Assembly (NCBI RefSeq): GCF_003986975.1
Contig: NZ_PIPO01000003.1
Location: 62,001 to 126,000, forward strand
Direction of reading: 5' to 3'
DNA: 64,000 nucleotides
DNA from: Aliidiomarina soli
GTDB taxonomy: Bacteria; Pseudomonadota; Gammaproteobacteria; Enterobacterales; Alteromonadaceae
Shown here: piece by piece, positions 1 through 64,000 of the stretch
How positions within the stretch are numbered: position 1 is the first letter of the stretch
Layout of the letters: each line of letters begins with the position of its first letter
Notes under the pieces: model-generated
What the model saw: only the letters and a program-made list of their open reading frames with translations
What the model was told of the DNA's origin: nothing
The model's database searches: none
Made by a program: the position numbers and the translations under genes

Positions 1-66
1 GACGTAAAATGCTTTAAGGCGCAAATTAAGTTTCGCAGAAATTTTAACTAGGGTGATTACCTGTTC

Positions 67-1794
67 ATGGATGTTGTTAATCTTATTATTTTTGCCGCCG
101 GGGCCATGCTGGTTGTCAGCATTCTGGCGAGTATCGTTTCGGCCCGGTCCGGGGCACCGCTGTTGTTGGTGTTCCTGGTCATTGGCATGCTCGCTGGCGA
201 ACAGGGTATTTTAGGCATCGAGTTTGATAACCCGGATATTGCGCTATTGATCGGTTCCATCGCCTTAGTCATTATTTTGTTCGACGGGGGGATGCGCACC
301 CACCCCGAACGCTTCCGTGTCGCGCTCGCACCTGCAGCAACCCTCGCTTCGGTTGGGGTTATCATCACCTGCGTTATTACTGGGTTGGCTGCGGCCTTTC
401 TGTTCAATCTCAGCTGGACCGAAGGGCTTTTGCTGGGCGCTATCTTAAGTTCAACAGACGCCGCCGCGGTGTTCTCAATTTTCCAGTCGCAAGGTCTGCG
501 GATTAAAGAGCGTGTCGCATCGACCCTTGAAATTGAATCCGGTAGTAACGACCCCATGGCGGTTATTTTAACGGTGACCCTGGTTTCCGTATTGGCCGCG
601 CCAGATACCAAACTGGGCCCTATGGTGGTGGTGCATGTCATGCAGCAAGCGGTGGTCGGCGCACTGGTGGGGTATCTCAGTGGTCGTCTGTTTGTGTATG
701 CCTGTCGTAAACTGCCGTTAAGCTTCGCGTTTTTTCCGTTGCTGGCAGTCGGCGGTGCAATTATGGTCTACGCCATTACCGCGAAACTTGGCGGCAGTGG
801 CTTCCTCGCGGTGTATTTGATGGGCTATCTGATCGGTAACGCGCGCCTGCCTCAGGTGATGCATATTCTGCGTGTGCATGACGGACTCGCCTGGCTGAGT
901 CAGATTGTAATGTTCCTGATGCTTGGGATCCTGATGACCCCATCGTCTATCTTCGAAGTTGGCATCCCTGCGCTGGTATTGGCCGCAGTGCTAATTCTGG
1001 TCGCTCGTCCGCTGGCGGTGTTCGTTAGCTTGCTGCCGTTCCGCTTTCCCTGGCGCGACCAGGTGTTTATCAGCTGGGTCGGCTTACGCGGCGCGGTGCC
1101 CATTGTACTGGCATTGTTCCCCTGGATGGCCGGGCTGGAAAACCAGCAACTGTATTTTGAGATCGCCTTCTTCGTGGTACTGGTGTCGCTGATGGTTCAG
1201 GGCTGGAGTATTTTGCCGGTGGCACGCTGGCTCAAGTTAGAAGTCCCGCCGGAGCCCGAACCTGATTACCGGATGCCACTGGATATGGTGCCTGGCAACG
1301 AAGTGCTCGAAGTAGCCGCGTTTAAAATTGAAGACGACACCCCGGCCTGCGACCACCACTGGGATGAAATTAGCATTTCGGTGCCGGTTGAATTCGTTGG
1401 CCTGATCCGTGACGACAGCTGGATCCGACGTTTGTCCAACCCACTTATCAGTGCAGGGGATACCGTGCTGGTGATGGCGAAACAAACTGACCTGCGTAAA
1501 ATTTCCGACGTGCTTGCCTCCAGCGGTACGGCGAAAGGGGTAACCAAAGCAAGTTTCTTTGGTGACTTTGTGCTAAATGCCGATGTTAAATTGCAGGACT
1601 TAACGGTGTTCTACGCGCTACCCAGTGATACGCCGGAAGATTTACAGCAGAGCATTGATGATGTGATCCGTAAACGTTTCCGCCGCCGGGTGGTAGTCGG
1701 GGACAACGTGACCCTGGGCAACCTGGTGTTGACCGTACGCGATGTGGCTGAGAATGGCGATATTCTGAAAGTGGGTGTGAAGCCCACTAGTTAG
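67..1794 (+). CDS. nhaP2: K+/H+ antiporter, NhaP2/CvrA family
   Basis: Inner-membrane cation/proton antiporter; family members exchange K+ (or Na+) for H+ and help control cytoplasmic pH and ion content. The 575-residue protein begins with about 12 hydrophobic segments (residues 1-395). They include the SSTDAAAVFS stretch near residue 128 and the ESGSNDPMAV stretch near 157, whose Asn-Asp pair is typical of CPA1 exchangers. After residue 400 it turns soluble: an RCK_C/TrkA-C-like region (about 405-485) and then a CorC/HlyC-like domain to the end, the usual NhaP2 layout and length. The ribosome binding site is weak, and the first 66 bases of the window show no clear promoter. It stands alone and converges on the DUF4426 gene. 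Confidence 0.9.
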   Translation: MDVVNLIIFAAGAMLVVSILASIVSARSGAPLLLVFLVIGMLAGEQGILGIEFDNPDIALLIGSIALVIILFDGGMRTHPERFRVALAPAATLASVGVIITCVITGLAAAFLFNLSWTEGLLLGAILSSTDAAAVFSIFQSQGLRIKERVASTLEIESGSNDPMAVILTVTLVSVLAAPDTKLGPMVVVHVMQQAVVGALVGYLSGRLFVYACRKLPLSFAFFPLLAVGGAIMVYAITAKLGGSGFLAVYLMGYLIGNARLPQVMHILRVHDGLAWLSQIVMFLMLGILMTPSSIFEVGIPALVLAAVLILVARPLAVFVSLLPFRFPWRDQVFISWVGLRGAVPIVLALFPWMAGLENQQLYFEIAFFVVLVSLMVQGWSILPVARWLKLEVPPEPEPDYRMPLDMVPGNEVLEVAAFKIEDDTPACDHHWDEISISVPVEFVGLIRDDSWIRRLSNPLISAGDTVLVMAKQTDLRKISDVLASSGTAKGVTKASFFGDFVLNADVKLQDLTVFYALPSDTPEDLQQSIDDVIRKRFRRRVVVGDNVTLGNLVLTVRDVAENGDILKVGVKPTS

Positions 1795-1804
1795 CGGGCT
1801 TCAC
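1777..1804. terminator. Hairpin across the nhaP2 stop codon
   Basis: Perfect 9-bp arms (gtgaagccc / gggcttcac) enclose a 10-base loop containing the nhaP2 stop codon. It lies between two converging genes and could end transcription from either side, but neither side has a real T-run, so terminator function is only probable. Confidence 0.45.
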
Positions 1805-1831
1805 TGCATGCTTGCGGTTTCCGATGCGCCG

Positions 1832-2284
1832 TTACTGCCGATAGAAAGTGTGGTTAAAGTTGAGTGTTTGCTCATCGGTGCCGCTACGGATGGTAACAAA
1901 GAAACGTAAGGTGTCTTCGCGACCGTGAGGCACTTGGGCAATGTAATAGATGGCCTCGCCATCGACATGGCGGCGAAAGGTCAGATTGCGTCGCTGGCCA
2001 GGCTCGTTGAGCGTATAACCAGTCACCTGAACACGCTGCGCCTCACGCTCCTCGGACGTTGCATCTAACACGGAAATGTTCACAACCCCCTGCGAGTTAC
2101 TCCGTGTCAGCTGATAACGGGTTGCGATTTCAGGCAGCAAAAAGGTGCTGGGGAAGGCACTGTAATGTACCTCCCAGTCACCCAGTCGCTGGTAGGTCTG
2201 CCCATCATCTTCACGCTGTTGCCCATACAGCGAGGTGCTGAATAAGCTCAGTACAACTAAACAGCCTAGCCAAATCTGTTTCAT
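1832..2284 (-). CDS. DUF4426 exported protein
   Basis: Small exported protein of unknown function (150 residues). An N-terminal signal peptide (KQIW, then a hydrophobic stretch ending near SLYGQ, residues 1-22) is followed by a beta-rich domain of about 125 residues with the family's GDWEVHYSAFPSTFL-type opening. DUF4426 genes often follow yggT/proC in marine gammaproteobacteria, and here it is the last gene of a yggS-proC-yggT-DUF4426 unit on the minus strand, 47 bases after yggT. No catalytic residues are apparent, so I assign no function beyond a periplasmic location. Confidence 0.8.
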   Translation of the reverse strand: MKQIWLGCLVVLSLFSTSLYGQQREDDGQTYQRLGDWEVHYSAFPSTFLLPEIATRYQLTRSNSQGVVNISVLDATSEEREAQRVQVTGYTLNEPGQRRNLTFRRHVDGEAIYYIAQVPHGREDTLRFFVTIRSGTDEQTLNFNHTFYRQ

Positions 2285-2331
2285 CGGTGTGGTACTCCTG
2301 TGTTGAAGTTAACAGCTCTCTCGAGCCCTTA

Positions 2332-2859
2332 TCAGAAACCAATCCAGATACGGAGAAACTGGATTACCAGCAACACCACGATTACCGACAGATCGAGCCC
2401 GCCAATCGGGGGGATAATCCGACGCACAGGGCGCAGCACGGGTTCAGTCAACTGGTGCATGACCAGCTCCAGCGGATTACTGCCGCTACTGAACCAGCTT
2501 AAAATGGCGCGAATAAAGATAATCCAGAACATCAGCTGGAGCACGGTTCCGATAAAGAACTGCACGCCTGCCACAATTAACACCATGATATCGGCAGTGA
2601 CGCCCATCATGCTGGCGCGGATATAGATAGCTATCATGCTCAATACCAAGGCCAGCAGTAAAGCGGCTAAATCGAGGCGTCCCGGGGAGGGGATTAGCCG
2701 ATGCAGCGGACGTAGAATTGGGTCGGTAATTTTAACCACAAACTGACTCAATGGATTGAAGTAATCCGCGCGCGCCAATTGCAGCCAGATGCGCATGGTA
2801 ACCGCCATAATATATAGCGTGAATAGCGTCTGAATTAAAAAAAGTAAGCCTTCGTTCAT
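2332..2859 (-). CDS. yggT: YggT family integral membrane protein
   Basis: Inner-membrane protein of 175 residues made of two YggT repeats, each with two hydrophobic segments. Each repeat carries the PILRPLHRLIP or PVLRPVRRIIP motif just before a short helix (about residues 47-58 and 138-150). Plant and cyanobacterial homologues are linked to membrane and chloroplast division; the bacterial role is unclear, with osmotic tolerance reported. It follows proC by 63 bases on the same strand, a very common neighbour pair, so co-transcription with yggS and proC is likely. Confidence 0.88.
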   Translation of the reverse strand: MNEGLLFLIQTLFTLYIMAVTMRIWLQLARADYFNPLSQFVVKITDPILRPLHRLIPSPGRLDLAALLLALVLSMIAIYIRASMMGVTADIMVLIVAGVQFFIGTVLQLMFWIIFIRAILSWFSSGSNPLELVMHQLTEPVLRPVRRIIPPIGGLDLSVIVVLLVIQFLRIWIGF

Positions 2860-2922
2860 GGTAAAGCCCTGTAGTGAATTAAATATCTGGTTATGGTTGC
2901 ACGGCGCACCTGTACCACTTTG

Positions 2923-3747
2923 TTAAAACAGTTTGGCCATTTCCTGGTTGCGTGCAACGGCCGCTTTGACTGCATCTGCTGAAATCTTATCGAGCTTCGC
3001 ATTTTGATAGACTTCAACACCTTTGGCCGTAGAGCCGCCTTTACTGGTTACTTGCTTGCGCAGGTCGACGAGAGACAGTTCACTTTGGCTGGCCATTGAG
3101 GCTGCGCCTAATGCAGTCTGCTGAACCATTGTCCGGGCATCCTCGGTGGAGAAACCAAGTTCTTCGGCCACCTGTTGCAAGCCTGCCATAAATTCAAAGA
3201 AATACGCGGGGCCGCTGCCGGCGACCGCGCCCAGCACGTCAATGCCATCTTCGTCTGAAACCCAGATGGTTTTGCCAACGTAGTCGAATACTTCAGTGAC
3301 AAAGTCTTTGTCATTCTCGGTGACCTGGCTGTCGGCTGCCAGTCCGGACACGCCTTCACCGACCAGGGATGGCGTATTTGGCATCACCCGAATCATACGG
3401 ACATCGTCGCCCAGGTATTGATGGTATTTTTCGATCCGAATACCAGCCGCAATAGTAATCACCAGCTTGTCTGCCAGGTTGGGCAAGTTCTCGCGTAAGT
3501 GAGCGCAAACATCAGCCATCAATTGAGGTTTAACCGACAACACGATGACGTCCGCTTTACTGGCAACCTCGATATTATCCTGGGAGGTCTGAATACCGTG
3601 CTTTTCTTCCAGGGTGTCGAGCTTTGGCCGGCTCGGATTGCTGGCGAAAATAGCGCTCGCCGGATAGCCGCCGCGGACCATACCGCCAATGATACTTTGT
3701 GGCATGTTACCTGCGCCAATGAATGCAATAGTACGGGTGTTAGCCAT
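2923..3747 (-). CDS. proC: Pyrroline-5-carboxylate reductase
   Basis: Catalyses the last step of proline synthesis: NAD(P)H-dependent reduction of 1-pyrroline-5-carboxylate to L-proline in the cytosol. The 274-residue length is normal. The Rossmann motif FIGAGNMPQSIIGG lies at residues 9-22, the central AVAGSGPAYFF segment near 169-179 and the C-terminal dimerisation signature with SKGGSTAKGVE near 234-244. It starts 9 bases after the yggS stop, so the two are almost certainly co-transcribed, in the order yggS, proC, yggT, DUF4426. Confidence 0.96.
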   Translation of the reverse strand: MANTRTIAFIGAGNMPQSIIGGMVRGGYPASAIFASNPSRPKLDTLEEKHGIQTSQDNIEVASKADVIVLSVKPQLMADVCAHLRENLPNLADKLVITIAAGIRIEKYHQYLGDDVRMIRVMPNTPSLVGEGVSGLAADSQVTENDKDFVTEVFDYVGKTIWVSDEDGIDVLGAVAGSGPAYFFEFMAGLQQVAEELGFSTEDARTMVQQTALGAASMASQSELSLVDLRKQVTSKGGSTAKGVEVYQNAKLDKISADAVKAAVARNQEMAKLF

Positions 3748-3756
3748 GAAAAATCC

Positions 3757-4461
3757 TTATGCTTGTCGTTTACCGAAAATAGAAGTGCCAATACGAACCA
3801 TTGTTGAGCCGTGCTCAATAGCCGGCTCAAGATCATTGCTCATGCCTAATGATAGCGTATCGACCTGAGGATAGTGGGTTTGTAACTGTTTGAATGCGTT
3901 GGCAAGGGCACTGAAGCTTTGCTGCTGTTGTGCGTTGCTGGCATCGGCTGCAGGAATAGCCATCAGACCCCGCAGCTGAAGCCGGGGAAGCTGTGCTAGC
4001 TGAGCGGCAAAATCGGCGATGTCGTCGATTGCAATCCCGGCTTTGCTTGCTTCATTATCGATATTAACCTGAACCAGAACCTGCAACGGCGCTTGGTCAT
4101 CGCTGCGCTGGTCGTTTAACCGGCGTGCAATTTTGAGACGGTCGAGGCTTTGCATCCAGGCAAAATTGTCAGCTACCAGCTTGGTTTTATTGGACTGCAG
4201 CGGACCGATGAAATGCCAGACGATATCCGATAAGTCAGCAAGTTCGGCTATTTTATCGACCCCTTCCTGGACGTAGTTTTCGCCAAAGTCCCGCTGCCCC
4301 GCCTGATATGCTGCACGAACTGCCGAGGCTGGTTTGGTTTTACTCACCGCCAGAATACGCACTGACTGCGGCGCTCTGCAGGCCTGTTCACAAGCCTTCT
4401 GAACGCGTCGCTGCTGCTCTGCTAACGCTGTGGCAATCGCCTCTGAATCAGCCATTGTCAT
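3757..4461 (-). CDS. yggS: Pyridoxal phosphate homeostasis protein YggS
   Basis: PLP-binding protein of the YggS/PROSC family that buffers free pyridoxal phosphate and affects amino- and keto-acid balance; no enzymatic reaction is established. The fold is alanine-racemase-like. The AVSKTKP motif carries the PLP-binding lysine at residue 41, followed by GENYVQE (about 60-66), HFIGPLQSNK (about 87-96) and the C-terminal LSLGMSNDLEPAIEHGSTMVR segment, all family hallmarks. An AGAGG-type binding site sits about 7 bases before the start. First gene of the minus-strand operon and divergent from pilT. Confidence 0.94.
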   Translation of the reverse strand: MTMADSEAIATALAEQQRRVQKACEQACRAPQSVRILAVSKTKPASAVRAAYQAGQRDFGENYVQEGVDKIAELADLSDIVWHFIGPLQSNKTKLVADNFAWMQSLDRLKIARRLNDQRSDDQAPLQVLVQVNIDNEASKAGIAIDDIADFAAQLAQLPRLQLRGLMAIPAADASNAQQQQSFSALANAFKQLQTHYPQVDTLSLGMSNDLEPAIEHGSTMVRIGTSIFGKRQA

Positions 4462-4635
4462 CGGTTTTCCTCTAGCGAATCAATTGCTTTCCACTAGGAT
4501 AATAACATTAACGCGGCGATTTCTCAGGCTCATTTTTGAACCGCAGTTTGGGCTCTGAATGCCCTTTACTACGCCGAAGAGGCCACCAATAACGACGTAA
4601 CAAACAAATACCTCAACAACCAAGAGATGACGAAT

Positions 4636-5691
4636 ATGGATATTCATCGATTACTGGCGCAGACGCTGGCAAAAGGCGCATCAGACCTGCACTTGTCGGT
4701 TGGCGCGAAGGCGATGTTGCGGGTCGACGGCGACATACTCAGCGCAGGCGGCGAGAGGCTTGATCGCGACGATCTGGAGTTAGCCTTTACTCAATTAATG
4801 ACCGCCGCGCAGCGTGCCCAGTACAAGCGTTACCAAGAGCTCGATTTCGCTTATGAGCTAGCTAGTGGGGCACGCTTTCGGGTCAATGCGTTCTGTCAGC
4901 AGCGGGGCCCAGCAGCCGTCTTGCGCGCCATCCCGGGTGGGGTTAAAAGTCTTGATGAGTTGCAGGCGCCGGCTGTGCTAAAGGAGATAGCGCAACTGCA
5001 ACGCGGTTTGGTGCTGGTGACAGGCCCTACTGGCTCGGGCAAGTCGACGACGCTGGCAGCGATGGTTGATTACATCAATGCCCACTACCCACATCATATT
5101 CTGACCATTGAAGATCCGGTTGAGTTGGTGCACCAGAATAAGCTCAGCCTGGTTAATCAGCGTGAAGTTCACCGTGATACCAGCAGCTTTGCTGTGGCAT
5201 TGCGGGCCGCGTTGCGTGAAGACCCCGACGTCATTCTGGTCGGTGAGCTGCGCGATCTGGAAACCATACGCCTGGCGCTGACGGCTGCAGAGACCGGCCA
5301 TTTGGTATTCGCAACCTTACATACGACGTCGGCACCGAAGACCATTGACCGCATCGTGGATGTGTTTCCAGGAGATGAAAAAGGCATGGTCCGGACCATG
5401 TTATCCGAATCGCTGCGTGCGGTTATTTCCCAGTTACTAGTGAAACGGGTCGACGGTGGACGCGTGGCGGCCCATGAAATTATGTGGGTAACCCCTGCAA
5501 TTAGAAATTTGATCCGTGAGGATAGTATCGGTCAGATCGCATCCGCTATGCAGACCGGGGCGGCGAGCGGTATGCAAACCATGCCCCAGGCGTTAATCAG
5601 TTTGCAGCAGCGCGGTGAAGTGGCTGAGGCACTGGTTCAGCAGATGCTTGACCGTGACATAGCTGGATACTCTGGCAGTGGACGGCGCTAA
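4636..5691 (+). CDS. pilT: Type IV pilus retraction ATPase PilT
   Basis: Hexameric cytoplasmic ATPase that powers depolymerisation of type IV pili for twitching and DNA uptake. Numbered from an ATG three codons upstream it shows Walker A GPTGSGKS at 133-140, the Asp-box region near 160, Walker B DPDVILVGELRD near 199-210, the His box HLVFATLHT near 225-233 and the PilT signature AIRNLIRE at 291-298. I chose the ATG at 4636 (MDIHRLL) because the caagag binding site is properly spaced from it but abuts the upstream ATG at 4627. PilT beside yggS/proC is a conserved order. The usual pilU partner does not follow; tsaD does. Confidence 0.93.
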   Translation: MDIHRLLAQTLAKGASDLHLSVGAKAMLRVDGDILSAGGERLDRDDLELAFTQLMTAAQRAQYKRYQELDFAYELASGARFRVNAFCQQRGPAAVLRAIPGGVKSLDELQAPAVLKEIAQLQRGLVLVTGPTGSGKSTTLAAMVDYINAHYPHHILTIEDPVELVHQNKLSLVNQREVHRDTSSFAVALRAALREDPDVILVGELRDLETIRLALTAAETGHLVFATLHTTSAPKTIDRIVDVFPGDEKGMVRTMLSESLRAVISQLLVKRVDGGRVAAHEIMWVTPAIRNLIREDSIGQIASAMQTGAASGMQTMPQALISLQQRGEVAEALVQQMLDRDIAGYSGSGRR

Positions 5692-5766
5692 ACGGTAAAC
5701 TAGCGGCCTATTGAAAGAGCGCGAATTACAGCCTGCGCTGATCCAACCACACAGAGGTAGCCGCGA

Positions 5767-6792
5767 ATGCGAGTGCTGGGTATTGAAACATCCTGTGATG
5801 AAACCGGAATTGCGGTATACGACACAGAGCGGGGCCTGTTGGCGCACCAATTGTACAGTCAGGTAAAGCTGCACGCCGACTATGGTGGCGTGGTACCGGA
5901 ACTGGCCTCGCGTGACCATGTTCGCAAGACCTTGCCATTAATTAAACGGGCGCTGGCAGAAGCAGGTCTGCAGGCGCAGGACATTGATGGAGTTGCTTAT
6001 ACCGCTGGCCCTGGGCTGGTTGGGGCATTAATGGTTGGTGCCTGCATTGGACGAAGTCTGGCTTACGGCTGGGGAGTGCCGGCGTTAGCGGTTCACCATA
6101 TGGAAGGGCACTTGCTTGCCCCGATGCTGGAAGTAGACCAGCCAGCCTTCCCTTTTGTCGCATTGCTGGTGTCTGGTGGGCATACCATGCTGGTTCGTGT
6201 GGATGGCATTGGCCAGTATCAGCTACTGGGCGAGTCTATCGACGATGCCGCAGGCGAAGCGTTCGACAAAACAGCCAAACTAATGGGGCTGGATTATCCG
6301 GGCGGACCGCGGCTGGCTAAACTGGCAGAACAGGGCCAGGTTAACCCGGAGTTTGTCTTTCCACGTCCGATGACAGATCGCCCGGGTCTGGACTTTTCGT
6401 TCAGCGGCCTAAAAACCGCTGCCGCCAATGCGATTAAAAAAAGTGATGGCACTGAGCAGAGCAGGGCGGACATCGCGCTGGCATTTCAGCAGGCCGTGGT
6501 CGATACCTTAGCTATTAAGTGCAAACGGGCCTTGCAGCAATCGGGTTTGAAACGTTTAGTGGTCGCTGGTGGGGTCAGTGCCAATCTTGAGTTGCGCCGA
6601 CAACTGGCGGATTTAACCACCCAACTTGGTGGCGAGGTGTTTTATCCGCGCGCTGAATTCTGCACTGACAATGGGGCGATGATTGCGTTTGCTGGTGCTC
6701 AACGTCTACAGGCGGGGCAGTCTGAAGATCTTGCTGTAATCACCCGGCCGCGCTGGCCGTTGCAGGAATTACCCGCCGTTAACGCTTCCTGA
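5767..6792 (+). CDS. tsaD: tRNA N6-threonylcarbamoyladenosine transferase subunit TsaD
   Basis: Catalytic subunit of the TsaBDE complex that transfers the threonylcarbamoyl group to A37 of tRNAs reading ANN codons; essential in most bacteria. The 341-residue ASKHA-fold protein has the N-terminal [10 protein letters not shown] motif (5-14), the metal-binding HMEGH motif (111-115), the LVSGGHT segment near 154-160, [12 protein letters not shown] near 265-276 and the C-terminal [12 protein letters not shown]. Length and motifs are canonical. It follows pilT by 75 bases, and its last 14 bases overlap the end of convergent plsY. Confidence 0.97.
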
Positions 6793-7366
6793 AGCTAACT
6801 TCTTCACCGCGGCAAAGCCGGACGATGTTATGGCGATGGCGCCAGATAATCAGCGCTGCCAGCATAATCGCCGGTACAGTGTATTGTGGCTTAATAATGA
6901 AAGCATAGACTGGCGCCAGGCTAACGGTTATTAAGGCGGCCAATGAAGAGACCCGGGTCATGCCAAACATTAACAGCCAGGTTGCGATAAGTAGCAGTGC
7001 CATTTCCCAGGCAATTGGAAACATCGCGCCAAGCGCAGTTGCAACCGCTTTGCCGCCTTTGAAATCGAAATACAATGGGTAGATGTGGCCGAGACAGGCA
7101 GCAATAGCGACCCAGGCTAAAATGAACGGGTCCAGACCGAAATAATAAGCCAGCCAAACCGGTAGCATGCCTTTCAAAACGTCCATCAGCAATGTCAGCA
7201 GCGCCGGCGTCCAGCCGCCAAGACGGTAGACATTGGTCGTGCCGGGGTTACCAGACCCGCGTAAACGAGGGTCGTCGAGTTCGAAAAGCCGACAAATAAT
7301 AACCGCGCTACTGATTGAACCTAGTAGATAGGCTGAAAGAATCATAAGGAGTGCAAGCGCGGACAT
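6779..7366 (-). CDS. plsY: Glycerol-3-phosphate acyltransferase PlsY
   Basis: Integral membrane acyltransferase that moves an acyl group from acyl phosphate to glycerol-3-phosphate, making lysophosphatidic acid for phospholipid synthesis. It is 195 residues with about five hydrophobic segments. The family motifs are present: [12 protein letters not shown] (about 37-48), the [14 protein letters not shown] loop (about 100-113) and a C-terminal [11 protein letters not shown] (about 173-183). It is divergent from folB, and the tsaD-plsY tail overlap is a tight convergent junction. plsY beside folB is common in proteobacteria. Confidence 0.95.
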
Positions 7367-7558
7367 TTGGGTTTTGCCTTTCAGTTAGGGTAGTATTTGG
7401 CGGTTTCGGGCTGCTCGTTTTTTTAAGAGGCTCAGTTTTAAGGAGCTAAGAATAAAAGGTTTGTTAGAAAAATGCTATCCGACCAGCTGTCTTTACCTGA
7501 TTTTGTAATTTTCATTGCAAGTGATGGCAAATAGAACCACAACATAGAGACGACAACG

Positions 7559-7918
7559 ATGACCGACCGGGTGCTGATTGAAGGTTTACGAATAGATGCC
7601 ACGATAGGTATTTACGACTGGGAAAAGAAAGTTCGCCAACCGCTGTTGCTGGATATTGAAATGGCCTGGGACAATCGACGCCCGGGGCTCAGCGATGACA
7701 TCCAGGATGCTCTCGACTATGAAGCTGTGAGTAACGAACTGACAGCCCTGGTGCAGCGTAAACCCTATGAACTGATTGAACGTGTCGCCGAAGAGGCGGC
7801 ATCCATGGTGATGTCCACCTTTGCGGTGACCTGGCTGCGGATTAAGGTAAGTAAACCGACAGCACTTAAAAATGCAGTGTCGGTTGCGGTGCAGATAGAA
7901 CGGGGAACGCGTGACTGA
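7559..7918 (+). CDS. folB: Dihydroneopterin aldolase
   Basis: Converts 7,8-dihydroneopterin to 6-hydroxymethyl-7,8-dihydropterin in folate synthesis. At 119 residues it is a normal FolB length. It opens with VLIEGLRIDATIGIYDWEKKVRQPL, the standard strand with a conserved Glu/Tyr-containing active-site region, and carries the DYEAVSNEL and PYELIERVAEEAA segments followed by KVSKPTALKNAVSVAVQIER. The ATG sits about 190 bases from divergent plsY. Its end overlaps the folK start by 8 bases, so the two enzymes, which catalyse successive steps, are translationally coupled. Confidence 0.95.
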   Translation: MTDRVLIEGLRIDATIGIYDWEKKVRQPLLLDIEMAWDNRRPGLSDDIQDALDYEAVSNELTALVQRKPYELIERVAEEAASMVMSTFAVTWLRIKVSKPTALKNAVSVAVQIERGTRD

Positions 7919-8423
7919 GATATTTATTGGGCTCGGCAGTAATATTGACCCGGAGCGGAATATCCGTGCTGGCGTGCGTCGCCTGAATCAGTATTTTTCT
8001 TCTTTACGACTGTCCTCGGTGTACGAAAGTGAAGCGGTTGGTTTTGATGGCGATAACTTCCTCAACCTGGTCGTGCAGGCACGCACTGACCTCGCTATCA
8101 ATGAATTGCAGCAGCTCTTTAAGGATATAGAAGTTGAACACGGGCGGGCGCTGAACGCGGAAAAATACACCGCGCGGACGCTGGATCTCGACTTGCTGCT
8201 GTATGATGACTGCGTGCAACCCGCTAAGGGCAGCGAGCAGCCTGAACTACCGCGTGGGGAAATTCTTTTTAATAGTTTTGTGTTGTTACCTCTGGCAGAG
8301 CTGGTGCCGCACTACCGCCACCCGGTAAACCAGCTTAGCTATCTCAGTTTGTGGCAGTCGTTGCGCGATTCCAGCGCTCAGGTTTTGTGGCCTGTTCATT
8401 TTGACTGGGGGCAGCGGAACTGA
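7911..8423 (+). CDS. folK: 2-amino-4-hydroxy-6-hydroxymethyldihydropteridine diphosphokinase
   Basis: Transfers pyrophosphate from ATP to 6-hydroxymethyl-7,8-dihydropterin, the step after FolB in folate synthesis. The 170-residue protein has the opening FIGLGSNIDPERN, the pterin-binding SSVYESEAVGF region near 36-46, the metal-binding RTLDLDLLLYDD motif near 88-99 and the PLAELVPHYRHP segment near the end. It overlaps folB by 8 bases. No other folate gene is adjacent, and it converges on cca. Confidence 0.94.
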   Translation: MTEIFIGLGSNIDPERNIRAGVRRLNQYFSSLRLSSVYESEAVGFDGDNFLNLVVQARTDLAINELQQLFKDIEVEHGRALNAEKYTARTLDLDLLLYDDCVQPAKGSEQPELPRGEILFNSFVLLPLAELVPHYRHPVNQLSYLSLWQSLRDSSAQVLWPVHFDWGQRN

Positions 8424-8455
8424 ATCCTAGTTTGCTGCAACCCCCGGTACTATCT

Positions 8456-9580
8456 TTATTGCAGAGCCCGGCAAACCGCTTCATGGCGTTTATCCTTAAG
8501 TGCCTGCCCCAGAGCAGCTCCCTGTAAACCCAACTCCATCAGGGTTTGTGGGTTAACTGTCTGATAGGCAACAGCCGCCTGGCTAAGTCGTTGCCTGACG
8601 TCGGCGCTGCCCCAGTCGAGCAGATCCAGTGTGGTTAACAGATCCTGCCAGCGTTCGGGACGCCGGATGGGATCAGCCCGCTGAATGACTTTGGTTACTG
8701 CATTTGCGCAGTCGGCATTGAGTCTGGTCGGCTCCAGTTCTTGCTTTAGCAATGTCACCAGTGCGCTTAGTTCGGCACATTCATTCGGAACACGCAGGGT
8801 TGCGGCAAGCTCCCGGTCGTCGCTTATAACCCCTTCGCTGAGTATCGCCTGAGCAAAAATAGTGTAGGCAATGTTTAACCTGTAGTCCGCTTCGCTTTGC
8901 AATGAATGGCGCAGAACCTCGAGTGACGACCAGCTCACCGGCTGCCAGTGGTTAACACCAAGTAGCTGAGGCCAGGCATTGAGCTCATCCAGAATACGGC
9001 AGAACACATCCGGGGATGGACCCAACAGGCTGCGACTCAATTCCTGCCAAATACGCTCTTTAGCCAGGTGGCCGAGTTCCTCCGCCGCCACCATACTCTG
9101 CATCAGTTGCCAGGTTTCGTCGGCAACACTGAACCCCAGTGGTTCGAAGCGAGCAGCAAACCTTGCTAGCCGCAGAATACGCAATGGATCTTCGCTAAAA
9201 GCGGCCGAGACATGGCGTAAGCTGCGGCGCTGGATATCGAGTTGCCCCTGGTAAGGGTCAATCAGCGTGCCGTCGGCGGCTTTGGCAATGGCATTGATGG
9301 TCAGATCACGACGTTGCAGGTCATCCTCAAGCGTGACATCAGGCGCTGCATAGCAATCAAACCCGGTATAGCCTTTGCCTGATTTACGCTCGGTGCGAGC
9401 CAGCGCGTATTCTTCCCGTGATTCAGGATGGAGGAAGACGGGGAAGTCTTTGCCTACCTGAGTAAAGCCCTGCGCTACCATCTCGTCGGGGGTCGCACCA
9501 ACCACCACATAGTCACGTTCGTGCACATCAAGGCCAAGTAACTCATCGCGGACAGCGCCGCCGACCAGGTAGGTTTTCAA
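8456..9580 (-). CDS. cca: CCA-adding tRNA nucleotidyltransferase without HD residues
   Basis: Adds or repairs the 3' CCA end of tRNAs from CTP and ATP without a nucleic acid template. The N-terminal polymerase domain is intact: [55 protein letters not shown] and RDLTINAIA with the RRDLTINA motif, then the RLARFAARF segment. I use a TTG start at 9580 because GGAGAA lies 6 bases upstream and translation begins directly at LKTYLVGG, where other Cca proteins begin; an in-frame TTG seven codons upstream has no such site. The protein is 374 residues, shorter than the roughly 412 of the E. coli type. No His-Asp dipeptide occurs anywhere, so the C-terminal phosphohydrolase activity is probably absent. 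Confidence 0.92.
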
Positions 9581-9774
9581 GACAAATTCTCCAACTGTCA
9601 ATATTTCGCAACGGGTCGATCCTAAGCAAGCACCTTAATAGCAGCATTTTGAAGTTGCAAGCAGCGAATAGCTTTGTAATGATACGCCTGAATCAAACAC
9701 ACGTTTGAAACTAGTGTTTTTCTAACGCCTTGCTGATCAGTCGGTAAGGGGTGTCAGCTGGTCAGGAGGTAGTT

Positions 9775-11553
9775 GTGAGCGACTATAAAGCATCGTTACA
9801 GGATATGAATTTCGTACTGCACGAAGTATTTGGCGTAGCAGACGACTGGGCTGTTATGCCTGAATTGCAGGAGATGATGGACGCCGACACGGCAACTGCC
9901 ATTCTCGAAGAGGCCGCCAAGGTTACTGAAGGGCTGATAGCACCCAATGCACGCAATGCCGATGAACAGGGTGTCAGCTACCGTGATGCTACGGTAACCA
10001 CCCCGGACGGTTACAAAGAGGCGTTCAGGCAGTTGGCCGAAGGCGGCTGGGTTGGGGTAACGGCAAACCCTGAGCTGGGCGGTATGGGTCTGCCGAAAGT
10101 TATTTCAGCACAGTATGAAGAAATGATGTGTGCGGCGGATATTTCCTTTTCGCTTTATTCAGGGCTGACCGCAGGTGCCATTATCGCCCTCGATTCCCAT
10201 GCCAGTGACGAGATTAAGCAAACCTATATTCCGCGCATGGCGGCAGGTGAATGGACGGGAACCATGTGCCTGACCGAACCTCACGCCGGAACTGATTTGG
10301 GGATTATTCGGACCAAAGCGGAGCCTCAGGCTGATGGCAGTTTTGCCCTGAGTGGAACAAAGATCTTTATCACCGGTGGTGAGCACGACTTAACTGACAA
10401 CATCATTCACCTGGTGCTGGCTAAGTTGCCTGATGCACTGGCTGGTTCCAAAGGTATTTCACTCTTTATTGTGCCTAAGTTCCTGGTCAATGACGATGGT
10501 TCACTGGGCGAGCGCAATGCAGTCGCTGCGGGTTCCGTGGAACATAAAATGGGTATCCATGGTTCAGCAACCTGTGTGATGAACTTTGACGGCGCTAAAG
10601 GCTGGCTGGTCGGTGAACCAAACCGAGGTCTGGCTGCGATGTTTACGATGATGAACTACGAGCGGCTGGGTGTGGGTATTCAGGGACTGGGCGCAGCAGC
10701 GCGTTCCTACGGCACCGCACTCGACTATGCCAAAGACCGCCGTCAGGGCCGTGGCGCCAAGGCGACCCAGGACACCTCAGCCAGTGCTGATACCTTGCTG
10801 GTACATGGCGATATCCGCCGTATGCTATTGACAATGAAAGCTTTCATTGAAGGTGGCCGGGCGTTCTCAAGCTATGTCGGGCAACAGTTAGATCGGGCCA
10901 AATATGCGCCACATGTCGAAGAGCGTGAAGCAGCGGATAAACTGGTTGCGTTGCTGACCCCTGTGGCCAAAGCCTTTATGACGGATACCGGATTAGAAGC
11001 GACCATTCATGGTCAGCAGATCCTTGGTGGTCATGGGTATGTACGTGAATGGGGTCAGGAACAGTGGGTACGTGACTGCCGTATTGCACAAATTTACGAG
11101 GGTACGAACGGTATCCAGGCGCTTGATTTGCTGGGACGTAAAGTGGCAGGTTCACGCGGCGAGCTGCTGAAACCTTTGCTCGCGGATATCGAAAAGACCT
11201 TAAACGAGGCGGGCGACAACTGGAGCAAAGAAGCGGCGCAATTGCGCGCAGCGACCGAGGCTCTGGTGAGCGTTACTGAAGGTATTCTGAAACAGGTACC
11301 TACTGATGAAAACATCATCAATAGCCTGGCGGTGGAGTACTTGCAATTAGTCGGTTACGTGGCGTACGCCTATCTGTGGCTGCGCATGGCGCTAGTGGCG
11401 GAAGCGAGTGACAGCACCGATTCCTTCTATTCAGCCAAGGTTAAGACAGCACGTTTTTACTTTGCTAAGTTATTGCCTCGTATTGACGGTCTGGTGGGAG
11501 CACTGGAGTCTGGTTCAGAGAGCCTCTACCTGCATGACGAGGACGACTTTTAA
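9775..11553 (+). CDS. Acyl-CoA dehydrogenase with extended C-terminus
   Basis: FAD-dependent dehydrogenase acting on acyl-CoA thioesters. Architecture of 592 residues: a short N-terminal AcylCoA_DH_N segment (SDYKASLQDMNFVL), the three-part acyl-CoA dehydrogenase core (about 35-460, with CLTEPHAGTDLG and GTKIFITGGEHD) and the extra C-terminal domain typical of this subfamily. The likely catalytic Glu lies in IYEGTNGIQALDLLGRK. DmdC (3-methylmercaptopropionyl-CoA dehydrogenase) shares this architecture, so substrate cannot be told from sequence alone. The GTG at 9775 is chosen because AGGAGG ends 5 bases before it. It stands alone with its own terminator, and no other beta-oxidation gene is adjacent. 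Confidence 0.88.
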   Translation: MSDYKASLQDMNFVLHEVFGVADDWAVMPELQEMMDADTATAILEEAAKVTEGLIAPNARNADEQGVSYRDATVTTPDGYKEAFRQLAEGGWVGVTANPELGGMGLPKVISAQYEEMMCAADISFSLYSGLTAGAIIALDSHASDEIKQTYIPRMAAGEWTGTMCLTEPHAGTDLGIIRTKAEPQADGSFALSGTKIFITGGEHDLTDNIIHLVLAKLPDALAGSKGISLFIVPKFLVNDDGSLGERNAVAAGSVEHKMGIHGSATCVMNFDGAKGWLVGEPNRGLAAMFTMMNYERLGVGIQGLGAAARSYGTALDYAKDRRQGRGAKATQDTSASADTLLVHGDIRRMLLTMKAFIEGGRAFSSYVGQQLDRAKYAPHVEEREAADKLVALLTPVAKAFMTDTGLEATIHGQQILGGHGYVREWGQEQWVRDCRIAQIYEGTNGIQALDLLGRKVAGSRGELLKPLLADIEKTLNEAGDNWSKEAAQLRAATEALVSVTEGILKQVPTDENIINSLAVEYLQLVGYVAYAYLWLRMALVAEASDSTDSFYSAKVKTARFYFAKLLPRIDGLVGALESGSESLYLHDEDDF

Positions 11554-11578
11554 TCGTTAGCCGATTGCTATAAGACTG

Positions 11579-11620
11579 AAAAAAAGCCACTTCAGGGCAG
11601 AAACCTGAGGTGGCTTTTTT
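11579..11620. terminator. Bidirectional rho-independent terminator
   Basis: Arms gccacttcagg and cctgaggtggc (11 bp including one G-U pair, 7-base loop) are flanked by an A-run on the left and a T-run on the right. It therefore works as an intrinsic terminator for the acyl-CoA dehydrogenase gene and for the convergent phosphodiesterase gene. Confidence 0.88.
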
Positions 11621-11668
11621 AATTGCCTAGTTGGTGTTTGAGTCGACTAACCAGATTCAGTAAACCAA

Positions 11669-12424
11669 CTAAGGAAGTACCCGCCAGTGATGACAGTCCG
11701 GGTTGTGACGAATATCGTGACGGATCTGTTTGTCGTAGGCCGGTTTGAGATGGGTGATCCAGATTTTTTTCGGTTGTTCAGCCAGCCCATCCAGAGTTTC
11801 CAGTACCAGAGTAGGGGTCATGTGTTTTGACTGTCGTGCAATATCAAGCTTGTTGTCAGGAAAGGCACACTCGATCATCAGGGTATCAATGTGACCAAGC
11901 CGGTTAAGCTCGTCGATTAGTGTTTCGCTGACCGTGGTATCGGCACTGAAAACGAAATGGCTCTTGCTGTCTTTAATACTGAAGCCCACGGTGGGAACCG
12001 AATGTTCGACGAAGAACGGAGTGATTTCATACCCTTGAAGCTTAAAACTACGCCAGGGCTGAATCGCGACAAACTCAAGAATCGGGGCTTGCGGGGTCGG
12101 CAACTGAGTAAAGTCCGGCCAGACCTGATAATTGAAAACGCAGTCTTTCAGTATCTCAATGGTTTCCGGTAATGCGTGGACACGCACAGGCTTGTCAGTG
12201 TGGTCGAAAAGGTTGGCCAGAAAGCCGGGTAGATCACTGATATGGTCCATATGTGAATGGGTTAGCAGGACATCTTCAATTTTACGCTGCTCATCAAGCG
12301 TCAGTTTACTTAAGCCTGAGCCAGCGTCGATGAGTAAATGCTCGCCGAGGCGCAGACATGTGGTTCCCATATTGCGAACGTTTCCACTGACCCCACCACT
12401 GCAGCCAAGAATATCTATATCCAT
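11669..12424 (-). CDS. Metallo-beta-lactamase-fold phosphodiesterase, class II cAMP PDE-like
   Basis: Cytoplasmic hydrolase of 251 residues. The metal site is visible: THSHMDHISDLP (HxHxDH, about residues 75-86), a further His in FFVEHSVPTVGF (about 158-170), an Asp in FSADTTVSETLI (about 179) and a late His in WITHLKPAYD (about 228). The opening DIDILGCSGG with CLRLGEHLLIDAGSG and the overall layout resemble class II 3',5'-cyclic-nucleotide phosphodiesterases and RNase Z-like enzymes. Cyclic AMP is a reasonable but unproven substrate. No signal peptide. It is followed by the bidirectional terminator and preceded by a 117-base gap containing a strong inverted repeat. Confidence 0.78.
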   Translation of the reverse strand: MDIDILGCSGGVSGNVRNMGTTCLRLGEHLLIDAGSGLSKLTLDEQRKIEDVLLTHSHMDHISDLPGFLANLFDHTDKPVRVHALPETIEILKDCVFNYQVWPDFTQLPTPQAPILEFVAIQPWRSFKLQGYEITPFFVEHSVPTVGFSIKDSKSHFVFSADTTVSETLIDELNRLGHIDTLMIECAFPDNKLDIARQSKHMTPTLVLETLDGLAEQPKKIWITHLKPAYDKQIRHDIRHNPDCHHWRVLP

Positions 12425-12491
12425 ACTCAGTTTCCTTTATCGACTATCCAATTAATCTAGCTCGCTAGCCTAGACTCTGTAAAGGCGGATA

Positions 12492-12528
12492 AATTCAACA
12501 TTCAAGCGCGGGGCTTGAATGTTGAATT
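12492..12528. repeat. Perfect 16-bp inverted repeat
   Basis: The arms aattcaacattcaagc and gcttgaatgttgaatt match perfectly around a 5-base loop. The repeat lies 13 bases after the dsbG-like stop codon and 67 bases before the phosphodiesterase start, both on the minus strand. It may end dsbG transcription, but only a short T stretch follows it in that direction, so an operator or mRNA-stability role for the downstream gene is also possible. Confidence 0.7.
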
Positions 12529-12541
12529 GGTCTGACCAAAT

Positions 12542-13315
12542 TTAGCGCTGATGGAGCATGGCTTCGATAGCCTGTTCGTTCGGTGCACCCTGTACCATCT
12601 GAACCACACCATTTTGATCTTTAAAGAAGGTGGCTGGTGTTGAGCTCAGGTTCAGGCTGCGCAGGAGTGAGTGGTTCTGCTGCAAAATCGGGTTACCTTG
12701 ACGAAGGGCACTGCCTTGCATCAGGATCCCGCCATCATCAAAAGTCGTCATATGCTCGCTGAGTGCTGCAGCAGGGTCGTCTGAACCCAGAATAGTTGCC
12801 GCAATAGAGGGGCTCGCTTCGCGAATGATGCCTACCATAATATGGCGTAACTGAACCTGACCAGACTCTATATAGGGCTTCATGCTTTCATGCATCTGCC
12901 GACAGTAGGGGCAGAATGGGTCGGTAAAGGTATACAGGGTATGCTCCGCATCGTCACTGCCTTCCTGTATCCAGTTTGCCTGCTCTAACTCGACCCAGGC
13001 GTCAGCGTAACGAGGCTCTTCAATCAAGCGGCGTATATGAGCCGCACCCATGTCGCGACCGTCACTGTCTATCCAGGTGCCAACGAAGGCATTCTGACCG
13101 TCAGCGGTGGCGTAAATAGCCAGACCCTGGCCCTGAAATTCACCGACATAGCCGGTCATCCCATCTGGTCCTTCGAAGCTGCCTTTGATCTCGACACCCT
13201 GATTAGCGACGTTCTGTACCGGCGGAGGCAGCTCGTCACTGGCATTTGCACCACAGGCACTTAGTAGCAGGCTGGCAGCCAGTGTTAGTATAATTCGGGG
13301 ATGGTTTACAGCCAT
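12542..13315 (-). CDS. DsbG/DsbC-like thiol:disulfide interchange lipoprotein
   Basis: Periplasmic thioredoxin-fold protein likely to isomerise or reduce disulfides in exported proteins. The 257-residue precursor has a lipoprotein signal (hydrophobic run then LLSAC, lipidated Cys at 21), an N-terminal dimerisation-type region (about 30-105), then the thioredoxin domain with FTDPFCPYCRQM; the redox pair is Cys135-Cys138. The later STPATFF contains the cis-Pro loop. CPYC is the form seen in DsbG, whereas DsbC usually has CGYC. The membrane anchor is unusual, because the classical DsbG/DsbC are soluble. It is transcribed alone, away from dsbD or dsbA. Confidence 0.82.
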   Translation of the reverse strand: MAVNHPRIILTLAASLLLSACGANASDELPPPVQNVANQGVEIKGSFEGPDGMTGYVGEFQGQGLAIYATADGQNAFVGTWIDSDGRDMGAAHIRRLIEEPRYADAWVELEQANWIQEGSDDAEHTLYTFTDPFCPYCRQMHESMKPYIESGQVQLRHIMVGIIREASPSIAATILGSDDPAAALSEHMTTFDDGGILMQGSALRQGNPILQQNHSLLRSLNLSSTPATFFKDQNGVVQMVQGAPNEQAIEAMLHQR

Positions 13316-13376
13316 TTAGGGCTCCTTTGCTGATATATCATAGGTTGAAGTTAAGTACTTTAGTCACTGGCTTTAC

Positions 13377-14573
13377 TCAGGCGAGCGTGTTGAGCAACTC
13401 TCGGGTGCGCAAGTTTTGTTCGTTATAGATACTCAACACGCGCGGGTTTACTTTGCCGCCATGGCCGTGAGCAGCGTGCTCGACATTAATAACCATACTC
13501 ACCAGGCCACCTAACACGCCACGCTGTTTAAGTGCGGCTTGTTGGATTTCGTCGCTGACCGTCAGTTGACCGATAAACGCCTCTTTGTCGACGCCGATCA
13601 AAATATCCACCCCAGACAACAGGGCAGCAAGAAATGCCTGTTCGGCTTTGCCTTGTAAGGCCTGGTTATTACGTGCAAGTTCCGCACAGGCCATGGCACG
13701 AGTCAGCACATGATGAACTGAGGCGGTTGAACCGCCTTCGAGGGAGGCAATCAACACCACCCAACGCTTCAGCTGTTCTAAACCAATACGCATCAATGCT
13801 TGTTGTAATGACGATATTTCCGACTGACCGCGGTAAAACGGACTATTGGCAATTTTCAATAACTTCAGCGACATGGTTGGTTCACGTGAAACGGCTTCAG
13901 TAAGCTTCTGGATATCGACTTCTGCACTGTAAAGCAGTTGAATGATTTGACCCAGATTGACCCCCGCCGGGTTAATTTTCTGGCCGGTTATCGTGATCGG
14001 ACGGCTCAAAAAGTAGCCCTGAAAATAATCAAACCCTAACCTTTTGTAGTGCTCTAATTGGGCGTGCGTTTCTACCCGTTCAGCCAGCCATTTCATCGGC
14101 TTATTACTGAGTGCATTGCGGATTTTCTGCAATTGCTCTGGCGAAGTCTGCTCGATATCAATCTTGACCACGTCGCAATATTTAAACAGCGGCTGCCAGG
14201 CCGGAGAAAGCTCGAAATCATCCAGCGCAAAGCGGAATCCTTTTTTATGCCATCGGGCGATGGCTTCAATCAGTTCCGGGGTGGGCTCGATACGCTCGAC
14301 CAGCTCAACGATGACGCGAGAAGGCTCCAATGGTAAAAACGCATCAGACAGCACAAAGTCTTTCGATACGTTAATATACAGCGGGTGATTAAAGCCTTCA
14401 AACTGCTCAGTGATGCCGGTGCACAACTGAAAAATAAGTTCACTGGTGGCGTACTCTTCGCCAACATCGAGTACGCTTAGTCCGTTGTCATTGCGATACA
14501 ACAGTTCACCGCCAACAATGTCCAACTGACGGTCATAAATAGGCTGGTATGCGAGTAAGGTTGAATTGTCCAT
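13377..14573 (-). CDS. Degenerate EAL plus HDOD domain signalling protein
   Basis: Cytoplasmic regulatory protein of 398 residues, YuxH/CdgJ-like. An N-terminal EAL-type domain (about 1-190) keeps the fold (LLAYQPIYDRQLDIVGGELLYR region, FALDDFE, DVVKIDI, ERVET, QGYFLSRP), but the catalytic EAL motif reads GEL, so c-di-GMP hydrolysis is doubtful. An HDOD domain follows (about 195-390: EPTMSLKLLKIANSPFYRG, then SLQQALMRIGLEQLKRW). Family members act in motility and c-di-GMP signalling, apparently by binding. The ATG at 14573 is preferred over a GTG 12 codons upstream because the EAL domain begins there, though its binding site is poor. It is divergent from prfC. Confidence 0.85.
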   Translation of the reverse strand: MDNSTLLAYQPIYDRQLDIVGGELLYRNDNGLSVLDVGEEYATSELIFQLCTGITEQFEGFNHPLYINVSKDFVLSDAFLPLEPSRVIVELVERIEPTPELIEAIARWHKKGFRFALDDFELSPAWQPLFKYCDVVKIDIEQTSPEQLQKIRNALSNKPMKWLAERVETHAQLEHYKRLGFDYFQGYFLSRPITITGQKINPAGVNLGQIIQLLYSAEVDIQKLTEAVSREPTMSLKLLKIANSPFYRGQSEISSLQQALMRIGLEQLKRWVVLIASLEGGSTASVHHVLTRAMACAELARNNQALQGKAEQAFLAALLSGVDILIGVDKEAFIGQLTVSDEIQQAALKQRGVLGGLVSMVINVEHAAHGHGGKVNPRVLSIYNEQNLRTRELLNTLA

Positions 14574-14797
14574 AATACGAGTTCGCCACTGCCTCCGCTT
14601 TATTAGCACACTACATTACGTGATTCTAACGTGCTAGCCATTGTATAGATAGCGCCGTCACTTGAGTGGGATACGTTTATTTGTCCGTTTATGGATTGCA
14701 GGGATTCAATATTCAGGCCCCGCGCTCGTTTCATGAAGCGGCGGGATGGTGTAGAATTCGTGCCCATAATTGGGTAACTAGTAAATAGAGTGAGTGC

Positions 14798-16393
14798 ATG
14801 TCTGAGTTGGCGAAGGAAGTGGCTGCTGAAGTAGCTAAACGGCGTACTTTTGCGATTATTTCGCACCCTGATGCGGGTAAAACCACGATCACCGAAAAAG
14901 TACTTTTGCATGGTCAGAAGCTGCAAAAGGCGGGTACCGTTAAAGGTAAAAAATCGGGACAACACGCCAAGTCAGACTGGATGGAGATGGAAAAGGAACG
15001 GGGCATCTCAGTGACCACCTCGGTGATGCAGTTTCCGTATCATGACGAACTGGTCAACTTATTAGACACGCCGGGCCACGAAGATTTCTCTGAAGATACT
15101 TACCGTACACTCACTGCGGTCGATTCCTGCCTGATGGTAATTGATAGTGCTAAAGGTGTAGAGACCAGAACCATCAAACTGATGGACGTTACACGCCTGC
15201 GCGACACGCCGATTCTGACCTTTATGAACAAGGTGGATCGGGATACACGCGACCCGTTTGAACTGCTTGATGAAGTAGAAAATGTTCTAAAAATCATGTG
15301 TGCGCCGATTACCTGGCCAATCGGTTCAGGGAAAAACTTTAAAGGCGTTTACCACCTGATTCGCGACGAAACCATTTTCTATAAGAGCGGCCAGGGTCAT
15401 CGTATTCAGGAAGTCGATATCATTAAAGGGCTGGATAATCCTGAGCTGGATAAGCGCATTGGAGTGTGGGCAGACGAATTGCGTGAACAGATTGACCTGG
15501 TTCGTGGTGCTTCGAATGAGTTCGATCAGGAAATGTTCATGGCCGGTGAGCTCACCCCGGTGTTTTTCGGCACCGCGTTGGGCAACTTTGGTGTTGACCA
15601 TATGCTGGATGGCCTGGTTGAATGGGCGCCGACCCCGCTGGGCCGGGAAACGGATAAAGCACAGACTGTGTCTGCTGACTCACCCGATTTTTCCGGCTTC
15701 GTGTTTAAAATTCAGGCCAATATGGATCCGAAACACCGTGACCGCGTTGCGTTCATGCGCATTGTCTCGGGCAAATACGAAAAGGGCATGAAAATGAAGC
15801 ACGTACGTCTTGGCAAAGATGTACGTATTGCGGATGCGCTGACCTTTCTCGCTGGTGACCGTGCCCATGTGGACGAAGCTTTCCCCGGTGACATTATAGG
15901 TTTGCATAACCACGGCACGATCCAGATTGGCGATACTTTCACGGCAGGTGATGACTTTAAGTTTGCTGGCATTCCGAACTTCGCGCCGGAACTTTTCCGT
16001 CGTATCCGGTTAAAAGATCCGCTTAAACAGAAGCAGCTACTGAAAGGGCTGGTGCAGTTATCAGAGGAAGGCGCGGTGCAGGTGTTCCGTCCGTTAATCA
16101 GCAACGACTTAATTGTTGGCGCGGTCGGGGTTCTGCAATTTGATGTGGTCGTTCACCGTCTTAAATCTGAATACAACGTGGATGCCATTTACGAGAATAT
16201 TCAGGTAGCGACCGCACGCTGGGTGTACTCCAGTGATTCGAAGAAGCTTGATGAGTTCCGCCGTAAAGCCGAGCACAACCTGGCGCTGGATGGGGGCGAC
16301 AATCTGACCTATATAGCACCCACCATGGCCAACCTGAGCTTAACTCAGGAACGCTATCCGGATATTGAATTTGAGCATACGCGCGAGCACTGA
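14798..16393 (+). CDS. prfC: Peptide chain release factor 3
   Basis: Translational GTPase that recycles RF1/RF2 from ribosomes after peptide release. At 531 residues it is the expected length. G-domain motifs: [11 protein letters not shown] near 22-32, the switch region with [27 protein letters not shown] near 89-102 and NKVDRDTRD near 144. Domain II and the RF3-specific C-terminal part ([31 protein letters not shown]) follow. A gagtga-type site lies before the ATG. Monocistronic and convergent with serB. Confidence 0.97.
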
Positions 16394-16432
16394 TCTGCTA
16401 CGCGCGATATATTCTCAGAGTGCTAGTTCAGG

Positions 16433-17110
16433 CTAACGTAAAAGGGTGAGAATGCGCGATAGATCTTTCTCGTCGAGGCAATAGTCGGCAATGTCGCGCA
16501 GTATTGGTTTGGCCATAAACGCGATACCAAAACCGGCGGCCTGTAACATGGGCAGGTCGTTCGCGCCGTCGCCGACCGCAAGCACCTGAGAACGCGGTAA
16601 GCCATATTGATTCGTCAACTGCACCAGAGTGTCAGCTTTTACCTCGGCATCGACAATACGGCCACCGAGCGTACCTGTGAGGCAGTCGTTGTCATCAATC
16701 TCAAGGTAGTTGCTGACCACCACATCAAAATTAAAGCGTCGCGCCAGTTCATCCGCAAACCAGGTAAAGCCACCGGACACCAGCACCGTGCGCCAGCGTC
16801 GTTCACGTAAGGTATTTAATAACTCCGCCACTCCCGGCATCACCGGCAGCTCGTCGCGAATGCTGTCGAGGACTTCAAGGTGGACTCCTTTAAGCGCGGC
16901 TACGCGTTCAGTTAAACTTGCCACAAAATCAATTTCACCGCGCATCGCGCGTTCCGTTATAGCCGCTACCTTTTCACCACAGCCTGCTGCTGCCGCGATG
17001 GCATCAATGCATTCCATGTCAATTAAGGTGGAGTCCATATCGAACACAGCCATGCCGCGTTCGGCCAATATGGGGGCTGGCCGGGGGCGGCCTGCTGCTT
17101 GAGTACTCAC
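16433..17110 (-). CDS. serB: Phosphoserine phosphatase
   Basis: HAD-superfamily phosphatase that removes phosphate from O-phosphoserine in the last step of serine synthesis. Motif I FDMDSTLIDME is present with the nucleophile and general acid Asp24 and Asp26. Motif II is in VLVSGGFTW, the Lys in EVKADTL and motif III in AVGDGANDLPML. At 225 residues it lacks most of the N-terminal ACT-like extension of the 322-residue E. coli enzyme, which is common. Neighbours smp, the TatD-type gene and radA reproduce the enterobacterial serB locus, but with serB and radA facing away from smp. Confidence 0.95.
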   Translation of the reverse strand: MSTQAAGRPRPAPILAERGMAVFDMDSTLIDMECIDAIAAAAGCGEKVAAITERAMRGEIDFVASLTERVAALKGVHLEVLDSIRDELPVMPGVAELLNTLRERRWRTVLVSGGFTWFADELARRFNFDVVVSNYLEIDDNDCLTGTLGGRIVDAEVKADTLVQLTNQYGLPRSQVLAVGDGANDLPMLQAAGFGIAFMAKPILRDIADYCLDEKDLSRILTLLR

Positions 17111-17284
17111 GACGAATCCTTATTTTTGTTGTGTCTTGGTTCTCAGGGAACGGTCGCTTTATTAAAGCGCTAAGTACCAATTTTAGCAAAGAATAACGAC
17201 GCTAAATGAACTACTTACGGGGTGGCGGGGTAAACCAGCTATCAATCTGTCAAAAGCTAGCGTGTCGGCACGCTTTATTATAGT

Positions 17285-17899
17285 ATGACCAGCATGAAAG
17301 AGACCTTGATTGATTGGACCAAGCACTGGTTTGTGACCGGTGAACATCTATATCGACGCATTCTGCAGCTGCTGGTCGCCTTAGCGCTTATCCTTTGGAT
17401 TGCGCTAACCTGGTTTGGAGCTGAGCAACGCGGCGAGGATGTGCGCATCCTGCATACCGAACAATTGGCGCGAGTGATTCTTGCTCAGGCTTCGCATGAA
17501 GCCCGGGTCTGGATTTCAGACGACAATGTGGATGCGCTGCAGGGGTTGGCTGAACATTTGCGGCGTCAGGAGGCTATTCTTGAAGTTTCGATCCAGGATG
17601 CGCAGGGTCAATCATTGATCCGGGCGGGCCATGACCTGCCCGTGCAGACTTTTCTCAACAGCCTGCCAGCCCCAATGTGGGCGGTGCCAATGGTGCAACC
17701 AATTGAAGAAGAAGGCGATGCAATCGGCTTTATGCGCATTACCTTTGACTACAATCGGATCATGTCTGATTCACGCATTTATCAGCGCGACTATCAGCAA
17801 AAGACCGGCTTCATGCTTTTCCTCGCTGTGGTTGCCGGTATGCTGTTTGCCGCTGCACTGCTAAAACGACGTCCCCGCCGGGTTCCGCCTGTAGAGTAG
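17285..17899 (+). CDS. smp: Smp/YtjB family membrane protein
   Basis: Membrane protein of 204 residues with one N-terminal transmembrane helix (about 22-44), a periplasmic PAS-like region of about 120 residues and a second helix near 173-193 ending in basic residues (KRRPRR). In E. coli, smp (ytjB) lies beside serB, and homologues (AhpA in Salmonella) modulate virulence-related traits; the biochemical role is not known. Identification rests on topology, length and position divergent from serB. The gene is 4 bases from the following TatD-type gene, so they form an operon. Confidence 0.82.
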   Translation: MTSMKETLIDWTKHWFVTGEHLYRRILQLLVALALILWIALTWFGAEQRGEDVRILHTEQLARVILAQASHEARVWISDDNVDALQGLAEHLRRQEAILEVSIQDAQGQSLIRAGHDLPVQTFLNSLPAPMWAVPMVQPIEEEGDAIGFMRITFDYNRIMSDSRIYQRDYQQKTGFMLFLAVVAGMLFAAALLKRRPRRVPPVE

Positions 17900-17903
17900 T
17901 CCT

Positions 17904-18668
17904 ATGGCTGCACTAATAGACACTCATTGCCATTTAAATTTCACTGAATTTGATGATGACCGCGCGGAGATGCTGATGCGCGCGCATCAGGTCGGGGTGA
18001 CGCATTTGGTGGTGCCCGGCGTTAGCAAAGCAAGCTGGGCTCAGCAACGCAATTTCGCCAGACACTATCAGAACTGGCACAACGCTTTCGGTTTGCACCC
18101 TTACTTTATTGCCGAGCACCAGCACTCAGACCTTGAGCAGCTTAGCATTGAGCTTGGCAAAGGGGGCGCGGTGGCTGTCGGTGAGATAGGTTTGGATGCC
18201 ACCTGTGAGGCAATGGATAAACAACGGCAGTTATTGCAGGCGCAATTGCAAATAGCCGTGGATTTTGACTTGCCAGTTATTTTGCATCACCGCAAAACTC
18301 TCGATGAAATTTTAAAAATGGTACGTGACAGCGGCCTTACCCGAGGGGTGGTACACGCATTCAGTGGCAGCCAGCAACAGGCTGAGGCGTGGGTTGAGCA
18401 GGGCTTCTCGCTTGGGGTCGGCGGCGTTATTACCTATACCCGCGCTCGCAAGACCCGTGCGGCTATCGGTGCGTTGCCATTACATGCTTTACTGCTGGAA
18501 ACGGACAGTCCGGATATGCCGACCTGTGGCAAACAAGGGCAGCGCAACGAACCGTCTTATATCACCCGGGTATTTGATGCATTGTGCAGCCTTCGTTCGG
18601 AATCCCCTGAGGTTGTACGCGAGGCGCTATGGCAGAATTCACGCCGGCTGTTTAACCTCAATTGCTAA
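17904..18668 (+). CDS. yjjV: TatD family metal-dependent hydrolase, YjjV type
   Basis: Amidohydrolase-fold metal-dependent nuclease of 254 residues. Metal ligands appear in ALIDTHCHLNFTEFDDDR (HxH near residue 9), GEIGLDATC (Glu near 94), the VILHHRK motif (about 130) and HAFSGSQQQAEAW (about 152), with the late LLLETDSPDMP (Asp near 205). This set is the TatD family pattern. The nearest character is YjjV, which in E. coli also lies near this locus; TatD and YcfH would be alternatives. It overlaps functionally with DNA-repair neighbour radA, which converges on it. Confidence 0.88.
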   Translation: MAALIDTHCHLNFTEFDDDRAEMLMRAHQVGVTHLVVPGVSKASWAQQRNFARHYQNWHNAFGLHPYFIAEHQHSDLEQLSIELGKGGAVAVGEIGLDATCEAMDKQRQLLQAQLQIAVDFDLPVILHHRKTLDEILKMVRDSGLTRGVVHAFSGSQQQAEAWVEQGFSLGVGGVITYTRARKTRAAIGALPLHALLLETDSPDMPTCGKQGQRNEPSYITRVFDALCSLRSESPEVVREALWQNSRRLFNLNC

Positions 18669-18689
18669 AGGTCTGCCCTCAGCGCTGAG

Positions 18690-20063
18690 TCAGATTTGCT
18701 CTAACGCGTCAGCTACCGTTTTCACGGTGATGATTTGCATTCCTGCCGGAGGCTGTTTAGGCGCGTTGGCAACCGGAACAATCGCTCGTTTAAAGCCGTG
18801 TTTTGCAGCTTCATTTAAACGTTCGCTGCCATTGGTAACCGGGCGTATTTCACCTGCCAGACCGACTTCGCCAAACACAATCAGATCACGCGGCAGTTCT
18901 CTGTTCTTGAAACTGGATACAATGGCCAGCAACAACGCCAGATCAGAGCCAGTTTCGGCGACCCGAACACCACCCACCACGTTCACAAATACATCTTGAT
19001 CACCCAGAGCGAGACCGCCATGGCGATGGAGCACAGCCAGTAATAACGCCAGCCGGTTCTGCTCAGTGCCGACCGCGACCCGGCGTGGATTGGCTAACTG
19101 AGAGTGATCAACCAACGCCTGAATTTCCACCAGCAGTGGGCGCGTTCCTTCCCAAATCACCATGACCACGGAGCCACTGCCATGTTCATCGGCCCGTGAG
19201 AGGAAAATAGCGGAGGGGTTTTTGACTTCTTTCAGCCCAGCGCCGGTCATCGCAAACACACCCAGTTCGTTGACTGCGCCAAAGCGGTTTTTGGTGCCGC
19301 GTAAGGTGCGGTAACGCGAGTCGCCGTCACCATCGAGAATGATTGAGCAGTCAATGCAGTGCTCTAAAACTTTTGGACCTGCCAGCGAACCGTCTTTAGT
19401 CACGTGCCCGACCATAATAATGGCCACGTTATTTTGCTTGGCGTAACGGGTCAGGTAAGCAGCTGTTTCGCGCACCTGCGAGACACTGCCGGGCGCCGAC
19501 TGGATATCGCTCAGGTGCATGACCTGGATCGAGTCGATAACCATGACCGCTGGTTTTTCCTGATCAGCCAACTGACAGATGGTTTCAATCGATGTTTCTG
19601 CCAGCATGCGTAGTTTGTCGGTTGGTAATTGCAGGCGCTGGGCGCGCATGGCGACCTGTTGCAAGGATTCCTCACCGGTTACGTACAACGCGTTCATTCG
19701 CTCGCCAAGCAGGCACATGGTCTGTAACAACAAGGTGCTTTTACCGGCGCCGGGTGACCCACCAATCAGAATGGCCGAGCCTGGCACGACTCCGCCACCC
19801 AACACCCGGTCCAGTTCAGCAAACCCCGAACTGAATCGTGGGACCTGCTGCAAGTCCACTTCATTCAGGGTTTGCACCTTAGCGTCGACCAGACCTGTAA
19901 AACCCGCTCTTCCGGCCGGGGTGCGCGTGTTCTGAGCGGCCCCCAGGCGGACTTCGGAAATGGTATTCCAGGCTTTGCATTCACTGCACTGTCCCATCCA
20001 GCGGGGATAGTCAGCGCCACAGTCGGTGCATACGTAAGCGGTTTTTTGTTTACTCTTGGCCAT
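18690..20063 (-). CDS. radA: DNA repair protein RadA
   Basis: RecA-like ATPase that promotes branch migration during recombination and repair. The 457-residue protein has all RadA parts: N-terminal C4 zinc finger (Cys12, 15, 26, 29), Walker A GGSPGAGKST (about 101-110), the RadA-specific KNRFG motif (near 255) and a C-terminal Lon-protease-like domain with GGVRVAETGSDLALLLAIVSS. In naturally competent bacteria RadA also acts in transformation. It is divergent from the PilZ-domain gene with a 149-base intergenic region. Confidence 0.97.
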   Translation of the reverse strand: MAKSKQKTAYVCTDCGADYPRWMGQCSECKAWNTISEVRLGAAQNTRTPAGRAGFTGLVDAKVQTLNEVDLQQVPRFSSGFAELDRVLGGGVVPGSAILIGGSPGAGKSTLLLQTMCLLGERMNALYVTGEESLQQVAMRAQRLQLPTDKLRMLAETSIETICQLADQEKPAVMVIDSIQVMHLSDIQSAPGSVSQVRETAAYLTRYAKQNNVAIIMVGHVTKDGSLAGPKVLEHCIDCSIILDGDGDSRYRTLRGTKNRFGAVNELGVFAMTGAGLKEVKNPSAIFLSRADEHGSGSVVMVIWEGTRPLLVEIQALVDHSQLANPRRVAVGTEQNRLALLLAVLHRHGGLALGDQDVFVNVVGGVRVAETGSDLALLLAIVSSFKNRELPRDLIVFGEVGLAGEIRPVTNGSERLNEAAKHGFKRAIVPVANAPKQPPAGMQIITVKTVADALEQI

Positions 20064-20212
20064 GCGGGTTGAGGTACCTTATAACTAGCGACGAATTGGC
20101 AATTAGTGTCAGATCTGCGTTAAAGTATCGACATTCCACGCAAGTCTTTTCATAATGGCGACAATACTTCCCGTGATAACAAATCAAAAGAGACACGCAG
20201 GATAGCGCAAAA

Positions 20213-22765
20213 ATGGATACTGTTGCCAAGCAACAATTAATCGAACAACTCAAACCGGTTGTCAACGAACCGGAGTTTGACTCGATCTTTTCAGCCCTAA
20301 CCACTGACTTGTCAGGCCCTGAGCGCTTCAAGCTGAAGGCCGAATTACGTCGGCTTGCGCGGCCGTGTCGCAAAGCAATTGATTTGCGTAAGCGTGTTGA
20401 TGGTCACTGCCGCCCTTATAAACATAAGGGGTTCGTCCATTATATGGACGATGTCGCTATTAGTATCTTTGAATCCGGTTTATCCCACTACCGCGGCGTC
20501 TACACCGAAGATACCTATGAGCAGGTCCATAACGCCGAGAATAATTTCCGCATTATCGCAAAACGGGAGCGTGCACGAGCGCTCGCAGCGGCTAAACGAC
20601 GCGCTATCGCAGAAGAAACCCCGCTTATTCCAGGTGACGCCTCAGCCGGTGAAAAAACCACTGCAGAAACCACCGTGGCGGTTGATAAGGCGCTGGAAGC
20701 GCCTTACTTTACTTTTGGCACTTACCATCACCGTAAAGAAGAGCGGATGAACTTCGCCGTTCAGGTGATGATCAAAACCGGCTTAGGCGATGATATTGAA
20801 GCCATTACCACCAATATTTCAGTCAGTGGTATGCAAATCAAAATCACCCCCGAGTTAGATGTCACCGAAGGCAGTACCTTAGGCGTTCGATTTACCGGCT
20901 TAGCGCAGGAATTTACCTTCGACCCTAATTTCGTGGTGCCCTATCAGGTGGTCGGGATCGAGAACCGCAAAGACTTCCTTTACCTGCGTCTGGTTCGCGA
21001 TGTCGACTTTGAATCGAAAGAATTCGATGAGTTTCTGGTGCGCTTTATTAACGGCTATAAACGGCGCTACAAAGTCAACGTCGACAATACCTATGGTGCA
21101 GTGGTCGCAAAGGGACATGAGCAGTTCTATTTTCCGCGGATGAGCGGCGTGCCGCTTTATTTCCGTCGGCAGGAAAACCGCATGTTCAGTGCCATGGCGC
21201 TCGAAACTGAGAACAATGCGGCGGTGCTGGATGACTGGTTAAATGAAGAGAATAAGAACCAGTTGCCGGGGTTGTTTACCGGCAAGCGGCTAAGCCATTT
21301 CTTACGTCACCTTAAAGACCACCCAGGCACTTACGCGCACACGGTTTTTTATACCTTTCAGATGCTACGCCAGGGAAAAGTGTATTTTTACGCGGCGACT
21401 GACTTTGAACTCAACCAGAATGAGAAGCTGAAACGGATTTTTCTTGCTTACGCATGCCGCACTAACAGCTTTAAAGTCTACAGTTTCAGTTTTGCCCGCC
21501 TCGACCTGGGTAAGGCATGGTCACCGGTGACCTTACCGCAGGAAATTCTGCAACGGGAGAAGCATCTGCAGCGCCCGCCGGCGCCGGATGTGATGCGTCA
21601 GATTAATGGTCTTACTCATGTCGGCCTGCTCAATGACATTACCCCTGACCCGGCACGTTACGAACATTACCATTGCAAGAAAGAAGAATTAGTTGGGCTG
21701 AAAGACTTTGTCGTTTCAAGAAAGGTCCCACTGGAACTGCAGCGGGTTGCCTACAGCTTCGTCAATTTCCGTTCGGAAAGCCGCTTTGGCTATCGTACCC
21801 GCGTTCGCGTGCGTGGTGGCGAGCGGACCCTGTTAGGCACAACGCGCGATATTTCGACCATGGGCATGCAGGTCGATGTTGAGGAAGCGCTGGACGTGAA
21901 AGCCGGTGACTACGTTGAAATTGATATGATCCAGCTGGCGAAACGGGCACAGGGTTTTAATTTAGGCCATTTGCGTTATGAGGTAATGCATCTGGCTAAA
22001 GATAAAACCACGCTACACCTGCGCGCGGATGTTAAAAGCGAAACCCATGATGGTCGTGAATACATCAAAGAGATGATCAAGAACAATCAGGATGAAGTGC
22101 TGAATACCCGCCAGTCTGGAAGTCTGCATGGCTTGCAGCTGTGCTTGCGCAATTTGTATAGCCACGCCCTGATGACCCTGCCGATTTATCTGCACCGGGA
22201 AAGCAAGGGCGAATTTGGTATTGATATGCTGGGTGTGACGCCGTTGCGCCAGCCTATGAAAGAGCTTTCTTTGGGCTTAGCGCAAGAACCAGAGCAAGCC
22301 AGCCTGCGCCCGTTCCTGGATAAAGAGCAAATGGGCAGCCAGTTGAAAATGCGCTGGAATAAACTGGAACAGAACTCGCGCCCACAGTTGCTGGAAATGT
22401 ATGTGTTTCTTCGTTACCGGCGCGGTGTGGTGCAAGTTGAGCGGCGCTATAAGTCGCAGTTTAAGTCGGCAGAAATCGAAAAAGCATTCATTGAAAATGC
22501 CCTCGCCAGTGGCAGTTTGATGTTACTGCGCATGGAGATAAACCGCACCGGCAAACCGGATATCTCGTTTATCTCCAAAGAGTTTAAGTACATCAACTTA
22601 TACGCCGCGCATAAGGCTCAGCAGCTAGAGAAAGACCTTTGGAGTGTGGTCGGTCTGGTCGATGTGATTGACTGTACGACTGAGCTAATGAACCGTCTTC
22701 CGTTAAGCAAACAACAGCGTGATGAACAGGCGCAACGTCTGGATGATTTCCTCGCCCAACTCTAG
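20213..22765 (+). CDS. Large protein with two PilZ domains
   Basis: Cytoplasmic 850-residue protein, probably a c-di-GMP effector. Two PilZ-like regions are visible: one near 170-285 with RKEERMNF and NISVSGMQIKI, and one near 520-630 with RSESRFGYRTRVRVR and RDISTMGMQVDV. The second keeps the D-x-S-x-x-G pattern and upstream arginines needed for c-di-GMP binding; the first has N-x-S-x-x-G. No membrane segments. Genes of this size and type lie next to radA in Shewanella and Alteromonas relatives. I know no established function. The btuF-like gene overlaps its 3' end by about 23 bases, so expression may be linked. Confidence 0.83.
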   Translation: MDTVAKQQLIEQLKPVVNEPEFDSIFSALTTDLSGPERFKLKAELRRLARPCRKAIDLRKRVDGHCRPYKHKGFVHYMDDVAISIFESGLSHYRGVYTEDTYEQVHNAENNFRIIAKRERARALAAAKRRAIAEETPLIPGDASAGEKTTAETTVAVDKALEAPYFTFGTYHHRKEERMNFAVQVMIKTGLGDDIEAITTNISVSGMQIKITPELDVTEGSTLGVRFTGLAQEFTFDPNFVVPYQVVGIENRKDFLYLRLVRDVDFESKEFDEFLVRFINGYKRRYKVNVDNTYGAVVAKGHEQFYFPRMSGVPLYFRRQENRMFSAMALETENNAAVLDDWLNEENKNQLPGLFTGKRLSHFLRHLKDHPGTYAHTVFYTFQMLRQGKVYFYAATDFELNQNEKLKRIFLAYACRTNSFKVYSFSFARLDLGKAWSPVTLPQEILQREKHLQRPPAPDVMRQINGLTHVGLLNDITPDPARYEHYHCKKEELVGLKDFVVSRKVPLELQRVAYSFVNFRSESRFGYRTRVRVRGGERTLLGTTRDISTMGMQVDVEEALDVKAGDYVEIDMIQLAKRAQGFNLGHLRYEVMHLAKDKTTLHLRADVKSETHDGREYIKEMIKNNQDEVLNTRQSGSLHGLQLCLRNLYSHALMTLPIYLHRESKGEFGIDMLGVTPLRQPMKELSLGLAQEPEQASLRPFLDKEQMGSQLKMRWNKLEQNSRPQLLEMYVFLRYRRGVVQVERRYKSQFKSAEIEKAFIENALASGSLMLLRMEINRTGKPDISFISKEFKYINLYAAHKAQQLEKDLWSVVGLVDVIDCTTELMNRLPLSKQQRDEQAQRLDDFLAQL

Positions 22766-23516
22766 TCGCTTGAAGACCCGAAGCGCGGGGCTTTGCCTGA
22801 CCGTTTTCTTTATCCTGCTGCAGGCAGCAACGGCGCATGCGAGCCAGCGGATTGTGTCGCTCAATATATGCTTTGACCAGTTGCTTGAAGACACGGTGCC
22901 GGACGCCGCTGAGCATGTACTGCGAACCGATCAGCATGCTGGCAATCTGGAACGGATCCTACGCTGGCAGCCTGATCTGGTGCTGGCAAATCCATTTAGC
23001 AATCCCTTTCTATTAGACGCATTGCGTCGACATTCGGTGACAGTTACGACACTTCCCGAACCCGACAGTTGGTCGCAGCTGGTCGAGTTTTATCAACGTT
23101 ATTCTGAGGCGACTGGCTATGGTCAGCACATTGACGTAACGATGGAATGGGCGCAGCCTTTGTTTGTACCTGAAGCCGAGCGTAAACGGGTGTTGCTGTT
23201 GCAAGCCAACCATTACAGCTTTGCTGGCGACACCTTGTGGGATCAATTGCTTACCCGGCTTGGTGCGGTCAACGCAGCGCCCGGATCCGGGCTGGTGACA
23301 TTGCTACCGGAACAGATAGTGCGGCTGGATCCGGATTACCTGGTGGTGGTGCAAGGTGAGGGGTTTGCCCTGGCGTCGAGAAATCTGTTGCATGGTGCGT
23401 TAACGCCTTTGCTGACAGAGCGTCAGTTAACCTTACCCGCTGAGTTATTCGGCTGTATGGCGCAGCAACTGCCTGCGGTCGTCGAAGCATTGCGCACTCA
23501 GGTTGAGCCATTATGA
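22743..23516 (+). CDS. btuF: Periplasmic B12/siderophore-binding protein, BtuF-like
   Basis: Periplasmic substrate-binding protein of an ABC importer, about 257 residues. A signal peptide (KTRSAG, a hydrophobic stretch, cleavage after AHA) is followed by the class III binding-protein opening RIVSLNICFDQLL and ILRWQPDLVLAN, characteristic of cobalamin and iron-chelate binders. It is directly followed by a FecCD permease and ATPase with 4-base overlaps, and a BtuB-like receptor lies downstream, so cobalamin is the likely cargo. A haem or siderophore role is not excluded. The start is uncertain: 22722 or the GTG at 22719 are alternatives; all overlap the PilZ gene. Confidence 0.75.
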   Translation: MISSPNSSRLKTRSAGLCLTVFFILLQAATAHASQRIVSLNICFDQLLEDTVPDAAEHVLRTDQHAGNLERILRWQPDLVLANPFSNPFLLDALRRHSVTVTTLPEPDSWSQLVEFYQRYSEATGYGQHIDVTMEWAQPLFVPEAERKRVLLLQANHYSFAGDTLWDQLLTRLGAVNAAPGSGLVTLLPEQIVRLDPDYLVVVQGEGFALASRNLLHGALTPLLTERQLTLPAELFGCMAQQLPAVVEALRTQVEPL

Positions 23517-24538
23517 GCAGCACACCACGAATGCGAGCCGGTCATTTTATTCCATTGGCAACCTTGCTCTACCTGCTGGTTTTCTTAGTGGCATTGAACA
23601 CGGGCCCGGTACCCATTGATTCATGGTCGCTTTTGCTGATGTCGATGCGAGGCGAGGCGCTCGATGTTGCTGCGCAATTAGACTGGCATATTTTGCGTGA
23701 TATTCGCTTACCGCGGGTGTTGCTGGCTTCACTGGTGGGCGCAGCCTTAGCGATGGCCGGTGCTGCGATGCAGGCTTTGCTGCGTAATCCCCTGGCTGAG
23801 CCTGGTATCGTCGGGGTCTCATCCGGGGCCGCGCTGGCTGCTGTGTTAGTACTCTATTTTGGTCTGGTCAGCTGGCATTCGGCGTTACTGCCGCTCAGTG
23901 CAGTACTTGGCAGCTGTATTGCACTCCTGCTGGTACTTAGTCTGGCCGGACGCTCTCCTGCAGTCACGACTCTGATTCTTGCCGGGGTTGCGGTGTCTGC
24001 GATGCTGGGTGGGGGCATCGCGCTGGCGCTCAACTTTGCCCCCAACCCTTTTGCATTGCAGGAAATCAGCTTCTGGCTGATGGGGTCGGTGGCGCATCGC
24101 GATTTGGCTCAGGTGGGGATGGTGTTGCCGTTTATGCTAACGGGCGCACTGTTACTTGTTTTTAGTGGTCGATTTCTACGCGCGCTGACCCTTGGTGAAA
24201 CCACTGCAGCGTCGATGGGTTATCATTTAACCGGGCAGCGCGCGCTGGTATTACTGGGGGTCGCTTTGTTAACCGGAGCGGCGGTCGCGGTGGCTGGTGT
24301 GGTTGGCTTTGTCGGCTTAATGGTGCCGCATATGGTCCGTTTTATCGGTGGAGAAGACCCGCGCCGCGTACTTTGGTGGTCAGCCTGGTTAGGTGCTGCC
24401 ATGCTGTTATTGGTTGATATACTGGTGCAGGTAGTAAGCCCGGCGACCGAACTCAAACTTGGGGTGCTCATGAGCCTGATTGGCGGCCCTTTCTTTTTGC
24501 TCTTATTAACCACTCAGCGTCGCTGGCGAAGCCTATGA
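23513..24538 (+). CDS. btuC: ABC importer permease, BtuC/FecCD family
   Basis: Inner-membrane permease of 341 residues, with about ten hydrophobic segments and the FecCD signatures RLPRVLLASLVGAALAMAGAAMQ (near 60-83), NPLAEPGIVGVSSGAAL (near 87-103), a GLMVPHMVRFIGG segment (near 265-277) and the C-terminal LGVLMSLIGGPFFL. It pairs with the upstream binding protein and downstream ATPase through ATGA overlaps at both ends, indicating translational coupling. Specificity (cobalamin versus iron chelate) comes only from the neighbouring BtuB-like receptor. Confidence 0.88.
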   Translation: MSSTPRMRAGHFIPLATLLYLLVFLVALNTGPVPIDSWSLLLMSMRGEALDVAAQLDWHILRDIRLPRVLLASLVGAALAMAGAAMQALLRNPLAEPGIVGVSSGAALAAVLVLYFGLVSWHSALLPLSAVLGSCIALLLVLSLAGRSPAVTTLILAGVAVSAMLGGGIALALNFAPNPFALQEISFWLMGSVAHRDLAQVGMVLPFMLTGALLLVFSGRFLRALTLGETTAASMGYHLTGQRALVLLGVALLTGAAVAVAGVVGFVGLMVPHMVRFIGGEDPRRVLWWSAWLGAAMLLLVDILVQVVSPATELKLGVLMSLIGGPFFLLLLTTQRRWRSL

Positions 24539-25296
24539 ATCTTGTTTGTAACGGCCTTAATACGGGGTATCGGCGCCATGCCGAGCTGTTAAAAGACGTC
24601 GATATTAACTTCCACAGCGGCGTTCTGTACGCTCTGATGGGGGAAAACGGCGCGGGTAAAAGCTGCTTACTCAAAACCGTGGCCGGCTTACTCAAACCAT
24701 TGGCAGGTGAGGTCCATCTACAGCACTCAACTGACGCAGCAGCTGACACCTCGACGCTATTAGCATCGCCTCGACGGCAGCGACCAATGCGTGAGCGCGC
24801 TCGCTGGCAGGGATACCTCGAACAGCAGGCGCGGCCATTCTGGTCATTACCGGTGCGCGATATTGTTGCTCTGGGGGCCGATGCTCGGCGTGACTGGTCA
24901 CCAGAGGAAGCTGAAAACGCCATCGAACTGGTACTACGACAGTGCCAGTGTCAGTCTATTGCAGAGCGGCCTGTTTTGGAGTTATCGGCGGGCGAACAAC
25001 AGCGTGTATTACTGGCTCGAGTACTGGCAGCGAAACCGCGCGTGTTGTTAGTCGACGAGCCTACCGCCGGGCTTGACCCTCGCCATCAGCAATCGGTGAT
25101 GCAGTTGTTGAAAACTCAGGCAGAGCAGGGTGCGCTGGTGATAGCTGTGATGCATGACATAGCCCTGGCCCGCCAGTTTTGTGACCAGGTGGTTTTACTG
25201 GGGCGTGAGCCGTCGGCGCATGTCTTCAGCGTCGGCAAACCGGACCAGGTGTTGCAGCCGGAGACCTTGTACAAGGTGTTCGGTATTAGAGGATAA
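24535..25296 (+). CDS. btuD: ABC importer ATP-binding protein, BtuD/FhuC-like
   Basis: ATPase of the BtuCDF-type importer, 253 residues. Walker A GENGAGKS lies near 36-43, the ABC signature reads LSAGEQQRV (an LSGGQ variant) near 150, and Walker B VLLVDEPTAG is followed by the switch His in AVMHD. A region rich in Ala and Ser (about 60-90, AADTSTLLASPRRQRPMRERAR) is longer than usual between Walker A and the Q-loop and may be a small insertion. The start overlaps the permease stop (ATGA). This is the last gene of the btuF-btuC-btuD set; ettA begins 97 bases later. Confidence 0.86.
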   Translation: MNLVCNGLNTGYRRHAELLKDVDINFHSGVLYALMGENGAGKSCLLKTVAGLLKPLAGEVHLQHSTDAAADTSTLLASPRRQRPMRERARWQGYLEQQARPFWSLPVRDIVALGADARRDWSPEEAENAIELVLRQCQCQSIAERPVLELSAGEQQRVLLARVLAAKPRVLLVDEPTAGLDPRHQQSVMQLLKTQAEQGALVIAVMHDIALARQFCDQVVLLGREPSAHVFSVGKPDQVLQPETLYKVFGIRG

Positions 25297-25344
25297 TCTG
25301 CTAGAATCCGCCGTTTACAATCATTGAATTCATTGCTACTGGAT

Positions 25345-25369
25345 CCACTCAGTGCTGAGCACTGGGTGG
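25345..25369. other. Hairpin in the ettA upstream region
   Basis: Arms ccactcagtgct and agcactgggtgg pair (one G-U) around a single base, so the effective loop is slightly larger. It sits 25 bases before the ettA start. There is no T-run, so it is not a normal terminator for btuD; it could affect ettA mRNA stability or translation. Confidence 0.45.
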
Positions 25370-25393
25370 TACAAGATGAGGACCAGCCACATT

Positions 25394-27058
25394 ATGGCGC
25401 AATATATTTACAGCATGCTGCGAGTCAGCAAAGTGGTACCGCCTAAGCGTACTATTTTAAAAGACATTTCATTGAGCTTTTTTCCTGGCGCAAAGATTGG
25501 TGTGCTGGGTCTAAACGGTTCCGGTAAATCGACCCTGCTACGTATTATGGCTGGCGTTGACACTGAGTTTGAAGGGGAAGCACGGGCGTTAAGCGGGACC
25601 AAGATTGGCTACCTGCCGCAGGAGCCGGTGCTGGATGAGAATAAAACCGTTCGCGAAACCGTTGAAGAAGCCTTAGCGGATGTCAAAGATGCCTTGAGCC
25701 GATTGGATGAGATCTACGCAGCCTACGCTGAAGAAGACGCTGACTTCGATGCCTTGTCAAAAGAGCAGGGGCAGTTAGAAGCCTTGTTGCAGGCGAAAGA
25801 CGGTCATAACCTCGATCACGCCCTGGAAAAAGCAGCCGATGCACTTCGTCTGCCGCCATGGGACGCAAAAATAAAAGTTCTCTCCGGTGGTGAGCGACGT
25901 CGGGTCGCCATCTGTCGCCTGTTGTTAGATAAGCCAGATATGCTGTTACTCGATGAGCCGACCAACCACCTTGATGCTGAATCGGTGGCATGGCTTGAGC
26001 GTTTCCTGCATGACTACGAAGGTACCGTGGTAGCCATTACCCACGATCGCTACTTCCTTGATAACGTGGCGGGCTGGATCCTTGAGCTTGACCGTGGTTA
26101 TGGTATTCCGTGGGAAGGTAATTACTCAAGCTGGCTGGAACAGAAAGAGACCCGCTTACAGCAGGAAGAGAAGAGCGAAAGCGCACGCCAGAAATCCATT
26201 AAGCGCGAGCTGGAGTGGGTTCGGCAGAATCCGAAAGGCCGCGGCAGCAAGTCTAAAGCGCGGATGTCTCGCTTTGAAGAGTTGCAAAGTGGTGATTACC
26301 AGCGCCGCAACGAAACCAACGAACTCTACATTCCACCCGGCCCGCGCTTGGGTGACAAAGTGCTTGAGGTCAGCAACCTGCGTAAGTCGTTTGGCGACCG
26401 GGTATTGATTGATGACCTGACCTTTAGCATGCCGAAGGGCGCTATTGTCGGCATCATCGGCCCGAACGGGGCCGGTAAGTCGACCCTGTTTAAGATGATC
26501 TCAGGCACCGATCAGCCAGATTCCGGCCACATTGAAGTGGGTGAAACCGTTAAGCTGGCCAGCGTGGATCAGTTCCGCGACAGCATGGATGATAAGAAAA
26601 CCGTATGGGAAGAAATCTCCGAAGGGATGGATATTCTTTCTATTGGTGGCTATGAAGTCCCCAGCCGCGCGTATTGTGGTCGCTTCAACTTTAAAGGCAA
26701 TGATCAGCAAAAACGCATTGGTGAGCTGTCCGGTGGTGAACGTAACCGGGTCCACCTGGCGAAATTACTTAAAGCTGGCGGCAACTTACTGTTGCTCGAT
26801 GAGCCAACCAATGACCTCGACGTCGAAACCCTGCGTGCGCTTGAAAACGCGCTGCTGGAATTCCCCGGCGCCGCCATGGTGATCTCGCATGACCGTTGGT
26901 TCCTTGACCGTATTGCCACTCATATTCTGGACTACCGTGATGAAGGTCAGGTTAACTTCTACGAAGGGAACTACACCGACTACGAAGCCTATATGAAAGA
27001 CAAGCTCGGCGCCGATGCAATGGAACCTCACCGCATCAAATACAAGCCAATCACCTAA
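25394..27058 (+). CDS. ettA: Energy-dependent translational throttle protein EttA
   Basis: ABC-F protein that binds the ribosomal E site and gates the first steps of translation according to the ATP/ADP level. Two ABC domains are present: Walker A GLNGSGKST (near 39-47) with LSGGERRRV, and GPNGAGKST (near 355-363) with LSGGERNRV. Between them lie the EttA arm and the interdomain linker (LEQKETRLQQEEKSES, PKGRGSKSKARMSRFEEL). The 554-residue length from MAQYIYSMLRVSK matches the E. coli protein. The longest frame adds 14 unconserved residues; the ATG at 25394 has a gatgagga site upstream. It separates btuD from btuB, and no functional link to B12 uptake is known. Confidence 0.95.
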   Translation: MAQYIYSMLRVSKVVPPKRTILKDISLSFFPGAKIGVLGLNGSGKSTLLRIMAGVDTEFEGEARALSGTKIGYLPQEPVLDENKTVRETVEEALADVKDALSRLDEIYAAYAEEDADFDALSKEQGQLEALLQAKDGHNLDHALEKAADALRLPPWDAKIKVLSGGERRRVAICRLLLDKPDMLLLDEPTNHLDAESVAWLERFLHDYEGTVVAITHDRYFLDNVAGWILELDRGYGIPWEGNYSSWLEQKETRLQQEEKSESARQKSIKRELEWVRQNPKGRGSKSKARMSRFEELQSGDYQRRNETNELYIPPGPRLGDKVLEVSNLRKSFGDRVLIDDLTFSMPKGAIVGIIGPNGAGKSTLFKMISGTDQPDSGHIEVGETVKLASVDQFRDSMDDKKTVWEEISEGMDILSIGGYEVPSRAYCGRFNFKGNDQQKRIGELSGGERNRVHLAKLLKAGGNLLLLDEPTNDLDVETLRALENALLEFPGAAMVISHDRWFLDRIATHILDYRDEGQVNFYEGNYTDYEAYMKDKLGADAMEPHRIKYKPIT

Positions 27059-27069
27059 ATGGGGTTGTG

Positions 27070-28872
27070 ATGTGGGCGATACTGCTGGCGCTTGCGGCGG
27101 CGGATATTGAGCGAATTGAGGTGCAGGGCCGGGCGGCGCAGCATGATGCTGTGGTGCTGGATGTAGCATCCGGATATCGCTCAGGTGAGACGATGGCGGA
27201 TATACTGCGCCATGCGCCTGGTTTGCAGGTTCGCCAAACTGGGGGCCCCGGCGGGGCTCTCAGTTTATCGATGCAGGGTAGTGGCAGTAGCCAGGTGCTG
27301 GTATTGCTCGACGGGGTGCCGTTAACCAGCACCACCCTGGGCACCCCATTGCTGCAGTTTCTCGACCCTGCCGAGGTGGCGTCGGTGGAAGTCATATCTG
27401 GCGCGGCGGCTGCCGCTTATGGCAGTGGCGCGATGAGCGGGGTGGTGCATATCCGTACCCGCGCTGATGGCGACAATGTTATCGCAGCAAGTCAGCTCAG
27501 GGGCGACGGCGACACCGCCGGTGGTCACGGGTATCTGCGTCTGTCACAGCAACTGGGGCGCAGTCAGTTCGCGGTCAGCGCCGCGTTGCGTGACGAGCGT
27601 TACGCTCTGCCGCGGCGTAGTCCGCCGCTTGTAGGGGCGTCATCGGAGCGGAGCACGGTAGCCGACTACCAGGCTGGGACTTATAGCATTAACTTTGAGC
27701 GTTTGCTGAACAGTGGCAATGGGTTACATGTTCGCCACCAGCGCCAGTATACCGACGCGGACTATCAGCAGGACTGTGTCGATGCAGTCACCTTTGCCCC
27801 GCTTAGATGCCAGCCATGGCTCGACAACGAGCAGTCATTGACCCAGGTTGAGCATGTCCGTGAGCAGGGCAAGCGTCAACAACGTTTGAGCCTGTCACAC
27901 TTCACTGATCAAGCAATCAGCAGAGATCATCTAAGCTCAGCAGCAGGCTGGTCCGGTGCGGGCGATCTCTTTTCCACTAAACGCTGGCGCGCGGCCTACC
28001 TGACTGAGTTGGAAACCACGACTGGAAGCACAATTAGCAGAGGGTTTGAATGGCAGCGCGAGCGGGTGCAGAGCAATGTAGTGGACTACCAGCGCAGCCA
28101 GCGTTCCCGACTGGCATTGTTTAGTCAATGGCAAAGTAGCCAAGGCTCTGGCTTTGCCTGGCGGGTTGAACGAATGGGATCAGGGAGCTGGGTGGTAAGT
28201 GCTCAGGCAAAGGTAAAAGCCCAGCTTACGCCGCATTGGAGCGGTGCCGTTGCGCTGGCCAACGGCTACCGCGAACCAGGTTTTAATGACCTTTACTGGC
28301 CAGGTGCCGGTAATCCGGATTTAGCGCGTGAAAAAAGTCAGTCGGTTCAGGTCACCCTGAAAACCAGGGTCACGCAAGGGATTCAGTTTCGCCTGCAACC
28401 CTTTTATCAACGTTGGCGCCGTTTAATTGCCTGGGCACCGGGGGACAACGGATTGTGGGCGCCACAGAACATTGACCGGGCCAGCAGCCGCGGCGTAACC
28501 GCGGCGGGTGACTGGCAACTGAGTGAGTCGGTGTCGCTGCAAGGACATTTAACCTGGCAGCGGGCACGTGACGATGACAGCAACCAGCGATTAGCCTACC
28601 GCGCAGGTCAGCATGCTCAGCTTCGCCTTACTCAGCAAGGGCAGCGGCTGCGCTGGTCGCTCAGCGGGCATGGCCGCAACCGCTTGTATACCAGCGAGGG
28701 AGAGGCCTTGCCAGGATACCTCAGCCTCGATGCCGAGCTGGGCTGGCTGCTGAGACCGGACGCTGAGCTTAGCCTGCGCGCGAGTAACCTGAGCAACCAG
28801 CGTTATGCGGAACGACGCGACTGGTTTGAACCCGGTCGTCAGCTGCGTTTAGGTTTTACCTGGCGCTATTAA
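27070..28872 (+). CDS. btuB: TonB-dependent vitamin B12-type receptor, BtuB-like
   Basis: Outer-membrane beta-barrel receptor of 600 residues, a typical BtuB length. The plug domain (about 15-140) includes GETMADILRHAPGLQVRQTGG, QVLVLLDGVPL and EVISGAAAAAYGSGAMSGVVHIRTR. The barrel ends in LRLGFTWRY with a terminal aromatic. A TonB-box-like IERIEVQG lies at the extreme N-terminus. The signal peptide is odd: only about ten hydrophobic residues (MWAILLALAAA) without a basic n-region. The start lies 11 bases after the ettA stop, so the gene is probably transcribed with ettA. Proximity to btuF-btuC-btuD supports cobalamin or a related corrinoid as substrate. No B12 riboswitch is visible. Confidence 0.85.
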   Translation: MWAILLALAAADIERIEVQGRAAQHDAVVLDVASGYRSGETMADILRHAPGLQVRQTGGPGGALSLSMQGSGSSQVLVLLDGVPLTSTTLGTPLLQFLDPAEVASVEVISGAAAAAYGSGAMSGVVHIRTRADGDNVIAASQLRGDGDTAGGHGYLRLSQQLGRSQFAVSAALRDERYALPRRSPPLVGASSERSTVADYQAGTYSINFERLLNSGNGLHVRHQRQYTDADYQQDCVDAVTFAPLRCQPWLDNEQSLTQVEHVREQGKRQQRLSLSHFTDQAISRDHLSSAAGWSGAGDLFSTKRWRAAYLTELETTTGSTISRGFEWQRERVQSNVVDYQRSQRSRLALFSQWQSSQGSGFAWRVERMGSGSWVVSAQAKVKAQLTPHWSGAVALANGYREPGFNDLYWPGAGNPDLAREKSQSVQVTLKTRVTQGIQFRLQPFYQRWRRLIAWAPGDNGLWAPQNIDRASSRGVTAAGDWQLSESVSLQGHLTWQRARDDDSNQRLAYRAGQHAQLRLTQQGQRLRWSLSGHGRNRLYTSEGEALPGYLSLDAELGWLLRPDAELSLRASNLSNQRYAERRDWFEPGRQLRLGFTWRY

Positions 28873-28882
28873 CCGCTATAAT
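28855..28882 (+). promoter_or_regulatory. Predicted sigma-70 promoter of glyA
   Basis: A perfect -10 box TATAAT (28877-28882) lies 16 bases after a partial -35 TTTACC (28855-28860), inside the last codons of btuB and just after them. This gives glyA a leader of about 65 bases. Confidence 0.55.
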
Positions 28883-28953
28883 GCTCGCCTGTTCATTTAG
28901 CTTACGCGGTTTCGCCTAAGGCGCAGCCGCTCCCAATGCAGCCAGGAGTAACC

Positions 28954-30210
28954 ATGTTAAGCCGTGATTTGAATATTGCTGATTTTGATGCCGAGTTATG
29001 GGACGCCATGCAGGCTGAGGAAAAACGTCAGGAAGAGCATATCGAACTGATTGCCTCAGAAAACTATACCAGCCCTCGTGTGCTTGAAGCCCAAGGCTCT
29101 CAGCTAACCAACAAATATGCGGAAGGGTATCCGGGCAAACGCTATTATGGCGGCTGTGAATTTGTTGATATCGCTGAAAACCTGGCAATTGAACGTGCGA
29201 AAGAGCTGTTTGGCGCAACCTATGCCAACGTGCAGCCGCATGCGGGATCGCAGGCGAATGCCGCCGCCTTTATGGCATTGTTGAACGCAGGCGATACCGT
29301 ATTAGGTATGAGCCTGGATCACGGCGGGCACCTGACGCATGGGTCGCATGTAAACTTTTCTGGTAAAACCTATAATGCTGTTCAGTACGGGCTGCATCCT
29401 GAGAGCGGTGATATTCACTACGAACAGGTGGCAGAGCTGGCGCGTGAGCACAAGCCAAAAATGATTATTGCTGGTTTCTCGGCTTTCTCAGGCGTGATCG
29501 ACTGGCAGAAGTTCCGCGATATCGCAGACGAAGTAGGTGCTTACCTGTTGGTTGATATGGCGCACGTGGCGGGTCTGGTAGCCGCTGGTCTGTATCCGAA
29601 TCCGGTGCCTATTGCCGATGTAGTGACCACAACGACCCATAAAACACTGGCCGGCCCACGTAGTGGTCTGATCCTGTCTGGCAAAGATGATCCGGATCTG
29701 CATAAAAAGCTTAACAGCTCAGTGTTCCCGGGGAATCAGGGCGGCCCGCTGATGCACGTGATTGCGGCTAAAGCGGTGGCATTCAAAGAAGCATTGCAAC
29801 CTGAATTTAAGGCCTACCAGCAGCAAGTACTGGATAACGCCAATGCGATGGTTGAAGTTCTTCAGCAGCGCGGCTATAAAATTGTTTCAGGTGGCACTAA
29901 AAACCACCTGTTCCTGGTTGATTTAATTGATAAAGATATCTCAGGTAAAGACGCTGATGCTGCGCTTGGACGCGCCTTCATTACCGTGAATAAAAACTCG
30001 GTGCCAAATGACCCGCGTTCACCTTTTGTGACCTCAGGCCTGCGCCTGGGTACGCCAGCCATAACCCGTCGTGGCTTCAAGGTTGATGAGGCTAAGCAGG
30101 TAGCGAGCTGGATCTGTGATGTACTCGACAACCTGGGTGACGATTCGGTCGAAAACAACGTGCGCGAGCAGGTCAAAGCACTGTGCGCTAAGTTTCCGGT
30201 CTACGGGTAA
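28954..30210 (+). CDS. glyA: Serine hydroxymethyltransferase
   Basis: PLP enzyme that interconverts serine plus tetrahydrofolate with glycine plus 5,10-methylene-THF, the main source of one-carbon units. The 418-residue protein has the family opening, [34 protein letters not shown], and the PLP site [13 protein letters not shown] with Lys230 forming the Schiff base. The start at 28954 is set by AGGAG 5 bases upstream; six upstream codons are dropped. It is monocistronic: own promoter before it and a hairpin after. It is functionally close to nrdR-ribD and to the folate enzymes at 7.5-8.4 kb, but not in an operon with them. Confidence 0.97.
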
Positions 30211-30217
30211 ATACCAT

Positions 30218-30243
30218 CGGGCAGGCGTTGCCTGCCCGTCTTA
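30218..30243 (+). terminator. Hairpin after glyA
   Basis: Perfect 9-bp arms (cgggcaggc / gcctgcccg) with a 3-base loop begin 8 bases after the glyA stop. The following T-run is weak (tctta), so termination may be partial. Confidence 0.6.
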
Positions 30244-30267
30244 CATACAGGTTCTTACATACAGGTA
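30240..30267 (+). repeat. 14-base tandem repeat before nrdR
   Basis: Two adjacent copies of cttacatacaggt, with a final t or a, fill the space between the glyA hairpin and the nrdR start. It could be a recent slippage duplication in the nrdR 5' region. I do not recognise it as a known operator. Confidence 0.8.
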
Positions 30268-30280
30268 ATGAAAGCAGCAC

Positions 30281-30730
30281 ATGCACTGTCCATTTTGTAA
30301 CACGCAGGATACTAAAGTCATTGACTCCCGGTTAGTGGGCGACGGTATGTCGGTTCGCCGACGCCGCGAGTGCAATGCCTGCAAAGAGCGTTTCACGACC
30401 TTTGAAAGTGCTGAGCTTATCATGCCGCGGGTGATCAAAAGCGATGGAGCCCGCGAGCCGTTTAACGAAGAAAAGTTGCGTAATGGTTTGCTCCGTTCGC
30501 TGGAAAAGCGTCCGGTTAGTCTGGAGGCAATGGAGCAACTGATCAGCCGCGTTAAGTCCGGTCTGCGTGCAACCGGTGAGCGTGAAATCAGCAGCAATGT
30601 GATTGGCAATCTGGTTATGGAGCAACTGAAAACGCTGGATAAAGTCGCCTATATTCGTTTTGCGTCTGTGTATCGCTCGTTTGAGGATATCCGTGAGTTT
30701 GGCGAGGAGATCGCCCGCCTCGATGACTGA
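30281..30730 (+). CDS. nrdR: Transcriptional repressor NrdR
   Basis: Zinc- and nucleotide-binding repressor of ribonucleotide reductase genes, 149 residues. The N-terminal zinc ribbon is complete (MHCPFC and CNACKERF, Cys pairs near 3-6 and 31-34) with [17 protein letters not shown] between, followed by an ATP-cone ([22 protein letters not shown]) to the end. It overlaps ribD by 8 bases. nrdR-ribD is a conserved pair in proteobacteria. Confidence 0.96.
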
Positions 30731-31919
30731 GACAGCTGCCGAATTCTCACCCTTTGACTATTCCTGTATGCAGGAAGCGCTGCGGCTGGCCGCCCTTGGC
30801 CGCTTTACCACCTCGCCCAATCCCAATGTCGGCTGTGTTGTTGCTACAAAGAGTGCGACCAAAAGTGCGACAAAACACAGTAACGAAAGCGTGAATGCCA
30901 GTGAACACATACTGGGCCGAGGCTTTCATGCTCAGGCCGGCACTCCCCATGCAGAGGTCCACGCCCTGGCCCAAGCTGGCTCCAAAGCTGCAGGAAGCAC
31001 AGCCTATGTCACCTTAGAACCCTGCAGTCACTACGGGCGCACACCGCCCTGTGCTGATGCCTTGATCAAAGCGGGAGTCGCGCGGGTTGTGGTCGCGATG
31101 GAAGACCCCTATCACCAGGTCGCTGGAAGCGGTATTCAGCGTTTACGGGAAGCGGGCATTGCCGTCGATGTAGGCCTGATGCAGGCTGAAGCGCGCGAAT
31201 TGAATTTAGGTTTTATTAAGCGCGCAGAGCAGGGCTTGCCTTACGTGCGGGTCAAGCTGGCCGCCTCGGTAGACGGACGTACCGCGCTTAGTAACGGCCA
31301 GAGCCAGTGGATCACCGGCGTGGCAGCACGGCAGGATGTACAACTGGGCCGGGCGTTAAGCTCGGCAGTGTTAACCGGCGCGGGAACAGTGCTGGCCGAT
31401 GACCCGTTATTAAACGTGCGTCTGACCCGGGCCGAGTATCCCGCCGAGCTTAGTGACGATATAGACGTACGTCAGCCGGTGAGGATTGTAGTCGACAACA
31501 GCGGTGCTATCGGAGACTCGTTAAAGCTCTGGTCAGTAGCCAGTCCGGTCTGGCTGGCTCGCCCACAGGGTGCAACGCACACGGTATTGCCAGCTCATGG
31601 CGAGGTGCTGAGTGTCGAAGGCGATACAGAAAGCAACGCGTCACGTATAGATCTAACCGCGCTTATGAAGACGCTTGCTCAACGCGATATAAATGACGTT
31701 TGGGTGGAAGCGGGTGCGCGATTGAGTGGTGCGTTACTGCAACAAGGCCTGGTGGATGAACTGATCGTCTACCAGGCACCGAAATTAATGGGCCCGGATG
31801 CAAAGGGCCTGATAGACCTTCCTGTTTTTACCCGGATGACGGATTTGCCGGAATGGCGATTCCACTCGGTGCAGCAGGTAGGCGAAGACATCAAGCTGGT
31901 GCTGCGCCCACGTAAGTGA
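30723..31919 (+). CDS. ribD: Riboflavin biosynthesis deaminase/reductase RibD
   Basis: Bifunctional enzyme performing the second and third steps after GTP cyclohydrolase in riboflavin synthesis. The N-terminal deaminase carries [10 protein letters not shown] and [18 protein letters not shown] (zinc His and two Cys). The C-terminal reductase begins near residue 165 with [16 protein letters not shown] and includes [16 protein letters not shown]. Compared with the usual NPNVGCVI-turn, the deaminase has about 20 extra residues containing a KSATKSATK repeat (near 45-65). The start overlaps nrdR (ATGACTGA). Genes ribE, ribH and nusB that normally follow are missing here; ribBA comes next after 63 bases. 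Confidence 0.94.
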
Positions 31920-31942
31920 GCCACTTGGCAACCATAGCAACG

Positions 31943-31962
31943 GGCAGGCGACTTAGCCTGCC
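31943..31962 (+). other. Small hairpin between ribD and ribBA
   Basis: Arms ggcaggc and gcctgcc (7 bp, 6-base loop) resemble the core of the glyA hairpin. No T-run follows. It may attenuate or stabilise the ribD-ribBA transcript. An FMN riboswitch is not present in this 63-base gap. Confidence 0.4.
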
Positions 31963-31982
31963 GACAAACTGACAGGTAAATT

Positions 31983-33101
31983 ATGAGCACACTGAACACG
32001 ACAGAAGAAATCATTGCTGACATTCAAGCCGGCAAGATGGTGATTTTGATGGACGATGAAGACCGGGAAAACGAAGGCGACCTGATTATGGCCGCCGAAT
32101 GCGTTAACCCGGATGCGATTAATTTTATGGCCCGTTATGGGCGTGGTTTGATTTGCCTGACGTTGTCTGAACAACGTTGCCAGCAATTGCGCTTACCGCT
32201 CATGGTGAATCAAAATAACGCGCCTTATGCGACCAATTTTACCGTCTCGATTGAAGCGGCCGAAGGGGTTACCACCGGCATTTCTGCAGCTGACCGCGCA
32301 CGTACTGTGCAGGCGGCGGTTGCAAAAGACGCGCAACCAAGTGATCTGGTGATGCCAGGTCATATCTTCCCGCTTAAGGCAAAAGATGGTGGTGTGCTGA
32401 ACCGTGCCGGGCATACCGAAGCAGGCTGCGATCTGGCTCGCCTGGCGGGCTTTGAACCGGCCGCTGTGATTGTTGAGATACTTAAAGAAGACGGCAGCAT
32501 GGCCCGTCGTCCGGATCTTGAAATTTTCGCCAAAGAACATGGTATCAAGATAGGTACCATCGCTGATTTAATCGAATACCGTTCGATTAAAGAACGCACC
32601 GTCGAACGTGTTGGCGAGTGTAAGTTACCGACCGCCTATGGCGACTTTGACTTGGTTACATACCAGGACACCGTGGATGGTCAGGTCCATTTTGCATTGC
32701 GTAGTGGTGAAGTAAAAGCGGATGAGCCGGTTCTGGTGCGTGTCCACCTGCAGGATACCTTTAATGATTTACTGGCCACTGAACGCGCTACACGGCGCAG
32801 CTGGCCGTTGTACCGGGCGATGCGTAAAATCGCCGACGAAGGTGGGGTACTGGTCTTGTTGGGTCGGCAGCAAACGCCACTTGATCTGATTGAACAGGTT
32901 CGCCATTTTGAACGCGAAGACAAAGGTGAACCTAAGCCAAGTGCAATGCTTAGCCAGCAGTCGCGTAATGTCGGGGTAGGGTCACAGATCCTGGCGGACA
33001 TGGGTGTGCATAAAATGCGTCTGCTGAGCTCGCCGAAACGTTATTCAGCGCTCTCTGGTTTTGGCCTTGAAGTGACTGAGTTCATTGAAGATCAGCATTA
33101 A
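31983..33101 (+). CDS. ribBA: 3,4-dihydroxy-2-butanone-4-phosphate synthase with degenerate RibA domain (RibBX type)
   Basis: The N-terminal RibB domain (about 1-205) makes the four-carbon riboflavin precursor from ribulose-5-phosphate. It shows [11 protein letters not shown] (near 23-33), [10 protein letters not shown] and [14 protein letters not shown]. The C-terminal part (about 215-372) aligns with GTP cyclohydrolase II, but the zinc-binding Cys region has become [18 protein letters not shown] and no cysteine occurs after about residue 215. GTP cyclohydrolase activity is therefore unlikely, and the protein belongs to the RibBX-type group; a separate ribA gene should exist elsewhere. Its last 4 bases overlap the end of convergent panE. 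Confidence 0.92.
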
Positions 33102-34033
33102 ACCTGCAGCGCTTTGATAGCACTATATAAACGCTGATTGACTGGGGTAGGAATGCCATAGGCTGCGCCCAACTGAACGATGTACCCGTTGAGGTAGTCG
33201 ATTTCAGTTGGGTTGCCCTGCTTCAGGTCTTGTAACATCGAACAGGTGTTATTTGCCGTCGCTGTAATTACCGTATAGACCCGCGCCTCAAGCTCGCTCG
33301 CAATCAGGCGTCCCTGACCAAGCACAACCTCAGCAACTGCGGCCACCTCCGCGCAAATCGCCTGAATCTCTGCATTATATTGACTGTCTTGTAATACCTG
33401 ATTGCTACTTCCAGCGAGGCTCGCCAGTGGGTTGATGGCGCAGTTGATGGCTAGTTTTTGCCACCGTTGCACCAGGATATCCGGCTCCCAGTTTAATGGT
33501 GGCAACGCATTGGCGAGTGGGGTAAACCATGCTGGCGGAGCCGCACAGGCATTATCTGCAGCGGTTTGGCGCGGGCCAATCACAGATTCCCCCTGACCGG
33601 CATGCACCGTGTGTCTGGGGCTTTTGCGCCAGGCACCCTGGGTAGTCACCAAATCGTAAAGTGGCCATTCCGGGTGACGCTGTACCAACGCGTCGGCGGC
33701 GCCCAAACCATTGTGGCTAAGGATAATCGCATTGGGTTTGGCGTTACCTTGCGCTAAAACATCAGCCAACTGCTGCAGAACAGCGTCCAGTTGCCAGGCC
33801 TTGACCATGATAAGTAGCTGCGCACCATCAAGCCTGGAGGTATCCAGCTGACCCCAGGGAATTGCCGCGATCCGCTGATGTTGCTGCTCGCTGTTTGTTT
33901 CGAGAACAAAGTCCTCCTCCGATGACGCCGTGTTGGCATTCCGCGTAATAAGGCTTACGCTTTTATCGTTTGCGTGCAGGTGGTGTGCCCACAGGCTGGC
34001 CAGTGCACCATGACCGACGATGAGCCAGTTCAT
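33098..34033 (-). CDS. panE: 2-dehydropantoate 2-reductase family protein
   Basis: NADPH-dependent reductase of the ApbA/PanE family, 311 residues, that would reduce ketopantoate to pantoate for coenzyme A. The Rossmann motif [15 protein letters not shown] (near 4-18) is of the family type, and the C-terminal domain (about 175-305) keeps the central Lys in [16 protein letters not shown] and the [20 protein letters not shown] segment. The family is broad, so a different 2-oxo acid substrate is possible. Its start overlaps the ampG stop (ATGA-type), so ampG and panE are coupled in an operon. Confidence 0.85.
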
Positions 34034-35688
34034 TGCTCGTTCCTTTTCGCCGCCGCTGCTTCGTCACGTTCAAAGTCTGCAGTTGCCTGGCGCTGATTGT
34101 TCTCGTTTTCTAGGGCATAGATTCGATGGCGGATGGTCCACAGCAATAACAGACTAGGAATAACCATCACAGTGGTCAACAGGAAGAAAAGGGCCCAGTT
34201 GCCGTCAAGCCAGTCGACCATGGCACCACTGTATGTCCCAAGCAGAGTGCGACCCAATGTACCGAGGGACGCCATTAACGCATACTGAGTGGCGGTAAAG
34301 GCGCGGTTGGCGAGCAGGCTAATAAAAGCGACGAAAGCGACTGTCGACCAGGCCGAGGTAAACCCGTCGGAGATGACCGCGATGACGAACAGTGATTTAT
34401 CAGGCCCGACCACGGCAAGACCGGCAAATAACAGGTTGCTTAAGGCCATGGCGCTGCCGCCAATGATCAGACCTTTGATAATCCCCAGACGCATATTGAC
34501 GTAGCTGCCAATGAGCGCGAATAAAATGGTCACCCACCAGTTCATCAATTTGGAAAAGATCGCGATATCGGTATTGGTAAAGCCAATTTCCTGATAAAAG
34601 ACGATCGACATGCGGCCGAGGAAGGCCTCGCCCACTTTGAACAAGGTAATAAACAACAGCACGGTAAGTGCCATACGTACGCCATTGCGGTTAAAGAACT
34701 CGTAAATGGGTTCGATCATGGTCACCATAATCCAGGCGATCATTCGGTGAGATCGTTTAATGGCGGTGGCGGCTGTGTTGTCAGCTGAATCTGATAATGG
34801 CTCACCAGCTGGCGCTTGCTCTAAATGTAATTGCACCAACAGGCGAATAATCAGGGTCAAGAGTACTAGCTGCCATAACGCCCAGGCGCTAATCGCAGAA
34901 AGAACGCCCGGCAGAAAGTTCCAGGCGAGCAATGCCGAGGTGATAAACACGGCACTTAGCAGGGTCAGCGCTAATGTTTTGCCGGGCCGGGCACGGGCGA
35001 TTCGTTGATATTTGTGCTCGGACTCAAGTTGCAGGGCTCGCCGTGCGGTTTGCGGTTCCCGGGCGAGCCAGACACCCACGGTTAATACCAGCATGAACGC
35101 GGCCATCCCCTGATAGATAAGGGGCCAGTCCCAACCTGGTAAATCCGAGAGAAAAAACGGTATGGCGCCGATGGCGCCATACCCTGTCCACCAGCCGGCG
35201 GTTGCCATGGCAGCAGCAGCGGATTGCACCCGGGCTTCGTTCTCACCGATTGAATCAATACGATAGGCGTCAATGCCTATGTCCTGAGTGGCAGAACAGA
35301 CGGCGATAAAGAGCGCGACCATGGCGGCGTAACGCAGCCCTTCTGCTAAATCCACGCTGGCAAGGTGAAAACAGCCAAAGGCAATCCCCAACTGACAGAG
35401 CAGAATCCAGCTGCGCCGCTGGCCTAACCATTTATGCATGAAGGGCAGGCGAACACGGTCAATTAGTGGTGACCACAGGAAATTGACTGAATAGGCCGCA
35501 AACACAGCACCGAAGTAACCAATACTGGTACGGTTGATGCCGATTTCGTTGAGCCAGGCTGACATGGACGAACCAATCATCAGCCAGGGGTAGCCGCTGG
35601 CTACCCCAAACAAAAAGATAATAAGCAGTCGACGTTGGGTATAAAACGCCAGAGCCTCGCGCCAGCCTTTCGGTTGAGCGGAAATCAT
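34030..35688 (-). CDS. ampG: AmpG-like muropeptide permease
   Basis: Inner-membrane MFS importer that returns anhydromuropeptides to the cytoplasm for cell-wall recycling. It has 552 residues with about 12-14 hydrophobic segments. The N-terminal YTQRRLLIIFLFGVASGYPWLM and IGYFGAVFAAYSVNFLWSPLIDR and the CSATQDIGIDAYRID motif are AmpG hallmarks. E. coli AmpG is 491 residues; the extra length lies in the central loop (residues 200-300) and C-terminal tail. yajG, its conserved neighbour, lies two genes upstream on the same strand with a cyclophilin between, so yajG-ppi-ampG-panE looks like one operon. Confidence 0.9.
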   Translation of the reverse strand: MISAQPKGWREALAFYTQRRLLIIFLFGVASGYPWLMIGSSMSAWLNEIGINRTSIGYFGAVFAAYSVNFLWSPLIDRVRLPFMHKWLGQRRSWILLCQLGIAFGCFHLASVDLAEGLRYAAMVALFIAVCSATQDIGIDAYRIDSIGENEARVQSAAAAMATAGWWTGYGAIGAIPFFLSDLPGWDWPLIYQGMAAFMLVLTVGVWLAREPQTARRALQLESEHKYQRIARARPGKTLALTLLSAVFITSALLAWNFLPGVLSAISAWALWQLVLLTLIIRLLVQLHLEQAPAGEPLSDSADNTAATAIKRSHRMIAWIMVTMIEPIYEFFNRNGVRMALTVLLFITLFKVGEAFLGRMSIVFYQEIGFTNTDIAIFSKLMNWWVTILFALIGSYVNMRLGIIKGLIIGGSAMALSNLLFAGLAVVGPDKSLFVIAVISDGFTSAWSTVAFVAFISLLANRAFTATQYALMASLGTLGRTLLGTYSGAMVDWLDGNWALFFLLTTVMVIPSLLLLWTIRHRIYALENENNQRQATADFERDEAAAAKRNEQ

Positions 35689-35695
35689 GGCGTCC

Positions 35696-36316
35696 TTAAC
35701 GCGATGAACGGGGCAGTAATTCGACCCGTTTTAGCACCAGTGGTTGCACTGGCACGTCTTGATACCCTGTTTCCGTATGGGTGTGGGTTTCTACTGTCGC
35801 TAAGCTGCTGAGTAACTCGTCACTTTCAACAATACGACCGAACACGGCGTAACCCCAGCGGCGCGCGCTTGGATTCAGGCTCTCGTTGTCGGTTACGTTA
35901 AAGTAAAACTGACTCTTAGCTGTGTGTGGACCGCGTTCCCGGGCCATTGCAATCGTACCGAAGTCATTCGTCAGCCCATTGCCAGATTCGTTGAAGATGG
36001 GCTCATCGGTGTCGATGGGTTCGAAGTCAGGTTTGTAGCCACCACCCTGAACCACAAAGTCTGCCACCACCCGGTGGAACTGGGTGTTGTCGTAGGCTCC
36101 AGCGACAACATAGCGCAAAAAGTTATCAACGGTTATTGGCGCGCGCATACGGTTTAGCTCAATCACCATGTCCCCTTGATCAGTCACCATTCTGACCTGA
36201 GGAAAAAGATTATCGGGTTGAATATCCTGGGCCTGAATGCTGGCGCTAAACAACAATGCGCAAGCAAGCATGAGGCGGGATGCCCGGCGAGCCCAGGCGC
36301 TGATTATAGGTTGCAT
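35696..36316 (-). CDS. Exported cyclophilin-type peptidyl-prolyl isomerase
   Basis: Periplasmic cis-trans prolyl isomerase, 206 residues. The N-terminus is a signal peptide (ARRASRL, hydrophobic run, cleavage after IQA). The cyclophilin domain shows FHRVVADFVVQGGG (near 82-95), AMARERGPHTAKSQFYFN (near 126-143) and FGRIV. It is the PpiA class by localisation, with 7 bases to ampG and 3 bases from yajG, so it is in one operon with both. Confidence 0.92.
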   Translation of the reverse strand: MQPIISAWARRASRLMLACALLFSASIQAQDIQPDNLFPQVRMVTDQGDMVIELNRMRAPITVDNFLRYVVAGAYDNTQFHRVVADFVVQGGGYKPDFEPIDTDEPIFNESGNGLTNDFGTIAMARERGPHTAKSQFYFNVTDNESLNPSARRWGYAVFGRIVESDELLSSLATVETHTHTETGYQDVPVQPLVLKRVELLPRSSR

Positions 36317-36319
36317 GGC

Positions 36320-36889
36320 TTACTCTGCCTCACCGACAATGTGCTGATTCAGGGTGTCATCGTTGACCAGATCATTCAGAACGCTGGCCAGTAAGGCGGC
36401 AAATTCGCCCTCGATCTTCTTTACATCGGCGCGCAAAGGCCCATTGGACTCACGACTGCCGGAAAATGTCTTTTCGACTTCACCGTCGGCAGTGGTTAAT
36501 GTGGCTTGCAGACGTACACGATGTTCTGTGTCATGGCGCAGTGAACCTTGTTTCACCACAAAAACAGCTTCCTCAATGGTTACCTGCAGTTGTGTACCCG
36601 AGGTGTCGTCGAGTGCCCAGCGCTTTGCAACGCGATCACTGATCAGACTAGCCAAACTTGGGTCAGCCGTGGCAAAATCTGCGGTCTGATCACTATGTTC
36701 TAAGCGTAGAACGTGATTATGGGCTCGCTGGTCTCGTACGTTCAGTGCGATACTGGCTCCGGACGCTGTGGTATCCACCTGTGGATTTAACGCGACAGGG
36801 TCTGGCGCACTTTGACAGGCTGCTAAAGTAAATATAGTGCAGACAGCCAGGGTAACATTCCTGGTAACAGTAATAAGTCGTTTGATCAT
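36320..36889 (-). CDS. yajG: YajG family lipoprotein
   Basis: Outer-envelope lipoprotein of 189 residues (E. coli YajG has 192), of unknown function. The lipobox LAAC gives lipidated Cys25. The mature part contains ASGASIALNVRDQRA and an SGSRESNGPL segment near the end. The ATG at 36889 is chosen because a gaggg site lies about 6 bases upstream, whereas the longer frame adds 13 residues. yajG next to ampG is a conserved pair, and this gene heads the yajG-cyclophilin-ampG-panE series. Confidence 0.85.
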   Translation of the reverse strand: MIKRLITVTRNVTLAVCTIFTLAACQSAPDPVALNPQVDTTASGASIALNVRDQRAHNHVLRLEHSDQTADFATADPSLASLISDRVAKRWALDDTSGTQLQVTIEEAVFVVKQGSLRHDTEHRVRLQATLTTADGEVEKTFSGSRESNGPLRADVKKIEGEFAALLASVLNDLVNDDTLNQHIVGEAE

Positions 36890-37098
36890 TCTTTCCCTCG
36901 TTGCTGATTGCTTGTTGTTGTACCCCAAGGGCTGTTACCCGCGGTTTAGATCAGGGCGGGGACAAAATACCTGGGTTTCAATGCTGTTAAGGTATACGAT
37001 TGAGAAGTTACAGTCACCTCCTGGGTGCAAAAAGTTGCGTTGAGTGCGACGCTAAAAGCGCCGAGCCGCAAGCAGAAAAGAATATTAAGGTCTCACAG

Positions 37099-38199
37099 AT
37101 GAAATTAGAGAAGTACGCAGAAATAACAGGTTGGGGTAAGTGCGTTCCACCAGCCGTCATGACCAATGACGATCTGGCAACCTTCCTCGATACGTCCGAT
37201 GAATGGATTCAGAGTCGTACTGGCATCGCTGAACGGCGGGTGAGTGCAGTAGGGACATCGAAACTGGCTCAGATCGCGGCAGAAAATGCCTTAGCCTGTG
37301 CCGACCTGGACCCCTCTGAATTGGATTTGATTATTGTCGGTACCTGCACCGCGGATGAAATCATTCCTAACGTGGCTTCGAAAGTACAGAAAGCACTCGG
37401 TGCCACAGGCGCGGCAGCCTATGATTTAAATGCAGCATGCAGCAGCTTTTTCTATGCAATGCATAATGCGACAGCCGGTATTCGTACGGGTATGCATAAA
37501 AAAGTGCTGATTATCGGTGCTGAGCGACTAACCCGGATTCTGGACTGGACTAAACGCGAAAGCGCGGTGCTGTTTGGCGATGGTGCTGGCGCTATGGTGC
37601 TTGAAGCGAGTGATGAAGAATGTGGCTTACTGGCTTCCAAGATAAGCTGTGACTCGGATGCGCGTGACGTGTTGGCACTTGATTTTGGGTTAAGCTTTGA
37701 CCGTTACAATTTTGACGGTGTGATGGACTTTAACTTCGAAGGGCAGGAAATCTTCAAACGCGCGGTGAAAGGTATGAGCGCGGCGGTGGAAGATGTTTTT
37801 CAGCAAACCGGCATGACCATGGATGATGTCGATGCCTTGATTCCGCATCAGGCCAATAAGCGTTTAATCGATTTCCTTGCCAAGATGTGCAAAGTGCCGG
37901 AAGGCAAAACCATGCTGAATATTCAAAAGTACGGCAATACCTCGTCTGCGACCTTGCCCATAGCCTTTGCTGAAGCAGTAGAAAACGGCATGGTGAAGCC
38001 AGGTGACACTATAGTGTCGGCGGTATTCGGTGGTGGGCTTACCTGCGGCGCCGGTATTATTAAATGGGGCAAACGTGTTAAGCCACTGCGCAATAACCAG
38101 AAAACGCTGGAAGGTAATGGACAATCAGCTCTGGACTTAATTTTGCCGTTGCATCAAGGTGCAAAAGAAGCGCTGGCAAAACGTAACCGCAAGGACTGA
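37099..38199 (+). CDS. Beta-ketoacyl-ACP synthase III-like (FabH family) protein
   Basis: Thiolase-fold condensing enzyme of the KAS III family. The catalytic triad is present: Cys114 (NAACSSFFYA), His250 (PHQAN) and Asn280 (GNTSS). The protein (366 residues) is longer than a standard FabH (about 317) because of a C-terminal tail of roughly 40 residues after GIIKWGKRVKPL. No other fatty acid synthesis gene is adjacent, so it may be a second, specialised FabH. I start it at MKLEKYAEITGWG because aagg lies 8 bases upstream; the frame extends 33 codons further with no good site. A lipoprotein gene follows by 8 bases. Confidence 0.85.
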   Translation: MKLEKYAEITGWGKCVPPAVMTNDDLATFLDTSDEWIQSRTGIAERRVSAVGTSKLAQIAAENALACADLDPSELDLIIVGTCTADEIIPNVASKVQKALGATGAAAYDLNAACSSFFYAMHNATAGIRTGMHKKVLIIGAERLTRILDWTKRESAVLFGDGAGAMVLEASDEECGLLASKISCDSDARDVLALDFGLSFDRYNFDGVMDFNFEGQEIFKRAVKGMSAAVEDVFQQTGMTMDDVDALIPHQANKRLIDFLAKMCKVPEGKTMLNIQKYGNTSSATLPIAFAEAVENGMVKPGDTIVSAVFGGGLTCGAGIIKWGKRVKPLRNNQKTLEGNGQSALDLILPLHQGAKEALAKRNRKD

Positions 38200-38207
38200 G
38201 ATAAAAG

Positions 38208-39410
38208 ATGGCTGGTTTACCCAAGGCCATGCCGATGGCAACGCTGCTTTTAGCTGCCGCGGCATTGGTCAGCGGCTGTACGAGTACCGGAACAAAAGGC
38301 GTTGCATGTGCAACGCCTTCGTCGTTTCAGCATGCGCTTGAATTACGTGGCAGTGACTGCCGCACCTCCTTTGCAACCATGCTGACTCAGCTCGATGACG
38401 GTAGCGAAGAAACTCGTCTCCATCTTGCCCGGAAACTGGAAGGGGTTAACGAGTATGAGCTTGCTGTGCATTGGTATGAACAAGAGTTTCAGGACTCAGG
38501 CTCCCGTGAAGCACTTAGCCGACTGCTGGCATTGCATCGTCCGCAGGGCGAGCTGGCGGACGATGCGGCGTACCTGCGCTATGAGATCAAACGTGCTCAG
38601 CAACAACAGAGTTTTGCTGAAGAGGTAAGCTGGCCGCGTGTAAACCAGGCACAACCCTTATATGTACAGTCTTCCCGGTCGGTAATTTTGGCTGAGCCTG
38701 ATTTGGATGCAGCAGTACTGGAAGGGCTGAGTGAAGACGAACGGGTGTATCTGGTGGATGTGGTTATGCTGCAGGACTCCGGAGAGTACTGGGTCGAGGC
38801 CTATTTTCCGCCGACCTTACAAATTGGCTGGATCCCGGCTCAGGATCTGGCCCAGCAGACTGCATTTGTGCGTCAGCAAATGGCGGCGCTGGACCAGTAC
38901 GAAGGGCGTTACTACGCCCAGCAGTTAGTGTTTGCAGCGGTCATAGCCAGCATGGATATGACCAAGCTTACTGCATTGAGTGAAGGTGACTATTTCGCTG
39001 GGGCCAGCCGTCAGCAAACCAATACCCAGGCGTTGTTACAGGGGTTAGGTGCTGCCGCCGACAACTGTCTGGCAGAAATCGATACGCTTGAAGTCGAACT
39101 GGAGCGTTATTTAATGGAGGAAGGGCCGGCACCGCAATGGCACAGAGCGCCAGTCACAGAGCAAATGAACGAAGGGCTGCGGGCATTAACCAGCCGCGGA
39201 GACGACAGTCTGCGTGCGGAATTGGTTGAGGATGCGTATCAGCACTTTAGGATCAGAGTACAGGGCCAGGTCGAACAGCGCCTTTGCACCAGTTTGCCTA
39301 ATGTCGCTGGCAACTCCGAGTTAAGCGAACCGGCCTGTGAAGCAACCCGCCGGGTACAGCAGTGTATCAATCGCGCCAACGCGATATTTGACTACCTCGA
39401 GCAACACTAA
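38208..39410 (+). CDS. Lipoprotein with SH3-like segment
   Basis: Exported lipoprotein of 400 residues, unknown function. The N-terminus is a lipoprotein signal (hydrophobic run, then VSGC, lipidated Cys at 24). A helical region follows (40-130) rich in Leu and Ala, reminiscent of Sel1/TPR-like repeats. A strand-rich SH3-like piece (about 150-215, SVILAEPDLDAAV to YWVEAYF and GWIPAQDL) comes next, then a helical tail with Cys residues. I do not recognise a family. It lies 8 bases downstream of the FabH-like gene, so the two share an operon. Confidence 0.7.
   Translation: MAGLPKAMPMATLLLAAAALVSGCTSTGTKGVACATPSSFQHALELRGSDCRTSFATMLTQLDDGSEETRLHLARKLEGVNEYELAVHWYEQEFQDSGSREALSRLLALHRPQGELADDAAYLRYEIKRAQQQQSFAEEVSWPRVNQAQPLYVQSSRSVILAEPDLDAAVLEGLSEDERVYLVDVVMLQDSGEYWVEAYFPPTLQIGWIPAQDLAQQTAFVRQQMAALDQYEGRYYAQQLVFAAVIASMDMTKLTALSEGDYFAGASRQQTNTQALLQGLGAAADNCLAEIDTLEVELERYLMEEGPAPQWHRAPVTEQMNEGLRALTSRGDDSLRAELVEDAYQHFRIRVQGQVEQRLCTSLPNVAGNSELSEPACEATRRVQQCINRANAIFDYLEQH
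38296..38319. repeat. 24-base palindrome inside lipoprotein gene
   Basis: Perfect 11-bp arms aaggcgttgca and tgcaacgcctt separated by 2 bases, lying about 90 bases into the lipoprotein gene. An A-run precedes it but no T-run follows, so it is more likely a strong hairpin affecting early translation than a terminator. Confidence 0.7.
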
Positions 39411-39491
39411 GCATCATCCTTGCGCTGGTTTCCATGGATGCTGTTTACTGGTAGGGTTAACAGGTACAACCAGTAACCTTATAGGATTCTC

Positions 39492-40256
39492 ATGAGCGAA
39501 TTTGTTATTACCCGACGCGAGGGCGCGATCCTCCATTTGCGTCTTGACCGCGTAAACAAGAAAAATGCCCTGACTCAGGACATGTACCAGGCTTTACTCG
39601 ATGGACTGAATGAGGCAGAGGCTGATGACAGTATTCATGCCGTGGTGTTCAGCGCCGAAGGCGATACATTTTGCGCCGGTAACGATCTTGGTGACTTTCT
39701 CCGTCACGGAGAGCTAACCCCACAAGCTCCGGTTTTTCAGTTGCTGAAACGGTTACCTCAGTTAACGGTGCCCTTAGTGGCTTCGGTGCAGGGTATGGCG
39801 ATAGGCATCGGGACCACGCTATTACTCCATTGTGATCTGATTTACGCCGCCGAGGATGCTGTATTTGCCTTGCCTTTCGTCGATCTGGCACTGGTACCGG
39901 AAGCGGGCTCAAGTCTGTTGCTGCCACAAACCGTTGGCTACCCAAAAGCGGCCGAGCTGCTGTTACTCGGAGAACCGTTCAACGCGGAACAGGCGCTGCA
40001 AATGGGCTTATTAAATGGGGTGGTGACAAACGCCAGATTGCAGGCAGTGACGGCTGAAGTAGCGGCTAAACTGGCAGCTAAGCCGCCGCAAGCACTTCGT
40101 CGCAGCAAAGCCTTGTTAAAGCAACCCGTAGAGAGTACGTCTGCTCGCATTGACCGTGAACTGGAGGTATTTATGCAGGCATTAGCAAGCGATGAAGCGC
40201 AGCGGGTAATTGCTGAAAAAGCGGCGGGCAAGGCGACCACCAACAAAGCTCGTTAA
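39492..40256 (+). CDS. Enoyl-CoA hydratase/isomerase family protein
   Basis: Crotonase-fold protein of 254 residues acting on CoA thioesters. The oxyanion-hole segment DTFCAGNDLGDF (near 56-67) and the second one, VQGMAIGIGTTLLLHCDLIYA (near 99-119), are clear. ALVPEAGSSLLLPQTVG gives one of the usual catalytic glutamates. Many family members are annotated only generically; hydration of enoyl-CoA, or isomerisation, is possible. The start has taggattct upstream, an AGGA site. Monocistronic, followed by the SRP RNA gene. Confidence 0.88.
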   Translation: MSEFVITRREGAILHLRLDRVNKKNALTQDMYQALLDGLNEAEADDSIHAVVFSAEGDTFCAGNDLGDFLRHGELTPQAPVFQLLKRLPQLTVPLVASVQGMAIGIGTTLLLHCDLIYAAEDAVFALPFVDLALVPEAGSSLLLPQTVGYPKAAELLLLGEPFNAEQALQMGLLNGVVTNARLQAVTAEVAAKLAAKPPQALRRSKALLKQPVESTSARIDRELEVFMQALASDEAQRVIAEKAAGKATTNKAR

Positions 40257-40312
40257 ATTGCTTGAAAAGCAAGCAAATGAAGGCATTCCGGCTGTAAACC
40301 GGGGGACTTGCC

Positions 40313-40340
40313 TTGCATTTGCAAGGGCCATCATAGATAA
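40313..40340 (+). promoter_or_regulatory. Predicted promoter of the SRP RNA gene
   Basis: A -35-like TTGCAT (40313-40318) and a -10 GATAAT (40335-40340), 16 bases apart, lie directly upstream of the RNA. The GC-rich stretch gcgcagc between the -10 and the RNA start resembles the discriminators of growth-rate-controlled stable RNA promoters. Confidence 0.6.
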
Positions 40341-40348
40341 TGCGCAGC

Positions 40349-40461
40349 GGTGGCCCCACGGGTCCCCTCGCAACACGAACTGGCGAACCCGGTCAGGCCC
40401 GGAAGGGAGCAGCCGTAGTCAGGGATGTGTGTGCCGGGGTGTGGCTGGTGGGGTCACCACC
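40349..40461 (+). ncRNA. ffs: Signal recognition particle 4.5S RNA
   Basis: Small SRP RNA scaffold for Ffh that targets membrane proteins to the translocon. The conserved apical loop ggtcaggcccggaagggagc (centred at 40410) is the diagnostic SRP domain IV tetraloop/asymmetric loop, and the remainder folds into one long hairpin. The outer stem pairs ggtggccccac (40349) with gtggggtcacc near 40447-40457. The short form lacks the Alu domain, as in gammaproteobacteria. The 3' end runs into a tttta stretch. Confidence 0.95.
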
Positions 40462-40469
40462 TTTTAGTT

Positions 40470-40748
40470 CTAAGCGCTTTTCTGCCCTTTTAGTTTTTCT
40501 TTTAGTTCCCCGTACTCTCGCTCAATGGCACGCTCAACTTTGGTTTGCATATCCTGACGTTCCTGATCTGACAAGTAGAATTCCATATCCACTTCATGAC
40601 GAATATAACGACTCGGTAACTGGTTCAGAACCATGCAACAGAGGTCAGCTAAAAAGCTACTGTCGTGGCGCTTCTCCAGCTCCAGTGCATCGATATGTTC
40701 GACCACCAGTTTTTCATAATAATTATGGATGTCGTCGTCCCATTTCAT
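40470..40748 (-). CDS. ComFB family protein
   Basis: Small cytoplasmic protein of 92 residues matching the ComFB (late competence development) family: HNYYEKLVVEHIDAL (near 8-22), the SSFLADLCCMVLNQLPSRYIRHEVDMEFYLS core (near 30-60) and a charged helical tail. ComFB proteins in cyanobacteria bind c-di-GMP and affect competence and motility; a comparable role here is inference. It faces the SRP RNA gene from the other side, with its stop almost touching the RNA 3' end. Confidence 0.84.
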   Translation of the reverse strand: MKWDDDIHNYYEKLVVEHIDALELEKRHDSSFLADLCCMVLNQLPSRYIRHEVDMEFYLSDQERQDMQTKVERAIEREYGELKEKLKGQKSA

Positions 40749-40919
40749 GATAGTTCCCCCTCTTTATAGTGTGCCTGAGGCCAGGCAATGACTGTCATTA
40801 ACCTATACTACCCCTGAGTATAGGTAAAGAAATTCAGGGTGCCATGCAGTGCCACCTTGCGAAGTAGGGGCAGGGCTGTTTAAATGTGCTGTATATACAT
40901 CTGATGCGGTTAACAAACG

Positions 40920-42002
40920 ATGAAAAAGAACAAAGACGCAGTTTACTATGGCGATTACCTGCAGCTGGACAAACTGCTTGACGCGCAACATTTACAGAGC
41001 GAACACTACGGGCCGCCAGCCCATGATGAAACCTTATTCATTATTGTGCACCAGGCATATGAGCTTTGGTTTAAGCAGGTTTTACACGAACTGCGCTCTG
41101 TCTTGAGTATTTTCCGTGCCGACCATATCGCGGATGAGTCACTGATGACCGTGGTTCACCGTTTAAACCGGATTGGTAAAATCCAGCAGTTGCTGAATCA
41201 GCAGATTGGCGTGATGGAAACCATGACACCACAGGATTTTCTCGAGTTTCGTGACTATCTGGTGCCAGCGTCGGGCTTTCAGAGTATCCAGTTTAAAGAA
41301 ATTGAAATTAGTCTTGGCCTCAAACGAGACAGTCGAATTAAGTTTGACCAGCAGTCATTCTACAATCGAATTAACGATGCCGATCGGGCCTACCTGACTG
41401 GGCTGGAGCAACAACCCGGGTTGTTTGAATGTGTCGATGACTGGTTAGCGCGAATGCCATTTTTACGCCTCGATAACTTCGCCTTTGCGGACCATTTTAA
41501 GCAGACTATCGAAGATAATCTGGCAAAAGACGAAGCGATTCTGCGTAACAACGACTTACTTAGTGCTGATGAACTGCAGGCTGAATTGACCGAGTTGGAG
41601 GGTACGCGCGAGAATTTCGCCGCACTTTTCGATCAGACGCTGTATCAGAAAATGCAGGATGAGGGGCGGGTGCGGTTATCCCAGCGCGCGTTGCAGGGTG
41701 CTTTGTTTATTAATCTGTACCGCGAAGAACCGGTCTTTAACCTGCCGTTTCAGGTTCTCAGTTGTCTCGCTGATATGGACGACAATATGACCATTTGGCG
41801 CTATCGCCATGCCATGATGGTGCAGCGTATGTTGGGTTCGAAGATAGGCACCGGGGGCTCCTCCGGGCATGATTATCTGCGTAAGACGACGGAACGCAAT
41901 CGCATCTTTACCGACTTGCTTAACCTGGCAACCTATTTACTGCCTAAATCCGCTTTACCGCCACTGCCTGACGAAGTTAAGCATGCCCTGCGTCGGGGCT
42001 AA
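40920..42002 (+). CDS. Tryptophan 2,3-dioxygenase
   Basis: Haem enzyme that opens the indole ring of L-tryptophan to N-formylkynurenine, first step of the kynurenine pathway. The 360-residue protein carries YYGDYLQLDKLLDAQ, the catalytic His44 in IVHQAYELWFKQVLHEL, the RIGKIQQLLNQQ segment, and near the C-terminus WRYRHAMMVQRMLG, whose His297 is the probable proximal haem ligand, followed by GTGGSSGHDYL (substrate loop). It is longer than the roughly 300-residue Xanthomonas enzyme. No kynurenine pathway partner is adjacent, and it stands alone before convergent priC. A tgtatataca palindrome lies upstream, at about 40890. Confidence 0.93.
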   Translation: MKKNKDAVYYGDYLQLDKLLDAQHLQSEHYGPPAHDETLFIIVHQAYELWFKQVLHELRSVLSIFRADHIADESLMTVVHRLNRIGKIQQLLNQQIGVMETMTPQDFLEFRDYLVPASGFQSIQFKEIEISLGLKRDSRIKFDQQSFYNRINDADRAYLTGLEQQPGLFECVDDWLARMPFLRLDNFAFADHFKQTIEDNLAKDEAILRNNDLLSADELQAELTELEGTRENFAALFDQTLYQKMQDEGRVRLSQRALQGALFINLYREEPVFNLPFQVLSCLADMDDNMTIWRYRHAMMVQRMLGSKIGTGGSSGHDYLRKTTERNRIFTDLLNLATYLLPKSALPPLPDEVKHALRRG

Positions 42003-42020
42003 GTCAGGCATCCGCTCTGC

Positions 42021-42566
42021 CTAGTTACTTTCTATCTTCTTTTCAATCGCGGCAATCGCTCGTTGGCAGCGCAATAAGCGCTGCTGACACTTGATAATGA
42101 CGTCATGCTTGCCAGTTCCGGTGACAGCCTTTTGCTGTGCTTCGCGTAAGTTATCCTGCAGCCGGCGTTCGTACTCGTGGTGTTCAGCGAGATCCTGATG
42201 GAGCGTGCTCAGGGTTTTACGGGCGCTGTCCTGTTTAGTTGATTGACCGCTTCGTGCAGTCGCCGAGCGGGAGTTTGCGGCTGGCTTACGGGCGCGCAGA
42301 ATTGCCTGGGTATAAGCCAGTAGCTGGGCTTCTACGCGTTGGCTCAGATAGCCGTAACTACTTGCCTGGGGTGACAGTTTATCCAGGGTGCGGGCATTTT
42401 CTTCAATTTCACGCAAATAATCGGCGCTGTATTCGCTGCGGCAGTGGAAAAGCTCGTCACTAAACCAGGCTCGGGGCAGCGTCTTAGGCAGTTGCCGACC
42501 TTCGTTACGAAGGCGCGTTAGCAATTGCTCAAGTACTGTTTGAAATGAATGTGCAGGTGGTGACAT
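42021..42566 (-). CDS. priC: Primosomal replication protein PriC
   Basis: Replication-restart accessory protein that helps load DnaB at stalled forks with SSB. The protein has 181 residues, close to E. coli PriC (175). It is almost all helical and basic, with LEQLLTRLRNEGRQLPKTL near the N-terminus, a DYLREIEENARTL segment and a C-terminal ending IAAIEKKIESN rich in Lys and Arg. Identification relies on these and on length; overall similarity is modest. Monocistronic. Confidence 0.78.
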   Translation of the reverse strand: MSPPAHSFQTVLEQLLTRLRNEGRQLPKTLPRAWFSDELFHCRSEYSADYLREIEENARTLDKLSPQASSYGYLSQRVEAQLLAYTQAILRARKPAANSRSATARSGQSTKQDSARKTLSTLHQDLAEHHEYERRLQDNLREAQQKAVTGTGKHDVIIKCQQRLLRCQRAIAAIEKKIESN

Positions 42567-43060
42567 AAAATACCCGACGCTAGTTAATCCCGGTTAAGGA
42601 TATCAATTTACCATGAAAACAGCCGTTTTTTTCTAATTACTCGTCTGTTGCCGATATAATTTTTAATATAGATAACACGTTTCTACATAAGTTTTTCCTC
42701 TAGCGTTGTTCAATTCTCATGCAGTTCTTATGTCAAATGCAATATTTTTTGTAAGGCTCTCCTAGTGGCTAACCCGCATAAATAGTGGGGTTTAGCTCTA
42801 AGCTTTTGATTAAAAACGGTTAAAATAGTTAGTTTTGTGTTAGCTAAAGGTAAAGACGTAAAGGGAACTTGTTAAAATCGTTGTTGATTTAGTCTCTAAC
42901 ATTAATTAGGATGGAACGAGCAGGTCAAAAATTACCTAGCTGTAATGTTGGCAAGGCTTGCTAGCTCTATCTGCAGCCAGAACAATTGGCACCAGAATGA
43001 GCGCAGGGGAAATTGCAAACATTCGAAAATTAAAACCATAAAGTTCCAGGGAGAACGACT
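42567..43060. other. 494-base intergenic leader before receptor 1
   Basis: An AT-rich stretch with no convincing coding sequence. It contains an imperfect stem (gctaaccc at 42767 with gggtttagc near 42795) and the 13-mer ttaattaggatgg (42902-42914), which recurs before the oxygenase operon at 46036. The receptor's binding site, ccagggagaacg, ends just before 43061. Promoter positions are not clear; an unrecognised regulatory RNA or long leader is possible. Confidence 0.5.
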
Positions 43061-45904
43061 ATGTACAGAAATAATAAATTAGCCAGCTCTGTGCGCTACG
43101 CGCTGCTATTCGGCGCTTCTTCAACGGCGTTCGTAGGTTCGGCTATTGCACAACAAGATGGTGCAGATGTTGAGCGTATCCAGGTAACTGGTTCACGTAT
43201 TCAACGTACTGATATCGAATCAGCTAACCCAATTACAGTATTCAGTGCTGAAGATCTGGCAGCGTCAGGTCACGTTACTGTAGAAGCATTTATTCACAGC
43301 ATCCCATCCATGAGTGGTGGTATGAACGGTCGTGCAACCAACAACGGCTCTGCAGGTTTCGCATCGGCGTCACTGCGTGGTCTGGGTTCTTCACGTACTC
43401 TGATTCTTATTAACGGTCGTCGTTATGCATCAGGCGACTTGAACTCAATTCCAATGTCGTTTATCGAGCGTGTTGAAGTACTGCGTGACGGTGCATCAAC
43501 CATCTATGGTTCTGACGCAATCGCCGGTGTAGTTAACTTCATTACCCGTCGTGATTTCGAAGGCGCTGAAGTTGTAGCTCAATACGACGTAACTGGCGAA
43601 GGCGACGGCGAGACTTCTCGTGTTGGTTTCACCATTGGTAACTCAAGCAACCGTGGTAACACTGTGTTGTCACTTGAGTACTCTGAGCGTAAGCCAATCT
43701 GGCAGGGCGACCGTGACTTCTCACGTAACCCACTTGCTGAAGTTGCTATTAACGATGGCTTCCAGGTTGACGAGAATGGCGACCCGGTATTAGATGACGA
43801 TGGGGACCCGGTTCCTCAACGCGTTGGTACTGAGCGTATTATCGCTGGCTCAACCGGTAATGCATACGGTAGCTGGTCTTCACTACAAGAAGGCTCTCCA
43901 TACGCAACTGGTGGTCCATACGTAGTAGACCAGGAAACGGGTGCTGTGCGTCCATTCAGTTCTGCGCAAGGCGATGCATATAACTACGCACCAGCCTCGT
44001 ACATGGTTACTCCGCAAAAAGTATTCTCAATTAACGCCGCAGCAAACTATGACCTGACTCAGGACATTACTGCATTTTTGGAAGGTGGTTTCACTAACCG
44101 TCAGTCAGACCAGTTAATGGCAGCAGACGCTACTTTCTGGGGCGCAACCATGGTTGCTGATCACCCTGATAACCCTATCGGTGAAGATATTTCTGTATCA
44201 CGTCGTCTGTATGAAACTGGTGGTCGTAACTTCCAGCAGGACTTCTCAGACTACCGCATGGTAATGGGTCTTGAAGGCTACCTGGACAACGGTTGGGCGT
44301 GGGATGTGTCATACAACTATGCACGCTATGTCGACGCGCGTCTGGATGTTGGCCGTGCTAACCCGAACCGTTATGGTCTGATGCTTAACCCTGAAGCTTG
44401 TTTAGATGATGCTGATTGTACTGCGGCAACTGGTGGCGTTGGCTACTGGAACCCTCTGGCAGAAGACACTCTGACACCGGAAATGATCGCTTACGCATCA
44501 ATTCCGAACTCGCCTCTTATCAAAGGCACTACTAAACAGTTAATGGCTAACTTAACTGGTGATACCGGTAGCTTCGGCCTGCAAGCTGGTCCAATTGGCT
44601 GGGCAACTGGTTATGAGCGTCGCTGGCAGGAATATCAGAGCATTCCAGATGGCGGTGCTACTGTTGGTGAAATCTACTCTGTTACTGCAGCACCAAGTGA
44701 AGGTGCCTACGTAGTAGACGAGGTGTATGGTGAGTTGGCGGTTCCATTGTTAGCTGGTATGCCAGGTGTTGAGCGCTTGGATCTGTCAGCTGCAATTCGT
44801 TACACTGATTATGACTTCCTTGATTCTGACACTACTACTAAATTTGGTATTGAGTATGTGCCGGTACAGGATTTACTGATCCGTGCTACGTATGCGGACG
44901 GTTTCCGTGCGCCAGGTATCTCAGACTTGTTTGCTCCGCAGGCAGAAACCAACACTTCATACACGGATCCGTGTCTGAACTGGGGAAGCAGCTCAAACGA
45001 CAATATTCGTGCGAACTGTGCTGCTGAAGGACTGCCACAGGACTTTGAACTACCGAACAACCAATCAGCTTCAATCAGTGGTGGTAACCCGGATCTGGTA
45101 CCAGAAACTTCTACCAGCTTCACAGCCGGTTTTGTTTGGTCGCCTAGCAATATCCAGAACTTCAGTTTAGCGGTTGATTACTTCAACATTGAAATTGAAG
45201 ATGGTCTGGGTTCCGCTGACTCAACTACTATCGTTCGGGACTGCTATTCAAGTGAAAACTTCTCTAGCCCGTCGTGTGATCTGATTGAAGGCCCTGGTCA
45301 TTCAATCATTGGTCGTCCGTCACTTCCAGGTTCTGACTACCGTGCTAACGACGGTATCGTTTCTGGTATCCTGTTGACCACTGCTAACATCGCAACCTTC
45401 GAAACCTCTGGTATCGATTTCGATGCTAACTGGGCAACGGAACTTGCTGGCGGTCAACTGCGCCTGCGCTTTGACGGTACTTACCTGAACGAGTACAAGT
45501 ATCAGTCGCAATCTGGTACTGACGTACTGGACCTGGCTGGCAAGTACGCAGCGGATCCAAACTTCGGTGGCCGTCGTGCGGCGTTCTTCGACATCCGTGC
45601 TAACTTCCACGTTGGCTATGCCATGGATAACTGGGACGCGAGCTTAATCACTCGTTATCAGTCAGGTGTTGATGACCTGCGTCCAGGTGAATGGAACCTG
45701 TCTGACTCTGTTGGCAGCTACTTCTATCATGACCTGCAAGGTAGCTACTATGTTAGCGAAGGTCTGACAGTAACCGCTGGTATTCGTAACCTGTTCGACA
45801 AGCAACCTCCATATGTTACCGCGAACCAGGATATGAACACCCTGAACTCGTCGTATGACACTGCAGGTCGCTACCTATACGGTCGTGTAAACTACCGTTT
45901 CTAA
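43061..45904 (+). CDS. TonB-dependent outer-membrane receptor 1
   Basis: Outer-membrane importer energised by TonB. The 947-residue precursor has a signal peptide (cleavage after SAIA, near 30), a TonB-box-like region ERIQVTGSRIQR (near 39-50), a plug domain to about 170 (SLRGLGSSRTLILINGRRYASGD, RVEVLRDGASTIYGSDAIAGVVNFITRRDFEG), and a long barrel ending in YGRVNYRF. A Cys-containing loop, DPCLNWG to NCAAEGLP (near 640-665), and GGNPDLVPETS are shared with the two receptors at 54.6 and 57.8 kb. An acidic repeat (ENGDPVLDDDGDPV, near 237-250) resembles a calcium-binding loop. Codon use favours ggt, cgt and aac, as in highly expressed genes. The substrate is unknown. Confidence 0.92.
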   Translation: MYRNNKLASSVRYALLFGASSTAFVGSAIAQQDGADVERIQVTGSRIQRTDIESANPITVFSAEDLAASGHVTVEAFIHSIPSMSGGMNGRATNNGSAGFASASLRGLGSSRTLILINGRRYASGDLNSIPMSFIERVEVLRDGASTIYGSDAIAGVVNFITRRDFEGAEVVAQYDVTGEGDGETSRVGFTIGNSSNRGNTVLSLEYSERKPIWQGDRDFSRNPLAEVAINDGFQVDENGDPVLDDDGDPVPQRVGTERIIAGSTGNAYGSWSSLQEGSPYATGGPYVVDQETGAVRPFSSAQGDAYNYAPASYMVTPQKVFSINAAANYDLTQDITAFLEGGFTNRQSDQLMAADATFWGATMVADHPDNPIGEDISVSRRLYETGGRNFQQDFSDYRMVMGLEGYLDNGWAWDVSYNYARYVDARLDVGRANPNRYGLMLNPEACLDDADCTAATGGVGYWNPLAEDTLTPEMIAYASIPNSPLIKGTTKQLMANLTGDTGSFGLQAGPIGWATGYERRWQEYQSIPDGGATVGEIYSVTAAPSEGAYVVDEVYGELAVPLLAGMPGVERLDLSAAIRYTDYDFLDSDTTTKFGIEYVPVQDLLIRATYADGFRAPGISDLFAPQAETNTSYTDPCLNWGSSSNDNIRANCAAEGLPQDFELPNNQSASISGGNPDLVPETSTSFTAGFVWSPSNIQNFSLAVDYFNIEIEDGLGSADSTTIVRDCYSSENFSSPSCDLIEGPGHSIIGRPSLPGSDYRANDGIVSGILLTTANIATFETSGIDFDANWATELAGGQLRLRFDGTYLNEYKYQSQSGTDVLDLAGKYAADPNFGGRRAAFFDIRANFHVGYAMDNWDASLITRYQSGVDDLRPGEWNLSDSVGSYFYHDLQGSYYVSEGLTVTAGIRNLFDKQPPYVTANQDMNTLNSSYDTAGRYLYGRVNYRF

Positions 45905-45950
45905 GCAGCCTTAGGGCAAAGCTATATTTCGATGTAGTTTGCTAAGAATG

Positions 45951-45984
45951 AAAAGCCAGTCAGCTTGCTGACTGGCTTTTTTTT
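45951..45984 (+). terminator. Rho-independent terminator after receptor 1
   Basis: Arms aaaagccagtcag and ctgactggctttt (with a cttg loop) followed by an eight-T run, 47 bases after the receptor stop codon. Confidence 0.93.
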
Positions 45985-46128
45985 ATGTCTTGCCCGCCCA
46001 TAAATTATGTTGGTTATTTTTAATAAATATTGATCTTAATTAGGATGGCAGCACCGAATTTTGATACAATTTGTTAATTAATTTTTGACTATTTGTATCG
46101 GTTTGTTGATTCGCGTGGTGCCGTTCTT

Positions 46129-47673
46129 ATGCAATTAGCTCCATCTACTATCCAGCAAAGTGCACAACAGGCGTGCTATTTTCATCAGCAACAACAGTTT
46201 GCGCAGGCCTGGGCTAAATTCAGCGTTCTTCCTTATGAAGAGCTGACCCGACTGAATATTGCCGGGCAGGCAGCGGATTCTGCCTATCGGGTGGGTCAGC
46301 TGGAAGCGGCAGAAACCTTATTTAACCTAGCGTTGGTGGACCTGCGTGTACAAGATCCCCGGGCGCTTAGTTACCGGTTTAACCTCGCTCTGATTTATTT
46401 TCAATGGCAGCAGTGGACCCTTTGTATCGATGCGTTAAGCAAGGTTCAACGGGCTAACCCGGCGCACCAGCGTTCGGCGGAATTGCTAACCCAGGTAAGG
46501 CTTCTGCGGGGAACGAACAAAGACATCAAGCTTGCGCTGGTCGCGCTGAAACAGCAGCTGAAGAAAGATCCCCTCAACCGCAAAGCGCTGCAATTATGGG
46601 CGGAAACCCGCTGGTTACAGAATGAAAGCGATTGGTCTGGGCCCTACGATGTTGCGTTACAGGTGCCTGGGCACGAAACCATTCTGGTCGATTATATCCA
46701 GAAATTAACCAGTCTTAACTTACTGCAGCAGGCACAAGAAGTACTGACAAGCTATGGCGGGAAAGGCACGGAGCAAGCGTCGAGCCCTTATTATCAGTAT
46801 TGTACGGCATTGCTTTGTTATCAACAGGGTCGGCCGGTCGATGCGCAGAGCTGGTTGGCAAAGCTGCCATCAGCCTGGTTAGCCAGTTATGCGATTGGTG
46901 AACTGCGTATTAAGGTGTTATTGGCAAACGGAGAGACCGATACGGCGCTGAGGTTAGCTCGTGACCGAGTAGAGGCGTCGCCTGGGAAGCGGGTCGAGCA
47001 AGGAGACTGGGCTTTGCTGGCAACAGCGCTGAAGTTTAGTCAGTGTTACGACGAGTATCGTCGGTTATATGATTTCGACCGTTTCGTGCGGGTAATGCCG
47101 ATTGAATGCCCTCCCGGGTATGACTCGCTGGACGAATTTCATCAGTCATTGATTAGCCAGATTGATAGCCTGCACCGTGATAAGAATCATCCTTTGAACC
47201 AGTCACTACGCTCAGGATCGCAAACTCAGGGGCACCTGTTTCGTCAGGGGCTATCGGATGTAGAAGCGCTGGAAAACGCTATTCGGCAGCAATTGACGCA
47301 GTACATCGAAGACCTTGCTGACGATTCTGAACATCCATTTTTGAGCCGTAAGGCGAAAGAGATTCTGTTTACCGGGGCCTGGTCGGTGAAATTGCGTGAA
47401 CAGGGGTTCCACCAGAACCATTTTCACAATGAAGGCTGGATAAGCGGGTGCTATTACGTGCAAATCCCGAATGCAGTTGAAAAGGAAGGGCAGGGCTGGA
47501 TTAAATTTGGCCAGATAGAATCTGTCCAGACTATTACCGATACGGCCGACTTCATGGTTCGGCCGCGTGCGGGCCACGTGGTCTTTTTCCCATCATATAT
47601 GTGGCACGGCACGCAAGCATTTACCGATAACAACTTTCGGATTACGGTCGCATTTGACCTGATCCCCGGATGA
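46129..47673 (+). CDS. TPR-containing 2OG-Fe(II) oxygenase, PF13759-like
   Basis: Cytoplasmic oxygenase candidate, 514 residues. The N-terminal 300 or so residues are helical repeats resembling TPRs (QQACYFHQQQQFAQAWAKF, LAGQAADSAYRVGQLEAAE type). The C-terminal part (about 390-514) is a putative 2OG-Fe(II) dioxygenase: His433-Asn434-Glu435 gives an HxE pair, His493 lies in MWHGTQAF, and Arg504 in NFRITVAFD could hold 2-oxoglutarate. The SGCYYVQIP and AGHVVFFPSYMWH strands fit the family. The start is chosen at the internal ATG; a TTG 12 codons upstream is the alternative. It precedes a second, different oxygenase by 60 bases, so the two are co-transcribed. Confidence 0.82.
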   Translation: MQLAPSTIQQSAQQACYFHQQQQFAQAWAKFSVLPYEELTRLNIAGQAADSAYRVGQLEAAETLFNLALVDLRVQDPRALSYRFNLALIYFQWQQWTLCIDALSKVQRANPAHQRSAELLTQVRLLRGTNKDIKLALVALKQQLKKDPLNRKALQLWAETRWLQNESDWSGPYDVALQVPGHETILVDYIQKLTSLNLLQQAQEVLTSYGGKGTEQASSPYYQYCTALLCYQQGRPVDAQSWLAKLPSAWLASYAIGELRIKVLLANGETDTALRLARDRVEASPGKRVEQGDWALLATALKFSQCYDEYRRLYDFDRFVRVMPIECPPGYDSLDEFHQSLISQIDSLHRDKNHPLNQSLRSGSQTQGHLFRQGLSDVEALENAIRQQLTQYIEDLADDSEHPFLSRKAKEILFTGAWSVKLREQGFHQNHFHNEGWISGCYYVQIPNAVEKEGQGWIKFGQIESVQTITDTADFMVRPRAGHVVFFPSYMWHGTQAFTDNNFRITVAFDLIPG

Positions 47674-47733
47674 TTGAATGCAGATACTTTGAATCATTAA
47701 ATTCCTCCTTGCCAGGTAGTACGAGGTGACCTT

Positions 47734-48924
47734 ATGACAACACAACAACAGCCACCCACCGAGGAAGGCCTAAAACAACTATTACATGCGAAGGACTATG
47801 CCGCTGCGCTGCTGGTGACTGAGCGCTTACTGACGCGAAATGCAAAAGACGAGCGGTTGCTGTTAATGCTCGGGCGTTTATACGAACTAATTGAATCGAG
47901 TATGGACCCGCAGGCACTTTATACCCGGGTCGTTGATGAAGTTCCCTGCGCGTATAATACCCATCTGATGCTGGGGCGTTATTACGACAGCCGTAAAGAT
48001 GTTGAAGGCGCCTTTAAACACTATGTGTTTGCTTTGCGCACGGCCAATGGGGAAGGCTTCTGGCTCAATAGTGAGTCAACCGCTCCCTGGGCCCATAAAT
48101 TGGTTGCCCGGGCAGTTGACTATGCGGAGCAACATCGGCGAGATGTAATGGAGGGCTGGATAAGTGACCTTGAAAAGGAGTTTGGGGCCGATGAAATAGA
48201 GCGTGTAAGCAAAGGTATCCGCATGTACAGCGGCGAGATCCCGAAGGTTTATGAAGATCCACGGCAGCAGCCTGGCTTCCTCTATATCCCGGGCCTGCCG
48301 GCCAAGCCAGTGTTCGATCGCAGTGACCTCGATTTTATTGACTACTATGAATCTCAGTTTGAAACCATTAAAAGTGAACTGGATGCGCTTATTTCACAAA
48401 ATATTCATATTGAGAATTATCGTGATGAAGACAAACATGGGCTGACCGAAGGTGGGGACTGGGATGCGAAGTTTTTCTACCGCCATGGACAACGCTATGA
48501 CGATACCCATAGCCAGTGTCCGAAGACATCAGAGGTGTTAAGTAACTTACCGTTAGTGCATATAAATGATCATAGTCCCGAGGTTTGTTTTTCGGTGCTA
48601 CAACCTGGTGCTCATTTGTTACCTCATCGCGGTATTACTAACAGCCGTTCAGTGTTACATATGGGCTTGCAGATCCCGCCAAACTGCGCCTTAAATGTGG
48701 TCGATATTGAGCAGTTGAACTGGCAGCCTGGTAAAGTATTTGCCTTTGATGACAATTACTTACATGAGGCATGGAACCGAAGTGACGAAAGTCGTTACGT
48801 GTTGCTTGCTGATATCTGGAATCCGTTTCTGCGAGACAGCGAAAAAGCCGCTATCAGCAAGTTTGTGGAAACTGTTGGTATTTTGAATCGAAAGTACCCA
48901 GCGCAACCAATCTCTGCTATATAA
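47734..48924 (+). CDS. Aspartyl/asparaginyl beta-hydroxylase-like protein with helical N-terminus
   Basis: 396 residues. The C-terminal domain (about 200-390) resembles the PF05118 hydroxylases: HLLPHRGITNSRSVLHMGLQIP with His298, NWQPGKVFAFDDNYLHEAWNRSDESRYVLLADIW with His344, and an Arg (near 354) that would bind 2-oxoglutarate. The family uses two His and no carboxylate as iron ligands, as seen here. The N-terminal half (1-150) is TPR-like helices (AKDYAAALLVTERLL, DSRKDVEGAFKHYVFAL). The natural substrate is unknown: family members hydroxylate proteins or lipids such as lipid A. With the preceding PF13759-like gene it forms a two-oxygenase unit between receptor 1 and the TonB2 module. Confidence 0.85.
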   Translation: MTTQQQPPTEEGLKQLLHAKDYAAALLVTERLLTRNAKDERLLLMLGRLYELIESSMDPQALYTRVVDEVPCAYNTHLMLGRYYDSRKDVEGAFKHYVFALRTANGEGFWLNSESTAPWAHKLVARAVDYAEQHRRDVMEGWISDLEKEFGADEIERVSKGIRMYSGEIPKVYEDPRQQPGFLYIPGLPAKPVFDRSDLDFIDYYESQFETIKSELDALISQNIHIENYRDEDKHGLTEGGDWDAKFFYRHGQRYDDTHSQCPKTSEVLSNLPLVHINDHSPEVCFSVLQPGAHLLPHRGITNSRSVLHMGLQIPPNCALNVVDIEQLNWQPGKVFAFDDNYLHEAWNRSDESRYVLLADIWNPFLRDSEKAAISKFVETVGILNRKYPAQPISAI

Positions 48925-48999
48925 AGTAGCTACACTGAAGCTGTTAAAAATAGGTTAATTATGGCTCAGGTTCGCTCTGAACGGGGCCCGAATCCCCTG

Positions 49000-49028
49000 T
49001 TGACAGTATTCTCATGTCATGGGAGTAT
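49000..49028 (+). promoter_or_regulatory. Possible promoter of the DUF3450-TonB2 operon
   Basis: A consensus -35 box TTGACA (49000-49005) with a weak -10 GAGTAT 17 bases later would give a leader of about 155 bases before DUF3450. The leader includes a short hairpin, gcccttt/aagggc (49038-49055). Confidence 0.4.
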
Positions 49029-49187
49029 TCAGTTATTGCCCTTTCGCCTAAGGGCAGCTGCAAGTGTAGAAAAACGTATATTTCATCACTCACACAAACT
49101 GGGCTTCGGATGGCTCGCAAGCACCGAACTATGGTGTTTTGCGTTTCGCTCCTGAAGCATAAAGTTAAGTCAAATTGGTTGGGAACT

Positions 49188-49973
49188 ATGACCAAAGTAA
49201 TCAATAGAAGCAAAATTGCCGCCGCCGTAGTAGGTATTATGGCAGTCGCGGGCAGCGCTACAGTTGCTGCCAACGTTGACTTGTCTCGCCTGCAAGCGGA
49301 GCAAACTGAAACTCATCGCAGCTCTGCTCAGTCTCAAGAGCGCATTGATTCGCTGTTCGAACAGAGCCGTGAGCTGCTTGCCGAATATCGCGCTGTAGTT
49401 AGCCAAACTGAAGCCTTACGTGTCTACAATGACCACGTTGAGCGCTTGGTCAACGATCAGAACGAGACTATGGAGTCGTTGCAACGTCAAATCGACGGCA
49501 TCGAAGAGACTCGTCGTGGCGTGGTTCCTCTGATGTACCGTATGATTGACTCACTGGACGAGTTTGTGCAACTGGATGTTCCAATTCGTAGCGAAAATCG
49601 CGCGAATCGCGTTGAACGCCTGCGTGGAATCATGACTCAGTCTAATGTGACTGACTCTGAAAAATTCCGTCAGATCATGGAAGCCTATCAGGCAGAAATG
49701 GACTACGGTGTTGCGTTGAATGCGTATCAGGGTGATCTGGAAGTTGACGGTGAAACTATATCGGTTGATTTTTTCCACCTTGGCCGTGTTTCTTTCCTTG
49801 CACAGTCACTGGATCAGCGCAATGCATGGCGTTGGGACAACGACGCTCGTGAATGGGTTGAGTTAGACAGCAGTTATCTGAACCCGCTGACACAAGCAAT
49901 CCGTATGGCGCGTAACCAGACACAAGTCGACATCGTGCGCTTACCCGTACCAGCTCCGGAGAATGCAGAATGA
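49188..49973 (+). CDS. DUF3450 exported protein, TonB2-system associated
   Basis: Exported protein of 261 residues, first gene of the TonB2-type module. A signal peptide (N-terminal Lys/Arg residues, hydrophobic run, cleavage after SATVA, near 28) is followed by a long coiled-coil region (about 30-130, EQSRELLAEYRAVVSQTEALR, NDQNETMESLQRQIDG). A compact C-terminal part includes FFHLGRVSFLAQSLDQRNAWRWD (near 200-222). DUF3450 genes regularly precede TtpC-type proteins in Vibrio and Shewanella. The start at 49188 is favoured over far longer frames, and ggga lies just upstream. It overlaps the ttpC start (ATGA). Confidence 0.86.
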   Translation: MTKVINRSKIAAAVVGIMAVAGSATVAANVDLSRLQAEQTETHRSSAQSQERIDSLFEQSRELLAEYRAVVSQTEALRVYNDHVERLVNDQNETMESLQRQIDGIEETRRGVVPLMYRMIDSLDEFVQLDVPIRSENRANRVERLRGIMTQSNVTDSEKFRQIMEAYQAEMDYGVALNAYQGDLEVDGETISVDFFHLGRVSFLAQSLDQRNAWRWDNDAREWVELDSSYLNPLTQAIRMARNQTQVDIVRLPVPAPENAE

Positions 49974-51331
49974 AACAGGTAGTTAAGCAATTAGTATCCG
50001 CTGCAGCCGGTTTATCTCTGGTTGCCGGGTTTGCGTTCTCTGCAAGTGCGCAGGACGCAACTTCGTTGGACGATTTACTGCGCATTGTGCAGGAAAACCG
50101 TGCCTCAGCTCAGCAAATTGACCAGGAGCGCGAACGTCGTTTTATGGACGAGCGTGCTGACCGTCAGCAAATGCTGAGTCAGGCTGAAGCTCAGATGCAA
50201 CAAGAAGAAGAGCGCGGTCAACGTTTGCAGGAAGAATTCGCACAAAACGAAATCGACATTGCGAACAAAGAAACTGAACTGGATAACATGGTTGGCACCT
50301 TAGGTGAAATCTTCGGTGTTATCCGTGGTGCAGCGTCTGACACTATCGGTCGTATTTCGACTTCAGTAGTGAGCGCAGAATATCGTGGTCGTGAAGATGT
50401 ACTGGAAAGCCTGGCGGAAGCTCAGGAACTGCCAAACATCAGCGAACTGGAAGATCTGTGGATCGCGTTACTGACTGAAATGCGTGAATCTGGTCGCGTA
50501 AGCCGTTTTGAAGGTGAAGTAACCTTGCTTGAAGGTGGTACTGAAACACGTGAAATCGTCCGTGTTGGTGCGTTTAACCTGATTTCAAATGGTGAATACT
50601 TACTTTACAACGAAGACCTTGAACAGATTCAACCATTGGGTCGCCAACCAGACGGCTATATTTTAAAGGCAGCACGTGACTTCGAGAACTCCTCTGAAGG
50701 CTATGCTGGCGTCTACCTTGACCCTGCTCGTGGCGGTATCTTAAGTCTGTTGACGCAAAAAGCGACACTGTCTGAACGCTATCATGAAGGTTCAACGGTA
50801 GGTTATGCGATTACGGTTGTTTTAATAGTGGGTCTACTGATCGCTATCTATAAGCTAGTAACCTTAACCATGGCTGGTGCTCAGATTCGTTCACAGCTGA
50901 AGAATCCTGAGAGTCCAGGCAACAACCCACTGGGTCGTATCCTCACGGTTTATCACGACAATAAGAATGTTGACGTTGAAACGCTTGAACTTAAGCTCGA
51001 CGAAGCAATCTTACGTGAAACACCGAAGATTGATTCCGGCGTAGGCATTATTAAAGTGCTGGCGGCTATTTCACCGCTGATGGGTCTGTTGGGTACGGTT
51101 ATCGGTATGATCGGAACCTTCCAGTCAATTACTCTGTTTGGTACCGGTGACCCGCGTATCATGGCAGGTGATATCTCAATGGCGTTGGTTACAACTGCAT
51201 TGGGTCTGATTGCAGCGTTGCCATTGATTGTTGTGCACAGCATTGTTGCTGGCCGCGCTAAGTCGATTGTTCAGATTCTTGATGAGCAAGCTGCTGGAAT
51301 CATTGCTTCTCACGCGGAGAAGGGAGAGTAA
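49970..51331 (+). CDS. ttpC: TtpC-type MotA/TolQ/ExbB proton channel protein
   Basis: Membrane protein of 453 residues. It has a signal peptide (cleavage after SASA), then a long periplasmic coiled coil (about 30-130, including FMDERADRQQMLSQAEAQMQ), and a transmembrane helix near 277-298 (VGYAITVVLIVGLLIAIYKLV). A MotA/TolQ/ExbB domain follows (about 350-447, KVLAAISPLMGLLGTVIGMIGTFQSI and GDISMALVTTALGLIAALPLIV). This layout, an ExbB-like domain preceded by a periplasmic coiled coil, is TtpC, an essential fourth component of TonB2 systems in Vibrio. It begins inside the DUF3450 stop codon. Confidence 0.88.
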   Translation: MKQVVKQLVSAAAGLSLVAGFAFSASAQDATSLDDLLRIVQENRASAQQIDQERERRFMDERADRQQMLSQAEAQMQQEEERGQRLQEEFAQNEIDIANKETELDNMVGTLGEIFGVIRGAASDTIGRISTSVVSAEYRGREDVLESLAEAQELPNISELEDLWIALLTEMRESGRVSRFEGEVTLLEGGTETREIVRVGAFNLISNGEYLLYNEDLEQIQPLGRQPDGYILKAARDFENSSEGYAGVYLDPARGGILSLLTQKATLSERYHEGSTVGYAITVVLIVGLLIAIYKLVTLTMAGAQIRSQLKNPESPGNNPLGRILTVYHDNKNVDVETLELKLDEAILRETPKIDSGVGIIKVLAAISPLMGLLGTVIGMIGTFQSITLFGTGDPRIMAGDISMALVTTALGLIAALPLIVVHSIVAGRAKSIVQILDEQAAGIIASHAEKGE

Positions 51332-51333
51332 GC

Positions 51334-51861
51334 ATGCAATTCTACCTGATGGGGCTTTGGGAAACTGTCAGGGATTTTATTGCGACAGGTGGCGATGTTT
51401 TATACCTCGTCTTTATAGCGCTCTTAGTTATGTGGATTGTAATGATTGAGCGCTACTGGTACCTGTTTGGTGTGTTCCCGAAAGATCGGGAACGCATCAT
51501 CAAGCAGTGGGATGAGCGGAAAGATACGACATCCTGGTATGCACATAAAATCCGTGAGGCCTGGGTTTCCGAGGTTTCAGTAAAACTGAACGAACGCATG
51601 CTGTTGTTGAAAACCATGATCGTAATGTGTCCGATGATCGGACTGTTAGGCACGGTAACAGGTATGATTGCAGTATTTGAAGTTATGGCGGTACAGGGAA
51701 CGGGTAACCCTCGTTTGATGGCCGGCGGTATTTCAATGGCAACCATCCCAACAATGGCTGGAATGGTGGCGGCATTGTCCGGAATGTTCTTTGCTTCTCG
51801 TCTCGATGCACGTATTCGTCGCGAGCAGGACAAACTGCTAGACAGCTTGCCACATCACTAA
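51334..51861 (+). CDS. exbB2: ExbB-type proton channel subunit of the TonB2 system
   Basis: 175-residue MotA/TolQ/ExbB protein with three hydrophobic segments: near 20-40, TMIVMCPMIGLLGTVTGMIAVFEVM near 90-115, and GGISMATIPTMAGMVAALSGMFFA near 130-153. It forms the proton channel with ExbD2 and energises TonB2. The size is short, like other ExbB2 proteins (ExbB1 has about 240). It lies 2 bases after ttpC and 12 before exbD2. It and the TtpC C-terminal domain carry similar LMGLLGT/MIGLLGT motifs, evidence that the two are paralogues. Confidence 0.9.
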   Translation: MQFYLMGLWETVRDFIATGGDVLYLVFIALLVMWIVMIERYWYLFGVFPKDRERIIKQWDERKDTTSWYAHKIREAWVSEVSVKLNERMLLLKTMIVMCPMIGLLGTVTGMIAVFEVMAVQGTGNPRLMAGGISMATIPTMAGMVAALSGMFFASRLDARIRREQDKLLDSLPHH

Positions 51862-51873
51862 GAGAGAAGAATT

Positions 51874-52275
51874 ATGGCACGTAATCGTTTACGCGTTGAA
51901 GAAGAAGCCGAAGCGGATATGACTCCGATGCTGGACATCGTATTCATCATGCTGATCTTCTTTATCGTAACAACTTCGTTTGTGAAGGAAGCCGGTATTG
52001 ACGTAAACCGTCCGGAAGCCTCGCAAGCTTCAGACAAGCCCTCGGCAAACATCTTCATTGCTATTCGTGAGAATGGTGAAGTGTGGATGGACCGTCGAAT
52101 GGTCGACGTCGAACGTGTTGCAGCTAACCTTGAACGCCTTTTGGCGGAGCAACCAACCGATATGGTGGTTATTCAGGCTGATGAAGGGGCGCGTCATGGT
52201 GTTGTAGTACAGGTGATGGACCAAGTTAAAGAAGCTGGCATTGCTCAAATTTCGATAGCAGCGGAGAACGACTAA
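51874..52275 (+). CDS. exbD2: ExbD-type subunit of the TonB2 system
   Basis: 133-residue protein with one transmembrane helix (residues 17-38, DMTPMLDIVFIMLIFFIVTTS) carrying Asp21, the conserved proton-translocating residue. A periplasmic domain follows, ending with VQVMDQVKEAGIAQISIA. Gene spacing (12 bases after exbB2, 1 before tonB2) and order exbB2-exbD2-tonB2 support the module. Confidence 0.93.
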   Translation: MARNRLRVEEEAEADMTPMLDIVFIMLIFFIVTTSFVKEAGIDVNRPEASQASDKPSANIFIAIRENGEVWMDRRMVDVERVAANLERLLAEQPTDMVVIQADEGARHGVVVQVMDQVKEAGIAQISIAAEND

Positions 52276-52276
52276 T

Positions 52277-52888
52277 ATGGTGCGCGTAATAGTATCAATA
52301 TTACTAGGCGCCGCAGTCACGTTTGCTCTGTTTGTCTTTATGGCTTTCTTGATCAGTGGTGGGGCTCAGCGTGCTGAGGCCCCTGAGCCACCCACCCGGA
52401 TCGATATTGTCTCTGAGCCACCAGAGCAGGACGTGGATACGCGTCGCCGTACTCCGCCGCCTCCTCCGGAACCGCCTGAGGCGCCACCTGAACAGCCGGA
52501 CAGTGAGCCAGATACATCTGACGACTCTGTTGGGTTTAATATGGACATGGGTGGTGTAGATGTAGGTGGAACCGATACTGGCCTGCAAGGTCCAGGTGGT
52601 GGATTAGGTCGTGATGGTGATGCACAGCCAATCGTTCGTATTGAACCTCGTTATCCAGCCGCCGCCGCGCGTGATGGTATCGAAGGTTGGGTACGCTTAC
52701 GGTTCACCATTGACGAAACCGGTGGAGTCACTGATATCGAAATCATTGAATCCGAACCACGCCGCGTGTTTGACCAGGAAGCTCGCCGAGCATTGGCTCG
52801 CTGGCGTTATGCGCCGCAAGTTGTTGACGGTGTGCCGCAGCGTCAGGAAGGCATGACGGTTCAACTTGACTTCACAATGGGGGAGTAA
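52277..52888 (+). CDS. tonB2: TonB2-type energy transducer
   Basis: Protein of 203 residues spanning from the inner membrane to the outer-membrane receptors. An N-terminal transmembrane helix (about 2-27) is followed by a Pro-rich linker (about 52-80, RTPPPPPEPPEAPPEQPDSEP) and a short acidic, Gly-rich stretch. The C-terminal TonB domain (about 115-203) contains RIEPRYPAAAARDGIEGWVRLRFTIDETGGVTDIEII and ARWRYAPQVVDG. The linker is shorter than in E. coli TonB (239 residues), as in other TonB2 proteins. It is likely to serve the three receptors around it. Confidence 0.93.
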   Translation: MVRVIVSILLGAAVTFALFVFMAFLISGGAQRAEAPEPPTRIDIVSEPPEQDVDTRRRTPPPPPEPPEAPPEQPDSEPDTSDDSVGFNMDMGGVDVGGTDTGLQGPGGGLGRDGDAQPIVRIEPRYPAAAARDGIEGWVRLRFTIDETGGVTDIEIIESEPRRVFDQEARRALARWRYAPQVVDGVPQRQEGMTVQLDFTMGE

Positions 52889-52891
52889 GTA

Positions 52892-54283
52892 ATGAATTTT
52901 AAACAGACATTACTTGCCGGGGCAGTAGCAGTAAGCCTTGGCTTCGTATCCTCTGGTGCGTACGCGTTGCAGGAAGGTGAGCCAAATGCCGAGGCGCAGG
53001 CGAGAGCGGAAGCTCGAGCAGCGCAACGGTCCTTCGCAGAGCGACAGCGTCAAACTGATAACATTGATGTTGGTTTTCGTATTCCGTCGCCAGATGAAGT
53101 CGAACGAGCACGCGACAGCCGTCGAAATCAGGCAGCAAGCGAACAAGTTGGTCGCCGTATCATGCAGGCATTTGAACTGTATGAGGAAGAAGATATTCCA
53201 GGGGCAATAAACATTCTGGAAGGGATAAATACCCGGACTGAATATGATACTGCCTATGTGAATCGCTTCTTAGGTAACCTTTACGCTGCGGGAGAGCGCG
53301 CTCAGGATGCAATTAATCGCCTTGAGCAGGCCATTGCACCTGATATTCTGGGCTTTAACGACCAGGAAGCAGCAATGCTATTGGTCGCCAACCTGCATCT
53401 TCAGGAAGAGAACTTTCAGCAGGCAGTAGAAAACTACCGCCGTTGGATTCAGTTCACCGGCCGTATGGACCCGGATGTGTTTGTTCGCATGGCAAATGCG
53501 CACATGCAAATGGAGAATTACGCGCAGGTTGTTCCGTTGGCTCGTAAAGCCCGTCACTATCAGATGGAACCAAATCGCAACCCGTACATTTTGCAGTTCG
53601 CGTCTTTATATGAACTGCAACGTATGGATGAGTCGATAGAGGTTCTTGAAGAAGCGGTGCAGGCGATACCAACTGAAGAACGTTGGTGGGCGCAGCTGGG
53701 AATGTTGTACTTCCAGCAGGAACGTTCTGATGAAGCGCTGGCAACGATGGATCTGGCGTACCGCGCTGGTTTCCTGTCGCAGCAGAATGACTTCCGTGCG
53801 TTGGCGCAGATGTTCAGTAACAACATGATCCCTTATCGTGCGGCGGAAGTGTTACGTCGTCATCTGGAATCTGATGATATTGACAAGACCGCTCGCAATT
53901 ACTCGATTGCGGCAAGTGCATACCATAGCGCCCGTGAGTTTGAGCAGGCGAATGAGATGTACGTGTTAGCTGCCGAGAATGCGGAGTCACGTGAAGATCG
54001 TCATGATTATCACCGTCGCCGCGGCAACTCGTTGCTGCTAGCGGATAACTATGCAGAAGCTGCTCGCGCGTTTAACGCTGCCTTAGAAACCGCTGAATCA
54101 GACGACGACGGCCTAGGTCGTGTTTACATGTCGTTGGCAGAAGCGTACTTCTATACAGAGCGTTATACTGACGCGGTTCGTGCTGCAGAACGTGCTGCAC
54201 GATACAGTGATCAGCGTCGCAATGCTGAAAGCTGGGCCAATTACATTCGTGAGACTGCCGAACGCCGTGGTGTCGACATCTAA
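52892..54283 (+). CDS. Exported TPR protein of the TonB2 module
   Basis: 463-residue protein with a signal peptide (cleavage after GAYA, near 25) and helical TPR repeats from about 80 to the end (QAFELYEEEDIPGAINILE, NLHLQEENFQQAVENYRRWI, LGMLYFQQERSDEALATM, RAFNAALETAES and others). It is periplasmic by prediction and probably acts as an adaptor. A TPR gene regularly closes TonB2 modules in Vibrio and Shewanella. It starts 3 bases after tonB2 and ends before a strong terminator, so DUF3450 to TPR is one operon. Confidence 0.85.
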   Translation: MNFKQTLLAGAVAVSLGFVSSGAYALQEGEPNAEAQARAEARAAQRSFAERQRQTDNIDVGFRIPSPDEVERARDSRRNQAASEQVGRRIMQAFELYEEEDIPGAINILEGINTRTEYDTAYVNRFLGNLYAAGERAQDAINRLEQAIAPDILGFNDQEAAMLLVANLHLQEENFQQAVENYRRWIQFTGRMDPDVFVRMANAHMQMENYAQVVPLARKARHYQMEPNRNPYILQFASLYELQRMDESIEVLEEAVQAIPTEERWWAQLGMLYFQQERSDEALATMDLAYRAGFLSQQNDFRALAQMFSNNMIPYRAAEVLRRHLESDDIDKTARNYSIAASAYHSAREFEQANEMYVLAAENAESREDRHDYHRRRGNSLLLADNYAEAARAFNAALETAESDDDGLGRVYMSLAEAYFYTERYTDAVRAAERAARYSDQRRNAESWANYIRETAERRGVDI

Positions 54284-54305
54284 CGTTTGCTAATTATACA
54301 ACTAT

Positions 54306-54335
54306 GAAAGCCCGCCCTTGTGGTGGGCTTTTTTA
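54306..54335 (+). terminator. Rho-independent terminator after the TonB2 operon
   Basis: Arms aagcccgcc and ggtgggctt (one G-U) with a cttgt-type loop, then a T-run, about 20 bases after the TPR stop codon. Confidence 0.92.
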
Positions 54336-54581
54336 TTTTCTATCTTATATTTCCTGCATTTCAGCGCATCCCTCCAACTTTACTAATTTCGTAACTAATT
54401 GATAGACATATATAATTTCATTTGTCTATGATAGTTATCATAATTCAATCGGCATAAGTCATTGATCATAGATAAAGGCTTGTTATAGGATGCGTGGTTC
54501 CTTTTCATTGACTCTTTTGAGTCCATATCAGTGGTTTATCAACTGACATAATAAAAATTGTAGTTAGGAAGTATACAAGTC
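54336..54581. promoter_or_regulatory. AT-rich regulatory region before receptor 2
   Basis: 246 bases between the TonB2 operon terminator and receptor 2, presumably holding its promoter. A perfect 7-bp inverted repeat tatgata-gt-tatcata lies at 54427-54442; its tgata/tatca halves recall Fur half-sites, but the spacing does not match a 19-bp Fur box. The decamer gtatacaagt just before the start recurs before receptor 3. No clear -35/-10 pair was found. Confidence 0.5.
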
Positions 54582-57503
54582 ATGTTTAAAAATAATTCTC
54601 TTAACAGTAGTGTACGCCGCGTTCTTTTCGCGGGTAGTGCGCTAAGTATCGCGTTACCGGGGATGGCGGTTGCGCAGGACACAAATACCAATTCAGGCGC
54701 TGATGGAACTGAACGTATTCAGGTTACTGGTTCACGCATTATTCGTGAAGGTGCCGTAGCACCAGCGCCGGTTACGGTCATTTCAGGCGATGAACTGCTT
54801 GCATCCGGGGCTATGAACATCGGTGAAGTGTTGTCACGTTTACCTGCAATGGCGAACACCTACACCCTGGCGAATTCCGGCCGTTTCATTGGTACCGCCG
54901 GTGCCAGCCTGCTCGACCTTCGTGGTATGGGTACCAGCCGTACACTGGTGCTAGTTGACGGACGTCGTCATGTTGCAGGTTCAGCAAGCTCAGCAGCGGT
55001 TGATACCAATACGATTCCAAGTACCTGGATCGAACGTGTTGAGATTATCACAGGTGGTGCTTCTGCCGTTTATGGTGCCGACGCTGTAACTGGGGTAGTT
55101 AACTTTATCCTCAAGCGTGATATCGAAGGCTTCGATGCCACAGTGACCAAAGGCTGGGCCGAAAATCACGGCTACAACAACGAACGTTTCACGCTGTCGT
55201 ATGGTACAAACTTTGCTGATAACCGCGGTAACGTCGCAGCCTCGTTTGAATACAATGCGCAGGATTCATTGAATGCAATGGATCATCACTACGCTAATAC
55301 CTCCTGGGCGACGATTGGGCATCAGTATATGCCGGATGGCCCACGCCCAGACAGTGAAGCAACCAACCCAGACTTTCCTGACCGCTATACGGTGCCGAAC
55401 GCAGGCTACTACGATATGTCGGAAGCGGGCGCGTTCTTTGTCGGTGATGCCGGTAACCCTGATAACTGGTATGTATTTGAAGACGACGGCAGCTTCCGTA
55501 AGAACACTATGGGCGGCCTGGTCGACCCGGGTTATAGCTACTGTCAGGAACCATGTGACTATATCAACCTGCGTCAGTACTCCGAGTTACAACCGCAGTT
55601 TGAGCGGGTAGGGGTTAATGTTAAGAGTAACTACGAAGTTAATCAGGACCTGACTGCATTTGTAGAAGCCAAGTACGTTCGTACCGAAGGGCAGAACATT
55701 GGTCAGCCGTTTTTCCACTATGGGTATAACCCGGAAGCCGGCCCTTACCGTCTCGCCCGCAACAACGCTTTTATAAATGATGAATTGCGCGGGATGATGG
55801 ACGATGCAGGGCAGCAATACCTGAACGTCAATAAGTTCCATAACGACCTGGGTCGTCGCGTTGAAGACAATACGCGTGAAACCATGCGTTTTGTGGCGGC
55901 GGTCGAAGGTCACTTCACCGACGACTGGAGCTATGATGCGTCACTGGTCTGGGGTCGTACGGACATTGAACGAGTGAACGGCGCCAACGTTATTATTGAG
56001 AATTACGAAAATGCGATCGATGCAGTCTATAACAACGCCGGTGAAATTGTATGTGCCAGTGGCGCTGAAGGCTGTGTGCCGATCAACATCATGGGCCGCG
56101 AAGGTATTTCTGAGGAAGCAGCTGACTACATCACTACTACCTCAGTGGGTACGGCCGAAGTAGAGCAGCGCGTCGCAACCTTTAACGTACAGAATCCGTA
56201 CTTATACACCTTACCAGCAGGTTATGTCGGTTTCGCCGGTGGTGTTGAGTATCGTGAAGAAAGTGCAGTGACCAACGAAGACGCGTTCGCAGCTACGGGT
56301 GCGACCTTTTTCAATGCCTTAGGTGAAGTCGACGGTGAATTCGACGTTACTGAAGTGTACGCTGAACTCTCCATCCCGCTGGTGGCAGACGTATTCCTGG
56401 TACGTGATCTGCTACTGGATACTGCAGTTCGTCTGGCCGATTACTCGACTGTGGGCAACGCCACCAGTTGGAAAGTAGGTCTGGACTGGAGCATCACCGA
56501 CGAGCTACGTGCGCGCTTTACTGCATCTGAAGCCTTGCGTGCCCCTAACATTAACGAGTTGTTCTCGGCCCAGAGCCAGACATTCTATGATGTTGATGAC
56601 CCGTGTAAAGCATCCGAACTTGCCAACGTAACCGCAGAAACCGCAGCTCAACGTCGCGCTGCCTGTCAGGCCCTGGGAGTACCGGAAGGCTTTGACGACA
56701 ACTACGACAGTGCGCGTTTGGAAGGTCGTTCAGGTGGTAACCCTGATCTGCAACCAGAAGAGTCACGCTCGTATACGGTGGGTGTGGTGTATCAGCCAGA
56801 TTGGCTGGCAGGTTTCTCTGCCACACTGGATTACTGGGAAATCGATATCACGGATACGATTTCATCGCTGAATGCACAACGTATTCTGACTGAGTGTCTG
56901 GATGCCGGCAGCATTAACAACCAGTATTGTGCTCGTATTACCCGCGAGCAGGATGGACCAAACCAGGGCCAGATTACTCAGATTGAAAACTTCTCGCTGA
57001 ATATTGCGCGCAGCTTCAATCGCGGTGTTGACTTCGAATTTGGTTATGACTTTGATGCGCTGGAGGGGCGCTTCCGCACCGCATTACTGGGTACTTACCT
57101 GCTAGATGCGAAGAGCTATCCGTTCCAGAACGAGCCAGACGACTACACGGATTATGCCGGTGTATTGGGTGACGCTGACCTGCAGTTACGTTTGACCCTG
57201 GATTATTCACGTGACAACTGGTCGGTGGGAACTCGTACTCGTTTCAGCAACGGTGTCAATCTGTATAACCCAACTCAGCTGTCACAAAATCCGAATCCAA
57301 GCAACTTCATGGATTATGGTTCGTACGCAGTGACTGATTTGACAGGCTCGTACCTGTTCAATAATGGGGTACGTCTGACGTTAGGTCTGGATAACCTGTT
57401 TGATCGCGATATGCCACGCAACTCAACAGGTACCACTGCCGGAGCTGCTTACTACGATAACATCGGCCGTTTCGGTTATGTGCGTGTAGGCTATTCGTTC
57501 TAA
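54582..57503 (+). CDS. TonB-dependent outer-membrane receptor 2
   Basis: Outer-membrane receptor of 973 residues. A signal peptide (cleavage after AVA, near 31) is followed by TonB-box-like GTERIQVTGSRIIREG and a plug with LLDLRGMGTSRTLVLVDGRRHVAGS and RVEIITGGASAVYGADAVTGVVNFILKRDIEG. The barrel ends in FGYVRVGYSF. It contains DPCKASELA to AACQALGVPEGF and GGNPDLQPEESRS, like receptor 1, so the three receptors are one family. Immediately downstream of the TonB2 operon, it has its own upstream region and terminator. The substrate is unknown; this large group includes carbohydrate and peptide transporters. Confidence 0.92.
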   Translation: MFKNNSLNSSVRRVLFAGSALSIALPGMAVAQDTNTNSGADGTERIQVTGSRIIREGAVAPAPVTVISGDELLASGAMNIGEVLSRLPAMANTYTLANSGRFIGTAGASLLDLRGMGTSRTLVLVDGRRHVAGSASSAAVDTNTIPSTWIERVEIITGGASAVYGADAVTGVVNFILKRDIEGFDATVTKGWAENHGYNNERFTLSYGTNFADNRGNVAASFEYNAQDSLNAMDHHYANTSWATIGHQYMPDGPRPDSEATNPDFPDRYTVPNAGYYDMSEAGAFFVGDAGNPDNWYVFEDDGSFRKNTMGGLVDPGYSYCQEPCDYINLRQYSELQPQFERVGVNVKSNYEVNQDLTAFVEAKYVRTEGQNIGQPFFHYGYNPEAGPYRLARNNAFINDELRGMMDDAGQQYLNVNKFHNDLGRRVEDNTRETMRFVAAVEGHFTDDWSYDASLVWGRTDIERVNGANVIIENYENAIDAVYNNAGEIVCASGAEGCVPINIMGREGISEEAADYITTTSVGTAEVEQRVATFNVQNPYLYTLPAGYVGFAGGVEYREESAVTNEDAFAATGATFFNALGEVDGEFDVTEVYAELSIPLVADVFLVRDLLLDTAVRLADYSTVGNATSWKVGLDWSITDELRARFTASEALRAPNINELFSAQSQTFYDVDDPCKASELANVTAETAAQRRAACQALGVPEGFDDNYDSARLEGRSGGNPDLQPEESRSYTVGVVYQPDWLAGFSATLDYWEIDITDTISSLNAQRILTECLDAGSINNQYCARITREQDGPNQGQITQIENFSLNIARSFNRGVDFEFGYDFDALEGRFRTALLGTYLLDAKSYPFQNEPDDYTDYAGVLGDADLQLRLTLDYSRDNWSVGTRTRFSNGVNLYNPTQLSQNPNPSNFMDYGSYAVTDLTGSYLFNNGVRLTLGLDNLFDRDMPRNSTGTTAGAAYYDNIGRFGYVRVGYSF

Positions 57504-57530
57504 ATCAACTCTGATCTAATCTCAAAATCT

Positions 57531-57559
57531 AAAAAGGCGCCTCCGGGCGCCTTTTTTTG
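57531..57559 (+). terminator. Rho-independent terminator after receptor 2
   Basis: GC-rich arms aaaggcgcc and ggcgccttt with a short tccg-type loop, then a seven-T run, 28 bases after the stop codon. Confidence 0.93.
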
Positions 57560-57802
57560 TACAAGTTTTTTGCACCTGGATATGAGCGTTCTTACTTTCT
57601 GCAACAAATAGTTCAATTTGTTAATTGTGGAAACATATTTATACTGATCTCAGAACAATATGACGCGTTAATGTTGCGTAAATGTATTTTAAGTGTTAAA
57701 AATTAAACGTGAAGCGGTGCGGGTAGCGTAAACAATAATGTATACAAGTAACCCGGTTCACTTCTTACTACAACAATTATTCATACACACAAGGGAAGAC
57801 TT
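57560..57802. promoter_or_regulatory. Regulatory region before receptor 3
   Basis: 243 bases. CAATT-tgtt-AATTG (57614-57627) is a small inverted repeat, and its first 13 bases also occur before the oxygenase operon at 46067-46079. The gtatacaagt decamer near 57741 recurs before receptor 2. The binding site aagggaag precedes the start by 7 bases. No clear -35/-10 pair was found. Confidence 0.45.
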
Positions 57803-60691
57803 ATGAGTCGCAAATCATTCTTAGCGAGCTCTATCCGGAGCGCTTTAGTTGTGTCTTTGGGGGCCGGTCTGCTGGCTGCGCCTGCTGCATTTGCACAACA
57901 GGAAGCTGAAGAACAAGAAGCTCAAGATCGTACAGAACGAATTCAGGTCACAGGGTCGCGCATCGCTCGTCCAGAGTTGTCGCAAGCAGCACCTGTGGTG
58001 TCAATCGGTCGGGAAGAGCTGGCTAATTTTGGCTCGCCTGACTTAGGTCAGATTCTTGCTGAATTACCAGCAATTGGTGCTACTGACACATTAATCGGTA
58101 ACCGCGAAAGTAATGCTTCAGCTGGTGTTAGTTCGGCTGACTTACGTCGCCTGGGCGCCTCTCGTACGCTGGTACTGGTAAATGGTAAGCGCCATGTAGC
58201 TGGTGATCCGGGTTCGGCGCAGGTTGATTTATCAACCATTCCATCTGCCATGATTGAACGTATCGAAATCATGACCGGTGGTGCATCGGCCATTTATGGT
58301 TCAGATGCGGTTTCTGGTGTAATTAACGTTATTACCCGTCGTGACTTCGAAGGCGTTGAATTCAATGCCCGTGGTACCACTTCAACTGAAGGTGTTGGCG
58401 CGCGGACTCACGAATTCAGCCTGGTAGGCGGTGGTGACTTTATGAATGGCCGCGGTAACGCGACTTTCAATATTGGCATGAACCGTATTCAGGAAACCAT
58501 GGAAAGTGACATTCGCCAGTTCGATTACTGGGGAACGGTTTTGAACCCAGAGGATACTGGTCGTTTAGATGGTATTCCTGATCGCTTTTGGGCTCCGGGC
58601 GTTGGTACCGAGTACCTTTCCGGTACAGGTGTTATCCCATTAGGGCCGTTCTACGGCTTCTTCCCAGATGGCAGCTGGCAGGAGCAGCCTGAGCGTCAAG
58701 GTAGTAACTCAGCGCTATTTGGCTGGTTCCCTGATGGTTGTGAAACCTGTGGATACCCAGACGACTGGGTAAACTTCCAGCCAGGTCTGAACCGGGTTAC
58801 AGCTGGTTCATCGTTAAACTTCGAGATGAATGACAATGCGCGTTTATACGCCGACTTCAAATACGTTGAAGCGGACGTGACTCAGCAGTTCCAGCCGATG
58901 TTTGAACAGGGCATGGTCATCAACGTCGACGACAACCCATATTTGCCAGAAGATTTACGCGCAATCTTCCAGGGTGCAGGCATTGAAGAAGTGCCACTAT
59001 GGAAGTGGTTTGACGACTGGGGTCCTCGTACTGCAGACAACCGCCGCCAGACATTCCGCACGGTAATGGGTGTTGATGGTATTTTTGATATGAATCGTAG
59101 CTTCCTCCAGTACGATGTATATTATGGCTATGGCGAAACTCGCAACAGCCGGACCACGCAAAACGAAATTATTCGTAACGCAGCTGGTGTCAGCAACGTC
59201 AACGCGGCTATCGATACCATCCGCGATGGTGACGGTAATATCGTATGTCGTGACCCGGACGCAGGTCTGGTCAACGCAGGTGGCGAATGTGTACCTTATA
59301 ACCCATTTGGTACCAATGCGACGCCAGAAGCTATTGCGTTCATTTCACATGATTCAAACCGTCAGGACGTAATTACACAAGAATACGTTGGTGCCAGCTT
59401 TGTAACAGACACCGCGAACTTCTTTGAATTACAGGGCGGTGCTATTGACGTGGCATTTGGTGCGGAATGGCGCGAAGAGACTTCTTCGACTACTACTGAC
59501 GCCTTTACCAAAGCAGGTTTAAGCGGCAGTGCAGCAACACCAGATGCATTTGGTAGTTATGACGTGACGGAAGGTTTTGTCGAGGTTAACTTGCCAATTC
59601 TTGCCGGGTTGCGTGGTGTTGAAGAGCTGACTGTGGATCTTGCGTATCGTGCGGCCGATTACTCGCATGCTGGTTCTGCTGATGCGTGGAAAGTTGGCTT
59701 TATGTATGCGCCGATTCCGGATGTACGTCTTCGTGGTACCATCGGTCAAGCGGTTCGCGCTCCGAATATTACCGAAGCGTTCGACCCGCAATCACCAGGT
59801 TTTGTTAACGTAACAGATCCGTGTGACCAAACGCGTCAGGATATGAACCCGAACCGTGCGGCTAACTGTGCTGCGTTAGGTATTCCTGCTGATTTCGAGT
59901 CGGTTACCAATGCGAGTATCGACCTGGTATCAGGTGGTAACCCTAACCTAGACGTTGAAACTTCTGACTCATGGACCGCTGGTGTTGTCTGGACACCGTC
60001 CTACGTTGAAGGTCTGAGCCTGACATTGGATATCTATGATATTCAGATTGAAGACGCGATTACCTTCATTCAGCCGCAGGACATTATCAATAACTGTGTG
60101 GATTCAGAAGGTGGTTTATCTACTGACTTCTGTCCTCAGGTTACCCGTGGCGATGACTTGCAGTTAACTGCAGTAACGTCGGGTTATCTGAACGCAGCGG
60201 CAATCGAGACCCGTGGTATTGAGTTAGACGTAAGATACCGCACCGATTTGGCGCGTTGGGACTTACCTGGCTCACTGTCAAGCTCATTGTTTGTTAACCA
60301 TCTGGACAAATGGGTACGTTATGACTTCCAGGATCAGCCTGAGCTGGATAACGTAAACGACGGCCAGGTGGGTGACCCAAGCTGGCAGTTCCGTTTGACC
60401 AACACCTATCGTCTAAATGACTGGTCGGCAAACTGGACTATGCGCTTTATTGACCGTTCTGCGTTGTTTAACGTGACTCCACGTCTCGAAAGCTATGAGA
60501 ACGTCAGTCCGGGTTACATTGGGTCAATTACCACGCATGACATTTCAGGCACCTACTACTTCGGTGAAAACCTGACATTTAATGCAGGTATCCGTAACGT
60601 GCTGGATAAGGTACCACCAGGCTATACAGGCAACGCGCTGTATGACCTTGTTGGTCGCCGTGTCTTTGCTGGAGTTACTTTCAACTTCTAA
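57803..60691 (+). CDS. TonB-dependent outer-membrane receptor 3
   Basis: 962 residues. A signal peptide (cleavage after AFA) is followed by a short acidic linker (EAEEQEAQDR), TonB-box-like TERIQVTGSRIARPE and a plug with DLRRLGASRTLVLVNGKRHVAGD and RIEIMTGGASAIYGSDAVSGVINVITRRDFEG. The barrel ends in VFAGVTFNF. It shares the TDPCDQ to NCAALGIPADF loop and GGNPNLDVETS with the other two receptors. Sequence differences among the three are largest in the barrel loops, as expected if they bind related but distinct ligands. Terminated just downstream; monocistronic. Confidence 0.92.
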   Translation: MSRKSFLASSIRSALVVSLGAGLLAAPAAFAQQEAEEQEAQDRTERIQVTGSRIARPELSQAAPVVSIGREELANFGSPDLGQILAELPAIGATDTLIGNRESNASAGVSSADLRRLGASRTLVLVNGKRHVAGDPGSAQVDLSTIPSAMIERIEIMTGGASAIYGSDAVSGVINVITRRDFEGVEFNARGTTSTEGVGARTHEFSLVGGGDFMNGRGNATFNIGMNRIQETMESDIRQFDYWGTVLNPEDTGRLDGIPDRFWAPGVGTEYLSGTGVIPLGPFYGFFPDGSWQEQPERQGSNSALFGWFPDGCETCGYPDDWVNFQPGLNRVTAGSSLNFEMNDNARLYADFKYVEADVTQQFQPMFEQGMVINVDDNPYLPEDLRAIFQGAGIEEVPLWKWFDDWGPRTADNRRQTFRTVMGVDGIFDMNRSFLQYDVYYGYGETRNSRTTQNEIIRNAAGVSNVNAAIDTIRDGDGNIVCRDPDAGLVNAGGECVPYNPFGTNATPEAIAFISHDSNRQDVITQEYVGASFVTDTANFFELQGGAIDVAFGAEWREETSSTTTDAFTKAGLSGSAATPDAFGSYDVTEGFVEVNLPILAGLRGVEELTVDLAYRAADYSHAGSADAWKVGFMYAPIPDVRLRGTIGQAVRAPNITEAFDPQSPGFVNVTDPCDQTRQDMNPNRAANCAALGIPADFESVTNASIDLVSGGNPNLDVETSDSWTAGVVWTPSYVEGLSLTLDIYDIQIEDAITFIQPQDIINNCVDSEGGLSTDFCPQVTRGDDLQLTAVTSGYLNAAAIETRGIELDVRYRTDLARWDLPGSLSSSLFVNHLDKWVRYDFQDQPELDNVNDGQVGDPSWQFRLTNTYRLNDWSANWTMRFIDRSALFNVTPRLESYENVSPGYIGSITTHDISGTYYFGENLTFNAGIRNVLDKVPPGYTGNALYDLVGRRVFAGVTFNF

Positions 60692-60721
60692 GCTATCCCT
60701 CCCTGGATAATTTGGTAGGAC

Positions 60722-60749
60722 AAGCCCCGCAGCAGCGGGGCTTTTTTTG
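60722..60749 (+). terminator. Rho-independent terminator after receptor 3
   Basis: Arms agccccgc and gcggggct with an agca loop and a seven-T run, about 30 bases after the receptor stop. Confidence 0.93.
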
Positions 60750-60843
60750 TCCTATCGCAAAGAGGTGGGAAAGATGCCTTTTCAGTTGCTGGCGGATGCA
60801 GTAAAATCTGTTCAACTAAAGTGACTGAGCAAAGGAGTTAGCT

Positions 60844-60966
60844 ATGGCTGACAACGAAAACTATCGTGAAGAAAGCACTAACTGGCATTTGCTACTGGGA
60901 GCGGGTGCATTTGTACTGGTTGCATTGTTGCCGGTAGTGATTGCCGTTATTCAGTTCTTCGTTTAA
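60844..60966 (+). CDS. 40-residue single-span membrane protein
   Basis: A 40-residue reading frame starting MADNENYREESTNWHLLLG, with one hydrophobic stretch (about 16-39, LLLGAGAFVLVALLPVVIAVI) ending FFV. A strong AGGAG site lies 6 bases before the ATG, and a terminator follows the stop at 61023, so it has the look of a real small gene. I know no function. The charged N-terminus should face the cytoplasm or periplasm depending on insertion. Confidence 0.75.
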   Translation: MADNENYREESTNWHLLLGAGAFVLVALLPVVIAVIQFFV

Positions 60967-61022
60967 AGCTATCAGTACCATACTGATAAGTTCTGGTGCG
61001 CTGCACCTGACGTTTTTTGCTT

Positions 61023-61050
61023 AAAAAGCCTGGGAACATCCCGGGCTTTT
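61023..61050 (+). terminator. Rho-independent terminator after the small membrane protein gene
   Basis: Arms aaaagcctggga and tcccgggctttt (one G-U pair) with a short aca-type loop, then broken T-runs. Confidence 0.85.
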
Positions 61051-61159
61051 GCGTTTTTACAATTCGTTGACAGAGAGCTGGTCTAAACTGAGTTCGATTG
61101 CTTTTAAGTTGCGTCTGGATCTTGTAAGATCTGCGTCGAATTTTTTACCCGAGGTATGC

Positions 61160-61537
61160 ATGGCCCTGCAAATTTTATTGGTTGAAGATAACGACCGCAC
61201 TGCTCAGCAGATCACGGAGATCCTCGCCGATACACCATTTCAGGTTACGCGGGCGAAAGACGGCCTGGGCGGGCTGACAGATGCCAAGAAGAGCACCTAT
61301 GATATTGTTCTGCTTGACCATAAGATGCCGCTGATGGACGGATTAAGTCTGCTGCGTAATCTGCGGGAGCTGGATGCCTATGGGCAAACTCCATTGCTTT
61401 TTATGACCACTGAAGATCCACGTCAGGTAGCTGAAAAAGCATCCCGGCTAGGAGCTACTCGTGTACTGGCGAAACCGCTAAGTCGTGAAACCCTGCTCGA
61501 AGAACTCAAACGTCTGGCGCCTCGTTATGTCGCTTGA
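61160..61537 (+). CDS. Single-domain response regulator
   Basis: Receiver-only protein of 125 residues. The opening ILLVEDNDRT holds the acidic pair, the phosphorylation site is Asp53 in VLLDHKMPLMDG, the switch Thr lies in FMTTEDP near 83, and Lys105 is in LAKPLS. There is no output domain, so it would act through protein contacts, like CheY, or in a phosphorelay. The start is set at 61160 with gagg 5 bases upstream. The end overlaps apt by 11 bases. No sensor kinase is adjacent, so its partner lies elsewhere. Confidence 0.88.
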   Translation: MALQILLVEDNDRTAQQITEILADTPFQVTRAKDGLGGLTDAKKSTYDIVLLDHKMPLMDGLSLLRNLRELDAYGQTPLLFMTTEDPRQVAEKASRLGATRVLAKPLSRETLLEELKRLAPRYVA

Positions 61538-62069
61538 GCCTCGGATTGCGTATATTCGCGACACAGTAACCAGTATTCAGGATTATCCGAAGCCCGGTAT
61601 TATTTTTCGTGATATCACTAGTACTCTGGCCGATGCAAAGGCGTTGCACCTGATCCTTGATTTGCTGACAGAGCGTTATCAGGACAAAGGACTGACGCAA
61701 ATTGCCGGCATTGAAGCGCGCGGGTTTATTTTTGCAGCAGCACTGGCTGATCGACTCAATTGTGGGGTGACTTTGGTGCGTAAACAGGGCAAATTGCCTC
61801 GCGCTGTTCATTCACAGGCCTATAGCCTGGAATATGGCAATGATACCCTTGAGTTGCATAAGGACGCACTCAGCAGCACTGACAAGGTTCTGCTGGTGGA
61901 TGACTTGCTTGCTACCGGCGGCACCATGTGTGCTGCCGCTGAGCTGGTGCAACGTACTCAGGCTGAGGTCATAGAGGCTGCCTTTCTGATTGAACTAACA
62001 GGCTTGCCGGGTCGCCAGCGAATTGAGCAATCAGGTGTTCCATGCTACGCCATTTGCGCGTACGATTAG
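61527..62069 (+). CDS. apt: Adenine phosphoribosyltransferase
   Basis: Salvage enzyme converting adenine and PRPP to AMP. It is 180 residues from MSLEPRIAYIR, normal size. The PRPP-binding motif VLLVDDLLATGGTM (about 121-134), GIEARGFIFAAALA (about 61-74) and the flexible-loop KQGKLPRAV (near 86-94) are all present. The start overlaps the response regulator. apt-dnaX is the E. coli order; the dnaX start is 50 bases after the stop. Confidence 0.95.
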   Translation: MSLEPRIAYIRDTVTSIQDYPKPGIIFRDITSTLADAKALHLILDLLTERYQDKGLTQIAGIEARGFIFAAALADRLNCGVTLVRKQGKLPRAVHSQAYSLEYGNDTLELHKDALSSTDKVLLVDDLLATGGTMCAAAELVQRTQAEVIEAAFLIELTGLPGRQRIEQSGVPCYAICAYD

Positions 62070-62119
62070 ACTACTAGCGCACCCGGAAACGACGATTTAG
62101 CAAGCGCAGGGGCACATTC

Positions 62120-64000
62120 ATGAACTATCAGGTACTGGCTCGAAAATGGCGACCACACAGCTTTGCTCAGGTGGTCGGGCAGCAGCATGTATTGCAGGCT
62201 CTTAGCAACGCGTTGACTAATCAGCGTTTGCACCATGCTTACTTGCTGACCGGTACCCGAGGGGTGGGTAAAACAACCATCGCGCGGATTTTGGCAAAGA
62301 GCCTGAATTGCGAACAGGGTATCAGTGCAACCCCCTGTGGCGAATGCGATACCTGTCAGGAAATCGATCAGGGCCGCTACGTCGACCTGCTTGAAATCGA
62401 TGCTGCATCGCGGACTAAAGTGGAAGACACCCGGGAACTGCTTGATAACGTGCAGTATCGTCCTACCCGCGGCCGCTATAAAGTGTACCTGATTGACGAA
62501 GTCCATATGCTGTCTCGTCATTCCTTTAATGCACTGTTGAAAACCCTTGAAGAGCCGCCTGAACACGTCAAGTTTTTACTGGCTACCACCGATCCTGAAA
62601 AGCTGCCGGTCACCGTGCTATCACGCTGTCTTCAGTTTCATCTGCGGGCACTTACCCGTGAAGAAATTTCCGCTCAACTGATCCATATCCTGCAGGCTGA
62701 GTCGTTGTCGTTCGACGCCGAAGCTATTCAGCTGCTGGCACGTGCTGCCCGTGGCAGTATGCGTGATGCGTTGAGTTTAACCGATCAGGCGATTGCTCAG
62801 GGCAACCAGAGCGTGGAGCTTGATTCAGTGCGGGCTATGCTTGGTCATATTGAAGGGCAGCGGATCGTACAGTTGCTTCAGCTTATTGTAAGCGGCGACC
62901 ACGCAAGCGTACTGCAAACGTTGCGCGAAATGCAGGATAAAGTCCCAGATATCGCGGTGGTATTGCCTGAACTGCAAAACTTATTGCACCAATTGGCATT
63001 ACTGCAGATTAGCCCGGCCTTTGCCGAGGTCGAGTTGTTTCGCGACCAGCAAAGCATTCAGTCGCTGTCAGCAACGCTGTCACCAGAGTTGGTTCAGGTC
63101 ATGTACCGCATCGTCCTCGAAGGGCGCCGTGAATTGCCTCATGCGGTGGATGCATTTAGTGCCGTCGAGATGACGCTGTTACGGCTGCTCGCATTTCGCC
63201 CTGCAACTATGCAGGAGATGCCGGTTGCAGAGGCCAGTGTTGCAAAGCTCAATGTGGCACAGGTCAGTCCGGCGCAAGCCAATGTGGCTGAGCCAGCTGC
63301 GCCCGACACGTCTGCTGATAAGCAGGCGGGGCGGCAAGTGGCCTCAGACTATGAGCCGCAGCTGGCTGATGATGACGCGGATGAAGATTTTTTGAGCCCC
63401 GATGAAGAGTCTGCGCTGGCCCAGGAACAAGCGTCTGTTATGCAGCAAGCGGCGCAGCAGGGTTTAAATCAGGCAACGGCAGAGATTCACCCGGAGCCCG
63501 ATCCGGACCCGGAACCTGAGCATCAGATAGAACCAGAGCCGGAACCAGAACCCAGACAAGCACCGGTGCCAGAGCCTCAGCCGAATCCAGACAGTGGAAT
63601 CGCAAGTTTAATGGCAACGCGGGAGCAGTTGTTAGCAAAAAAAAAAGCGCCAGAAGTAACCGCTGACGTTCGCACTGCTGCTGAGATTGATGCCTGGAGT
63701 GCGTCAGTGGATGGGATGCAGGCGACAGGTCGGCTGCGCCAGGTATTATTGCACTCAGTCCTTGAAAAACAGGGCGACGGCTACCAGCTTATTGTTGATA
63801 GCCAGCAACAAGTGCTGTGTTCGCAGCAACTATTAAGCGAACTTGAAAGCAGACTGCGTCAGTTGGTCGGCGATGTGGCGTTGAGCATAGAGTACGCGAC
63901 ACCTGAAGCGACGCCATTTTTGATTCAGCAGTTGATAGATACACAACGCGCTCAGGCAGCGCTGGATTTGGTTCGCAATGACGAACGTATCCAGGACCTG
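62120..64000 (+). CDS. dnaX: DNA polymerase III subunits tau and gamma (partial, runs off window)
   Basis: Clamp-loader subunit. The first 627 codons are in the window; no stop is reached. The ATPase begins MNYQVLARKWRP with Walker A GTRGVGKTT (about 45-53), a zinc Cys set (CEQGISATPCGECDTC, near 64-79), Walker B VYLIDEVHML and sensor region LATTDPEKLPVT. A long acidic, Pro-rich linker (about 455-485) separates domains. A run of ten As at 63637 allows frame change, giving a shorter gamma form (see separate entry). The start has an aggggc-type site 8 bases upstream. Probably followed by ybaB and recR outside the window. Confidence 0.97.
   Translation, partial: MNYQVLARKWRPHSFAQVVGQQHVLQALSNALTNQRLHHAYLLTGTRGVGKTTIARILAKSLNCEQGISATPCGECDTCQEIDQGRYVDLLEIDAASRTKVEDTRELLDNVQYRPTRGRYKVYLIDEVHMLSRHSFNALLKTLEEPPEHVKFLLATTDPEKLPVTVLSRCLQFHLRALTREEISAQLIHILQAESLSFDAEAIQLLARAARGSMRDALSLTDQAIAQGNQSVELDSVRAMLGHIEGQRIVQLLQLIVSGDHASVLQTLREMQDKVPDIAVVLPELQNLLHQLALLQISPAFAEVELFRDQQSIQSLSATLSPELVQVMYRIVLEGRRELPHAVDAFSAVEMTLLRLLAFRPATMQEMPVAEASVAKLNVAQVSPAQANVAEPAAPDTSADKQAGRQVASDYEPQLADDDADEDFLSPDEESALAQEQASVMQQAAQQGLNQATAEIHPEPDPDPEPEHQIEPEPEPEPRQAPVPEPQPNPDSGIASLMATREQLLAKKKAPEVTADVRTAAEIDAWSASVDGMQATGRLRQVLLHSVLEKQGDGYQLIVDSQQQVLCSQQLLSELESRLRQLVGDVALSIEYATPEATPFLIQQLIDTQRAQAALDLVRNDERIQDL
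63621..63666 (+). promoter_or_regulatory. Predicted programmed frameshift/slippage site in dnaX
   Basis: Ten consecutive As (63637-63646) encode part of Ala506 and Lys507-509. An anti-Shine-Dalgarno-complementary GGGAG (63621-63625) lies 11 bases upstream, as in the E. coli dnaX signal. A shift to the -1 frame adds SARSNR and meets TGA at 63664-63666; the +1 frame meets TAA at 63657-63659. Either ribosomal -1 shifting or transcriptional slippage would yield a gamma-like protein of about 515 or 511 residues. Confidence 0.8.

Follow-up and report, generated by a model that had tools for sequence, protein, structure and literature searches.

TonB-dependent receptors (TBDRs) encoded beside a 2OG/Fe(II) oxygenase occur Proteobacteria-wide, for example CciT-CciO in Caulobacter, Fiu-YbiX in E. 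coli and PiuA-PiuC in Pseudomonas (PMC12004947, excerpted text). The function of CciT strictly needs the cytoplasmic oxygenase CciO, yet the receptor is still made without it, and, as far as the same excerpt goes, the connection between TBDRs and 2OG oxygenases had remained undefined, with the mechanism left to three models (PMC12004947). In the Vibrio TonB2 systems, TtpB2 is encoded first and TtpD2 contains TPR motifs, and both proteins are called essential for iron transport in the excerpted source (PMC6957404).

The locus studied here lies in a window of 64,000 nucleotides (the whole stretch of DNA analyzed) from Aliidiomarina soli. Like the pairs above, it has a TBDR gene beside 2OG/Fe(II) oxygenase genes; however, its oxygenases are of other families (PF13759 and PF05118) and carry TPR-like regions, a TonB2 module adjoins them, and in relatives they are exchanged for sulfotransferases and methyltransferases. 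TBDR/2OG-oxygenase pairs and Ttp modules are already known, and the addition made here is a slot for TPR enzymes joined to a private energizer, for which our searches of the open-access literature found no describing paper. The locus also adds other enzyme families to the question of why cytoplasmic oxygenases travel with outer membrane receptors. We hypothesize, at odds close to even (a probability of roughly 0.48), that TBDR1 works as a functional unit with the two oxygenases and the module, in which the oxygenases would hydroxylate a polypeptide, most economically TBDR1 itself. The computed part of this explanation comprises the domains, the folds, the intact catalytic residues, the linkage across proteobacteria and the exchange of enzymes in the slot.

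The set of genes originally predicted to fill a one-strand stretch of 17.6 kb (43061-60691) is borne out, since all open reading frames lie on the forward strand and the expected domains are present (Table 1). The first receptor is followed by the two oxygenases, the six genes of the module (TtpB to TtpD) and the two other receptors. We judged ATG 46129 preferable to TTG 46093 as the start of oxygenase 1, and ATG 49188 was preferred over 49014 for ttpB because the leader is conserved. An Rfam scan of positions 40000-64000 matched only an SRP RNA at 40357-40453.

Table 1. Features of the receptor-oxygenase-TonB2 locus, in map order (positions in the window).
Feature	Position	Strand	Evidence
13-base repeat TTAATTAGGATGG, copy 1, upstream of TBDR1	42902..42914	+	Exact-copy search of genome
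TBDR1, TonB-dependent receptor (Plug and beta-barrel), cassette receptor	43061..45904	+	PF07715, PF00593 over cut-off; clade of enzyme-linked receptors
Terminator-like hairpin after TBDR1	45950..45981	+	Terminator scan
13-base repeat TTAATTAGGATGG, copy 2, upstream of oxygenase 1	46036..46048	+	Exact-copy search
Oxygenase 1, TPR-like superhelix and PF13759 2OG-Fe(II) oxygenase-like domain (HxH...H...R)	46129..47673	+	
Oxygenase 2, helical TPR-like N-terminus and AspH-type (PF05118) oxygenase	47734..48924	+	PF05118 3.1e-42
16-base element TTGGTTGGGAACTATG, last bases are the ttpB start codon	49175..49190	+	Invariance in relatives
TtpB, DUF3450	49188..49973	+	PF11932 5.5e-88
TtpC-like, weak DUF3450-like region and MotA/TolQ/ExbB domain	49970..51331	+	PF01618 1.1e-27; PF11932 7.5e-05, below cut-off
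ExbB	51334..51861	+	PF01618
ExbD	51874..52275	+	PF02472
TonB	52277..52888	+	PF03544, TIGR01352 over cut-off
TtpD-like TPR protein, signal peptide by eye	52892..54283	+	TPR families
Terminator-like hairpin after ttpD	54306..54332	+	Terminator scan
TBDR2, less certain member	54582..57503	+	PF07715, PF00593 over cut-off; tree
Terminator-like hairpin after TBDR2	57531..57556	+	Perfect 11-base inverted repeat, T run; not in terminator-scan list
TBDR3, less certain member	57803..60691	+	PF07715, PF00593 over cut-off; tree
Terminator-like hairpin after TBDR3	60722..60743	+	Terminator scan

Oxygenase 1 passes the gathering cut-off of PF13759 (2OG-FeII_Oxy_5; 79.5 bits vs. 27) and fails the curated NCBIfam cut-off of TIGR02466 (48.3 vs. 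62.5). Its N-terminus is TPR-like, with a TPR_4 match below cut-off and helical repeats in the structure model. The catalytic residues H431, H433, H493 and R504 are kept in 13 of 13 aligned sequences and in 86 of 86 loci, the latter partly by construction because those loci were found with these motifs. In fold and HxH motif the catalytic domain resembles the uncharacterized proteins PDB 2rg4 and 3bvc, both of which, unlike oxygenase 1, are without a TPR region. Oxygenase 2 passes the PF05118 cut-off (144.5 vs. 22.6) and keeps the Fe/2OG residues in an alignment to 5apa, and human AspH structures are its best matches by sequence and by fold. Like human AspH, it joins a TPR region to a PF05118 oxygenase, and its His298, His344 and Arg354 align with His679, His725 and Arg735 (numbers from PDB titles); by contrast, the position read as human Arg688 is Val, and oxygenase 2 is bacterial and probably cytoplasmic, with no ER or EGF-domain substrate in sight here. 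By family, oxygenase 2 looks like a candidate protein Asp/Asn hydroxylase, and the modeled folds of both enzymes match those of protein hydroxylases, human AspH among them. Scores against the equivalog models of LpxO (68.1 vs. a cut-off of 500) and OlsC (98.2 vs. 450) stay far below cut-off. The PiuC/YbiX kind of oxygenase, which we take to carry a PF13640-type domain, differs from both window enzymes, neither of which matches PF13640; no PiuC-named model occurs among their NCBIfam matches, and in fold comparisons oxygenase 2 matches PiuC (9qn0) only distantly.

No signal peptide was seen by eye in either oxygenase, and the cytoplasm is where such 2OG oxygenases would be expected. Both enzymes therefore look cytoplasmic and action in the periplasm is unlikely, which speaks against the earlier suggestion that they modify a periplasmic partner. 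In a profile search, each is the sole gene of its family found in its own genome, where a search with PF13469 found nothing.

TtpC-type modules energize specific receptors, and the module in the window is complete, its six genes running TtpB-TtpC-ExbB-ExbD-TonB-TtpD, the gene order of a TonB2-type Ttp module. It resembles Vibrio TonB2/TonB3 (TtpC, TtpB2, TtpD2) in having the DUF3450 protein first, followed by TtpC, ExbB, ExbD, TonB and a TPR protein (PMC6957404, excerpted text), and it differs in the oxygenase genes upstream, in a receptor of another type and probably in an invariant element at the start codon.

The receptors, the oxygenases and the module had been predicted to form one block, and a comparison with relatives, run in part, did not refute this: oxygenase 1 recurs with a TBDR and, in genera including Alteromonas, Shewanella and Ferrimonas, also with all six module genes. 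Such co-occurrence is less frequent for the AspH enzyme. Of 197 genomes of the window's order, 32 contain PF13759 (27 over cut-off), 125 contain DUF3450 (119 over cut-off) and 32 contain PF05118. At least 9 of the 38 over-cut-off PF13759 places in this survey have ttpB no more than 6 kb away and on the same strand, and they span four families; the figure is a lower bound because the 33 ttpB places compared, nearly all from genomes also with PF13759, were part of a longer list. Inspection of 20 stretches showed the order TBDR-oxygenase-module in G006, G020, G106, G121, G134, G160 and G193; for G095, the TBDR and oxygenase were seen in the stretch and ttpB was placed by the survey table. An AspH gene accompanies TBDR, oxygenase and module in the genome of the window (G000), G134 and G160.

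A scan of named genomes for relatives of oxygenase 1 gave 552 loci, of which the best 80 were kept, a non-random sample because of this selection and because they were found with motifs of the enzyme. Among the 52 of these with at least 5 kb on both sides (28 shorter loci were left out), a TBDR lies within 6 kb of the oxygenase in 38 and none does in 14. Genes for AspH, a sulfotransferase, a PF13640/13661-like oxygenase or a methyltransferase accompany 28 of 49 TBDR-linked loci vs. 2 of 31 others in the best 80 of 552, and the latter two (L145 and L162) are both at contig ends; neighbors were labeled with profiles built from the order-survey loci and Pfam-checked on samples. The module is adjacent in 9 of the 80, from Alteromonas species, other Alteromonadaceae, Shewanella and Ferrimonas. 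Over 55 loci, the distances between oxygenases are correlated with those between TBDRs (r 0.49, 0/2000 permutations; r 0.18 among distant pairs). TBDR1, oxygenase 1 and the module thus hold as a recurring unit.

Between receptor and ttpB, relatives have other hydroxylases, TPR-sulfotransferases or methyltransferases in the slot, or leave it empty, which suggests that tailoring is accessory to transport. For example, a TPR-sulfotransferase sits there in G090, four different 2OG oxygenases in Alteromonas lipotrueae (L093), and also a TPR-sulfotransferase in the Alteromonadaceae MAG L129, while in G134 and G160 the slot additionally contains two PF13661 oxygenases, a methyltransferase and a TPR-sulfotransferase; in G059, AspH lies beside ttpB in the opposite, divergent direction. 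Among 20 further ttpB loci, L212, L225, L226 and L227 have the receptor directly beside ttpB, with no match to the enzyme profiles in the inspected stretches; sequence identity to enzyme-linked receptors is 62% for the L225 receptor and 55% for that of L226. Receptor and energizer are therefore the constant at these loci, with the enzymes accessory or optional. That unrelated types of enzyme with TPR regions recur in this position suggests to us a single slot whose occupants all modify the same kind of target.

The description of the three receptors as one family holds in the sense of one broad family, but in a tree of 93 receptors they fall into three different clades. TBDR1 groups with receptors of L091, Alteromonas salexigens, Ferrimonas, Shewanella, G193 and Microbulbifer, all enzyme-linked. 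With the enzyme-free loci added, the L226 receptor joins this clade, 7 of whose 8 rows come from enzyme-linked loci, and related receptors therefore do without enzymes in some genomes. A second clade contains 39 receptors, 26 immediately adjacent to an enzyme, 12 near and one labeled far, which is the G090 receptor beside the sulfotransferase and ttpB. The label 'adjacent' changes 12 times on the tree vs. 28.3 in shuffles (0 of 500 as low), and many enzyme-linked receptors belong to clades other than that of TBDR1. TBDR2 and TBDR3 cluster with receptors labeled far, which argues against the claim that all three belong to the unit, and only TBDR1 was kept as its core. The rejection of a three-receptor block is not final, since no more than 21 of the 93 receptors make up the far set, some of them selected for matching TBDR1 well, and since receptors follow ttpD in L076, L169 and L226. 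Among the matches listed, with pieces summed, the closest relative of TBDR1 belongs to an enzyme or ttpB locus in 8 of the 11 other genomes (G006, G020, G052, G090, G106, G121, G160 and G193); among the same listed matches, the closest in G095 is the receptor that follows ttpD in that locus, and in G059 and G134 it lies elsewhere in the genome.

How might such a unit work? The steps that we infer are the energizing of TBDR1, a cytoplasmic polypeptide as the substrate, and the receptor as that substrate. Going by family knowledge, the Ttp, Exb and TonB proteins would energize TBDR1, while the cytoplasmic oxygenases, with TPR-like superhelices as in human AspH, might hydroxylate a polypeptide passing through the cytoplasm, as suggested by the TPR regions and by the few transport or catabolic genes among recurrent neighbors. 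The most economical target would be the receptor itself, as the partner always present in the smallest sets (L121, L143 and L169), its loops being hydroxylated before Sec export; a secreted peptide recaptured by the receptor would be the second choice. Loop hydroxylation could tune the ligand range of the receptor or its exposure to phages and bacteriocins. In support of the unit we count the TBDR linkage in 38 of 52 loci, the at least 9 of 38 places near ttpB, the tailoring enzymes in 28 of 49 TBDR-linked loci vs. 2 of 31 others, the TBDR1 clade, the slot exchange, the correlated distances and the folds, and, as a precedent, the known dependence of a TBDR on a cytoplasmic 2OG oxygenase (PMC12004947, excerpted text). 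Against it we count the enzyme-free L226 receptor in the TBDR1 clade, the 14 of 52 loci with no near TBDR, the non-random choice of the 80 loci, the many enzyme-linked receptors outside the TBDR1 clade, and the closer receptors of G059, G095 and G134. The correlated distances may reflect mere co-inheritance, with r 0.18 among distant pairs; oligopeptide-transporter genes in 3 of 80 loci (L096, L101 and L160) fit models based on cargo; and CciT is still made without its oxygenase, the three models of its authors being small-molecule ones (PMC12004947, as excerpted). On balance, modification of a polypeptide is favored, the target being perhaps the receptor before export.

The strongest rival, which we nonetheless consider unlikely, is that the oxygenases act on small-molecule cargo, either making the TBDR1 ligand (e.g., a hydroxylated chelator or peptide) or transforming it after import. 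Such models accompany the known pairs with CciO, PiuC and YbiX (PMC12004947 and PMC12004943, excerpted texts). Members of the AspH family include lipid hydroxylases, with the OlsC and LpxO matches below cut-off, and some relatives carry, besides the oligopeptide-transporter genes, peptidase genes (DUF885 in L072, L083 and L169; the prolyl oligopeptidase type in L105 and L142). However, none of these transporter or peptidase genes is in the window's unit, and beyond L096, L101 and L160 no importer, exporter, NRPS or catabolic set was evident by eye among the 28 most recurrent clusters of unlabeled neighbors. TPR regions common to enzymes of unrelated families, and window enzymes without a PF13640 match, also speak against action on cargo.

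Alternatively, the enzymes might tailor a ribosomal secreted peptide or mini-protein, RiPP-like or a signaling peptide, that TBDR1 recognizes or re-imports, which we regard as distinctly improbable. In Alteromonas, Rheinheimera, Luteimonas, Stenotrophomonas and MAG loci, genes for small secreted Cys-loop proteins recur next to that of the enzyme, six loci encode a different small protein weakly similar to VasI, and one gene list numbers an aspartyl beta-hydroxylase and a sulfotransferase next to lasso-peptide genes (PMC10040529, excerpted text). However, small-ORF searches found no such gene in the window, the relative in the same genome (G000:C6:296193) has neighbors that match no cassette profile, and no maturase or exporter was evident by eye among the 28 most recurrent neighbor clusters. 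The Cys-loop protein was set aside as a substrate and kept as a weak lead, since the genes around its relatives in G000, G052 and G095 were not recognized by the cassette profiles. Coincidence in TBDR-rich genomes, with the window enzymes doing something unrelated such as lipid hydroxylation, was already disfavored and is highly improbable: TBDRs are numerous (8 to 37 matches per genome in 12 genomes) and some adjacency is therefore expected, by our own rough, uncomputed estimate a TBDR within 6 kb in 10 to 25 percent of cases, but 38 of 52 were observed, the TBDR-oxygenase-ttpB order recurs on one strand in four families, receptors form enzyme-linked clades, and the LpxO and OlsC models are far below cut-off.

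Extending receptor tailoring beyond this locus, Proteobacteria might modify an adjacent TBDR before export with slot-exchanged cytoplasmic TPR enzymes (hydroxylases of several families, sulfotransferases and methyltransferases), thereby setting the ligands, phages or bacteriocins admitted, with a private energizer in many gammaproteobacteria; we regard this wider reading as doubtful. The pattern hints at chemical tailoring of such receptors or of what they carry. The relatives constitute a natural experiment, in which related receptors and the same kind of module occur with the oxygenase, AspH, a sulfotransferase, several of these or none, and the question of the substrate is therefore testable by mass spectrometry in culturable marine bacteria.

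Hairpin-plus-T sites follow TBDR1, ttpD, TBDR2 and TBDR3, and the locus is therefore probably transcribed as four units, namely TBDR1, both oxygenases together with the energizer, TBDR2 and TBDR3. The terminator scan found 26 terminator-like sites vs. 18.1 in shuffles, which makes single sites soft. A repeat first noticed by eye, TTAATTAGGATGG, is found without mismatch at just two places in the 3.1 Mb genome, upstream of TBDR1 and of oxygenase 1, and with one mismatch at four others. It is not conserved in relatives, and at least 13 bases are also shared in 4 of 147 upstream pairs at other loci; as a signal common to TBDR1 and oxygenase 1 it is therefore weak. The best Fur-box matches in five upstream regions reach 10 to 13 of 19 positions of the consensus and were equaled in 33 to 193 of 200 shuffles, leaving no convincing candidate among these regions.

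The start of ttpB carries a conserved element. Its 16-base form, TTGGTTGGGAACTATG, occurs exactly once in each of 35 of the 197 genomes surveyed, where the reversed control has 0 copies, and all 35 copies lie just upstream of a DUF3450 match when compared with the ttpB table. In 274 genomes of the class, nearly all from other orders, the exact element was found only in G000 and G006, and the 10 one-mismatch places equal the level of the reversed control. With ttpB genes placed independently of the motif, TGGTTGGGAACTATG stands at the ttpB start in 16 of 17 loci from the inspected order-survey stretches and the scan of named genomes (L086 is without it) and in 7 of 20 further ttpB loci, where the G090 gene is without it. 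The third codon bases inside the element are invariant among motif-bearing loci. In an alignment of 30 motif-picked rows, conservation stays under 80% at every one of the 60 upstream positions, and the following codon is TCC in 28 of the 30. The element looks like a candidate control site of ttpB acting at the nucleotide level.

The PF13759 enzymes here, among them oxygenase 1 (window 46129-47673, plus strand), carry an HxH...H arrangement, which in oxygenase 1 lies at aa 431-493. The usual 2OG oxygenase motif is HxD/E...H, and a three-histidine iron site would be unusual for the class.

Of the best 80 of 552 loci found in a scan for relatives of oxygenase 1, 52 extend at least 5 kb to either side, and 14 of these 52 lack a receptor within 6 kb as well as the other tailoring enzymes (AspH, sulfotransferase, PF13640/13661-like oxygenase, methyltransferase). 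Alphaproteobacterial records predominate among these 14 relatives, which constitute a separate context.

In several cassettes, i.e., a TonB-dependent receptor with an oxygenase or other tailoring enzyme, the oxygenase is adjoined by a gene for a small C-x6-GS-x6-C protein, judged by eye to be secreted or lipoprotein-like; a Pfam scan of some members returned no family over the cut-off, and further relatives are encoded elsewhere in the genomes. A second small secreted protein, distinct from this type, was found close to cassette enzymes at six loci, with similarity to VasI, below the cut-off, in two members. A few kb from the cassette, several genomes have GKCGEGKCGG-repeat genes or adjoining genes for proteins of 280 and 245 aa, which we take to be bufferin-like, and the surroundings of three cassettes include oligopeptide ABC-transporter genes.

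The element TTGGTTGGGAACTATG, which ends on the start codon of ttpB (the DUF3450 gene opening the TonB2-type module), is invariant and occurs as a single copy per genome in 35 of the 197 sampled genomes of the order, at ttpB every time.

Positions of features in the window and in loci of oxygenase 1 relatives
Feature	Position	Pfam
16-base element	window 49175-49190	
Bacterial small SRP RNA gene	window 40357-40453	
Oligopeptide ABC-transporter genes	L096 near 1224; L101 12700-14391; L160 1979-2968 and 4716 on	PF08352, PF00496
Small C-x6-GS-x6-C proteins	L093 7466-7747; L095, L116, L122, L129, L134, L137, L144, L153, L161, L170	
Second small secreted protein	L134 8423-8890; L144 8420-8893; L092, L096, L131, L160	
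Presumed bufferin-like genes	L091 12265-14228; L084 12103-14052; L078 3563-3973; L072 18873-19259; L153 14470-15318	
Oxygenase 1 relatives without nearby receptor or other tailoring enzymes	L097, L098, L106, L108, L113, L118, L119, L127, L139, L147, L150, L151, L154, L159
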